A stretch of 36,327 nucleotides of DNA from Alphaproteobacteria bacterium (GTDB taxonomy: Bacteria > Pseudomonadota > Alphaproteobacteria > Bin95), in the NCBI GenBank assembly GCA_026710105.1, contig JAPORR010000065.1, positions 1-36,327 of the forward strand, written 5' to 3'. The notes beneath the pieces were generated by a model. That model was not told where the DNA came from and searched no databases. It saw nothing but the letters and a program-made list of their open reading frames with translations. Each line of letters opens with the position of its first letter. The stretch's first letter is position 1. Shown piece after piece: positions 1-36,327 of the stretch. The position numbers and the translations under genes are program-made.

Positions 1-58
1 GCATTTCGGAACGCCTTCCATAGTAAGGTAGCGACGGACAGTCGGAGGATTTACGGCC

Positions 59-745
59 ATGGAACGGGTAATCGGAAGCATGGGCTCGGAATACATCCGG
101 TTCAAACTCGACCCGGAGATCGTGCCGCTGCTGACGAGAAAGTTCGACTGGAACAGACTTGCGCGGCGGGTCTTCATCGACCCGGTGACCGGCTTCGTCG
201 ACCTGATGACCCCATCCCCGGAGCACGAATTCCATTCGAGGGGTGCTGATCGGTTGCTGGAAGCCATAGGCCGCCGGCTTGGAATCCGCGCGATCCATCT
301 GGGTTCGACGCGCTGGCGCCGCCCCGGCGATCCGGAGAACACGGGTGCCGAACCCGACGCCTGCTACTATCTGGGCGAGCGAGCAGAACGCTGGGCCCAC
401 GCTTACAGGCAAGGTCCCGCCGAGCGTGAAGCCTTCGAATTGAACAATCCGCCTGATCTGGTGATAGAGATTGAGCGCAGCCCAGGAGATCGGGACAAGC
501 CTGCCTTCTATCGCCGTCTCGGCGTTCCAGAGATGTGGCGCATCGACATTTCCGGAAACACCCGCGAAGCCCTCATGCTCGACCTGCAGGCATCCTACAG
601 TCCGGCAGAGCTCGGCAACTCCAAGGTGCTGCCCGGAACAGGGCCGGACTTCGTGCTTGAGGCTCTCGAACTGGCTATCAGTGACCGCATCGACGAACTC
701 GACGCCCTCATTGCAGAGCAGACCGGGAAGAAAGCCCGGAAGTAA
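59..745 (+). CDS. Uma2-family (DUF820) PD-(D/E)XK endonuclease
   Basis: 228 residues, a normal length for the Uma2 family of predicted restriction-like nucleases. The family core is visible: EPD at residues 98-100, PPDLVIEIE at 131-139, K147 in DRDKPAFY and GVPEMW at 155-160. Together these fit the PD-(D/E)XK metal site (D100, E137 and K147 as likely catalytic residues). The ATG at 59 is preceded by GGAGGA about nine bases upstream, which supports this start over the ATG at 80. It faces the Tcm pair head-to-tail convergently, with only 36 bases between the stops. The family is often found in many copies per genome and on mobile DNA, and its biological role is poorly known. I infer nuclease activity from the motif only. 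Confidence 0.88.
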   Translation: MERVIGSMGSEYIRFKLDPEIVPLLTRKFDWNRLARRVFIDPVTGFVDLMTPSPEHEFHSRGADRLLEAIGRRLGIRAIHLGSTRWRRPGDPENTGAEPDACYYLGERAERWAHAYRQGPAEREAFELNNPPDLVIEIERSPGDRDKPAFYRRLGVPEMWRIDISGNTREALMLDLQASYSPAELGNSKVLPGTGPDFVLEALELAISDRIDELDALIAEQTGKKARK

Positions 746-781
746 GGTGAGGTGTGGGTCCGGTTCGTTGCTCCCGATTTC

Positions 782-2035
782 TCATGTTCGGCGAGACAGT
801 CCCGGGAGGAGCAGCGTGGAAGGAAGCGCCACACGATCAGTTGGGACGAGTCGCTGAACTGACCGGGACCGCACCTTGCCTTCTGGATTCAGGATTTCGA
901 ATTCCCGTTCCTGCACGAGCTTCACGATGACTTGGTCCAGATCAGAGAAGCGCGCCGCCGTCCGGTTCGCAAGCATATGCCGCAAAGCGTCGATAGTGAC
1001 GGGGTGTTCAGACACCAACGCAAACAGCTCCCTGGGAAGAGAATCCAGCAGTTCTGTGCGCATTTGCTGCTCATCAAGTTCACCAAACTGGAACAACGGC
1101 AGGGTCTCCGAGCCTCTCAAGGCATCCCAGCCCAGCATCCCGAAATCCCCTCGCCCGTAGTGTTCGAAGGTGTTCTGAAGATCCCAGTGCCGTTGAATCA
1201 TCACATCGCGTGCCGTTGGATGTCTTGAAAGATGGAGAAACCACAAGGACCGCCTCGACTGCCGTGGCCGAATGAAGAAAGGCGTATCGTATGTTGCTCC
1301 GGTTACGATCCGGGCGTGATCGCGGAGCGTTCTTTGCACAAGCGCTCTGCCACCGTCTCCATCCCTTTGCTGGATCAGGTCGGAAATCTGAGAATCGGTC
1401 AACTGAAGCGGTGCTACCATCTTGGCGATCTGTGGAGTTTCCGCCAGATGGTTGACGAGGGCGTCCGCCGCAAACGTGAGTATTACTTCGGCAGCAGGGA
1501 GTTGGCCAAAGATCCGGGACACGAGTGAGAGTTGCACCTGCGAGAACCCGGTCTGGTCGAGAAGGAAAATGGCACGTCCCGAACGAGGCTGTCGTTGCTG
1601 AATCGATGCAATAATACTTTCGGCTTCGTTCTCGAAGAGTCCGTTTCTAACAACTATCCTGTCGCCATCGATGTAATGGCCACGTTCACCAAGGACTTTT
1701 CGAAGATGGTCTGTGTGCGCCTGCTCCTTATCGACGAAGTAGAACCTGCAATCGATATGCAGACGCTTTGCGCGCTTCTCGTTCAGCCTGACGCTTGCCG
1801 CTTCGGTTTCTTCGAGCATGATCAGGGGCGTGCCCGAAACCTCGGTAGTCCCATCGAGAAACAAGCCTCCACCCGCAAACCCGTCAATAAGGTCGAGCTT
1901 GAACCCTTCTCGAACGGGATTGACATTTAGCCTATCGAAGTACGCCCGAAGATAGCTGCGCAAAACCTGCAGTTTCGCCTTACTATGCGTTTCAATTAAC
2001 GGCGGCGGGCCGTCAGGATGCCATTTGAACGACAT
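782..2035 (-). CDS. tcmP: Three-Cys-motif partner protein TcmP
   Basis: 417 residues. The N-terminal region THSKAKLQVLRSYLRAYF followed by LDLIDGFAGGG is typical of TcmP, a family with a methyltransferase-like glycine loop (DGFAGGG near residues 50-56) that occurs next to three-Cys-motif proteins. That partner is encoded immediately upstream and overlaps this gene by 23 bases, so the two are surely co-transcribed. Family knowledge stops at co-occurrence: the biochemical role of the pair is unknown to me, although such pairs are commonly seen in accessory and defence-like regions. No signal peptide or membrane segment is visible, so it should be cytoplasmic. Confidence 0.85.
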   Translation of the reverse strand: MSFKWHPDGPPPLIETHSKAKLQVLRSYLRAYFDRLNVNPVREGFKLDLIDGFAGGGLFLDGTTEVSGTPLIMLEETEAASVRLNEKRAKRLHIDCRFYFVDKEQAHTDHLRKVLGERGHYIDGDRIVVRNGLFENEAESIIASIQQRQPRSGRAIFLLDQTGFSQVQLSLVSRIFGQLPAAEVILTFAADALVNHLAETPQIAKMVAPLQLTDSQISDLIQQRDGDGGRALVQRTLRDHARIVTGATYDTPFFIRPRQSRRSLWFLHLSRHPTARDVMIQRHWDLQNTFEHYGRGDFGMLGWDALRGSETLPLFQFGELDEQQMRTELLDSLPRELFALVSEHPVTIDALRHMLANRTAARFSDLDQVIVKLVQEREFEILNPEGKVRSRSVQRLVPTDRVALPSTLLLPGLSRRT

Positions 2036-2774
2036 GATTGCCCTTCTCGGTCAGCAACCCGGGCATTGCACTATGCTCTACTCCCTCCAACTTGCGGCCA
2101 CCGGACTTCGGAGTTTGCCCACCCCACTGCTTGAAGAAGAATGGCACGCCAGAGCGGGCGCAGAGGTCACGTATGTCCAGGATCCACTCCAACCGCATGG
2201 GTCGGGCCTGCGGGCCGCTTTCTCCTCCGACGATCACCCAAGAAATTCCGTTTAGGTCGACTTTCCCAATGGGACCCAAGAGCGGCTCAATCGAGAGGAA
2301 CCGCACCGCGACCGGCGCCGTTCGCAAATGTTCGATTCTTGCCGTTGCCGAGCTATCTTCAACGGACACTCCGCACCAGATGTGGTCAGGAGTCAAACCG
2401 TTAGCGTACCGGCGCCGCAGGTAGTGCCTCATAAGCGAGCTGCGTTTTGTCAGAATCTGATAGATATGCCTGTCTACCGTTTCCATCGTTTCGAATACGC
2501 TGTCGACAAAACTCCGCTCTACCTTCTTGTGAAACAGGTCGCTCATGGAATTAACAAATATCATTCGTGGCTTGCGCCATCGTACGGGCTGGTCGAGCCG
2601 CGACGGCCACTGTCGAAGATCGAATCCTTGCTCGTAGGGGTGCCCGGAAACGCCGCGCCAGCGCTCGGCAAAGCGCGCGGCATAACAGTGGTCGCAGCCA
2701 CGGGTGATCTTCGTGCAACCGGTCACCGGATTCCAGGTTGCATCGGTCCATTCAATTGCAGACTTGGCACCCAC
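2013..2774 (-). CDS. DUF5131 (phage Gp37/Gp68-like) three-Cys-motif protein
   Basis: 253 residues starting MGAKSAIEWTDATWNPVTGC, the hallmark opening of the DUF5131/Gp37-Gp68 family. Three cysteines at residues 20, 27 and 30 form CX6CX2C, resembling the iron-sulfur site of radical-SAM proteins but with different spacing. Later family blocks include FVNSMSDLFH, QILTKR, WCGVSVE, LSIEPLLGP and WVIVGGESGP, then GVPFFFKQWGG near the C-terminus. The start is GTG at 2774. No good ribosome-binding site is visible, so the start is less certain than the family. It overlaps the TcmP gene and probably acts with it. The radical-SAM-like chemistry is inferred from the cysteine motif. Confidence 0.88.
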   Translation of the reverse strand: MGAKSAIEWTDATWNPVTGCTKITRGCDHCYAARFAERWRGVSGHPYEQGFDLRQWPSRLDQPVRWRKPRMIFVNSMSDLFHKKVERSFVDSVFETMETVDRHIYQILTKRSSLMRHYLRRRYANGLTPDHIWCGVSVEDSSATARIEHLRTAPVAVRFLSIEPLLGPIGKVDLNGISWVIVGGESGPQARPMRLEWILDIRDLCARSGVPFFFKQWGGQTPKSGGRKLEGVEHSAMPGLLTEKGNHVVQMAS

Positions 2775-2791
2775 GATACAATCGCCCGATT

Positions 2792-2801
2792 AGTTCGAAC
2801 T
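2792..2801. promoter_or_regulatory. 10-bp perfect palindrome upstream of the Tcm pair
   Basis: AGTTCGAACT is a perfect palindrome ending 17 bases before the GTG start of the DUF5131 gene. Its position fits an operator or promoter-overlapping element for the Tcm operon. No regulator gene is adjacent, and a 10-bp palindrome can occur by chance, so this is a weak call. Confidence 0.2.
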
Positions 2802-2921
2802 TGAGAACGCTCTAGTCGCGCAGGGCGGGATCAGTTTGTGTTCTCATGCCACCGCACCGAGGCCATTCTTCACCACCAGCGTCAACAACTTCAGCGATGC
2901 ACCCCGCGGACACTACGCGCC

Positions 2922-3156
2922 TCACTCAACCCGTCTAGCCTCGAGGGCGTCCAGGTGTTCGGTAAGACCGACGGGGGCGGTGTCCACGAATTGCGTCAGG
3001 TCGATGGCGGCAAGGTTGGCTGCGTTGATGATCGCCTGGCGCGCGCACTCCTCGGCGAAGCCGGGGGCGCGGGTATCGGGAACCCAGATCTGCCTGTGCC
3101 CTGAGAGTGGCTCTGTGCTTCTCTACGCGCTCAGCGCCAGTGGATGCAGGGGCCAT
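2922..3156 (-). pseudogene. Frameshifted MazE-type (DUF3018-like) antitoxin remnant
   Basis: Two reading frames together give a recognisable antitoxin. The first, from ATG 3156, encodes MAPASTGAERVEKHRATLRA. The second, from about 3105 to the TGA at 2922, encodes RQIWVPDTRAPGFAEE followed by an acidic C-terminal tail ending DALEARRVE. The QIWVPDTRAPGFAEE block is the signature of the MazE-like antitoxin family that pairs with MazF/PemK toxins. The two halves are out of frame near 3096-3110, and the second frame has an upstream TAG with no start after it, so the gene is broken. GGGAG lies nine bases before the ATG. No MazF-like ORF follows on the same strand, so the toxin has been lost or was never here. 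The 147 bases between this remnant and the Tcm genes hold nothing else I recognise. Confidence 0.7.
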
Positions 3157-3294
3157 GGCCCATTTCTCCCGTTAGACGTTGGGCTAGATGTAACGTATTC
3201 ACCCGTTGCCGGAAAGTGGCTCTTCTCAACGCTCTTCCATGTCTTCAAGGGGCCCACTGGTTAATTTCGGCGATACCATCGTCCGTTTCTCGAC

Positions 3295-3792
3295 TTACCT
3301 GTTCGAGCAGGTGATCAACAATCTCCTGGCCTTTGCGTTTTCGGCATTCGGAATCCGGTTCCGGATCGAGTTGTGCCCATTGCTTATCAGCGCGCCGTCG
3401 GCCATCGCGGCATTCATGAGCCGCAAGACGTCCGACCTGCCCACGATCTCCGGCACGTGAAACCCCGAGGCCCGGCTCCCGACCGGCCCGAACCTCTCGA
3501 CCCGCCCGGAAGGAGCGCGAACCGCCGCCTGGACGCGTTTGCCGGGCGGAAAGAGCCCGAATGCCATCGATCCTTCCAGCGCCCCGGTGGCACGCACACA
3601 GCGGATCGCGAACCCCACGCCTTCATCGGTCCCGGGCGTCAATTCCGCGATCCCGACGATCAGTTGCTCCGCATCATCCACCCAGACCCCGAAGCTTTGT
3701 GCTTCTGCCAAGCGTTGCGCTTCACCGCCCGCAGGCGACAGCAACAAGACCGCCGCCACCAGGCATGCACCAGGCACCATGTTACTGCCCAT
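3295..3792 (-). CDS. Exported hypothetical protein at the end of the transfer array
   Basis: 165 residues with a clear signal peptide (hydrophobic ACLVAAVLLLSPAGGEAQ, cleavage expected after GEA). The mature part is soluble and probably periplasmic, with FGVWVDDAEQLIVGIAEL, a single cysteine in IRCVRA and another in the C-terminal ITCSNR. I chose ATG 3792 rather than the upstream ATG at 3822 because AGAGGA sits six bases before it and the signal peptide begins there. It is the last gene of the leftward array, 95 bases after the coupling-protein stop. I do not recognise the family. Position suggests an accessory transfer or entry-exclusion role, but nothing in the sequence shows it. Confidence 0.65.
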   Translation of the reverse strand: MGSNMVPGACLVAAVLLLSPAGGEAQRLAEAQSFGVWVDDAEQLIVGIAELTPGTDEGVGFAIRCVRATGALEGSMAFGLFPPGKRVQAAVRAPSGRVERFGPVGSRASGFHVPEIVGRSDVLRLMNAAMADGALISNGHNSIRNRIPNAENAKARRLLITCSNR

Positions 3793-3887
3793 TCTTCTTC
3801 CTCTCCGGCGCTGACAATCCACCCTTCACGTCTTTACCCGTGCAATCATTCGCAGAAGCGCCCGCCCGTCGATCCTCCCCGGCTGTC

Positions 3888-5834
3888 TCAAGCGGCCGCC
3901 GCCAGGGAGCGTTCCTTGCGGATGACATACGGGTTCGGGTCGGCGAACTCCTTGACCCCCTCCAGCTGCCAGTAGCGGGCATGCCTGAGGCGAATTACGT
4001 CACGCGGCATGTCCTTTGGAGACGCGATGACGAACTGGTCGTCCGGACCCATCCTCAATATGTCGTCGGCCGGCACCAGCTGCTCCTTCACGACCGAGAG
4101 CGACTCCTGGACCGAGCTGCTTCCCTTCTCGATCAGTCCGATATCCTGGACCTGGCCGGATCGGCTTTCACTGCGGCTCTCGAAGGTCGCCGCGCCAACC
4201 GCCTTCGAGAGCACATCGGCGCCATCGACATCCATTCGCGGCCAGCCGAGAATCTGGACCAGTTCGGCCAGGTGCATCAGCGTCTTGCGCGCGTCCGGCC
4301 CCCAGGTATCGTCCAGCGCGGAGACCGACTGCGCGAAGGTCCAGAAATGGACACCCTTGCCCGCGGCGAGGTTGTAGCCGTCCATCACGGGCTGCAGGTG
4401 CCCGAGCGCCGGCAGCTCGTCGATCACGACCAGCATGTCGCGCTGCATCGCGCGCCTTGACGCCACCGCATAGGGGATCGAGATCCAGAGCCTGAGCCAG
4501 CCCTTGACCAGGTTCGTCATCTCGTCCGGCACCACGACGAATATGTCCATGTCGCCATCCGCCAGGTCGAGGGGATCGAAGCTCGACGAGCCCGTATGCC
4601 CCGCAACCTCCGGATAGTTCAGGAACGAGAGCTGGTTCGAGACCGTGGTGAAGTTCGAGCCACCCTCCTCCTTGCCGACCCGCCTGGACCGCTCCATCGC
4701 GAGATGCATCAGCCCGCCGCAGAAGGGGGCTGTGGCTTCGACCTCGGTGAAGAACCGGTCGCGGGCCTCGTTGCCGAGCGACAGCAGCTCGTAGAGCGTC
4801 TTCAGGTTTCGCCGGTCGGGCGGCATCCTGAACCTGACCCAGGAGAGATAACCGCTTATCAGCGACCGCGCCGACTCATAGAAATGCTTCGAGTTTCCGC
4901 CGTCGCTCTTCGGTCGCTCCATCAACGCCTCGACCAGAACGCCGATATCGCGTACCGCCTCGTCACCGTCGCGGATGAAGTCGAGCGGGTTGTAGGTATC
5001 GCTTTTCCAGACCGGCAGGTGGAGTACGGCACCCTCGCCGAAATCCGCCTCACCGCCCTCGAGGTTGCGATGCTTCGCCACCATGCCGAACGGGTCCAGG
5101 AGGATCGGGCGGCGCCCGAGCGAGCGGCGGCGGCGCGCGACGATCGGGAAGAGTTCGCCCCTTGGATCAATCACTACGGTCGAGCCCTGCCAGCCGCGCC
5201 CTTCCGGCGACAGGTAGTTCAGTGCGATCGTCGCGCCCTTGCCGGTCCGGGGCGGGGCAAACGTCATGGCGGAGCCTTCGAGACCATAAGCGACCAACCC
5301 GTCCGGGCTCCGGCCAAGAAATACGCCCTTCTGCTTCACGAGGCCCTTCAGCCATCGCCGTTCCAGAAACTTCGCCTTGCCGTAGAGGTCCGACTCCGAC
5401 TGCTTGCGGCCCTTCTTCTCCCGCCAGCTCTTCGTCATGTCCTTCGCGGTCTCGATCAGCAGCCCGAGCGCGAGCAGGAACCCGCCCAAGGGCAGGACCA
5501 GCAGCACGACCGTCTCCCAGTTCCCCTGGAACACGCGCCAGGCGCTGTTCTCGAGCCTCAGAAGCCCGAAGATCACCGGCGAGCCCACATTGTAGACCCA
5601 GATCCCGGCTCCCATCGCGAGCAGCAGTCCGGCATTCGCGGCCGTTTTGCGGACCCGCCCGCTTATCGAATCCCCGGACAGCAGATACATCCCGAAGGCG
5701 GACAGGAGTGCGACCAGCAATATCCACACTCCGGTTCCGGCGGGCGGCCGCTCCGCCAACAGCCATGCGGCCGCCCCGGCCCCGGCCAGGATCATCACCG
5801 CTCCGGCAATCCAGCCCGATCGTCGCTCCGTCAT
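3888..5834 (-). CDS. VirD4/TraG-type conjugative coupling protein (R64 TrbC position)
   Basis: 648 residues. Four hydrophobic segments in the first 130 residues anchor it in the inner membrane, followed by the TraG/TraD ATPase region. Walker A is FAPPRTGKGATI at about 193-203 and Walker B is MLVVIDELPALGHL at about 467-480. Other family blocks are VIDPRGELFP, ILLDPFG, YNPLDFI, DIFVVVPDEM and FWTFAQS. It should link the relaxosome to the type IVB channel and drive DNA entry. ATG 5834 has GAGGA eight bases upstream and follows the DotA/TraY stop by ten bases, so the upstream in-frame ATG at 5930 is unlikely. In R64 the coupling protein TrbC also follows the tra block, which matches this order. 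Confidence 0.93.
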   Translation of the reverse strand: MTERRSGWIAGAVMILAGAGAAAWLLAERPPAGTGVWILLVALLSAFGMYLLSGDSISGRVRKTAANAGLLLAMGAGIWVYNVGSPVIFGLLRLENSAWRVFQGNWETVVLLVLPLGGFLLALGLLIETAKDMTKSWREKKGRKQSESDLYGKAKFLERRWLKGLVKQKGVFLGRSPDGLVAYGLEGSAMTFAPPRTGKGATIALNYLSPEGRGWQGSTVVIDPRGELFPIVARRRRSLGRRPILLDPFGMVAKHRNLEGGEADFGEGAVLHLPVWKSDTYNPLDFIRDGDEAVRDIGVLVEALMERPKSDGGNSKHFYESARSLISGYLSWVRFRMPPDRRNLKTLYELLSLGNEARDRFFTEVEATAPFCGGLMHLAMERSRRVGKEEGGSNFTTVSNQLSFLNYPEVAGHTGSSSFDPLDLADGDMDIFVVVPDEMTNLVKGWLRLWISIPYAVASRRAMQRDMLVVIDELPALGHLQPVMDGYNLAAGKGVHFWTFAQSVSALDDTWGPDARKTLMHLAELVQILGWPRMDVDGADVLSKAVGAATFESRSESRSGQVQDIGLIEKGSSSVQESLSVVKEQLVPADDILRMGPDDQFVIASPKDMPRDVIRLRHARYWQLEGVKEFADPNPYVIRKERSLAAAA

Positions 5835-5844
5835 CGCCTGTTCC

Positions 5845-8016
5845 TCACTCTCCTCTGAAACCTCTTCCGCCGGGGCGTCCGCCCCTGCGGGGACCGGCCC
5901 CTCCGAACCGCCCGGCCGCGCCTGTCGCAACCCCGATCATCTGGTCCGCGCCGCTGGCACCGGCGGCCCGACCGCCAATCCAGCTCATGGCGGCGTCCGG
6001 AAGCATGTCGATCAGCTTCAGCGAGGCATTCAGCAGGGCGTAGGCGATCATCACATAGAGCGCCACGAACGCCGCGTAGCGAATCAGCCCCGGTCCGTCC
6101 TCGCCTGTGCTCAGCTTCATCTGGGTCAGCCAGATGCCGTTGAAGAGCTCGACCGCGACCTGGAAGACCAGATAGCCGATCACCAGCCCCAGGATCATCA
6201 GCGGCGGCCTCAGCACCACGCCGGCCAACGTGACGAGGCCCGCTACCGTCGTGTTGGTCAGCAATCCGCCCTCGTCGGTCCGTGCCGTCTGCGCGGCAAG
6301 CCAGACCGTGATCGCGATGAACGCCTCGACCACCGCCAGGATCCAGACCAGCAGGCCGAACAGAAACCGGATGAACGGGAGCGCCGGGACCAGCCACGCC
6401 AGCACCGCGCCTGCGATGAGCAGGGCCATGAACACCATCGTCACCAGGCCGTCGATCACGGGCCAGGTCGCCTCGAAGAGATCTGCGCTGCTCGAAGTCC
6501 CGAGAAAGGACGCATCGGCAAGGTTCGACACGATCGCGCTGCCCATCAGCAGCCCCGCTGCACCCAGCACCGCGTTGATCAGATTGTGTCCGATCGCCGC
6601 CAGCTCGACGATCGGGTTGTCCCCTTCGACGTCCAGGACATTCTCGAAGGTGAAGAACGCCGAATACATGAACTGGCTGAGCGAGCCCCCGATACCGCCG
6701 CCGGAAGACCCCGCCCCCGGTGCTCTGGTACCGATTTCGCTGCCCGGCGTGCCCACCGCGGCCGTTATGTCCTCCCTGATCTGGAACAGCGCCTTGAAGG
6801 TCTTCCTGTCCTTGTCCCGGATCGCGAGCATGGGAGGCGTCACCTCCGGACCGCTCACCACCGACCAATTGAACGCGCCGATCCGCTCCGCGACCCTGTT
6901 GAACAGGCTGCCTGCCGTCACCCAGCTCTTCTGTTCAGCCTCCTCGCGCTGCAGGTCCTCGACCATGGTCTCATTGTGCTCGGTCGCCGCATTCTCCACG
7001 GCAGCGTTCACCACGGCCGAATAGGCGGCCACCGCCCGAGTCACCGCCCGGCTCACGTCCCCGGGATCCATCGGGTCGCCGAACCTCTCGCCCTCTTCGT
7101 AGGGCTCGGCGATCTTCTTCGCGACCGGCGCGATCACGTCCCGGGCCGCCGTCATGCCCTCCAGATGCGCGTTCGCGACCTTTCCTCTGGGCCCGTCCAG
7201 TTGCAGCCCCGCAAACCTCACCTCGCCGCAATTGCTGCGGATGTCATAGCCCCTCCCTCCCTGCGCCACCTCGTAACGCCAGGCGGAACCGCCCCGGACC
7301 GTCTCCATCACCGGTCCCGCAGCAAGTCGCTTGCCCGCCAGCTCCCGACAGACCTCGACCACCAGGAAATCCACCATCATCGCTTCGCGGCCTTGCTCGG
7401 ACGGTTTCGGCGGAGACATGGTGGAGTTGCCGAGGATCGTGCCGGCGAAGGGCTTCCAGACCGCCTGCGCGAAATCCCCTCCGAGGCCCGCCAGATCCAG
7501 CACGATGTGCTGCCCTCCGGACGGGCCGCCCGGAAGGGGCCAGAGCAGGGCGACGGCCGCCACGATGCGCACGACCTCGCGGCCCCTGATCCTTACCCGG
7601 CCCTCCCAGCCGGCATCCATGACCTCGGCGACCATGTGGTAGACGAACAGCACGGCCGCAAAGACCAGAATCCCCGCCGTGAAATACCAGATCATGTCGC
7701 CGAGCGCCGCGTAGGCTGCGACACTCTCCTTGCCCTCGCCTCTGAGGAAGCCCACCAGGTCGCGGCTCGCCTCGTCCACGACCGCGAACAGCGAGGAGTC
7801 GATCCCCTGCGCCAGGGACTGGCCGCCGGCAAGCGCCACAATGCCTGTCCCCAGCAGGGCGACGCCGACCGGTGCGCACCGGCGCAGATCGTCCTGCCGC
7901 GCGCCCAGGTCCGACCGGAGCATTGCCAGCCAGCGGCCCGAGCGGCCCATGGAGCCCCTCGCGGAACGCAGCGGCCGGTCGAACTCCGGCAGGAACAGGA
8001 AGCGCAGCAAGGACAT
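5845..8016 (-). CDS. dotA: DotA/TraY-type polytopic inner-membrane protein
   Basis: 723 residues with multiple hydrophobic helices: near residue 50, 110-130, 155-175, and a dense C-terminal cluster at about 445-660 with a large hydrophilic (probably periplasmic) loop between. The C-terminal region (LVTMVFMALLIAGAVLAWLV, ALPFIRFLFGLLVWILAVVE) is typical of the DotA/TraY family, where a conserved helical core precedes a disordered Gly/Arg-rich tail. Here the tail is GGRPGGRGFRGE. DotA/TraY is an essential inner-membrane part of type IVB systems. The start overlaps the upstream stop by one base (TGATG), indicating coupling. Length is between TraY of R64 and DotA of Legionella. Confidence 0.85.
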   Translation of the reverse strand: MSLLRFLFLPEFDRPLRSARGSMGRSGRWLAMLRSDLGARQDDLRRCAPVGVALLGTGIVALAGGQSLAQGIDSSLFAVVDEASRDLVGFLRGEGKESVAAYAALGDMIWYFTAGILVFAAVLFVYHMVAEVMDAGWEGRVRIRGREVVRIVAAVALLWPLPGGPSGGQHIVLDLAGLGGDFAQAVWKPFAGTILGNSTMSPPKPSEQGREAMMVDFLVVEVCRELAGKRLAAGPVMETVRGGSAWRYEVAQGGRGYDIRSNCGEVRFAGLQLDGPRGKVANAHLEGMTAARDVIAPVAKKIAEPYEEGERFGDPMDPGDVSRAVTRAVAAYSAVVNAAVENAATEHNETMVEDLQREEAEQKSWVTAGSLFNRVAERIGAFNWSVVSGPEVTPPMLAIRDKDRKTFKALFQIREDITAAVGTPGSEIGTRAPGAGSSGGGIGGSLSQFMYSAFFTFENVLDVEGDNPIVELAAIGHNLINAVLGAAGLLMGSAIVSNLADASFLGTSSSADLFEATWPVIDGLVTMVFMALLIAGAVLAWLVPALPFIRFLFGLLVWILAVVEAFIAITVWLAAQTARTDEGGLLTNTTVAGLVTLAGVVLRPPLMILGLVIGYLVFQVAVELFNGIWLTQMKLSTGEDGPGLIRYAAFVALYVMIAYALLNASLKLIDMLPDAAMSWIGGRAAGASGADQMIGVATGAAGRFGGAGPRRGGRPGGRGFRGE

Positions 8017-9143
8017 CAGCGTTGCACGCCGAGCCAGTCCTCGAGACCGGGCAGGCGGCGCATCTCCTCGGCGCCCAGCGCCAGGCGCGCCGCCTCCATC
8101 GCGCCCCGGCGCTCATCCGCCAGGTAACGATGCCAGTCCAGCATCAACGATGCCGCCTGCATCAGCGCCATTTCTCTCAGCAACTGGTCGGTCCCCATTT
8201 CCTGGAGACCGATCGCCCAGCTCGGGTTCTCGAAACGCCTGGAGGTCAGAACCGTCAGCAGTTCGTGACGGCTGAGCTTTCCTGCCGACCCGGCCTCGCC
8301 TCCTCCCAGCGCCGCGGCCCACGCCCCGAGATCCGTCGCCGGCTCCCGGGCGGCTCGCGCCCGCACGAACCAGTCCGCGGCCAACGCCGAGCGGGCATCC
8401 GCTGCCCGGGCCAGCATCGCCAGCTCCCTGTCCTGGGGTGTATCGACGGCCCTCAGCGGAAACCGGTCCCACACGACCGGAGAGGCGATGTTCCGGCCGA
8501 ACTCGCGCGCGGCGAGGCGTTCGTCGTCGCCGGCGAAGGTTCCGACATTGAACAGGTTGCCGGGCTTCAGATCCGCGTCATGGCTCGCATCGTCCCCGCC
8601 GCAGACATCCGCCCCCGCCTCGAGCCGTCCCGCGCTGCAATGCTTGCCGGTCCACACACCGAAGCGGTCTTCCGTATCGGCCTCGGTCCCGGCCTTGCCC
8701 ACGACACCCGAATCTCCCGCGATCCGGCCCGTCTCGACAATGCCGGCGACACGCTCGGCGCGGGAGGCCCCCTCGCGGCCCCGCTCGAGTCCTGCCATGC
8801 CCGTGACAGTCCTGCAGCCGGAGGCCGTCGGCCTGTGAGCCAGCTTCGAGTGCGTCTCGGCCTCTTCCCTGGCAAGCTGGGCCAGCAGCTTCGTCTGGGC
8901 ATCCATCCCTTCGGTAATCGCCTTCGCCGACTGCGCGACATAGCCGGAGAGCTGCGCGGTCTGGAGCTCCAGCGTCTCGACGATGCTCCGTTCCATCTCG
9001 TCGATGCGCAGGTTTACATTCCGGATGACCGTCTGCGCCGCCGAACGGGACGCGCTCCAGGCGCAGCCGCAGCAACCGGCACTCGCCGGCGAGACGTGCC
9101 AGACCGATGCCGCCAGCACCGCCACCCAGACCGCCTTCCTCAT
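8016..9143 (-). CDS. Exported cysteine-rich transfer protein in the TraW position
   Basis: 375 residues with a signal peptide (VAVLAASVWHVSPASA) followed at once by GCCGCAW, an unusual cluster of three cysteines. An amphipathic helical stretch follows at about 38-100 (IDEMERSIVETLELQTAQLS and onward). The rest is alpha-helical, with two further cysteine pairs at roughly 112-180. It lies between the DotO/TraU and DotA/TraY genes, exactly where R64 has traV-traW-traX, and I name it by that position only. It overlaps its upstream neighbour by ATGA and DotA by one base. It is probably a periplasmic or outer-membrane-associated component of the mating channel. Confidence 0.6.
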   Translation of the reverse strand: MRKAVWVAVLAASVWHVSPASAGCCGCAWSASRSAAQTVIRNVNLRIDEMERSIVETLELQTAQLSGYVAQSAKAITEGMDAQTKLLAQLAREEAETHSKLAHRPTASGCRTVTGMAGLERGREGASRAERVAGIVETGRIAGDSGVVGKAGTEADTEDRFGVWTGKHCSAGRLEAGADVCGGDDASHDADLKPGNLFNVGTFAGDDERLAAREFGRNIASPVVWDRFPLRAVDTPQDRELAMLARAADARSALAADWFVRARAAREPATDLGAWAAALGGGEAGSAGKLSRHELLTVLTSRRFENPSWAIGLQEMGTDQLLREMALMQAASLMLDWHRYLADERRGAMEAARLALGAEEMRRLPGLEDWLGVQR

Positions 9144-9607
9144 GAGTCCTGCCCTCCAACGATTCCGCGGAACACCTCCTCAGGCGCATCGTCGAACTCC
9201 CCGATCCGCCGCCTGCCCGGCCGGATACCCAGCCCGGGCAGACGATCGAGCTCACGGTCGAGACCGTAGATCGACCGGTCGAAGGGTCTGGTCACGTTCT
9301 CGCGCCAGACATCGCGCGCCGCATCGCAAAGCTCGCCCAGAAGATCGGGCAGGGTCGGAAGACGGATCAACGTGTCCCAGCTCGGGAAAGCGAGCAGGTC
9401 GCAACTCATGTCGAAGATCGAGTCCGGGTCTCCTATCCCTTCATCCTGGTGCCGGATCAGCACCTGATCGCGCTCCACACCCCGGACAGCCGCCTCCTCC
9501 AGCGCCGACACCACCGCAGGATCGCAATCCGCCGATCCGCCCGACTGAGCCGCCGCCGGCGACGCCATCAAGGCAAGTGCCAGAAATACCCATCCGCTCT
9601 TCTTCAT
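9140..9607 (-). CDS. Exported transfer protein in the TraV position
   Basis: 155 residues. ATG 9607 begins a textbook signal peptide (MKKSGWVFLALALMASPAAA) with GGGGAG nine bases upstream. An in-frame ATG at 9685 also has a strong GAGGAG five bases upstream, ten bases after the DotO stop, and would add 26 residues before the signal peptide. Translation may begin there, but I prefer the signal-peptide start. The mature protein has three cysteines (DCDPAVV, MSCDLLAF, ELCDAARD) and a charged C-terminus. It ends with ATGA overlap into the TraW-position gene. No family is recognised beyond this syntenic position. Confidence 0.6.
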   Translation of the reverse strand: MKKSGWVFLALALMASPAAAQSGGSADCDPAVVSALEEAAVRGVERDQVLIRHQDEGIGDPDSIFDMSCDLLAFPSWDTLIRLPTLPDLLGELCDAARDVWRENVTRPFDRSIYGLDRELDRLPGLGIRPGRRRIGEFDDAPEEVFRGIVGGQDS

Positions 9608-9694
9608 CTTCGATAACTCCCCCATGTAAGCCGCCAGACGGATCAGTGCATGCGGGAGGGCAATCCCTGCGTCCCGAACCATCATTGCGTCTCC

Positions 9695-12676
9695 TCACCC
9701 AGGACCCGGCGCCATGCCCACAGCCTCCTCGCACAGCGCATCCGTCACGTCCGCTTCGGAGTTCGAGGACTTCACGCCGCGCCGTTCCAGCGCGGCCAGT
9801 TCTGCCTCGATCCGGTCCCGCGCGGAGCCCGAGGGGAAGGCCTGCGCCAACACGGCACGGCCGCGGATGGCCCCGAGCCGTTCCTGCACCCTGTTCCTGA
9901 GAGCGACATCGCGCGGCGCCGTGTTCAGCGCCCAGAGCTCGACCGGGCCCACGGAATTCACCAGAACCTGCTCGAAGCGGGATCCGTCGTCGGCGACCGC
10001 GATATGCAAGGCCGGCGCCCCCGCAGCGGACGGTCCCGTCAGGCTGAACCGCACCGCGCTGGCCGCCGCCTCTCCCAGCCCGAACATCTCTGCCTGGCTT
10101 CTAGTCTCATCTTCCTTCAGCCCGCTCGCGCCCAGAATCCAGAACCCCGTCGCAAGGTCTGCCAGCGCGCCGAAATCCCCATGCTTCTGCGAGGCCAGCA
10201 TGACTCTCACGCGCTGCTTGCGAGCCTCCCGCGCATCGCGGTCCACCTGCGCCACGATGGCCGGCGCCGCGCTCGTGCGGTGGAACTCGTCATAAACGAG
10301 CCGCTTCGGCGTCTCCCGGGTCTCCCTGATACGGTCCGCGTGCCATTGCCGGTATTTCTCCGGAAACGCGCCGACTACCTCCTCGCCGATCCACCAGTGC
10401 CGGGTCAGCATATGCCGCACCAGCATGTACATCGCCGCCGTCTGGCGATCGTTCTCCGGGGTTCCCTGGGGCGCGACCGCACCAAGATCGACAGCCGCCA
10501 CACGGACATGCCCGAGGTCGAAGGCCGTCGGCGCGAACAGGATCGGCCACTCGCCCGACAGCGCCGTCAGGATCCTCACCACGGCATCCGTCACCGGTTC
10601 GCTCGTGCCCGCATAGGTCGCCCGGCCCACCAGGTCCTGGACCTCCTCGCTGCGCACCGCCTGAAGGCAATGCTTCAGCGTCGGCACCGCATAACGCTGC
10701 GCCCGTCCCGCCGCATCGATCTCGCCGGCGTCGAACAGCGCATCGACCACGTCCCACCAGAGCGGTTCCGCCGGCAGGTTGACCGCGCGCCGCGCCAGTG
10801 CCGCATCCACCTCCGGATCGGTCGCCCTCGAATAGGGATGCGGTGCCACCCCGGCCTTGCCGTCCTCGCACCGCCTGTAAATCGCGTCGATCATCGGCGA
10901 GATCGTCTGCGCCACGCCGTCCGGCACGCCGTCGGCACCGGCAGGCGTCAGCATCAGGCCAAGCAGGTTCGACAGGAACGCCCGTTCCGAAGGTAGCGGG
11001 TAGCGGCATCCGAGTTGCGTGTCGCAGGGATTCACCGCATGCGCCGGCGTCATCTGCAGCGAGAACCAGCCCGCCTCGTAACGCCGTTCCGGCGGCAGCG
11101 CATCGCGGATCAGCGAGATCAGCCCCGAAGCCGACGGCCCCACATCCATGGTCGCCAGCAGCGGCAAGCGTCCCGCCCCGCCCTGTAGACAGAACGCCAT
11201 CGACAGCGAGCCCAGCAGCACGCTCTTGCCCTTGCCCGGAATGCCGTGGACCAGATCGAACCCGAAATCGCCGCTCTCCTCCAGGCGGTATCCGAGGGGC
11301 TTGCCGTCCTCGCTCCGGAACAGGTAGTCCGACCGCTCGGGCCTGGCGGGCGACGCCGGCCGGAAGAGCGGAAGCATCTCCAGCACCGAGGCCAGCGGCG
11401 CGAGCGCGGGCTCCCCGGTACCGCCCAGGCTGAACCCCGGCACCGATCCAGCAAAGGCTTCGAGCGCATCTCCCACGAGCGGCGAGAACTCACCGTCACC
11501 CCAGCCCTCGCATATCTGCAGCGCACGACCGGTCCGACGCATCAGCGCCGCTTCTCCCGCCTCTCCGTCCACCCAGGTCAGCAAGCCCAGCCTGAGCCGC
11601 ACCACGGCCTGCTCGTCTGCCCGGAGCTGTCTGAGGCCGGCCAGCGCATCCCGCACATGCCTGCTGTCGGCAGACGTCGCCGCCAACAGCGACGAGCCCA
11701 CGAGCGCCAGTCCCGCCCCGCCAAGCCCGCCACTCTCGATCGACATCCAGAACCGGAACGGGATCCCGGCTTCGGCAAGCCCGCGCATCAACTCGTCGAA
11801 CGGTCGCTCCTGCCGCGGCCCCAGAACCATGTCGAGAGCGCCGTAGAGGCGGTTCCCGATCCTGAGGCCCCCATCCCGGACAGAAGGCTCCCGTACCAGG
11901 AGCTGGGGCGCGAGCGGCGGCGGAAAGGCACCCAGCTCCGGCGGCTCGGTGAACCGCGGCCAGACCTCGTCATCCGGCCCGACCGGACGCCAGTCCGGCC
12001 CAGCGGCATCCGGGCCGTTCAGAAGCTGGCGCATCCAACGGGTCGCTTCGTGCGCATCGAGAAGCTCCGCCATCAGACCCGCATCCTTCAGCAGCGCCGC
12101 CACCGTTGCCACGAACGCCTCGTGCCGGGGCGGGAGGCTGTCCGCCACATTCATCGGACATTGCGATTCCCTGGGTCGCGGCAACCACTCCTTCAAACGC
12201 CGCCGCAACTCCTTCTTCTCACGCTTTATCACCCCGGAAGCGAGCACCGACGGCCGCGTCCAGCAAGCCAACAGACAAACCTCTCCCGAGAGCAGCCCGC
12301 CCAGCCGCTCGACCCGTTCCGAGATCACGTCGTCGAGCGCCAGACCCAGCCTCTCGCACTGCCGCCGCTGGCGCGCCGCCGCACCATCGACCGCCTCGAG
12401 TGCCACATCCGGAGCGCGCTCCAGCATCACGTGAAGCACATGCCCCTTCGACAGGAACGACCCGTTCAGTCTTTCCCTGGCCAGAGCCACGAAATCGGCC
12501 AGTTCCGCCCGGCCGGTGATCACCCGCGCACCCTCGACGCGCACAAGGGACACCAGATCCCCGTCATTGCAGACCAGCGCGTCGTCGGCGAGCGCCACCG
12601 GCTGCATGAAGGATTCGAGCGGCTTGCGCCTCAGCGTCCACCAGAAGCGGATCGCGTCATTGAGCGGGCGATACAC
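9695..12676 (-). CDS. dotO: DotO/IcmB/TraU (VirB4-like) ATPase
   Basis: 993 residues, matching the roughly 1000-residue TraU/DotO family. Walker A is HGIPGKGKSVLLGS at about 478-490 and a Walker B-type RLVYDEFHR lies near 795. MLASQKHGDFGALADLAT follows, as in VirB4-like ATPases. The N-terminal half resembles the usual regulatory region (ALVCNDGDLVSLVRVEGAR). It is the cytoplasmic energy source of the type IVB channel. The start is GTG 12676 with GGGAGG five bases upstream, 12 bases after the DotP-like gene. The neighbours (DotP, DotE, DotG, DotH, DotI upstream; DotA downstream) keep the R64 tra order. Confidence 0.93.
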   Translation of the reverse strand: MYRPLNDAIRFWWTLRRKPLESFMQPVALADDALVCNDGDLVSLVRVEGARVITGRAELADFVALARERLNGSFLSKGHVLHVMLERAPDVALEAVDGAAARQRRQCERLGLALDDVISERVERLGGLLSGEVCLLACWTRPSVLASGVIKREKKELRRRLKEWLPRPRESQCPMNVADSLPPRHEAFVATVAALLKDAGLMAELLDAHEATRWMRQLLNGPDAAGPDWRPVGPDDEVWPRFTEPPELGAFPPPLAPQLLVREPSVRDGGLRIGNRLYGALDMVLGPRQERPFDELMRGLAEAGIPFRFWMSIESGGLGGAGLALVGSSLLAATSADSRHVRDALAGLRQLRADEQAVVRLRLGLLTWVDGEAGEAALMRRTGRALQICEGWGDGEFSPLVGDALEAFAGSVPGFSLGGTGEPALAPLASVLEMLPLFRPASPARPERSDYLFRSEDGKPLGYRLEESGDFGFDLVHGIPGKGKSVLLGSLSMAFCLQGGAGRLPLLATMDVGPSASGLISLIRDALPPERRYEAGWFSLQMTPAHAVNPCDTQLGCRYPLPSERAFLSNLLGLMLTPAGADGVPDGVAQTISPMIDAIYRRCEDGKAGVAPHPYSRATDPEVDAALARRAVNLPAEPLWWDVVDALFDAGEIDAAGRAQRYAVPTLKHCLQAVRSEEVQDLVGRATYAGTSEPVTDAVVRILTALSGEWPILFAPTAFDLGHVRVAAVDLGAVAPQGTPENDRQTAAMYMLVRHMLTRHWWIGEEVVGAFPEKYRQWHADRIRETRETPKRLVYDEFHRTSAAPAIVAQVDRDAREARKQRVRVMLASQKHGDFGALADLATGFWILGASGLKEDETRSQAEMFGLGEAAASAVRFSLTGPSAAGAPALHIAVADDGSRFEQVLVNSVGPVELWALNTAPRDVALRNRVQERLGAIRGRAVLAQAFPSGSARDRIEAELAALERRGVKSSNSEADVTDALCEEAVGMAPGPG

Positions 12677-12688
12677 GCTTGCCTCCCA

Positions 12689-13051
12689 CTACTGCATTTT
12701 CGGCCGCGCGATCGTTCCTCCGGTCGTCAGGTCCAGCGTCCCGGCCACCATGTCGATCGCAGCCGGAAAGACGACCATCAGCACGCCCGCCAGAATGGTC
12801 ATCACCACGCCCATCCCGCTCTGTTGCGCCGGATTGTCCTGGTTCTTCTTCAGCTTGTAGAACCCGGCCAGCACGAGAACCGCACCGATGATCCAGAACA
12901 GCCACTCGATAATCGCCGGGACGAACGACAGCGCCTCGCTGCCCTTCTTGGCCATGTCGCCCAGATCCTTGGCCATCGCCGGCTCGACCGCCGTGACCGC
13001 GAGCAGCGCCAACGCGCCGATGCTCCCTGTCCTCAAATTGTCCTTGTCCAT
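12689..13051 (-). CDS. dotP: DotP/IcmD/TraR-like small membrane protein
   Basis: 120 residues. An N-terminal signal-like hydrophobic stretch (SIGALALLAVTAVEPAMA) is followed by two membrane helices (IIEWLFWIIGAVLVLAGFYK and MTILAGVLMVVFPAAIDMVA) joined by KLKKNQDNPAQQ. That loop and the fold match the IcmD/DotP-DotE family, in which both members carry a short polar loop between helices. The start at ATG 13051 has AAGGAGG five bases upstream, 12 bases after the DotE stop. It was easy to miss because it sits inside a longer open frame. Role: inner-membrane core component of the type IVB system. Confidence 0.8.
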   Translation of the reverse strand: MDKDNLRTGSIGALALLAVTAVEPAMAKDLGDMAKKGSEALSFVPAIIEWLFWIIGAVLVLAGFYKLKKNQDNPAQQSGMGVVMTILAGVLMVVFPAAIDMVAGTLDLTTGGTIARPKMQ

Positions 13052-13062
13052 CGCTGCCTCCT

Positions 13063-13620
13063 TCAGGTCCAGTTGCCTTCCGAAATGTTGAACGGAGCGA
13101 TCCCGAGCGTGTTCTGAACCCGGTCGATCACCCAGATGATGTGCCAGCCGCAAACGCCGCCGATCATGTGCGCGAACGCTTTGCCGAGCGTCGCACCGTT
13201 CCGCTCGTCCGCCGCATCCCTGAGCACGAACCAGCTCTTCAGAAATGCCAGCACGCCCACCGCCTCGACGATCTTCAGAACCGCCCAGAGAACCCTCTCG
13301 TAGTCCCCGGACCGTTCGCCACCGGCATAGGCGAGGCTGGCACCCGCGCCTTTCGGCACCGCGCCGAACAGCGTCTCTCCCCAAGCGTCCAGCCATTGCG
13401 GAAAGGTCAGAAACACGATAGCCGCCAGGAAGGTCGCGGCCGTGCCATATCCCGACGGCCCCCGCAGCCCCTCCTCCCCGGACCGCATCAGCCTCAGCAG
13501 CGCCGCCAGGAACAGGACGCCCCCCAGCAGGTAGCAGACGATCGAGAGCAGCGCCCGGGCTTCCGGCATCAGGTTCGCCACCAGCGAGATCAGCGCCCCT
13601 CCGACCCCCTGGGACTCCAT
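13063..13620 (-). CDS. dotE: DotE/IcmC/TraQ-like inner-membrane protein
   Basis: 185 residues with four membrane helices: LLSIVCYLLGGVLFLAALLRL, TFLAAIVFLTFPQWLDA, a helix around VLKIVEAVGVLAFLKSWFVL, and a C-terminal one in GKAFAHMIGGVCGWHIIWVI. The GKAFAHMIGGV element is typical of IcmC/DotE-type proteins. The gene sits between DotG and DotP, as icmE-icmG-icmC-icmD and traO-traP-traQ-traR do in known systems. The start overlaps the DotG stop as ATGA at 13620, so translation is coupled. There is no separate DotF/IcmG gene between DotG and DotE; a coiled-coil protein at 17559-18323 may take that role. Confidence 0.82.
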   Translation of the reverse strand: MESQGVGGALISLVANLMPEARALLSIVCYLLGGVLFLAALLRLMRSGEEGLRGPSGYGTAATFLAAIVFLTFPQWLDAWGETLFGAVPKGAGASLAYAGGERSGDYERVLWAVLKIVEAVGVLAFLKSWFVLRDAADERNGATLGKAFAHMIGGVCGWHIIWVIDRVQNTLGIAPFNISEGNWT

Positions 13621-14750
13621 CAGCGCCCCTCACCGCGCGCAGCGGCTTCCACCCTCTCCACGGGAGGCGGCTGTTCCGGCTCGGGTTCCGGCGGCCGAAC
13701 CCGGCCCAACCTCTCGGCGAACATCACCGCCAGTTCGGCATTGCGCGGAATCTTCACCGTCCTGACCGACGGCGCCTGCTCCAACAGCACCTGGCCGACC
13801 CTCCCGGCCACTGCGGCCAGACCCGCATCCCGCGCCTGCTGTGCGGTTCGGGCGCGCTGGTCCGTGGCCACGGTGCCGCCGGCGCCGGTCACGACCCGCC
13901 GCTCCGGTTCCGCACGCGCGATCAGATACTGCTCCACAAATCCTGTCGCCGCCGGCAGCAGCACCCGCTCCCACCAGTGGTAGGACACATCCCCCGAAAC
14001 CCCGAAGCAGGCGCAATCGAGCCCGACGGCCACGGCATCGACCGACAATGCCTCGCCAGCAAACTCCAGCGAGGCCAGCCTTATCACCATGCGGTCGCGC
14101 ACGAGCTGGAACGCCCCGCGCGCAACCGCGCCGGCGAGCGGCGGCTGCAGGATCTCGATCAGCACCGGCCCCGGATAGTCGCTGTTCACCGCATGCAACA
14201 GCCGCGCATAGAACGCATCGCCCGCGCCCACCGCGGGCAGGGACCGGGCGGGCAGACCGACCTCTGCCCGCACTGCCTGTGCTTCGCCCGAGCCATAAGC
14301 AATCCGGCGAATGTCCGGCGGGCGGTCCATCGCCTCGACCAGCGCCGCAACGAACCCATCCAGACCACCACCGGACCCGACAGCCGCCTCGCGAGCCGGC
14401 GCCTCCCTCACGCGCCGCACCGGCTGAACGTCCGCCGGCACGCTTTCCGTGAGCGGCTCGCCGGCATCTTCCGTCTCGACGGTCACCTTCGCGCCGACCT
14501 CGGGCGGCGTGACCGCATCCCTTTCACCGCCCGCCGCCGCCGGCGTCACCACATCCACATGGGAGCCGCCCGTGCCAAGCGATTCCTCAAGGCGCTGGAG
14601 ATTCCGTTCCTCCAGACCCTGCTCATAAACTTTCGTCCCCTTACCTTCCGCGGGGTTCAGCTTCACACCGCTGTTGTCGGGCGCCGACTCCGCGAGCACA
14701 TCCATGGCCATCAGCGCCGCCAGCATGACCACCCATATCCGCGAACTCAC
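13620..14750 (-). CDS. dotG: DotG/IcmE/TraO (VirB10-like) channel protein
   Basis: 376 residues from a GTG at 14750 that overlaps the DotH stop (GTGA). The N-terminus is one hydrophobic segment (IWVVMLAALMAMDVLAES), then a disordered acidic linker to about residue 150. The C-terminal TrbI/VirB10-like domain follows, with the family block GDAFYARLLHAVNSDYPGP and ILQPPLAGAVARGAFQLV. It should span the envelope from inner to outer membrane. It is much shorter than Legionella DotG because the repetitive middle is absent, as in plasmid TraO proteins. The C-terminus is rich in Pro/Glu (PPEPEPEQPPP). Frames upstream of 14750 are shadow. Confidence 0.87.
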   Translation of the reverse strand: MSSRIWVVMLAALMAMDVLAESAPDNSGVKLNPAEGKGTKVYEQGLEERNLQRLEESLGTGGSHVDVVTPAAAGGERDAVTPPEVGAKVTVETEDAGEPLTESVPADVQPVRRVREAPAREAAVGSGGGLDGFVAALVEAMDRPPDIRRIAYGSGEAQAVRAEVGLPARSLPAVGAGDAFYARLLHAVNSDYPGPVLIEILQPPLAGAVARGAFQLVRDRMVIRLASLEFAGEALSVDAVAVGLDCACFGVSGDVSYHWWERVLLPAATGFVEQYLIARAEPERRVVTGAGGTVATDQRARTAQQARDAGLAAVAGRVGQVLLEQAPSVRTVKIPRNAELAVMFAERLGRVRPPEPEPEQPPPVERVEAAARGEGR

Positions 14751-15679
14751 CGGACCGCCCCTTCGGCCGCGCCCCAAAGTCCCGGCGCCGATCCCGCAAC
14801 CCCGAACCATCCCTCCCGGCCGTCCAGAGACACCAGCACGCGAGGCGCGGCCGGAAGGCGGTAGGCCCAGCGGCCACCGGAGCCTCTTTCTGCCGCCCAC
14901 GCCCCCGGAGACAGCACCACGTGGCGGGATATCAGAAGCAGATCGTCGCCATGTCGCCACGCCCGGTCGCCGGGCCCGCCTCCTTCGAGCTCCACATCGA
15001 TGGCACCCGCAGGAATCTTCCCGGCCAGCAATCCGGCCAGCTCCGCGTCGCCCGCATGGAAGCTCGCAGGGCGCATCAACGCCGCCGCATCCACGCCCGG
15101 ACCCGGCCGCGGCAGGCGCATCTCCACCCGGAAGTCGCTCTCCACACCGCCGCTGTCCCGCAGCAGCACCGCTACAGGCTCCGCCAGGTCACGCAGCTTC
15201 ACGACAAGATTGCCGCTCATGAACCGGCGCTGTGGCGCCAGATAGACCAGATGCCCTCCGGAGGCGTCCTCATTGCCCCCGCCCGGCAGGAACGCCGCAT
15301 CCACATGCACATCCTCGATCGGCCAGGGCGAGCCCGTTGTGTCCGTCCAGGACACCGCCGTCGTGAAACCCCGACGTAGCTCGACCACCGGCACGGTCCC
15401 GCCGGCGCCCGGATCGACCGATACCCGGCGTATCCGTCCCGTCGGCGGTGCGCCCGTGCCCTTTTCGGTCGCCAGTTGCGTCTGCCGCACCAGGACCCCG
15501 AGCAACTCGATCTGCTCCTGGGTGAGCGGCATCACCCGTCTCCCGGCATTACCCGCCTCATCGTCGGGAACGGCGAACTGCGGCCAGATGTCTTCCTTCT
15601 GCGGTGCCTGCGCCGATGCCGCGCCAATCAACGCCGCCGACGCGAGAGCAACCGCAACGATCCTCGACAAACGCTTCAT
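14747..15679 (-). CDS. dotH: DotH/IcmK/TraN outer-membrane core protein
   Basis: 310 residues with a signal peptide (IVAVALASAALIGAASA). Family blocks include VMPLTQEQIELLGVLVRQTQ and FTTAVSWTDTTGSPWPIEDV, the conserved DotH/IcmK strand motif. MSGNLVVKLRDLAEPVAVLL and a C-terminal beta-rich region follow. With DotC and DotD it forms the outer-membrane ring of type IVB systems. The start overlaps the DotI stop by ATGA. Length is close to TraN of R64 and Legionella DotH. Confidence 0.9.
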   Translation of the reverse strand: MKRLSRIVAVALASAALIGAASAQAPQKEDIWPQFAVPDDEAGNAGRRVMPLTQEQIELLGVLVRQTQLATEKGTGAPPTGRIRRVSVDPGAGGTVPVVELRRGFTTAVSWTDTTGSPWPIEDVHVDAAFLPGGGNEDASGGHLVYLAPQRRFMSGNLVVKLRDLAEPVAVLLRDSGGVESDFRVEMRLPRPGPGVDAAALMRPASFHAGDAELAGLLAGKIPAGAIDVELEGGGPGDRAWRHGDDLLLISRHVVLSPGAWAAERGSGGRWAYRLPAAPRVLVSLDGREGWFGVAGSAPGLWGAAEGAVR

Positions 15680-16323
15680 CCCGCCCGCCTCTGCCTCGTT
15701 GCCACGATCTGCTGGATGCCGATCCCCGCGAGCCGCTCCTCGAACGGAACGCGCATCACAAGCACCTTCGCCACCATCTTCGTCGACGACGTCTTCCGCC
15801 CCGCGTGAAACGTCACCAGCATCGGAAACTCCAGCTGCCAGCCCGCGCGGCCGTCCTCGAAGATCTGCGCATGCGTGATCACCGGCGCGCCCTGCGCCAC
15901 CGCGCTCGCCACCTGGAAATTGTCCCGGATACGGTCGAGATAGAGGCTCTCCTCGAGCCCCCCGACAAACGCCTCGTAACCCTCATCCGTGAAATATTGC
16001 CGGATCGCCGAAAGCCGGCGCTGCCAGTCCGAATGACCGAAGGTGAAACTCTCCGTGACCGCGGTCACCACCCAGTTCTTCAGCGAGGCATCCGTCTGCA
16101 CCGGCTCGTCCAGACCCTGCGCCTCGATCACCTTGCCGTTCGGCGTCACCGCAAAGGTCCGGTAAACCGTCTCGTGCTGATCGATATAGCTCCAGAGCGC
16201 CAGCGTCAGCATCACGTTCATCGCCAGCAGCACAAAGGCGATCCGACGCCAGCCGTGATGCGCGGCCCGCTCGAACGACAGGCTGCCGGTCGCCGCCGCA
16301 ACCGCTTCGCGAAGCCGGCTCAC
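15676..16323 (-). CDS. dotI: DotI/IcmL/TraM inner-membrane protein
   Basis: 215 residues. One N-terminal membrane helix (IAFVLLAMNVMLTLALWSYI) is followed by a periplasmic NTF2-like domain with the family elements RTFAVTPNGKVIEAQGLDEP, FGHSDWQRRLSAIRQYFTDEG and LEFPMLVTF. I chose the GTG at 16323 because it overlaps the upstream stop (GTGA) and has GGAGG eight bases upstream. The ATG at 16350 would extend the protein by nine residues and overlap its neighbour by 31 bases. DotI forms inner-membrane rings with DotJ in Legionella; no DotJ-like gene is seen here. Confidence 0.9.
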   Translation of the reverse strand: MSRLREAVAAATGSLSFERAAHHGWRRIAFVLLAMNVMLTLALWSYIDQHETVYRTFAVTPNGKVIEAQGLDEPVQTDASLKNWVVTAVTESFTFGHSDWQRRLSAIRQYFTDEGYEAFVGGLEESLYLDRIRDNFQVASAVAQGAPVITHAQIFEDGRAGWQLEFPMLVTFHAGRKTSSTKMVAKVLVMRVPFEERLAGIGIQQIVATRQRRAG

Positions 16324-16622
16324 CGGCCCGGCCTCCACGGGTCCCACCATGCGGCTGCGAAGGTCAACACGGTCCATCCGAAAAACCAGGCAAAACCCAA
16401 TCCGGCGAAACTCCAGGGACCGGCCTCCGTGCGCTCCCCTCGACACCACGCCAGCCGCAATGCGCACGGCATGAACCCGAGCGACGCATGCCAGAACAGC
16501 ATCAACCCATGCTCGAACGGCCCGCACCGCAGCAACAGGGTCTCACCCGCCCTGTAATGATCCGCCACCCAGCCGGACCCGCAGACCTGCTGCTGCATTG
16601 CGACGACAGTGTTCACCGTCAT
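16320..16622 (-). CDS. Small two-helix membrane protein between DsbC/G-like gene and DotI
   Basis: 100 residues starting at ATG 16622, which overlaps the upstream stop (ATGA). Two hydrophobic segments are visible: LMLFWHASLGFMPCALRLAW and FAGLGFAWFFGWTVLTFAAAWW, with a short basic loop between (RGERTEAG) and a tryptophan-rich C-terminus. Three cysteines lie in the N-terminal part and first helix. The family is not recognised. It sits tightly inside the tra block with coupled start and stop, so it is probably a small inner-membrane component of the transfer apparatus. Confidence 0.65.
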   Translation of the reverse strand: MTVNTVVAMQQQVCGSGWVADHYRAGETLLLRCGPFEHGLMLFWHASLGFMPCALRLAWCRGERTEAGPWSFAGLGFAWFFGWTVLTFAAAWWDPWRPGR

Positions 16623-17419
16623 CTCATCTCCCACCACTGCTGGAAATCCATGCCGATCGCCGAAACGACGCTGCCGTCTGCGCGCCGCATCAGCGCATAG
16701 GGCACGAAATCCGACCCCGTGCGCCGGAACAGCATGCCGTTCAGCCGGGCACCCGCCTCGGCATCCCGGCTCGCTGCCGGTATCCGATCGTCCCGGTGCA
16801 GGGACAGCCAGGTCCGCGCGCGGCGCTCCGCGCTCAGCACCGACGCTGCCAGGGATCCCGCCTGCTCGCTCCTGACACCCACAGGCACGACCCGCAGCCG
16901 GATCCCGCCTTCCAGCGCCCGCCCTGCGAGCGCCGCCACGGCCGCCCGGGAAGGGGGACAGGTCGGGTCGGCAAACACCGCCACCTGCGGTCCCTGCGTC
17001 CCGAGATCGAAGCCTTCCGCCATCAGGGCGAGCTCGAGCGCCGCCGATGCAGAGACCTGCTCACGTCCGTCCACCTGCGAGCGGTCCGGAGCTACCCGCG
17101 TCGCCGCCCCTGTTTCCGGAACATCGCGTCTGCCTGACCGAGGCGCAGCTGCAACCTGGGCCTCGGTCAGCTCGCTCCCGTCCGGAGCGAACAGCAGCCC
17201 CATCACGCCGTGGCCGGTCCCGTCCACATAAAGCGTGTAGGCCGAACGCCCGGGAGGAGAGACCAGCCAGCCCTTCAGAGAGCCACGCTGGCCCAGGAAC
17301 GTCACATCCGCCCCCTTCGCGCGGAGATCCGCCACCAGCCCGACCTCCTCGGCCACCGCCTTCCCGCCGGATGCCAGGAAAACAAACGCAGACACCCAAG
17401 CCGCACAAAGCCGCCTCAT
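16619..17419 (-). CDS. DsbC/DsbG-like periplasmic protein with altered active site (TrbB-like)
   Basis: 266 residues with a signal peptide (CAAWVSAFVFLASGGKAVAEE). The N-terminal domain carries LYVDGTGHGVMGLLFAPDGS and LTEAQ, typical of the DsbC/DsbG dimerisation region. The thioredoxin-fold block VAVFADPTCPPSRAAV follows. In DsbC/DsbG this site is CxxC, whereas here it reads CPPS, so the resolving cysteine is missing. IncI plasmids carry a DsbC-like TrbB for folding transfer proteins, so a chaperone or altered thiol role is plausible. ATG 17419 starts the signal peptide; an upstream ATG at 17446 would overlap the preceding small gene. Coupled by ATGA to the next gene. Confidence 0.75.
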   Translation of the reverse strand: MRRLCAAWVSAFVFLASGGKAVAEEVGLVADLRAKGADVTFLGQRGSLKGWLVSPPGRSAYTLYVDGTGHGVMGLLFAPDGSELTEAQVAAAPRSGRRDVPETGAATRVAPDRSQVDGREQVSASAALELALMAEGFDLGTQGPQVAVFADPTCPPSRAAVAALAGRALEGGIRLRVVPVGVRSEQAGSLAASVLSAERRARTWLSLHRDDRIPAASRDAEAGARLNGMLFRRTGSDFVPYALMRRADGSVVSAIGMDFQQWWEMR

Positions 17420-17436
17420 CGACCGACCGCCTCGCC

Positions 17437-17562
17437 TCACGTCCATACCAGGCCTCCCAGAAACAGCACTGTCCCCGCCAGAACGGCGATCCCCAGAAGC
17501 CGCGAACCGGCAATCCGACGCAGGATCCGGCCGACACTCACCAGCACGACACTCCCGTTCAT
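17437..17562 (-). CDS. 41-residue single-helix membrane peptide
   Basis: ATG 17562 overlaps the stop of the upstream coiled-coil gene as ATGA, and the frame ends at TGA 17437. The product has a basic stretch (RILRRIAGSR) followed by one clear membrane helix, LLGIAVLAGTVLFLGGLVW. The coupled start, the helix and the absence of any other gene in this gap argue that it is real despite its size. It would be an inner-membrane peptide with the positive segment cytoplasmic. No family is recognised. It is probably a minor structural subunit of the transfer complex. Confidence 0.6.
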   Translation of the reverse strand: MNGSVVLVSVGRILRRIAGSRLLGIAVLAGTVLFLGGLVWT

Positions 17563-18323
17563 GGCGTTTCCGCAAGCGGAGGCGCTCTCAGGACCGGCCT
17601 GCCGGCGGATGGGGCCGCCGTCGGACGCACGTCCTCTACGGGACCCGCGAAATCCGTATTCAGCCCTGGTGGAACGACCGACGGGCGTCTCTCTTCCCCG
17701 GAAGAAACCGTTTCCGAAGGCGACAGGATCGGCATCTGTGGGGTCTCCATCATCAGGGCCCGCCTAAGGCGGTGTTCATCTGCCGAATTGCTGTACGACA
17801 ATGTCGGCCCGGCAAGACGTGCGCTCTCCGCTTCCCGGGCGACATCGATCCGCAAGCCCCCGAACGCGACCGCTCCGGCACCAAAGGCCACCACCACCGT
17901 CAGCGCCCACAGCAGGCAGAGACTCGCAACGCCTACTCGGGAGCCTCCGCGCGGTGCAGGATCCGGAGGCGGAGCCCCGGCGGTTATCGCCCCTCTCAGC
18001 CAGGCATGGCTTTCCCTGAACCAGTCGAACTCGCGCTTCTGGTTCGCCAGAACCTCTTCCATCTGGGACGCGCGCTTCGATTGAACGCGCTTGATTTCCG
18101 CCAGATCCAGCGACAAACTCTGCAGCCGGGTCTCGACACGGTCCAGCGTCCGCCCGTGCTGCTTGAAAACATTCTCCAACGAACGCGTCACCCTGTCGGC
18201 GTAACGATCAATGGCGTCCCAGTCGAACCTATCCCCATTCCTGCCGTGCGGCTCCGGAGCGTCGACCGCATCAAGGTCGCCCGGCAGCACCATTCCGAGG
18301 CCCTCTTCCCACCTCTCCGTCAT
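17559..18323 (-). CDS. Coiled-coil membrane protein, possible DotF/IcmG (TraP) equivalent
   Basis: 254 residues. The N-terminal 55 residues are acidic. A long coiled coil follows at about 50-105 (VTRSLENVFKQHGRTLDRVE, LSLDLAEIKRVQSKRASQMEE), then one membrane helix at about 133-155 (SLCLLWALTVVVAFGAGAVA). The tail is proline-rich and periplasmic, ending APPLAETP. DotF/IcmG and TraP also combine a single helix with coiled coil, and no other DotF candidate is present, but the gene is not in the usual DotF position beside DotG. It is coupled at both ends by ATGA overlaps. Confidence 0.6.
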   Translation of the reverse strand: MTERWEEGLGMVLPGDLDAVDAPEPHGRNGDRFDWDAIDRYADRVTRSLENVFKQHGRTLDRVETRLQSLSLDLAEIKRVQSKRASQMEEVLANQKREFDWFRESHAWLRGAITAGAPPPDPAPRGGSRVGVASLCLLWALTVVVAFGAGAVAFGGLRIDVAREAESARLAGPTLSYSNSADEHRLRRALMMETPQMPILSPSETVSSGEERRPSVVPPGLNTDFAGPVEDVRPTAAPSAGRPVLRAPPLAETP

Positions 18324-18964
18324 CGCGTAACTCCCGCCTGCTTCACATGCTTCATCGCCATCGAGGAGCCGTCCTCGGCAAGTCGGCCCACCGGCGCGTC
18401 AGGAACCGCGCCCAGCGCCGCGAACAACAGCGCCGCCGCTTCCTCGAATGTCCTGCCCCTGAACACCCGGCCGTCGTGGAGCCGGTAATGCCGGTCCGTG
18501 CGCCAGACGACCTCGACACCCGCGCGCGCGCCCCAGCGTGACATCACCGAGCGAAGCGTTTCTTCCGCCCAGATCCGCCAGTCCGATGCGCCGGCCCGCG
18601 CGCTCGCAAACTCGATCCCGCCTTCGGGAATCCCGGCAGGCCGGACATGCAGTTCGTCCCCGAAGCGACGCCAGGCCAAGCCCTGATCGAACAGCAGGGA
18701 CCGCCAGTCCCCGTGAGCCTGCTCGACCGGATGGCCGGCATCCACGCGGCGGTCCCAGCGCAGCGTCACCCCGGCCGGCCCGAGCCGCGCCGCCGTCTCG
18801 GCAAGAGACGTTTTGTCCGGCACCTGGAGCAGAACGCCCTCCCGGTGCCCCGGCTCCCACTGGAACCCGGCCCGGATCGCCGCCGGCGCAACGACCGTCA
18901 GAGCCAGTACAAGTCCGAAAACCGCCGATAGCCGTCGAGGTAGAGAGCCCGGCGCCGGCCGCAG
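18320..18964 (-). CDS. TcpQ-domain exported protein overlapping icmT
   Basis: About 214 residues. After a strong signal-like segment (RRLSAVFGLVLALTVVAPAA) comes a region PDKTSLAETAARLGPAGVTL resembling secretin-type N-terminal domains. A C-terminal TcpQ-type domain (WAEETLRSVMSRWGARAGVE, WRTDRHYRLHD) follows. TcpQ/PilL-C domains support secretin-based pilus assembly. No ATG, GTG or TTG lies in frame before the signal segment. The best choice is CTG 18964, seven bases after GAGGG, giving a 67-base overlap with icmT; an ATC one codon upstream is the alternative. It ends in ATGA overlap. It is a second TcpQ-type protein besides the one at 23834-24841. Confidence 0.65.
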   Translation of the reverse strand: MRPAPGSLPRRLSAVFGLVLALTVVAPAAIRAGFQWEPGHREGVLLQVPDKTSLAETAARLGPAGVTLRWDRRVDAGHPVEQAHGDWRSLLFDQGLAWRRFGDELHVRPAGIPEGGIEFASARAGASDWRIWAEETLRSVMSRWGARAGVEVVWRTDRHYRLHDGRVFRGRTFEEAAALLFAALGAVPDAPVGRLAEDGSSMAMKHVKQAGVTR

Positions 18965-19170
18965 GATGCCGCCCTCAACCGCCGGATGGCCGGACGCAAC
19001 CGGTAACCCCTGGCCTCCGCAACCCGGAACGCCACGAACACTGCGAACAGCAGCCCCGTCGTCTCCAGCGTCGGAACGAACATCCAGACGAAGAACAGAA
19101 GCGCCAGGCGGGCATCGAACGGTCCGAGCCGCACCGGCCGCGCACTGTCGCGCCAGACCACATCTGACAT
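18898..19170 (-). CDS. icmT: IcmT/TraK-type membrane protein
   Basis: 90 residues. The opening VVWRDSARPVRLGPFDARLA is the IcmT/TraK signature (WRDSA-RPVR-FDAR), followed by one or two hydrophobic segments (LALLFFVWMFVPTLETTGLL, FAVFVAFRVAEARGY) and a basic C-terminus. The start at ATG 19170 has GGAGGAGGG four bases upstream and lies 15 bases after DotB. In R64 traK follows traJ (DotB) in the same way. The last part overlaps the next gene in another frame. Confidence 0.87.
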   Translation of the reverse strand: MSDVVWRDSARPVRLGPFDARLALLFFVWMFVPTLETTGLLFAVFVAFRVAEARGYRLRPAIRRLRAASCGRRRALYLDGYRRFSDLYWL

Positions 19171-19185
19171 CGATCCCTCCTCCTC

Positions 19186-20313
19186 TCATCGCGTCCGCTC
19201 CCCGGCGACGCCGTGCAACGCCTGCAGGCGCGCAAGGTCCCGCGCGCCGATCCTTCCCTCTGAAGCCGCTTCGGTCGCCCTCAGCGCCAGACCGTTGCCC
19301 CTCTCGCGCAAGGCCTCCGCAATACGCCGCGCCCAGGCCTGGCGCGGCAGCTCCAGGAGCTCGTCCTTCAACCCCGCATCGAACACGAGCCACTCGCGGA
19401 GCGCCGTCCTGCCGCCCTTCGGGTTCGCCAGAAGCACCTGCGTCACAACCAGGTGCAGCATGTCGATCAGAGCCCCGCCACGCTCGTCCCGCTCTTCCTC
19501 CCGGAACTCCTCGAGCAGCCGCCTGATCGTGTTCGCCACCCCGATCGTGTGCGTCGTCGAATAGACCGCGATCCCGAAATTGCCGGCCGCCAGCGCCGCC
19601 TCGACCGTCTCCCGGTCGCGCGCCTCGCCCACCACCACCGCCGTCGGCCGCCGCCGCAGGCTCGCCCGCAATCCCTCCGCAAAGCTCTCCACATGCAGCG
19701 GGATCTCGGAGCTCGACATCTGCGCACCGGGTGCCTTCTTCACATTGGCGAACAGGAACTCGATCGGCGCCTCGTAGCTCTGGATGCGTCCGACGCCCAT
19801 CTCCAGCAGCCGGCGCGTGCCCGCCGCCAGCAGGGTCGACTTCCCCGAGCCAGGAACGCCCGTCACCAGGTTGAGGCCCGCGCACTCCTCCAGTGCCTCG
19901 ACGATCTCACCCTCGATCCCGAGTTCCTCAAGCGTCTGCGGCACCCCCGGCAGGATCCGCATCGTCACGTTGATCCCGAAACCCTGGGATACTTCCACCG
20001 CAGTCAGGTTGCAGCGGAACCGGATATCCCGCCCGCGCGACACCCGCACCGCGTAGCTGCAGTCGATGACCTTCCCGGACCGCAACAGGCCTTCCGCGGT
20101 CGCGCCTCTGATCCGCGCCACGATCTGCCCCATCACGATATCGTCCACCGCGCATGCCGTGGCGTCCCGGCAGCGTCCGTCCACCTCGATCACGACGGGC
20201 TCGGCCGTCTGGAACGACACATCGGAAGCCCCGAGCTCCCACGCCCAGATGAGAAACTCGTTCAGCCTCTCGGCCGGAAAGGAATGCGCCGCCGGCGGCC
20301 AATGCACCGTCAT
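19186..20313 (-). CDS. dotB: DotB/TraJ secretion ATPase
   Basis: 375 residues, the usual DotB length. The N-terminal PAS-like region (LGASDVSFQTAEPVVIEVDG) precedes the RecA-like domain with Walker A TGVPGSGKST at 151-160. The Asp-box area is near SYEAPIEF, Walker B-like VVVGEARDRET at 226-236 and the His box STTHTIG at 252-258. It is a PilT/VirB11-class hexameric ATPase that docks on the DotO ring and energises substrate transfer. ATG 20313 overlaps the upstream stop (ATGA). DotD-DotC-DotB order is conserved, but here the genes are separated by membrane-protein genes of unknown family. Confidence 0.94.
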   Translation of the reverse strand: MTVHWPPAAHSFPAERLNEFLIWAWELGASDVSFQTAEPVVIEVDGRCRDATACAVDDIVMGQIVARIRGATAEGLLRSGKVIDCSYAVRVSRGRDIRFRCNLTAVEVSQGFGINVTMRILPGVPQTLEELGIEGEIVEALEECAGLNLVTGVPGSGKSTLLAAGTRRLLEMGVGRIQSYEAPIEFLFANVKKAPGAQMSSSEIPLHVESFAEGLRASLRRRPTAVVVGEARDRETVEAALAAGNFGIAVYSTTHTIGVANTIRRLLEEFREEERDERGGALIDMLHLVVTQVLLANPKGGRTALREWLVFDAGLKDELLELPRQAWARRIAEALRERGNGLALRATEAASEGRIGARDLARLQALHGVAGERTR

Positions 20314-20813
20314 CGCACCCGCGCCCCCGGCAGAAGAAGCCAGAACGCCTTGACCAACGAACAGCCACGCTGGCGAGAGACTGTTGCCAGCGCCTGATAA
20401 TCCGCAGGTACCGCCACCACGACTCCGACGGCAAGAACCCCGCCGGCCAGCACGCTCTGCTCCGGAGATCCGAAATGAACCGCGCCGAATCCAAAGACAA
20501 AGAGCACAATCCGCGCGTCCCTGAACTCTATCTCGAACCCGTCATCTCCGTCGAAACCATCGCCCAGCTTCCATGCCAGAAACCACAGCATGCCGATCCC
20601 GAGCGCGTACATTCCCGTGAAAAACCCCAGCGGCCACAACAAATCCCCGCCCTTCAGTCCGCAAAGAACCAGCGCAACCAGCATCAACAGCGTCAGAAAG
20701 ATGGAGCCCTCGTAATCGTGACCCCACTCATCTCCGATCCCGACTTCATCTATCCCGTCGCCGACCGCTTCGGCCTTCCCAACACTCACTCCGAAATCCT
20801 TCTCGCCCGTCAC
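20310..20813 (-). CDS. Polytopic membrane protein of the recurring unknown family, between DotC and DotB
   Basis: 167 residues from GTG 20813, overlapping the DotC stop as GTGA and coupled to DotB by ATGA. An acidic N-terminus of about 35 residues ends in HDYEGSIF. Four helices follow: FLTLLMLVALVLCGL, WPLGFFTGMYALGIGMLWFL, IVLFVFGFGAVHFG and LAGGVLAVGVVVAVPADYQA. The C-terminal ATVSRQRGCSLVKAFWLL resembles the tails of the other membrane proteins in this window (helix, basic pair with Gly, then an amphipathic helix). It has no recognised family. Unlike its relatives it lacks an antisense ORF for a membrane protein. Confidence 0.65.
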   Translation of the reverse strand: MTGEKDFGVSVGKAEAVGDGIDEVGIGDEWGHDYEGSIFLTLLMLVALVLCGLKGGDLLWPLGFFTGMYALGIGMLWFLAWKLGDGFDGDDGFEIEFRDARIVLFVFGFGAVHFGSPEQSVLAGGVLAVGVVVAVPADYQALATVSRQRGCSLVKAFWLLLPGARVR

Positions 20814-21697
20814 GGCCCCGCCTCCGTCCAGACCGGCGGTCCCGAAACCGCCCCCTCACCCCGGAACACGAACCCGCGCCAATGGCGCGCCTGCAGTTGG
20901 AGCTCCGCAGGACGGCCCAGCCGCACCCGCCGTTCGCCGACGCGCATGACCCGCCCGTCGCCTGCCGTCGCCGCCTCGCTGACCTGGAGCTCCGGAGTGC
21001 CCACCATCCGGGCCTGATGCAGCACGCCCCAGCGCGCGAGCCCCTCAAGCACCCCGTTCAGACGATCCAGATCGGCCGCGAAGATCGCGTCCGCCTGCCG
21101 CGCGCCCTGGCCCCAACCCTCCGCGATCCAGCGCGCCCAATCCGCCTTCTCCTCGTCGGTGCGCGGGAACAGAACCGATACCGGAGGCTCCGGCTCCCTC
21201 CATCGCCGAACCAGGAAATCCCGCCAGTGCGGCGGCGCCGTTGCGAGCCGCTCGGACTCCATGATGCGAACCACGCGCGTCGCCGAGGCCGCGCGCTGCC
21301 CGTCGCGGCCCAGCCGGATCGCCTGCCTCGTCTCGCCCACCACGGGGGGCACCAGCGTGAAGCCGTGCCTGGTCTCGGTCAGACGCCGGAACCCGTACAG
21401 CCTGTCCAGATTCTCCGCATGCCGGGCGATTACCTTGTGCTCGATCTCCCATGATCGACGCGCCAGACCGCCCTGCGCCCCATAGGCCAGAGCGGCGGCG
21501 CGCATCGCCTCGCGGCGCTTCTCCTCCCCGAACTCGACCCCGAAGTCACCGCCCGGTTCCGTTTCCAGAAGCGCGGCGAGATCGCGCGGAACCGCTTCTT
21601 CCGCCCGGGCAACGCACAACCCCGCCACCAGGCACCAGGCGACCCAGAAAGCCGCCTTGCCCCATGGACCGGCCGGGAGGAGCGGACGGAGATTCAC
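20810..21697 (-). CDS. dotC: DotC/TraI outer-membrane assembly protein
   Basis: 295 residues. Family blocks are unmistakable: REAMRAAALAYGAQGGLARR, NLDRLYGFRRL, LVPPVVGETRQAIR, TAPPHWRDFLVRRW, EEKADWARWIAEGWGQGARQ and HWRGFVFRGEG. DotC sits in the outer membrane and helps place DotH. The start is GTG 21697 with GGGAGG seven bases upstream and GTGA overlap with the preceding gene. The signal peptide (AAFWVAWCLVAGLCVARAEE) lacks a standard lipobox, so the lipidation usual in this family is uncertain. Frame upstream of 21697 is shadow. Confidence 0.92.
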   Translation of the reverse strand: MNLRPLLPAGPWGKAAFWVAWCLVAGLCVARAEEAVPRDLAALLETEPGGDFGVEFGEEKRREAMRAAALAYGAQGGLARRSWEIEHKVIARHAENLDRLYGFRRLTETRHGFTLVPPVVGETRQAIRLGRDGQRAASATRVVRIMESERLATAPPHWRDFLVRRWREPEPPVSVLFPRTDEEKADWARWIAEGWGQGARQADAIFAADLDRLNGVLEGLARWGVLHQARMVGTPELQVSEAATAGDGRVMRVGERRVRLGRPAELQLQARHWRGFVFRGEGAVSGPPVWTEAGP

Positions 21698-22260
21698 CTG
21701 CCGGCCTCCCGACGCAGAGCCTCGACCAGGCTCCTGGTCAGAAAACCGCCGAAAACCAAGACGCAGAATGCCATCAACAGCCCAAACGCAAGCCCTTCTC
21801 GCAGCCCCCAATGTTCGGCTATCACCGGGTCTGCCAACCAGATGAAGAAAGCACCAAAGATGCCGAACAAACTGGTCAGAAATGTCAGCGACCAATTCAA
21901 ACATTTCCGCCCGAAAGCAGCCATATCCGGTGCCGTTCTATTTTTGGCCGGTTTCCTGTTGTTCATGGGAGTTGTAGCGTTCTTAATGTTCGCTATCGAA
22001 CTGCCCAAGCTCGGCGAAGGACCCGACCCGTACCGGTCTTTCACCTCGTTCATGTTCTTTTCCATAACGACCCTGTTTACGCCTCTCGGATTTCTGCTCG
22101 GCTGCTGCGCCATTCCTCGCACCGGACCGTTGCTCGTCGGCGGCTTCGCGATCGCATCGCTCGTCCTCGTCGCCCAGTGGTATTCATTTGTCGGCGCGGA
22201 CCTCCTGCAGATGACCGCAGACACCGTCTGGGAACTCCGCGGGCGCGCATACGGGCTCAA
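21694..22260 (-). CDS. Putative membrane protein upstream of DotC (start uncertain)
   Basis: The open frame is 188 codons from a TTG at 22260 (TTGA overlap, GAGGGAG six bases upstream). Only the last 76 residues, from ATG 21924, look like a protein: WSLTFLTSLFGIFGAFFIWL and FGLLMAFCVLVFGGFLTR, ending in a basic tail EALRREAGR. The first 110 codons are hydrophilic, low-complexity and antisense to a rightward ORF with better codon-position composition, so they may not be translated. The basic tail is loosely like the other unknown membrane proteins here. Overlaps the DotC start by GTGA. Confidence 0.45.
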   Translation of the reverse strand: MSPYARPRSSQTVSAVICRRSAPTNEYHWATRTSDAIAKPPTSNGPVRGMAQQPSRNPRGVNRVVMEKNMNEVKDRYGSGPSPSLGSSIANIKNATTPMNNRKPAKNRTAPDMAAFGRKCLNWSLTFLTSLFGIFGAFFIWLADPVIAEHWGLREGLAFGLLMAFCVLVFGGFLTRSLVEALRREAGR

Positions 22261-22294
22261 TTGCTTCTCCCTCGGTTTCCCCGCCCGTATCTGA
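21842..22294 (+). CDS. Putative rightward polytopic membrane protein opposite the leftward array
   Basis: Up to 150 codons from ATG 21842; an internal ATG at 21965 is possible. Four hydrophobic stretches are visible: AVLFLAGFLLFMGVVAFLMF, FMFFSITTLFTPLGFLLGCC, LLVGGFAIASLVLVAQWYSF and a weaker one before them. A hand count of the codons from 21965 gives G+C of about 75% at position 3 and 58% at position 1. This is the coding pattern for this strand and the reverse of that expected if only the opposite strand were coding. No clear ribosome-binding site precedes either ATG. It is antisense to the hydrophilic part of the leftward ORF 21694-22260. Confidence 0.45.
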   Translation: MKKAPKMPNKLVRNVSDQFKHFRPKAAISGAVLFLAGFLLFMGVVAFLMFAIELPKLGEGPDPYRSFTSFMFFSITTLFTPLGFLLGCCAIPRTGPLLVGGFAIASLVLVAQWYSFVGADLLQMTADTVWELRGRAYGLNCFSLGFPARI

Positions 22295-22652
22295 CCGCCG
22301 GCACGACGAGAGCCGTCCGCACCAGCGCCGCAACAACTGCACCCAACCCCAACAGGACCAGTTTCTCATTCGTCATGGTTCCGGCTCGCCACCAGCCGAG
22401 ACACAACCAGGCGGCGAAACCTCCGGCCGCCCAATCCAGCGCCACAAGGCCGGCCCCGAACAGCCGATCCATTCGTCTGCCGGCAGCCATTTCCGTCATC
22501 CGTCCGGTGGAACGCGGGTCGTCAAACCAGTCGAGACGCCCGGTCATGCGGCCGGCGTCCCCGGTCAGCGGTGCGCGGTCCGCCGCCGGCATGCCGGCAG
22601 GGCCCAATCGGCATTCGCGTGCGTTAACCATGAAAATGGAACGACAACTCAT
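22257..22652 (-). CDS. Chimeric membrane protein with a dotD-derived N-terminal segment
   Basis: 131 residues from ATG 22652, overlapping the upstream stop as ATGA. After ten residues the segment AGMPAADRAPLTGDAGRMTG leads into RLDWFDDPRS. This is nearly the C-terminus of the DotD protein encoded at 23337-23837 (AGMQAADRALLTVDAGRMTV, RLDWFDQVTGQ). The rest has two hydrophobic helices (GAGLVALDWAAGGFAAWLCL, LVLLGLGAVVAALVRTALVV) and a basic tail. The gene is therefore a duplication scar fused to a membrane-protein gene. It may be expressed because its start is coupled, but a function for the DotD fragment outside its domain is doubtful. Confidence 0.55.
   Translation of the reverse strand: MSCRSIFMVNARECRLGPAGMPAADRAPLTGDAGRMTGRLDWFDDPRSTGRMTEMAAGRRMDRLFGAGLVALDWAAGGFAAWLCLGWWRAGTMTNEKLVLLGLGAVVAALVRTALVVPAVRYGRGNRGRSN
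22525..22598. repeat. Partial duplicate of the dotD 3' end (copy 2)
   Basis: About 74 bases closely match 23359-23432, the 3' part of dotD, in the same orientation and 834 bases away. Matching runs include AACCAGTCGAGACGC, CGGTCATGCGGCCGGCGTCC and GCATGCCGGCA. The copy lies inside the gene at 22257-22652. Confidence 0.75.
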
Positions 22653-23236
22653 TCGAATGCATCCCTTCTTGTACCGGTCCACTCCCCTCCCGCGAATGCG
22701 GCCCGCAGAGAGACGCTGGCAGCCCTTGCCAATGACGTATTTGCCTGCCTCGCGACTATCGCGAGGCCAGCCCCCTCAACGACGGCTCCCAGCCATGCTC
22801 CAACCGTCAACAAGGGAAACACCGCCGCCGAAGACCCACCTGTCGTCCAACCCGCCCATGCCGCTCCGCCGAGCAATGCAATCCCCCGCCAAACCAGCAG
22901 CGTCTTCAACGTTTCACATAAAAACGGACGTTGTGCGTTCACGCGCGCCACCGATAACCGGATCGCAATGACCCACAAGAAACCGTAAAGAACCATCATC
23001 GATACAAGCTCTTCTGTCTCCGGAACGTAAACACCTATGGCAGGTGCAAACGGCAGAGCTATCAGTAACGCAGGCAATAAAATTAAAGACATAACCAAGG
23101 AGAAACCTGTGCAATGAGCGTAATCGAATGCATCTTCAACTGGGACCGATGCGGACCCCTTCTTCGCGAGGAGATCATCTTCTGGTCTCTCATCGTCCTG
23201 GGCGCTTCTACCGCCATCTTTCTTTTCCGGCACCAT
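22649..23236 (-). CDS. Polytopic membrane protein of the recurring unknown family (low-GC3 gene)
   Basis: 195 codons from ATG 23236, which has AAGGGA eight bases upstream, 100 bases after dotD. About 45 hydrophilic residues end in HCTGFSL. Hydrophobic helices follow: VMSLILLPALLIALPFAPAI, VSMMVLYGFLWVIAIRL, LLVWRGIALLGGAAWAGW and a last one near LLTVGAWLGAVVEGAGLAIV. The tail ARQANTSLARAASVSLRAAF matches the family pattern. Third-position G+C in the membrane part is only about 50% by hand count, far below neighbours such as dotB (about 83%), suggesting foreign origin or relaxed selection. The N-terminal 45 codons are antisense to a rightward ORF. Confidence 0.6.
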   Translation of the reverse strand: MVPEKKDGGRSAQDDERPEDDLLAKKGSASVPVEDAFDYAHCTGFSLVMSLILLPALLIALPFAPAIGVYVPETEELVSMMVLYGFLWVIAIRLSVARVNAQRPFLCETLKTLLVWRGIALLGGAAWAGWTTGGSSAAVFPLLTVGAWLGAVVEGAGLAIVARQANTSLARAASVSLRAAFAGGEWTGTRRDAFE

Positions 23237-23350
23237 GACAGTCTTCCCTTCATAAATCGGTGGCGTATCCCCTTTATCTGGGACAACAACGACCCGCTCT
23301 ATCTGGTCCCCGGTGGAGTTGCGTTATTGTTGCTGCTCATTGTCCTGTGA
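23114..23350 (+). CDS. Putative rightward small membrane protein (78 residues)
   Basis: ATG 23114 is preceded by AAGGAGAA about ten bases upstream, a strong ribosome-binding site. The product has two hydrophobic segments, FWSLIVLGASTAIFLF and YLVPGGVALLLLLIVL. G+C by hand is about 70% at codon position 3 and 53% at position 1, favouring this strand. It ends 14 bases inside the 3' end of dotD (convergent) and begins head-to-head within the 5' part of the leftward gene 22649-23236. No family is recognised. Either this ORF or the N-terminal extension of its opposite gene, or both, is real. Confidence 0.45.
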   Translation: MSVIECIFNWDRCGPLLREEIIFWSLIVLGASTAIFLFRHHDSLPFINRWRIPFIWDNNDPLYLVPGGVALLLLLIVL

Positions 23351-23837
23351 CCTGATCGAACCAGTCGAGACGCACGGTCATGCGGCCGGCGTCCACGGTC
23401 AGCAGCGCCCGGTCCGCGGCCTGCATGCCGGCATCCCTGAAGATATGAATGAGCGGCGCATCCTTCGCCTCGATCTCGACCAGCACCGGGGCCGGAGGCG
23501 AACGGCCCGCCGTCACCAGCGCATAACCGGCACCCGCAGCCAGCTGCCGCACCAGCTCCTCAAGCGGCCCGATGAAATCCAGCGTTACCTGCTGCAGAAG
23601 CTCTGGCGGCACATTGCGTGGAATGTCCTGCCCCCGGAGATCAGCCTCGGCCGAGCGCGTCTTCGCGAGCAGCGCCAGCGACCGGTCCGCACGCAACGCC
23701 GCCTCGGCCAGAAGCGCCTCGGCCGGATCCATGACCGAGCCTTCCTCCGGAACAGGACCGAAATCCAGAGTCTGGCAGCCCGACAGCGCCACCAGGCCCG
23801 CAATCATGAGTCCTGCCGCCGCTCCGGTCGCACTCAT
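23337..23837 (-). CDS. dotD: DotD/TraH lipoprotein
   Basis: 166 residues from ATG 23837, overlapping the upstream stop (ATGA). A lipoprotein signal peptide ends in the lipobox VALSGC at about residue 20. The DotD core follows: VPPELLQQVTLDFIGPLEEL, VRQLAAGAGYALVTAGRSPP and PVLVEIEAKDAP, a secretin N0-like fold in known structures. DotD forms the outer-membrane ring of the type IVB channel with DotC and DotH. In R64 TraH precedes TraI and TraJ as DotD precedes DotC and DotB here. Part of its 3' end is duplicated at 22525-22598. Confidence 0.85.
   Translation of the reverse strand: MSATGAAAGLMIAGLVALSGCQTLDFGPVPEEGSVMDPAEALLAEAALRADRSLALLAKTRSAEADLRGQDIPRNVPPELLQQVTLDFIGPLEELVRQLAAGAGYALVTAGRSPPAPVLVEIEAKDAPLIHIFRDAGMQAADRALLTVDAGRMTVRLDWFDQVTGQ
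23359..23432. repeat. dotD 3' segment that was duplicated (copy 1)
   Basis: Source segment of the direct repeat at 22525-22598. The sequence is intact dotD coding here, which makes this the likely parent copy. Confidence 0.75.
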
Positions 23838-24841
23838 TGCGCCGCACTCCCGACATCCGTCACCACCAGCCACCTGTTCGGATAGGCCGTCGCTGAAAGC
23901 GCACGCCGCATCGGGCCGATCGCGAGCAGCGCATCCGCCGCCGCCAGGAAACCCGCCTCCTCCGTCTCACCCGCCGGGAACGCCGCTGCAGCACCGACCT
24001 CGTATTGACGCTCGCTCTTCCAGGCCAACTGCCAGCCTGCGCGCTCCGCCCAGGAGCGAAGCACGTCCTCCACGGTCGCATGCGTGTCGGGACTCACTTC
24101 CCATGGTTCCTCCGGCACCTCCGCCTGTCCTTCCACCGGCAAAGCAGCGTCCACTGCTCCCGGCTCCCCTGGAACCTGAGCCCGCCGATCCTCGGCATCG
24201 ACGTTCTCCCCTGTCTCCGGAGACGCTTCCGGCAGCCCTTCAGCGACTGCCGACATCGGTACCTCCTCGATGACGGCCGACGACGCCATCTCGTCGCTCG
24301 CAACCGCCGCCAGCACTTCCACGGCAACGCCGCCGGGGATCCGCTCCGGACGACGCTGCTCGACATCCGCATAGCGGTAGAAGAGAAGACGCCCGTCCTC
24401 CCAGCCCCAGTCGTAACCGGACAGCCGCGCGACCTCGTCCAGGACCGCCGGCACCGCCTCCGTCATGGACAGACCGAACGACACCGGGTCCTTCCTCGCG
24501 ACGTCACCGCCGAGAACGCGGCCCGGGCGCTCCTCGACCGACGCCCGCACGCCCGCCAGATCCGCCACGCGCCCTACAAGATCCCGCAAGGGCAGCGGCG
24601 CGAGTTCCTTCACCTCGATCACCAGCTCCGCAATCTCCGGGGGCAAATCCCGCGACTGTGCTGCGACCGTGACCGTTGCCGCGATCGGCGCCCAGGGCTT
24701 GCGCTCGTCGCCCCGGGCGGCCAGCACTGCCAGCACGAACGCCATCGGCAGAAGCAGTCCCGCGCCCATGCGAACCGCCCGGCGCGCTGTCCGGTCCCCG
24801 CAAGGGGAACCATGGTGACCGTCTCTATTCTCTCGCCGCAC
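23834..24841 (-). CDS. TcpQ-domain (PilL-like) exported protein
   Basis: 335 residues from GTG 24841 (GGGGG six bases upstream, 17-base overlap with the preceding gene); ATG 24769 is the alternative start. A signal or anchor segment (GAGLLLPMAFVLAVLAARG) is followed by a secretin-type N-terminal module (VIEVKELAPLPLRDLVGRVA, PVSFGLSMTEAVPAVLDEVA). After an acidic linker comes a C-terminal TcpQ domain: DTHATVEDVLRSWAERAGWQ, LAWKSERQYEV and NRWLVVTD. In R64, PilL carries this C-terminal domain. It probably assists an outer-membrane channel. Coupled to dotD by ATGA. Confidence 0.75.
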   Translation of the reverse strand: MRRENRDGHHGSPCGDRTARRAVRMGAGLLLPMAFVLAVLAARGDERKPWAPIAATVTVAAQSRDLPPEIAELVIEVKELAPLPLRDLVGRVADLAGVRASVEERPGRVLGGDVARKDPVSFGLSMTEAVPAVLDEVARLSGYDWGWEDGRLLFYRYADVEQRRPERIPGGVAVEVLAAVASDEMASSAVIEEVPMSAVAEGLPEASPETGENVDAEDRRAQVPGEPGAVDAALPVEGQAEVPEEPWEVSPDTHATVEDVLRSWAERAGWQLAWKSERQYEVGAAAAFPAGETEEAGFLAAADALLAIGPMRRALSATAYPNRWLVVTDVGSAAQ

Positions 24842-25841
24842 CGAAGGCCCCCACCACTCCGTTCCGTTCGAACACGCCGCCGACCTCTTCCTGGCCGTAG
24901 AACTGCCCCTCGATCGAGCCGGTCTCGCCGCTCGAACGAAACGCTCCTTGCGCCAGCGTCAGGTTCTCCCAGCGCATCTCCGCACCGACGCCGTCCCTGA
25001 TTCCGGCCGGGACGACATCCATGTCGGGCCACTCGAAATTGCCGAACGAGATATCCACCGCCGGCCGGGTGAAATCGTCGATCCCGATGACCGCATCGCC
25101 CGAGACGCGCAGCCGCTGAGCGCCGTAAACGCCTGTCATCGAGCCCCGCCAGACGCCGCCAAGCGCCGGGTTCGCGCCCGACCGCGCCCCGAAGGAAACC
25201 GCAATCCCGCCCTCGGCAATCCCGAATACGCTCTCGGCCAGGAACCGCCCCCGGAAACCGCGCTCCTGTCTCTGCAGCAGCCGGTCCGCGAGCGCGCCGG
25301 CGTCGATAGGAGCGGATGCGATCCAGGAGAATGTGTCCTCGCCGCCGAGCCGTTCGCCGCGGCGCCAGTCCCAGGGCACCACGAACGCACCCCGATGCAT
25401 GCCACGCCCCTTCGACCGGGCCTCGTCTTCTTCATCCGTGTAATCCTCGGCATATTGCCGGTAAGCCAGCGCCCAACCGTTCACCACCAGCCAGGCGCCC
25501 AGGTCCTCGCCGCCCGAGGAACACACCCCGAGCGACCGCCCGTATCGGTCGGTCTCGCTGCCGGCACAGCTCATACCCGCCGCGCGCGACCGAAGCGCCT
25601 CCGTCGCCGCCACCCCGCAGGCCCATGTCCGGCCCCAGGCGCGGCAGGTCTGCCGGCTCTCCGGCGCGTCAATGCCTGCAAGCCGCCAGCGCGCACCGTC
25701 GATATCGACCGTATCCGCATCGATCACGCGGATTTCGCTCATGGCAGCAGGTGCCGCGGGGCCGGAAGGAGAGGATGAGCCGCAGGCTGCGAGTGCGACG
25801 CCGCAAACCGCGCCAATCATGTCCACTATGCGCCCTGTCAT
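24825..25841 (-). CDS. Lipoprotein: thermonuclease (SNase-like) domain fused to TbpB-like beta-barrel domain
   Basis: 338 residues from ATG 25841 (ATGA overlap). Lipobox VALAAC at about 15-20 marks a lipoprotein. Residues about 35-165 form a staphylococcal-nuclease-like domain: IRVIDADTVDIDGARWRLAG, IDAPE, ETDRYGRSLGVC, GEDLGAWLVVNGWALAY. The D-T, R and E/R positions of the SNase active site are recognisable, as is the family PWDWRRGE. Residues about 225-338 resemble the small barrel of TbpB-like surface lipoproteins (PALGGVWRGSMTG, GSIEGQFYGQEEVGGVF, GVVGAFGAARE). Several cysteines in the nuclease part suggest a periplasmic or surface location. Its presence in a transfer operon is unusual. 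Confidence 0.85.
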   Translation of the reverse strand: MTGRIVDMIGAVCGVALAACGSSSPSGPAAPAAMSEIRVIDADTVDIDGARWRLAGIDAPESRQTCRAWGRTWACGVAATEALRSRAAGMSCAGSETDRYGRSLGVCSSGGEDLGAWLVVNGWALAYRQYAEDYTDEEDEARSKGRGMHRGAFVVPWDWRRGERLGGEDTFSWIASAPIDAGALADRLLQRQERGFRGRFLAESVFGIAEGGIAVSFGARSGANPALGGVWRGSMTGVYGAQRLRVSGDAVIGIDDFTRPAVDISFGNFEWPDMDVVPAGIRDGVGAEMRWENLTLAQGAFRSSGETGSIEGQFYGQEEVGGVFERNGVVGAFGAARE

Positions 25842-26089
25842 CGGGCTGCTCCCGTACAGCGCCGCAAGGCCGTCTCGTTGTTCTCATCCGTCCCGATCCG
25901 GTTCCAGACCGAGTCGTTCGAGATCAGCGCGCCCAGATACGAAACCCTCATCACCTGGCCTCGCTTCCAGGACTTGAGGACTTTCTCGCAACTCATGCGC
26001 CGGGCTCCCGAAGCTGCCGTCTCCACGGCCATGAAGCCCGAGAGCAGGCATAGAAAGTCAGCCCGGATCGTCTCCTTCAGACCGTTCAT
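25838..26089 (-). CDS. Small exported or membrane-associated protein
   Basis: 83 residues from ATG 26089, which overlaps the upstream stop (ATGA) and is itself coupled to the nuclease gene. The N-terminus has a moderately hydrophobic segment (DFLCLLSGFMAVETAASGA) that may be a signal peptide. Then RRMSCEKVLKSWKRGQVMRV and a polar C-terminus with one cysteine (ALRRCTGAAR) follow, so two cysteines lie in the probable mature part. No family is recognised. The tight coupling argues that it is translated. Confidence 0.55.
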   Translation of the reverse strand: MNGLKETIRADFLCLLSGFMAVETAASGARRMSCEKVLKSWKRGQVMRVSYLGALISNDSVWNRIGTDENNETALRRCTGAAR

Positions 26090-26763
26090 CGCGCAAGACT
26101 CCACGAACGGGAGCCTTTGGGATCGAAGACCGCCACGAGCGCCTGCCGGAACGTCCTGCCCGTCCGCGCTCCCAGCAAGGCGAGCCATGTCCCCGCGACC
26201 GCGCCGCAAAGCCCGACCGCCACACTGGTGATCAACAGGGCGCCAAACGCATTTCCGGACATGAGAAGAGCCAGCGCCGTCACCAGCAGCGCCAGCACCG
26301 CCTGCGTCATGTCCATCCCGCCGCCCGAGTGGTTACGCCGAAACGCGGCATAGAAGACCGTCAGGGAAACCGTCAGTGACAGACACGCAAAACCTGCAAA
26401 CCACAACGCAACCGGGCCGCAGACCGCTGCGGTCATCGCGAGAAGCACCACCAACAGGCTTGCCTGCATGAGGGAACGGCTGACATGGACGATCTCCGGG
26501 CAATCGGCCGCTGCCTCAATGCATCCATCGACACCGCCGTTGCCAACACACTCAGCTTCGTCTCTGTTGGCCTTTTCGCCACCTTCGTTATCGCGACGCT
26601 TGCGATCGGGCTCATCCTGCTCTCGGTGTCCGGTCTCAAGCGCAATGCCAGGATCGGCGGTGGTCTTTTCTGCGCTCTCGGCATTGTTCTCTTTTTTCTC
26701 GGCCAGAATGTCGGGAGCCGCGCTTCGGCGTCCCTGCTGGATTGCGTCTCTTGAACCGCTCAT
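26086..26763 (-). CDS. Membrane protein of the recurring unknown family, downstream of the prepilin peptidase
   Basis: 225 codons from ATG 26763, which has GAGGG six bases upstream and follows the peptidase stop by nine bases. Residues 1-98 are hydrophilic and acidic, ending HVSRSL. ATG 26469 then opens the membrane part with four helices: MQASLLVVLLAMTAAVCGPV, FAGFACLSLTVSLTVFYAAF, VLALLVTALALLMSGNAFGA and LLITSVAVGLCGAVAGTWLA. The tail LGARTGRTFRQALVAVF fits the family pattern. The hydrophilic half is antisense to a rightward ORF. The full-length start has the better ribosome site, while the internal ATG has none. Confidence 0.55.
   Translation of the reverse strand: MSGSRDAIQQGRRSAAPDILAEKKENNAESAEKTTADPGIALETGHREQDEPDRKRRDNEGGEKANRDEAECVGNGGVDGCIEAAADCPEIVHVSRSLMQASLLVVLLAMTAAVCGPVALWFAGFACLSLTVSLTVFYAAFRRNHSGGGMDMTQAVLALLVTALALLMSGNAFGALLITSVAVGLCGAVAGTWLALLGARTGRTFRQALVAVFDPKGSRSWSLAR
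26485..26754 (+). CDS. Putative rightward small membrane protein (89 residues)
   Basis: ATG 26485 lies nine bases after GAGGGAA. The product has two strong hydrophobic segments, VGLFATFVIATLAIGLILLS and GGLFCALGIVLFFLG, with a basic loop KRNAR between and a cysteine near each end. Codon-position G+C by hand is about 72% at position 3 and 60% at position 1. It is antisense to the hydrophilic N-terminal half of the leftward gene 26086-26763. The AGGGAA-N8-ATG start is shared with the ORFs at 27804 and 28726. Confidence 0.45.
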   Translation: MDDLRAIGRCLNASIDTAVANTLSFVSVGLFATFVIATLAIGLILLSVSGLKRNARIGGGLFCALGIVLFFLGQNVGSRASASLLDCVS

Positions 26764-26772
26764 CGCCCGCCC

Positions 26773-27357
26773 TCACCGAAGCCCGATATCGACGAGGCCT
26801 GTCGCCGCGAGAACGAAGCTCGCGCTGACGGCCATGCCCGGCCCGAGCGGTGCATGGCCCTGGAGCCAGGACCGGCCCCGCCGGCCCTGAACCCAGCCAT
26901 GGCGGACGAGTGCCAGGATCGCGCCGAACGACAACGCACCGAGAAGGCCCCAGGGTCCGAGCAGCCAGCCCATCACCGAGAACAGCAGCACATCGCCCGG
27001 ATAGAACGGCCAGCGCCGCCCGAGCGCCTCGGCGAGCGCCAGCGGCACGGCCCCGACCAGAAGCCCCGTGCCCGCGCCGAGCAGCGCCCATGTCAGCCCC
27101 GTCCCGGCATCCGGCCCCAGCACCAGCGGCTGCCAGAGCGCCCCGGCGCCGATGAGCGGAAGCAGCCACCAGGAATCGATCCGGTATCGCCGGGCGTCGA
27201 CCATGCCGATCCGCCAGAGCGCGCCACACGCCCAGACCAGCACGATCAGGGTGAACGCCGTCGCATCGGGCAGGCCCGCCAGCAGGCCCATGCCGCCCAT
27301 GAGGAAGGTGACGCCCATATAGACAAGCGCAGGCTCGGGAGATCTGGCAGGAGTCAT
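26773..27357 (-). CDS. pilU: A24 (type IV) prepilin peptidase, PilU/TadV-type
   Basis: 194 residues with about six membrane helices. The two catalytic aspartates of the family are present: D54 in MVDARRYRID (followed by LLPLIGAG) and D122 in the GD motif of FYPGDVLLFSV. It lacks the N-terminal cytoplasmic methylase domain of PilD, as expected for TadV/PilU-type short peptidases. It should cleave the leader of the pilins encoded at 31673-32206, 30430-31668 and 29357-30421. Start ATG 27357 overlaps the upstream stop (ATGA). The first 32 codons were duplicated and survive as the start of the chimeric gene at 28055-28285. Confidence 0.88.
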   Translation of the reverse strand: MTPARSPEPALVYMGVTFLMGGMGLLAGLPDATAFTLIVLVWACGALWRIGMVDARRYRIDSWWLLPLIGAGALWQPLVLGPDAGTGLTWALLGAGTGLLVGAVPLALAEALGRRWPFYPGDVLLFSVMGWLLGPWGLLGALSFGAILALVRHGWVQGRRGRSWLQGHAPLGPGMAVSASFVLAATGLVDIGLR

Positions 27358-28058
27358 CGCCCGTCCCTCCCGAAGCGCGCCGTCCAGTAGCGCTCCTGCT
27401 CAGCCCGTTCCCCGCACGACACGTCCCGAAAGGCCACGAAAAAACCGACACCGCGGCGCCCGGCAACCAGCGCAAGCCAGGCGCCGTCCGCAGCGCATCC
27501 GAGCGCCAGCGCCGACATGGCGATCCAGCCCGCCAAGCCCTCTGTCGCCCCGCCGCTGTTGAAACAGAATGCCGCCGCCATAAACACCAGGGCGTACCGG
27601 CCGCCGCCGGTGCGGTCCGGAACCGGATGCGCTCTTTTCCTGCGATGGATCCGGCGCTCCAGGGCAAAGAACAGGACAACGCCGGCGATGTAGCATCCGA
27701 GCCCGCCCAATACCTGCCACGGCCGCATGTGTTCCGGCTCGGCCAGATCGGCTATCAGCAGCATGATCGCCGCACAGGCCGACACGAACAGGGAATGGCT
27801 GCAATGAAGGGGCTCCCACCCGAATTCTTCGAATTCATGTCCGCGCAGCGCATCATTTTCGTTCTCGTCTTTGTCGAGGTCATCGTGACGTTTGTCGGAT
27901 TCCTCGGCTCGCTCGCCATTGCCGTTACACGGCGACAATCCAATCCGTTTGGGACCGCCTGTAGCGTCCTCTTCGGCCTTGCCTTCGTATGGGGTCTTTT
28001 CCAGTTGAACTGATCTGCCAGACCGGCGCCCCCGGAGAAAATCGCGCCATCCCGTCAT
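27354..28058 (-). CDS. Membrane protein of the recurring unknown family (duplicate copy B)
   Basis: 234 codons from ATG 28058, coupled by ATGA to the upstream chimera and by ATGA to the peptidase. MTGWRDFLRGRR is shared with copy A. A hydrophilic region to residue 84 follows, then HCSHSLF. Four helices come next: FVSACAAIMLLIADLA, LGGLGCYIAGVVLFFALE, YALVFMAAAFCF and GLAGWIAMSALALGCAADGA. The tail WLALVAGRRGVGFFVAF and RYWTARFGRDGR closely match copy A and resemble 34926-35351. No ATG lies just before the first helix, so a full-length product, or a GTG start inside the helix, is required. No known family is recognised. Confidence 0.6.
   Translation of the reverse strand: MTGWRDFLRGRRSGRSVQLEKTPYEGKAEEDATGGPKRIGLSPCNGNGERAEESDKRHDDLDKDENENDALRGHEFEEFGWEPLHCSHSLFVSACAAIMLLIADLAEPEHMRPWQVLGGLGCYIAGVVLFFALERRIHRRKRAHPVPDRTGGGRYALVFMAAAFCFNSGGATEGLAGWIAMSALALGCAADGAWLALVAGRRGVGFFVAFRDVSCGERAEQERYWTARFGRDGR
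27804..28013 (+). CDS. Putative rightward 69-residue membrane protein (copy B)
   Basis: ATG 27804 lies eight bases after AGGGAA. The product MKGLPPEFFEFMSAQRIIFV continues through a long hydrophobic stretch (VLVFVEVIVTFVGFLGSLAI) and a second one (VLFGLAFVWGLFQL). It has exactly the same length as the ORF at 28726 in the sister repeat, with the stop at the same place and shared GL-PE and FGLAF, although most residues differ. G+C by hand is 71% at position 3 against 57% at position 1. It is antisense to the N-terminal part of copy B. Confidence 0.45.
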   Translation: MKGLPPEFFEFMSAQRIIFVLVFVEVIVTFVGFLGSLAIAVTRRQSNPFGTACSVLFGLAFVWGLFQLN

Positions 28059-28285
28059 GATCCCTCCTCCCAGACGCCGAATGTGGTCAGCAGGAGGCGG
28101 CACCAGCGCTCAAGCTCTGCCTCCGGGCAGATCTCCGGGCGGAGCGTCCGCACCGCCGAGCCAACCTCCGCCCGCTCCCGGGTCCATGCGCCCAGCTCTT
28201 TCGCATCGGGAAGACCCATGCCGCCCATGAGGAAGGTGACGCCCATATAGACAAGCGCGGGCTCGGGGGAGTGCGCCGGGGTCAT
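28055..28285 (-). CDS. Chimeric gene: prepilin-peptidase N-terminus fused to periplasmic-protein C-terminus
   Basis: 76 codons from ATG 28285 (ATGA overlaps at both ends). Residues 1-25 (MTPAHSPEPALVYMGVTFLM, then GGMGL) copy the first helix of the prepilin peptidase. After PDA the sequence switches to KELGAWTRERAEVGSAVRTL and on to FGVWEEGS, the C-terminus of the protein at 28977-29363. It is the junction of the tandem duplication. Coupled starts mean it is probably translated, and it may matter only for keeping downstream translation coupled. The C-terminal part keeps both cysteines of its parent. Confidence 0.65.
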   Translation of the reverse strand: MTPAHSPEPALVYMGVTFLMGGMGLPDAKELGAWTRERAEVGSAVRTLRPEICPEAELERWCRLLLTTFGVWEEGS

Positions 28286-28980
28286 CGCCGCTTCTCCCCG
28301 AAGAGCGCCGCCCAATGCCGTTGTTGCGCAGTCGGCACGCTGACCTGGAGCGCCCGCAGGGCTCCCCATAGGCCAACCCCACGGCGGCCGGCGACAAGCG
28401 AAAGCCACGCACCGTCCGCCATGCTTCCGAGAACCAGCGCCGACAACGCGATCCAACCCGCCAGACCCGCCTCGCCGCCCAACACGCAGAACACGATTGC
28501 CACGACCATAAGCGCCTGACGGCCCGTTCCGAACGGGTCCAGAACCGGAATCGCCCTCTTCCTTCGGTGCAATCGGCGGTCCAGGGCAAAGCAGGCGAGA
28601 ACCCCGATGAAATATCCCAAGAGTCCGCCAAACACATGCTCCAGCTGCATATGTCCCGGCTCGACAAGGTTCACAACGGCCAACACCATCGCCGCGATCG
28701 CCGACAGAACCAGGGAATAGCCGCCATGCATGGTCTCGAACCCGAAATCATGAATTACATCGCTATGCTCCGCACCATCCTTGCAATCGCTCTGGTTGCT
28801 GCGTTGCTGAGCGTTTGCGGGCTCTTGTTGATGTCCGTCGCTCCGAGGATGTGTCGATCGATCTCTTCCACTTGGACCATCTACGGCATCGTCTTCGGCC
28901 TTGCGTTCATAATCGCCACCATCGCGTTCAGCTGACCGGCGAGTGCGGCGCCCCCGGAGAAAATCGTGCCATCCCGTCAT
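28282..28980 (-). CDS. Membrane protein of the recurring unknown family (duplicate copy A)
   Basis: 232 codons from ATG 28980 (ATGA overlap with the periplasmic-protein gene). MTGWHDFLRGRR and a hydrophilic stretch to about residue 83 precede MHGGYSL. Helices then follow: VLSAIAAMVLAVVNLV, VFGGLLGYFIGVLACFALD, ALMVVAIVFCVLGGEA and GLAGWIALSALVLGSMADGA. The tail is WLSLVAGRRGVGLWGALRAL and HWAALFGEKRR. ATG 28731 could start a 149-residue version with no good ribosome site. The hydrophilic part has only about 45% G+C at third positions by hand count, unlike the membrane part (about 73%), and is antisense to a rightward ORF. Confidence 0.6.
   Translation of the reverse strand: MTGWHDFLRGRRTRRSAERDGGDYERKAEDDAVDGPSGRDRSTHPRSDGHQQEPANAQQRSNQSDCKDGAEHSDVIHDFGFETMHGGYSLVLSAIAAMVLAVVNLVEPGHMQLEHVFGGLLGYFIGVLACFALDRRLHRRKRAIPVLDPFGTGRQALMVVAIVFCVLGGEAGLAGWIALSALVLGSMADGAWLSLVAGRRGVGLWGALRALQVSVPTAQQRHWAALFGEKRR
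28726..28935 (+). CDS. Putative rightward 69-residue membrane protein (copy A)
   Basis: ATG 28726 lies eight bases after AGGGAA. Product MHGLEPEIMNYIAMLRTILA, then hydrophobic IALVAALLSVCGLLLMSV and IYGIVFGLAFIIATIAFS. By hand count codon position 3 is 72% G+C and position 1 only 45%, a strong contrast in favour of this strand. Start and length match the sister ORF at 27804. The ATGCAT at 28726-28731 also supplies the internal leftward ATG of copy A, so the two would be head-to-head. Function unknown; small membrane proteins in transfer regions are sometimes entry-exclusion factors, but nothing specific shows that. Confidence 0.5.
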   Translation: MHGLEPEIMNYIAMLRTILAIALVAALLSVCGLLLMSVAPRMCRSISSTWTIYGIVFGLAFIIATIAFS

Positions 28981-29363
28981 GATCCCTCCTCCCAGACGCC
29001 GAATGTGGCCGGCAGGAGGCGGCACCAGCGCTCAAGCTCCGCCTCTCGGCAGATCTCCGGGCGGAGCGTCCGCACCGCCGAGCCGACCTCGGCCCGTTCG
29101 CGGTTCCACGCCCCCAGCTCCTTCTGCACGGCCAGCAGGCGGCGCATGCCGGCAACCTCGCGCGCCAGAGCCTCGCGCACCTTCAGCCCTTCGAGGCGGG
29201 TTTTCGCCCAGTCGTTCCGAGCCGGCGCGGCATCCGGCTTGCCCGCCGGGTCCTGCGCCGGGTCCTCGGCCGGGATCGCATCCCTTGCGGCGCCCGGCAT
29301 CGCCGCCTGGCCCGCCAGAGCGAGCAGCGCCGCGAGGGTAACCATGGCGGTGCGCCTCAGCAT
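28977..29363 (-). CDS. Periplasmic protein downstream of the PilV-like genes
   Basis: 128 residues from ATG 29363, overlapping the PilV-like stop by seven bases; ATG 29345 is an alternative. The signal peptide MVTLAALLALAGQAAMPGAA is followed by a short acidic linker and a helical domain: WAKTRLEGLKVREALAREVA, GMRRLLAVQKELGAWNRERA. The C-terminus contains two cysteines (RPEICREAELERWCRLL). The family is unknown to me. Its last 50 codons are duplicated in the chimeric gene at 28055-28285. Position suggests a pilus accessory protein. Confidence 0.65.
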   Translation of the reverse strand: MLRRTAMVTLAALLALAGQAAMPGAARDAIPAEDPAQDPAGKPDAAPARNDWAKTRLEGLKVREALAREVAGMRRLLAVQKELGAWNRERAEVGSAVRTLRPEICREAELERWCRLLPATFGVWEEGS

Positions 29364-30421
29364 CCCGAACAGCTCCCGACCGAGAGCGTCCCGAAGGAGC
29401 CCGTGCCGGTCACCGATACCGAGCCGTTCACAGTCGCGCCGGAAGCGGTGAGATTGGCTCCGGCGACGATATTCGCCGCCTCCACATCCTGCGCAATGTC
29501 GGCACTGTCCGCCTCCAGTGCCCCGGTCGCCTGCACCTCGTCTGCATTGACTGTGCCTGTGAACGCCGCGTCGCCCCGGAACACCAGGCCGTCCGGCACG
29601 GTGAAACTCCCCAGGACTTCCACCGAACCCGCCGTGGTCGCCGTGCCCACGGTCAGCGCCCGGTCGATCCGGAACGTGCCCGCGCGCATGACGCGGTCCA
29701 CCTCGAGTTCCTCCGCCGTCAGCACACGCACACCGACCAGGTCGTTTCCGTTCATGTCGAGATCGGTCTCCATACGCGCCGAGTCCGGGCAGCCGGCGCG
29801 CACGCGCCGGAATACCGCGTCGCCACACACACTCTCCCGGTCGAGCTGCCGATAGACCGCCAGCGCACGCGCACGCGGATGGCCGCTTGCCGCCGTCCGG
29901 AACGCCGTCAGATCCTCCTGCACGGTCGGCCCCAGCAGCACGCCCGCCGCGTTCACCAGGCCGAGCGCCTGCCGGCCCCGTGCCTCGAACACCGCTTCTA
30001 CCGGAGAGCGTGTGTCGTTCGTCTCGGCCAGCTGCATGGAAAGCAGCCGCACATTGCCGCTGCCGAGCGAGACCGCCCAGGCCTGGAGCGGACGCTTCAT
30101 CGCATCGCCCGTCTGGTCAAAGCCTTGCGGCAGCAGCCGGTCGGTCTTGAGCGCGTTGATATCGATCTGCCGCGCCGTCCCGGCCGTCAGCGCCGCATAG
30201 GTCCCGTATTCCGAGCGGACATGGCTCTCGACCGCTTCGGCCAGCACCACCAGCTTCCTTGCAGCGCTGACAGCCTTCGAGGTCTCGATCCGGCCCTGCA
30301 GCCAGATCGCGAACCCCAACGCGATCACCAGCAGCACGATCACCGCCACGAGCGCACCCACCGGCGTCATGCCCCGCCAGCGCCCGATCCGGAGCCGCCG
30401 CGCGAATCCCGGCTTCTGCAT
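29357..30421 (-). CDS. pilV: PilV-like minor pilin / tip adhesin (second copy)
   Basis: 354 residues from ATG 30421, with GAGGGG a few bases upstream (the in-frame start at 30451 overlaps the upstream gene). The N-terminal leader RRLRIGRWRGMTPVG is followed by the hydrophobic pilin helix ALVAVIVLLVIALGFAIWLQ. Putative peptidase cleavage is after PVG. The C-terminal half is a repetitive Ser/Thr/Gly/Val beta-type region (VNADEVQATGALEADSADIA) like PilV stalks, ending SVGSCSGC. It should be exported and form the pilus tip for recipient contact. No shufflon inverted repeats are seen near its 3' end. Confidence 0.8.
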   Translation of the reverse strand: MQKPGFARRLRIGRWRGMTPVGALVAVIVLLVIALGFAIWLQGRIETSKAVSAARKLVVLAEAVESHVRSEYGTYAALTAGTARQIDINALKTDRLLPQGFDQTGDAMKRPLQAWAVSLGSGNVRLLSMQLAETNDTRSPVEAVFEARGRQALGLVNAAGVLLGPTVQEDLTAFRTAASGHPRARALAVYRQLDRESVCGDAVFRRVRAGCPDSARMETDLDMNGNDLVGVRVLTAEELEVDRVMRAGTFRIDRALTVGTATTAGSVEVLGSFTVPDGLVFRGDAAFTGTVNADEVQATGALEADSADIAQDVEAANIVAGANLTASGATVNGSVSVTGTGSFGTLSVGSCSGC

Positions 30422-30429
30422 GGCCCCCC

Positions 30430-31668
30430 TCACTGTAACGCCGGCTCGCAACCGGTGCAGCCGCCCGTCGTGACGACACCGGTGAACGAACCCGCATTCG
30501 CGCCGAGAGCGCCGCTGACCGAAAGCACCGCCGCCCGGGCTTGTCCCGAGGCCTCGAGAGCGCCGCCGACATCCAGTCGTCCGGTCACATCAAGGCTGCC
30601 TGCGCTGGCCTCGCCCGCCACGGCCAGCGCCGTGTCCGAAGCGGTGAGCCCCGTCCCGACCGACAGCAGCTGCGGGATGTTGAAGACCTGTGCCGGCGCA
30701 CCCGCATGGCCGAACCGGAACCCGCCATCCGCCCGGAACGCCGTCGCCGGAATGTGGCCCCCGAACTCCATGCTGCCGGGCTGTCCGGTCCGCCCCACCG
30801 TCACATTGCCTGCAATCTGTGCCGGCGTTCCTGCCGTTCCCGCGAATTGCCCCTGCCGGCCCACGCCCGCATCGACACCGGTGACACGGCTGGCGTTCTG
30901 TACCTCGTAGCAGCGCCGGGTATCCGCCAGCGTCGCATCGCGGCAGTCCTCGCCTGCGACCACCGAGACCGGGCTGTCGATCTCCGCTGCCGGAAGCAGC
31001 GCCTGGCCAATGGCGGCCGCATTCGGGCCGAACAGAAAATCCGTCTCCATGCGCGCCAGCTCCGGACGCCCGCTGATCGCACGCCGGTGAAGACGGTCCT
31101 CGTCATGCCCGATCCCGAAGTCCGCCGTCGCGAACAGCGAGCCCGACGGCAACGCTCCGAGCACGGCCCGTACCGCCGGCAGCCGGTCATGCATCACCGT
31201 CGTCTCACCGCCTGCCTTGCCCACAAGGTCGAGCCCGCCCATCACCGCACCCGCGCGCAAGGCCGGCTCACGGAACGAAAGTTCCGCCCCCGAAAGCGCA
31301 CAGGCCGCCATGAGCACGCCGTCAACCACAACCGCCCCATAGGCCGCCGTTGCGATCTCGCCGCCGGCGCGCACAACCGTGCCGAAGCCGGCCGGCAGGA
31401 GAGACCAGCCCTTCAGTTGCGCGGGTGTCACCACCCCCGCCGCCGTCACAAGGCCCGACTGGACCGCCCGGTGGGCCGCCCGACAGGTCATCGCCCAGAT
31501 GCGGCCCCGCTCGCGGTCGATCTCCGCGAGGCGCAGCTCCTCCTGCTTGCGCTCCCAGGCCGCGAGCACGATCACCACCGTCACCGTCAGGAACAGCGCG
31601 CCGACAGGCAACGCCGCTCCTCGACGGGCACCACGGCGCAGCCGGCAAAACAGCGATGACCGCGTCAC
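30430..31668 (-). CDS. pilV: PilV-like minor pilin / tip adhesin (first copy)
   Basis: 412 residues from GTG 31668, five bases after the pilin stop. A basic leader RLRRGARRGAALPVG precedes the helix ALFLTVTVVIVLAAWERKQ. The middle resembles the pilin-fold body of PilV (VVTPAQLKGWSLLPAGFGTV, YGAVVVDGVLMAACALSG). The C-terminal region GLTASDTALAVAGEASAGSL and LSVSGALGANAGSFTGVVTT is repeat-like, ending TGGCTGCEPALQ. Together with the adjacent copy it gives two different adhesin-type proteins in one operon. R64 reaches such diversity by shufflon inversion; here it appears fixed. Confidence 0.8.
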   Translation of the reverse strand: MTRSSLFCRLRRGARRGAALPVGALFLTVTVVIVLAAWERKQEELRLAEIDRERGRIWAMTCRAAHRAVQSGLVTAAGVVTPAQLKGWSLLPAGFGTVVRAGGEIATAAYGAVVVDGVLMAACALSGAELSFREPALRAGAVMGGLDLVGKAGGETTVMHDRLPAVRAVLGALPSGSLFATADFGIGHDEDRLHRRAISGRPELARMETDFLFGPNAAAIGQALLPAAEIDSPVSVVAGEDCRDATLADTRRCYEVQNASRVTGVDAGVGRQGQFAGTAGTPAQIAGNVTVGRTGQPGSMEFGGHIPATAFRADGGFRFGHAGAPAQVFNIPQLLSVGTGLTASDTALAVAGEASAGSLDVTGRLDVGGALEASGQARAAVLSVSGALGANAGSFTGVVTTGGCTGCEPALQ

Positions 31669-31672
31669 CGGC

Positions 31673-32206
31673 TCACCCGAACACGAAGGTCAGGGCGTTG
31701 CCCGCAGCACCATTGGCGCAGTTGGTATTCAACCAGGCGATGTTCCGCACCACTGGTGCCGCGGTGGTGACCGTCGCCGGCGGGGCCGTGCCAACGAGTA
31801 TGTTCACAATCCCCGAGCCGGCCCTCGTCCGGCCCGCATAGGCCTGGCCCAGATCCTTGCAGGTCTCGTTGTCCAGATCATCGAAGGTGATCGCGAAACG
31901 ACCGCTGTTCCCCCGGATCGCCACCGCACCGCCAAATGCATGCTGGATCGTCTCCGAGCCGGACGAGCCCACCTTGGCGCCGTCCGGGATCTTCCCGAAC
32001 CCGCGCACGATCGGCACCAGATCCGCGTTGGACCCGTAGCTGGCCTGGCCCGAATAGATCCGCTCGACATTCGCGCGCAGCGTGTTCAGCAACTCGATCG
32101 ACTCGGCCTCGTTCAGCCGCGCCGTGATCCCGTTGTAGATCCCGACCACCGCGACGATCGCGACAAGGCCCGCCACGACCGACAGCAATACTCCAATAGG
32201 GTTCAT
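31673..32206 (-). CDS. pilS: PilS-like type IVb major pilin
   Basis: 177 residues. A very short leader MNPIG precedes the hydrophobic helix VLLSVVAGLVAIVAVVGIYN, then LNEAESIELLNTLRANVERI. The globular part has the PilS pattern YGSNADLVPIVRGFGKIPDG, FGGAVAIRGN and FAITFDDLDNETCKDLGQAY. The two cysteines (ETCKDL, NTNCANG) would form the C-terminal disulfide loop. Start ATG 32206 has AAGGAG close upstream, 12 bases after the GspF-like stop. There is no glutamate at mature position 5, unusual for pilins. Confidence 0.85.
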   Translation of the reverse strand: MNPIGVLLSVVAGLVAIVAVVGIYNGITARLNEAESIELLNTLRANVERIYSGQASYGSNADLVPIVRGFGKIPDGAKVGSSGSETIQHAFGGAVAIRGNSGRFAITFDDLDNETCKDLGQAYAGRTRAGSGIVNILVGTAPPATVTTAAPVVRNIAWLNTNCANGAAGNALTFVFG

Positions 32207-32218
32207 ACTCCTCTCCTT

Positions 32219-33286
32219 TCAATAACTCCGTTCCACTTGGCTCGAGATGTCGAAACTCACCCACATGATCAGGATCATCTGTGCCGTCCCGATCCCCATC
32301 AGCACCGCGTTCAGAACCGCGGCACGCATCCGCATCAGAGCCTCCGAGCGCTCCACCCAGCGCTCCACGAAACCCGCCAGGGTCTCCTCCCAGTCCGCGC
32401 GCCCGTCCATCGCGCCCGCCACCGCAACCAGCGTCTCGTCCGGGAACCCCTGGCGCGACGCCGCCAGCGCCGCGCCGAACCCCAGGCCCTCGTTCAGCAT
32501 CAGCTCCCGGACCCGGCGCATGCGGCTGCGCACATAGGGCGAGGCACCCCGCTCGAACTGAAGGAAAGTGTCCCGGTTCAGATCCACGCCGGCTCGCAGG
32601 AACTCCACGCAGACGAACAGGAACCCGCTCCCCGAGAGCGTCCGATAGAGCGAAAAGGGCGGGATCCGGTCCGCGAACGCCCGCCCCCGGCCCGTCCAGC
32701 GCAGCACCGCAAGCCGGAACGCCGCCAGGAACAGCAGGAACAGAACCCCGATCTCGAGGTCGTTCGCGTAAAACCCCTCCGAGACCCAGGCCAGCGAGCG
32801 CGACCAGATATCCCAGCGCGACCGGTCGCTCACCTCCAGCAGCGCCGGAATGACCTCGTAGCCCATGAACCAGGTCATGCCGACGCAGCCGAAGAAGATC
32901 ACCGACGGCATGAACAGAGAGTTCATGACCGCCCGCATCTGCTTCGAGCGCATCTCGGCGACCCGTGCCGCCGCCAGGAACAGCGCCTCTGCCCGCGCCC
33001 GCCCAAGCCCGTAGAAGACCATCGCCTCGCTCGGCGGCACCCAGCGCGACAACTCCATCGCGAACTCGTCGCCGCCCGACGCCAGCGCCGTCTGCCAGTC
33101 GCGCAGCATCCGTACCCGGACCGTCTCGCGCGCCTTCGCCTGCATCACCACGCCAAGCGCCTCGCGCAGACCGAGACCGCCCTGAAGCAGGTCGTGCAGC
33201 AGATACCAGATGTCGATCCGGGCCTCCGTGCGCGCTGCCAGAAGACGCCGCACACGATGCCAGAGCGGATCCCAGAGCCATCTCAT
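32219..33286 (-). CDS. pilR: GspF/PilC-type pilus platform protein (R64 PilR-like)
   Basis: 355 residues from ATG 33286 (ATGA overlap with the ATPase gene); the frame upstream is shadow. Two GspF domains are visible. The first begins IDIWYLLHDLLQGGLGLREA and runs into the helix MNSLFMPSVIFFGCVGMTWF. The second contains GVDLNRDTFLQFERGASPYV and ends with the helix AVLNAVLMGIGTAQMILIMW. A central helix EIGVLFLLFLAAFRLAVLRW lies between. It sits in the inner membrane and couples the ATPase to pilin polymerisation. Confidence 0.9.
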   Translation of the reverse strand: MRWLWDPLWHRVRRLLAARTEARIDIWYLLHDLLQGGLGLREALGVVMQAKARETVRVRMLRDWQTALASGGDEFAMELSRWVPPSEAMVFYGLGRARAEALFLAAARVAEMRSKQMRAVMNSLFMPSVIFFGCVGMTWFMGYEVIPALLEVSDRSRWDIWSRSLAWVSEGFYANDLEIGVLFLLFLAAFRLAVLRWTGRGRAFADRIPPFSLYRTLSGSGFLFVCVEFLRAGVDLNRDTFLQFERGASPYVRSRMRRVRELMLNEGLGFGAALAASRQGFPDETLVAVAGAMDGRADWEETLAGFVERWVERSEALMRMRAAVLNAVLMGIGTAQMILIMWVSFDISSQVERSY

Positions 33287-34929
33287 ATGCTCCGCTCCGC
33301 GCCTGTGACGAGCACCGGCTTGCCCGCGCGGCACGTGTCGCCCCCGAATACTGCCCACGCCTCGCCGATATCCGCGCCCTTCAGCATCGCGTCCGCCGGA
33401 TCCACCCGGCCTTCGCCCACAGCGCGCCAGATCTTTCGACCGATCGGCACGCCACCCATCTCGGTCATCCAGTGGTTCCAGGCACCCACCGCATCCTTTT
33501 TCCGTACGAAACCCAGATAACCGTCGTCGGGGACGATCCACTCCGCCACCGCCAGCGGGCGCACATAGCCCGCCCAGGCCGCCAAAGAGAGCGCCGACTG
33601 ACCCGACTTGCGGCATTGCGGACAGCCTTCCGGATTGCGGTAACGCACACCCGGACCCAGAAGACCCGCCAGTTCCCTCGGAAGGTCCCGGCCCTCCGGA
33701 AGTTGCGTATGCGAACACGCCGGACAGAGCAGCGGCACAAGCGTCTGCTTCAGGAGCAGGCGGATATTGCCGGGCTTCGTCACCTCCGAGACATTCACCC
33801 CGAGATCCATCAGGCGGAACAGGATGCCGTTCGCCGTGTGAACATGGATCGTCGTCCAGATCTGGTGGCCCGAGTCGATGAACTGCAACACCTGCTGCGC
33901 GCCGGCCATGTCGCGGATCTCGCCCACCATCCCCGAGGCCGGATGAACCCGCACGAAATGCATCAGTGCCGCCGCGAAGCCGAGACCGCGCTCCTCGCCC
34001 AGCCCCCGCGTCCCGGCCGCGATCTGCACCGCGCCCGGTATGTCGTATTCGACCGGATCCTCCAGCGTCACCATGTTCAGCCGATGCCTGTGCTCGGCCA
34101 TCTGCAGGTTCAGATTCACCGCCAGCGTCGTCGACTTGCCGTCGCCCGTCGTCCCGCCGATGAAGATCCCGCCATATTTCGACATCCGGATCTCGCGGAA
34201 GAGGGACGCCACCTCCGGCGTGAACCCCAGATCCTCCAGGGTCTTGTCGCCGCCTACCTGCTCCCGATAGAACAGCCGCATGTAGAGGTGATGCCCCTCC
34301 GGCTCGTGCGGGCCCGCCTCGCAGCGCAGCGCCCCGATCTCCTCCGGCAGGGGAAACGTCTCCGAACGCCGCACGCTGAACCCCTGGAAGCTCGCCCGCT
34401 GCAACGAGGTCTGCCGCGAACCCTCGTCCTTCACGAAAAACAGGAACCCGAAGGCCTGCTCCGCCTCCCGCACCGTCATGTCCGAGCCGAGAGGCAGCTT
34501 ACGGTCGTTCACGATCGCGAACACACGACAGGCGTTCGGACCCTTCTCGAACACGACGTCCGAAGCCCGGGCCCTGGCCGCCTCAGTGAAGAGCCCCACA
34601 AGCCCCTCCACGATCCGCGGGTTCACATCCAGGCTTTCGTCCCGAACCCGATTGCCGCGCCAGACCTCCGCGATCTCCTGAAGCGTCCCCGCCTCTTCCC
34701 GCATCTGGCCCCGCACCGCGCCCGTGCGCTGCAGCTCGACCAGAAGTTCCCGCAACTCCGGGTCGTTGGCATAGCCCTCCGCAATCAGCACCCGCCCGTC
34801 CGACCACACCGCGCAACGCTCACGGAAGCCCTCGTCCATCCGGTCCCAGCGCAGAAGACCCGACGGCATCACCTCCGGCGGCTTCTCCTTGAACAGGAGC
34901 CGGCGCCAGAACGAACGGCGCACCGTCAT
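33283..34929 (-). CDS. pilQ: GspE/PilB-type pilus assembly ATPase (R64 PilQ-like)
   Basis: 548 residues from ATG 34929 (ATGA overlap). Walker A FIGGTTGDGKSTT lies near 256-267, the Asp box VTLEDPVEYDIPGAVQI near 285, the Walker B-like SGMVGEIRDM near 331 and the His box IWTTIHVHTAN near 352. A four-cysteine zinc site, CPACSH near 402 and CPQCRKSG near 438, is typical of GspE-class ATPases. It powers pilus extension. The N-terminal region is long and lacks membrane segments. Confidence 0.92.
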   Translation of the reverse strand: MTVRRSFWRRLLFKEKPPEVMPSGLLRWDRMDEGFRERCAVWSDGRVLIAEGYANDPELRELLVELQRTGAVRGQMREEAGTLQEIAEVWRGNRVRDESLDVNPRIVEGLVGLFTEAARARASDVVFEKGPNACRVFAIVNDRKLPLGSDMTVREAEQAFGFLFFVKDEGSRQTSLQRASFQGFSVRRSETFPLPEEIGALRCEAGPHEPEGHHLYMRLFYREQVGGDKTLEDLGFTPEVASLFREIRMSKYGGIFIGGTTGDGKSTTLAVNLNLQMAEHRHRLNMVTLEDPVEYDIPGAVQIAAGTRGLGEERGLGFAAALMHFVRVHPASGMVGEIRDMAGAQQVLQFIDSGHQIWTTIHVHTANGILFRLMDLGVNVSEVTKPGNIRLLLKQTLVPLLCPACSHTQLPEGRDLPRELAGLLGPGVRYRNPEGCPQCRKSGQSALSLAAWAGYVRPLAVAEWIVPDDGYLGFVRKKDAVGAWNHWMTEMGGVPIGRKIWRAVGEGRVDPADAMLKGADIGEAWAVFGGDTCRAGKPVLVTGAERSI

Positions 34930-35351
34930 CGCAAGGTCCTCCCGTAAAGGGCGGCCCACTGAGCGCGCCATGCGTCCCGGCTCTCACGGAACACGACCCC
35001 CACCGCCCGCCAGGGTGGAACCTCGCGGCGCAGCGATATCACTGCGATCCAGCCGCCGTCGGCCAGACCACCGATCGCCAGTGCCGCCGCCGCAATCCAG
35101 CCACCAAGCCCGACTGTCGCCGGATCTCCAGACCACAGGAACGCCAGCGCAACCGTCAGCAGGCCGATCCTGACATCAGCCAGAACATCCCCGGCGAACC
35201 ACTTCGCTACCGCCTGCCCCGGATCGAACTCCCCGGACAGCCCCGCAAGCCCGTTCGCCCGGGCCCCCGCCGCCTCCAGACGCCGCCAGACAACCGGACG
35301 CCCGGATTCGAATTCCGCCGCGCGCTCAGCGTCGGTACGGGTCTCCCTCAT
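34926..35351 (-). CDS. Small membrane protein of the recurring unknown family
   Basis: 141 residues from ATG 35351, coupled by ATGA at both ends between the PilP-like and ATPase genes. A hydrophilic N-terminus of about 55 residues precedes two helices, RIGLLTVALAFLWSGDPATV and GLGGWIAAAALAIGGLADGG. The tail WIAVISLRREVPPWRAVGVV and AQWAALYGRTLR lines up with the tails of 28282-28980 and 27354-28058. This is the shortest clear family member and has no opposing ORF, so it shows that the family is genuinely leftward-coding. Function unknown. Confidence 0.7.
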   Translation of the reverse strand: MRETRTDAERAAEFESGRPVVWRRLEAAGARANGLAGLSGEFDPGQAVAKWFAGDVLADVRIGLLTVALAFLWSGDPATVGLGGWIAAAALAIGGLADGGWIAVISLRREVPPWRAVGVVFRESRDAWRAQWAALYGRTLR

Positions 35352-36196
35352 CGCCCGCCCCTCGCCCGGTAGGGCAGACGCCCGCTCGTCCAGCCCGTCA
35401 CGCGCACACCCGGCGGGCGCGCCTCGACGGCGACGATCCTCACCCCGCCTGGCAGGCTGTCGCCCGCCTCCACGCGCCAGACATTCGCGCCGTCCGTCAC
35501 CGACGCGCGCAACGCCTCGCCCCGGCCCATCACCGCGAACCAGCCATAGTCGCGCGGCGGCTCGGGAGGCGTTGCAGACACCCGCTTCGGCTCCAGTGTT
35601 CTGGTTGCCGCCTCCTCCCGCGCGTGCTCCGCCCGCGCCGCCTCCAGCATCGCCTCATGCGCCGCGCGAACCCGCGCATCCGCCTCCCTGCGCGCCGTCT
35701 CCAGCTTGAGAGCCTCCGCTGCCCTCGCCGTCGCAGACTTCCTCAGCACCGCCGCAAGCTCGATCTCCGAGCCAACCAACTCCTTCAGGATCGCCTGGCG
35801 GTCCCGGCACAGCACCAGAACCTCGCGCTCAAGCTCCAGCGCCTCGCTGAACTGCGCCTCGTTCACCGCGCTCGACAGCATCCGCGCGATCGCCTGCCGC
35901 GGGCATTCGAACACGCGCAGCACAGCCGGCTCATAAGCGGCCACCGAAAAACCGGAAGGAGAAGCCGGGGCGGCAGGCAGAGAGTCGGCCTGCCGCCCCG
36001 ACGGGCCGGCAGCGGACGAAGCGGACCGATTATCCGCCGCCGCCGACAAGCGTTCGGTATTGTCTGAACCGGCCGAACCGATAGATGTCGGCTCCTTCAG
36101 CAACGCATCCGCCATGGCCGCGCCCGACATGAAAACGGCCGCCAGAAACGGCAACAGCGCGTGGCTGCAACAACGGAAAGCACCAGGCATCCTCAC
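35348..36196 (-). CDS. pilP: PilP-like pilus biogenesis protein, first gene of the array
   Basis: 282 residues from GTG 36196 (GAGG five bases upstream); ATG 36190 is the alternative. Signal peptide SHALLPFLAAVFMSGAAMAD. The middle is a long helical, probably coiled-coil region (ALKLETARREADARVRAAHE). The C-terminus DGANVWRVEAGDSLPGGVRI followed by VAVEARPPGVRVTGWTSGRL fits the PilP pattern of type IVb systems, in which a short beta module follows a coiled coil. It is longer than R64 PilP. It should be periplasmic and link inner-membrane pilus parts. Confidence 0.6.
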   Translation of the reverse strand: MRMPGAFRCCSHALLPFLAAVFMSGAAMADALLKEPTSIGSAGSDNTERLSAAADNRSASSAAGPSGRQADSLPAAPASPSGFSVAAYEPAVLRVFECPRQAIARMLSSAVNEAQFSEALELEREVLVLCRDRQAILKELVGSEIELAAVLRKSATARAAEALKLETARREADARVRAAHEAMLEAARAEHAREEAATRTLEPKRVSATPPEPPRDYGWFAVMGRGEALRASVTDGANVWRVEAGDSLPGGVRIVAVEARPPGVRVTGWTSGRLPYRARGGR

Positions 36197-36217
36197 GCGA
36201 GCCTCACAGCCCGGTTG

Positions 36218-36246
36218 TTGTCCCGCGACGCGGATGCCCCTACCAT
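36218..36246 (+). promoter_or_regulatory. Possible promoter of the DUF1640-type gene
   Basis: TTGTCC at 36218-36223 and TACCAT at 36241-36246 are separated by 17 bases, and the ATG follows six bases later. If used, the transcript would begin at or next to the start codon (leaderless). No ribosome-binding site is visible before the ATG, which fits. The match to the sigma-70 consensus is only moderate. Confidence 0.3.
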
Positions 36247-36252
36247 CGCGGC

Positions 36253-36327
36253 ATGTCCATCGCGTTCGATACCCACCGCTTCGTCAAACGGCTGACGACC
36301 GAAGGCGGGTTTACCGAGAAGCAGGCG
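36253..36327 (+). CDS. DUF1640-type coiled-coil protein (partial, runs off the window)
   Basis: 25 codons are visible: MSIAFDTHRFVKRLTTEGGF followed by TEKQA. The opening FDTHRFVKRL-EGGFTEKQA matches the start of DUF1640 proteins, short coiled-coil proteins with a C-terminal membrane helix that are common on proteobacterial mobile elements. It is divergent from the pilus and transfer array with 56 bases between the starts. The C-terminal part is outside the window, so the family call rests on the N-terminus alone. Confidence 0.65.
   Translation, partial: MSIAFDTHRFVKRLTTEGGFTEKQA

Follow-up and report, generated by a model that had tools for sequence, protein, structure and literature searches.

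A family of small membrane protein genes, most with a predicted gene nested on the opposite strand, at the junctions of an alphaproteobacterial conjugation and pilus operon

Introduction

Why are transfer and pilus genes that normally stand side by side separated by genes for small membrane proteins in an alphaproteobacterial element? The window (the whole stretch of DNA that was analysed, 36,327 nucleotides) contains an operon for IncI/Dot-Icm-like conjugation and an R64-like type IV pilus, and six such genes, here named M1 to M6, are located at its junctions. The machine is held in common with the tra/pil genes of IncI1 R64 (DotA/TraY, DotB/TraJ, DotC/TraI, DotD/TraH, DotG/TraO, DotH, DotI and PilN-PilV). 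The original prediction that normally adjacent pairs are split here is confirmed, since R64 has traH-traI-traJ (DotD-DotC-DotB) and pilP-pilQ as direct neighbours, with no gene in these gaps; such sites are also empty in the congeneric genomes G001 and G005.

The M family

All six open reading frames were found on the minus strand with the sequence motifs that had been described for them (Table 1). Their proposed membership of a single family was examined with leave-clade-out profiles, each built without the subgroup of the gene in question and including intermediates from relatives, which were searched against 1216 ORFs. Every gene was recovered and ranked above the best non-family ORF, with E-values of 2.7e-16 (M1), 3.5e-22 (M2), 1.1e-18 (M3), 1.4e-10 (M4), 3.7e-5 (M5) and 6.1e-4 (M6). 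M2 and M3 share 49% identity (BLASTP 4e-77) and each match M1 at 1e-14 to 1e-15, and profile-profile matches also link the family. Single seed sequences did not recover the whole set: M4 was borderline and M5 and M6 were undetectable in this way, and all six were recovered once intermediates were used. Judged by these comparisons, M1 to M6 almost certainly constitute one family.

A seventh copy, overlooked earlier, was found elsewhere in this genome, on a different contig. Among 14 order-level genomes, members are confined to this operon, and profile A1 gave matches only in its own genome across 385 genomes of the class. The M genes appear as a lineage-specific, fast-evolving family of predicted small inner-membrane proteins. 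Their divergence is much faster than that of neighbouring genes.

For its membrane part, the layout attributed to the family is seen in M3. The M3 model (pLDDT 88, from 17 sequences only) is a four-helix membrane bundle followed by a C-terminal amphipathic helix, which is predicted to lie on the cytosolic side. M1 is an exception that retains the last two helices only, and its 250-aa ortholog (L012:3882-4634) has all four. The polar N-terminus, described before as a feature of the protein, is mostly superseded, as the long ones are largely the complement of a predicted gene on the opposite strand.

Searches of Pfam, NCBIfam, PHROGs and PADLOC gave solely matches under curated cut-offs or with poor E-values, and no Pfam or NCBIfam match related M to IcmT/DotE-type subunits. 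Nothing in the PLSDB plasmids was matched by M3 in tblastn, and a degenerate pattern derived from the M alignment did not find relatives in viral contigs. Against the sequences of solved structures, the M profile gave nothing below E 0.2, and the best Foldseek fold match had an E-value of 0.76. Transporter halves aligned by VIA-align with Z up to 8.4; this range is common for helical bundles and they were therefore not counted as relatives.

Table 1. Positions in the window of the M genes, the antisense ORFs, the tandem units and the split membrane gene
Feature	Position	Strand	Description
M1	34926..35351	-	Family member in the PilP-PilQ gap; TM1-2 and antisense gene missing relative to the 250-aa ortholog
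Tandem unit, upstream	28212..29124	.	X 3' end, M2, PilU 5' end
M2	28282..28980	-	4-TM family member in the X-PilU gap; upstream copy of the tandem pair
B2	28726..28935	+	Nested antisense ORF in M2; 69 aa, 2 TM; AGGGA 9 nt before ATG
Tandem unit, downstream	27284..28202	.	X 3' fragment, M3, 5' end of the intact PilU
M3	27354..28058	-	4-TM member; the downstream copy in the tandem pair
B3	27804..28013	+	Nested antisense ORF in M3; 69 aa, 2 TM; AGGGA 9 nt before ATG
M4	26086..26763	-	Divergent family member with 4 TM; lies downstream of PilU
B4	26485..26754	+	Nested antisense ORF in M4; 89 aa, 2 TM; AGGGA 9 nt before ATG
B5	23114..23350	+	Antisense ORF; 78 aa, 2 TM; AAGGAG 11 nt before ATG
M5	22649..23236	-	4-TM family member in the gap between DotD and the split gene
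DotD 3' fragment	22522..22599	-	Duplicated, 90% identical to 23356-23433; precedes the split gene
Split gene, first ORF	22257..22682	-	First two helices; the intact G004:C11 version is one 137-aa, 4-TM ORF
Antisense ORF	21842..22294	+	150 aa, 3-4 TM, between the split-gene halves; coding-like GC phase
Split gene, second ORF	21694..22260	-	Last two helices and a polar leader, the complement of the antisense ORF; extends to DotC
M6	20310..20813	-	Family member in the DotC-DotB gap, without antisense gene; stop overlaps the DotB start

Genes on the opposite strand

The original prediction overlooked putative genes on the opposite strand. Comparison of relatives strongly suggests that most islands contain a second gene, B, which is antisense to the segment before the first TM helix of M and would have a ribosome-binding site of its own and encode a two-helix membrane protein of 50-90 aa; the N-terminal polar region of M would largely be its complement. 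Such ORFs lie antisense to the polar region in M2, M3, M4 and M5 and in most of those relatives whose polar region is long; no such ORF is present in M1, M6 and several relatives. One B is antisense to the TcpQ1 leader rather than to an M, though it adjoins one. Across three genomes from a single genus, about a dozen loci show this nesting. A further membrane gene, split and also overlooked before, occupies 21694-22682 between DotD and DotC, again with an ORF on the opposite strand.

Evidence for coding comes from codon-position GC phase and from the substitution pattern. The GC phase is reversed in 11 of 12 B regions (p=6e-8 against 263 control windows; p=8e-5 against the genes' own TM portions). 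Start, ribosome-binding site and length are conserved among relatives, the start codon and Shine-Dalgarno sequence of B lying opposite a conserved His...Ser-Leu motif of M in which the Ser is near-invariant and the His is encoded by CAT in 8/8; the start is weaker in S56a (ATT) and C11 (TTG). B5, which overlaps the 3' end of DotD, has equal length and ends in genome G001. Between the two genomes its frame extends over 78 codons with no indel, with 57% identity antisense versus 44% sense, and in one of them a stop codon interrupts the sense frame. Reference genes show the opposite relation, sense identity exceeding antisense identity in 8/8. Synonymous changes are 5 of 22 inside the overlap and 51 of 83 outside (p=0.0016).

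It could be argued that only M is real and that a polar, GC-rich sense strand produces the antisense ORFs incidentally. In recoded controls the antisense frame did stay open in 85-98% of cases, and two helices resulted in 0-43%, so polar composition and high GC account for the openness and part of the hydrophobicity. As a full account this fails on the reversed GC phase, the placement of Shine-Dalgarno sequence and start, the reduced synonymous change, an antisense identity at least equal to that in sense and the sense stop inside the conserved B5 frame, and we consider it improbable. An invertible segment like the R64 shufflon, supplying M with an alternative hydrophobic N-terminus, would agree with a codon-aligned antisense frame that stays open upon inversion. 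This idea is rejected as highly improbable because no inverted repeats of at least 12 nt flank the B regions of M2 to M5; B also has its own Shine-Dalgarno sequence and start.

The B proteins are too divergent to be joined by sequence beyond subgroups, and the B5 model is of moderate quality only (pTM 0.46). No sigma-70-like promoter for B was detected in a scan that is weak for this genome.

Turnover of the islands

The view that one family was repeatedly inserted into a conserved machine agrees with the gain and loss of modular islands but not with M2 and M3, which DNA self-comparison revealed as a local tandem duplication of ~930 bp; their origin as independent insertions was dropped. The two units share 71% DNA identity overall, their flanks lying far above M, with ~95% in the best flank stretches and 52-67% in the M bodies.

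A similar pattern is seen between elements. G004:C56 and G001 have a backbone with 94% DNA identity, and DotD, DotC, DotB, TcpQ2 and SSB are 95-98% identical in protein sequence, whereas M6 is only 61% identical and G001 carries two extra islands. Sequence comparison thus locates the differences between two elements with 95-98% identical transfer proteins mainly in their islands. Against element C12, DotD and DotC are 78-79% identical and M6 32%. In G005, reverse-oriented conflict genes (HicA/HicB-like, HI1420-type antidote and Gp49-like) stand at a different junction of this operon. Conjugation operons of the IncI/Dot-Icm type appear to contain an accessory layer that evolves fast and is unannotated.

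Possible functions

A common accessory function of the M proteins, for example in exclusion as first proposed, is plausible and agrees with their hypervariability. The resemblance to ExcA of IncI1 is that of a small membrane accessory protein in the same class of conjugation systems, for which allele-specific recognition of TraY has been reported (PMC8923210 and references therein). ExcA differs from M in helix layout and is a single gene beside traY; here, DotA (5845-8016) is not adjacent to the M genes (20310-35351). M profiles found no match among the R64 ORFs searched, and ExcA was not among the best matches of any of them.

Taken together, an M family, modular islands, a nested B and a role in element identity make up a reading whose chances we put at about even. 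That the islands give element-specific discrimination of self from non-self, by exclusion or immunity, is suggested tentatively. On this view M would be made together with the transfer operon, and B, needing its own promoter, could be made while the operon is silent; B would be reduced during operon transcription because the two transcripts are complementary. From their place in the membrane, both proteins would keep related elements out or tolerate them, and reshuffled alleles within conserved flanks would alter this specificity. Several related elements coexist in this genome. Still more speculatively, the islands may represent a new class of membrane-based self/non-self (conflict) module in conjugative elements, in which a hypervariable 4-TM M and a nested antisense 2-TM partner are multiplied over the junctions of one operon, operon transcription and partner expression being mutually exclusive.

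Toxin/immunity or addiction pairs, in which M is the membrane-resident immunity partner to B, a membrane toxin that is small and hydrophobic, the nesting tying the two and stabilising the element, would fit the rapid divergence. Nearly all B genes lie inside or beside an M, an M without B resembles an orphan immunity gene, and typical toxin-antitoxin genes occur reversed in the same operon in G005. Neither M nor B is similar to known toxin or antitoxin families, however, four or five pairs per element exceed what stabilisation needs, and the B opposite the TcpQ leader departs from the pairing, albeit beside an M. This explanation seems rather unlikely. Slightly less probable still is that the M proteins belong to the pilus or transfer machine as accessories, serving as scaffold or regulator or insulating related machines that reside together, and vary by co-evolution with it. 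They are exclusive to this operon and are translationally coupled to their neighbours through overlapping stops and starts, but congeners with the same machine lack M at most or all sites, and machines that are 95-98% identical bear different island sets.

Significance

Small proteins encoded antisense within a longer ORF, as here, are known from cases such as ano of E. coli O157:H7 (PMC5960689; review PMC7457138). Each of those is an isolated case backed by expression data, whereas the present predicted overlaps are recurrent in one gene family and are supported by comparison. In excludon-type overlaps (PMC4179725, PMC10936155), complementary transcripts of two gene sets make mutual exclusion possible, as they would here; in the present case it is the predicted coding regions that overlap.

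In bacteria, few protein genes nested antisense within another gene are well supported, and almost all of these are isolated cases. The comparative evidence here concerns coding on both strands in one gene family across which the nesting recurs, and the functionality of the overlaps is therefore directly testable. It also serves as a warning that what looks like a "polar N-terminal domain" in genes of this kind can be the complement of a hidden gene. The accessory layer may govern which elements share one cell.

A membrane protein family within the transfer and pilus operon

The window (G000:C117) is one 36,327-bp contig of a 3.35-Mb assembly, and the sister assembly G004 includes record JAJEIH010000005.1; the assemblies used are fragmented. 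The machine in the window comprises an IncI/Dot-Icm-type transfer system and an R64-like pilus cluster, with genes on the minus strand. PilQ-type ATPase, PilS, TcpQ, DotD, DotC (T4SS_TraI), DotB and DotH were named by matches, and DotA/TraY, DotG and DotI were further identified. The less firm names PilP, PilR, PilU, PilV and DsbC-like are based on partial matches, R64 synteny or layout similarity.

The six open reading frames of the original prediction (M1–M6) were all present, and their proposed membership of a single family was borne out, leave-subgroup-out profiles recovering 6/6 above every non-family ORF. When the whole subgroup of a gene was left out, E-values ranged from 3.5e-22 (M2) to 6.1e-4 (M6). 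Single-sequence searches joined M1, M2 and M3 firmly and M4 weakly, and revealed no link of M5 and M6 to other members. The intermediates for profiles came from same-genus relatives (contigs C56, C84, C11 and C12 of G004 and C553 of G001). With these, the core profile matches M6-type proteins of relatives (6e-5 to 0.01) and M5 (0.0025), and reciprocal M5- and M6-type profiles recover other family members. The nearest non-member is the 'MSEGLGLE...' family (E 0.01–0.09).

The family occurs 18 times among 14 genomes of the order and is present in 3/8 congeners. Every copy with examined surroundings lies inside an IncI/Dot-Icm-type transfer/pilus operon. The membrane part of M3, modelled from 17 sequences (pLDDT 88, pTM 0.79), forms four long helices followed by an amphipathic one at the C-terminus; sequence, profile and fold searches found no match to named families or solved folds. 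M is a membrane family restricted to one operon type, modular and hypervariable. The frameshift before TM1 in a seventh copy of the window's genome (Table) could reflect decay or an assembly error.

Table. Features of the window and of related DNA stretches
Feature	Location	Strand	Remarks
M1	34926–35351	−	
M2	28282–28980	−	
M3	27354–28058	−	
M4	26086–26763	−	
M5	22649–23236	−	
M6	20310–20813	−	
Tandem duplication with M2/M3	28212–29124 and 27284–28202		
B5	23114–23350	+	
Two-helix ORF	22257–22682	−	First half of split gene
Opposite-strand ORF, 3–4 helices	21842–22294	+	GC phase 0.55/0.44/0.70
ORF with polar leader and two helices	21694–22260	−	Second half of split gene
Staphylococcal-nuclease-like secreted protein	24825–25841		Within the operon; kept in G001 and G004:C84
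Two tandem PilV-like tip pilins	29357–31668		Cys in both C-terminal tails (SCSGC, GCTGCE); sub-threshold match to the shufflon N-terminal family
Seventh M copy	L010:1611–2302 (G000:C132)		Between PilO and large secreted protein
SSB (single-strand DNA-binding protein) gene	L012:16939–17382; equivalent in L035		Between DotC and DotB (G004, G001), site of M6 in window
'MSEGLGLE...' family	L012 ~12080–12790; L011; L035		Second small membrane family; PilU–nuclease junction, window's M4 site
Reversed AAA/NACHT-like ATPase gene	L037:15131–16651 (G002:C326)	−	PilP–PilQ junction, window's M1 site; sense strand open for 504 aa, probably not coding
Coiled-coil proteins, one C-terminal helix	L012:2454–3194; L035 (G001); L037:13106–13510	opposite	Upstream of PilP; weak CCDC90-like match; repeated in G002
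Reversed toxin-antitoxin block	L040:12954–15245 (G005:C120)	−	Between two PilV-type genes of the operon; HTH regulator, HicB-like, HI1420-type antidote, Gp49-like, HicA-like

Variable islands at operon junctions

Comparison among relatives indicates that the M genes are islands and not fixed parts of the machine. In plasmid R64, traH-traI-traJ is uninterrupted, as is pilP-pilQ. G001 has no island at PilP–PilQ or between PilU and its upstream gene X, and in G005 both junctions as well as DotD-DotC-DotB are free of islands. The sharpest pair is G004:C56 and G001:C553, with flanks of 2.7 and 2.6 kb at 94% DNA identity; the proteins DotD, DotC, DotB, TcpQ2 and SSB are 95–98% identical and M6 only 61%. 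G001 carries an extra island of ~760 bp (M5 and B5) downstream of TcpQ2 and a second of ~725 bp between DotC and SSB. Since a short tail before SSB is common to both, the latter appears to have been lost from C56.

DotD and DotC of the window are 78–79% identical to those of C12, and M6 is 32% identical. In the tandem duplication holding M2 and M3, the flanks (3' end of X, 5' end of PilU) reach up to 93–98% identity per 45-bp step, against 52–67% for the M bodies. This contrast implies either much faster divergence of M alleles than of the flanking DNA, or recombination within the flanks that swaps alleles from one element to another.

Putative nested antisense genes

Most opposite-strand ORFs with at least two predicted helices fall in the segments preceding TM1 of M genes, where the putative B genes lie. 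It can be objected that polar codons (NAN) are hydrophobic codons (NTN) on the opposite strand, and that GC-rich DNA has few stops. This objection was confirmed in part: when the sense proteins were recoded according to the codon usage of the host, the antisense frame was open in 85–98% of trials and two antisense helices appeared in 0–43%. Four results exceed it, namely GC phase, initiation signals, the B5 comparison and a B independent of M.

The normal coding order GC3 > GC1 > GC2 holds in the antisense frame of 11/12 B regions (means 0.73, 0.61 and 0.45), and is therefore reversed in the sense frame. The signal differs from 263 windows of reference genes (p=6e-8) and from the TM-encoding parts of these M genes (p=8e-5), p-values for B being indicative, with few independent loci that are related. 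In 8/10 B-bearing loci, the almost invariant Ser in the His-x-x-x-Ser-Leu motif of M has the codon TCC, giving antisense GGA within an AGGGA or AGGAG-like element 8–12 nt upstream of ATG. The His codon, CAT in 8/8, forms this ATG; exceptional starts are TTG at one locus and only ATT at another. As reference genes already use CAT for 56% of their His residues, it is modest evidence taken alone (p about 0.01, loci not independent).

B5 of the window and of G001 each have 78 codons with no indels and shared start and stop positions. Their identity is 57% antisense and 44% in the sense frame, which contains a stop codon in the window; sense identity was the higher in 8/8 control reference genes. 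Among codons with an unchanged sense amino acid, 5/22 differ in the overlap vs 51/83 outside (Fisher p=0.0016); four-fold sites only, too few in number, gave p=0.34. One B gene, in C12, is antisense to the TcpQ1 leader; the neighbouring M5-type gene, whose 3' end it adjoins, has no polar leader. M genes without a nearby B (M1, M6 and the relatives' S56M6 and G1M6) have short leaders. At the level of sequence, B-bearing M loci carry a coding signature on both strands. A scan for sigma-70-like promoters of B found none.

Besides the leaders, the stretch separating helices 2 and 3 can likewise hold a putative opposite-strand gene, because the halves flanking it between M5 and DotC form a single 137-aa ORF in G004:C11. 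The G001 halves match this ORF at 3e-14 and 1.6e-6 and the first half of the window at 8.8e-4; for the second half, the best match (0.015) was not co-linear and is unconvincing. The opposite-strand proteins of the window and G001 have a common layout, and their alignment is not significant.

Possible functions of the islands

Variability of this kind within a transfer operon, where the genomes hold several related elements (C56, C84, C11 and C12 in G004), is typical of specificity systems, from which we infer that M islands may constitute one, such as entry exclusion. Allelic ExcA proteins of IncI1 plasmids recognise different TraY segments, according to work cited in PMC8923210. Profile search found no relationship between M and ExcA, and the likeness to exclusion is therefore a statement on what M may work like. 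Nearly as good is a toxin/immunity role of B and M: B is rarely found away from an M, M can occur without B, and another junction of the operon in G005 holds toxin-antitoxin genes in reversed orientation. Transcription of B and of the operon would run in opposite directions through one DNA segment, so that expressing either should interfere with the other, in the manner of excludons (PMC4179725).
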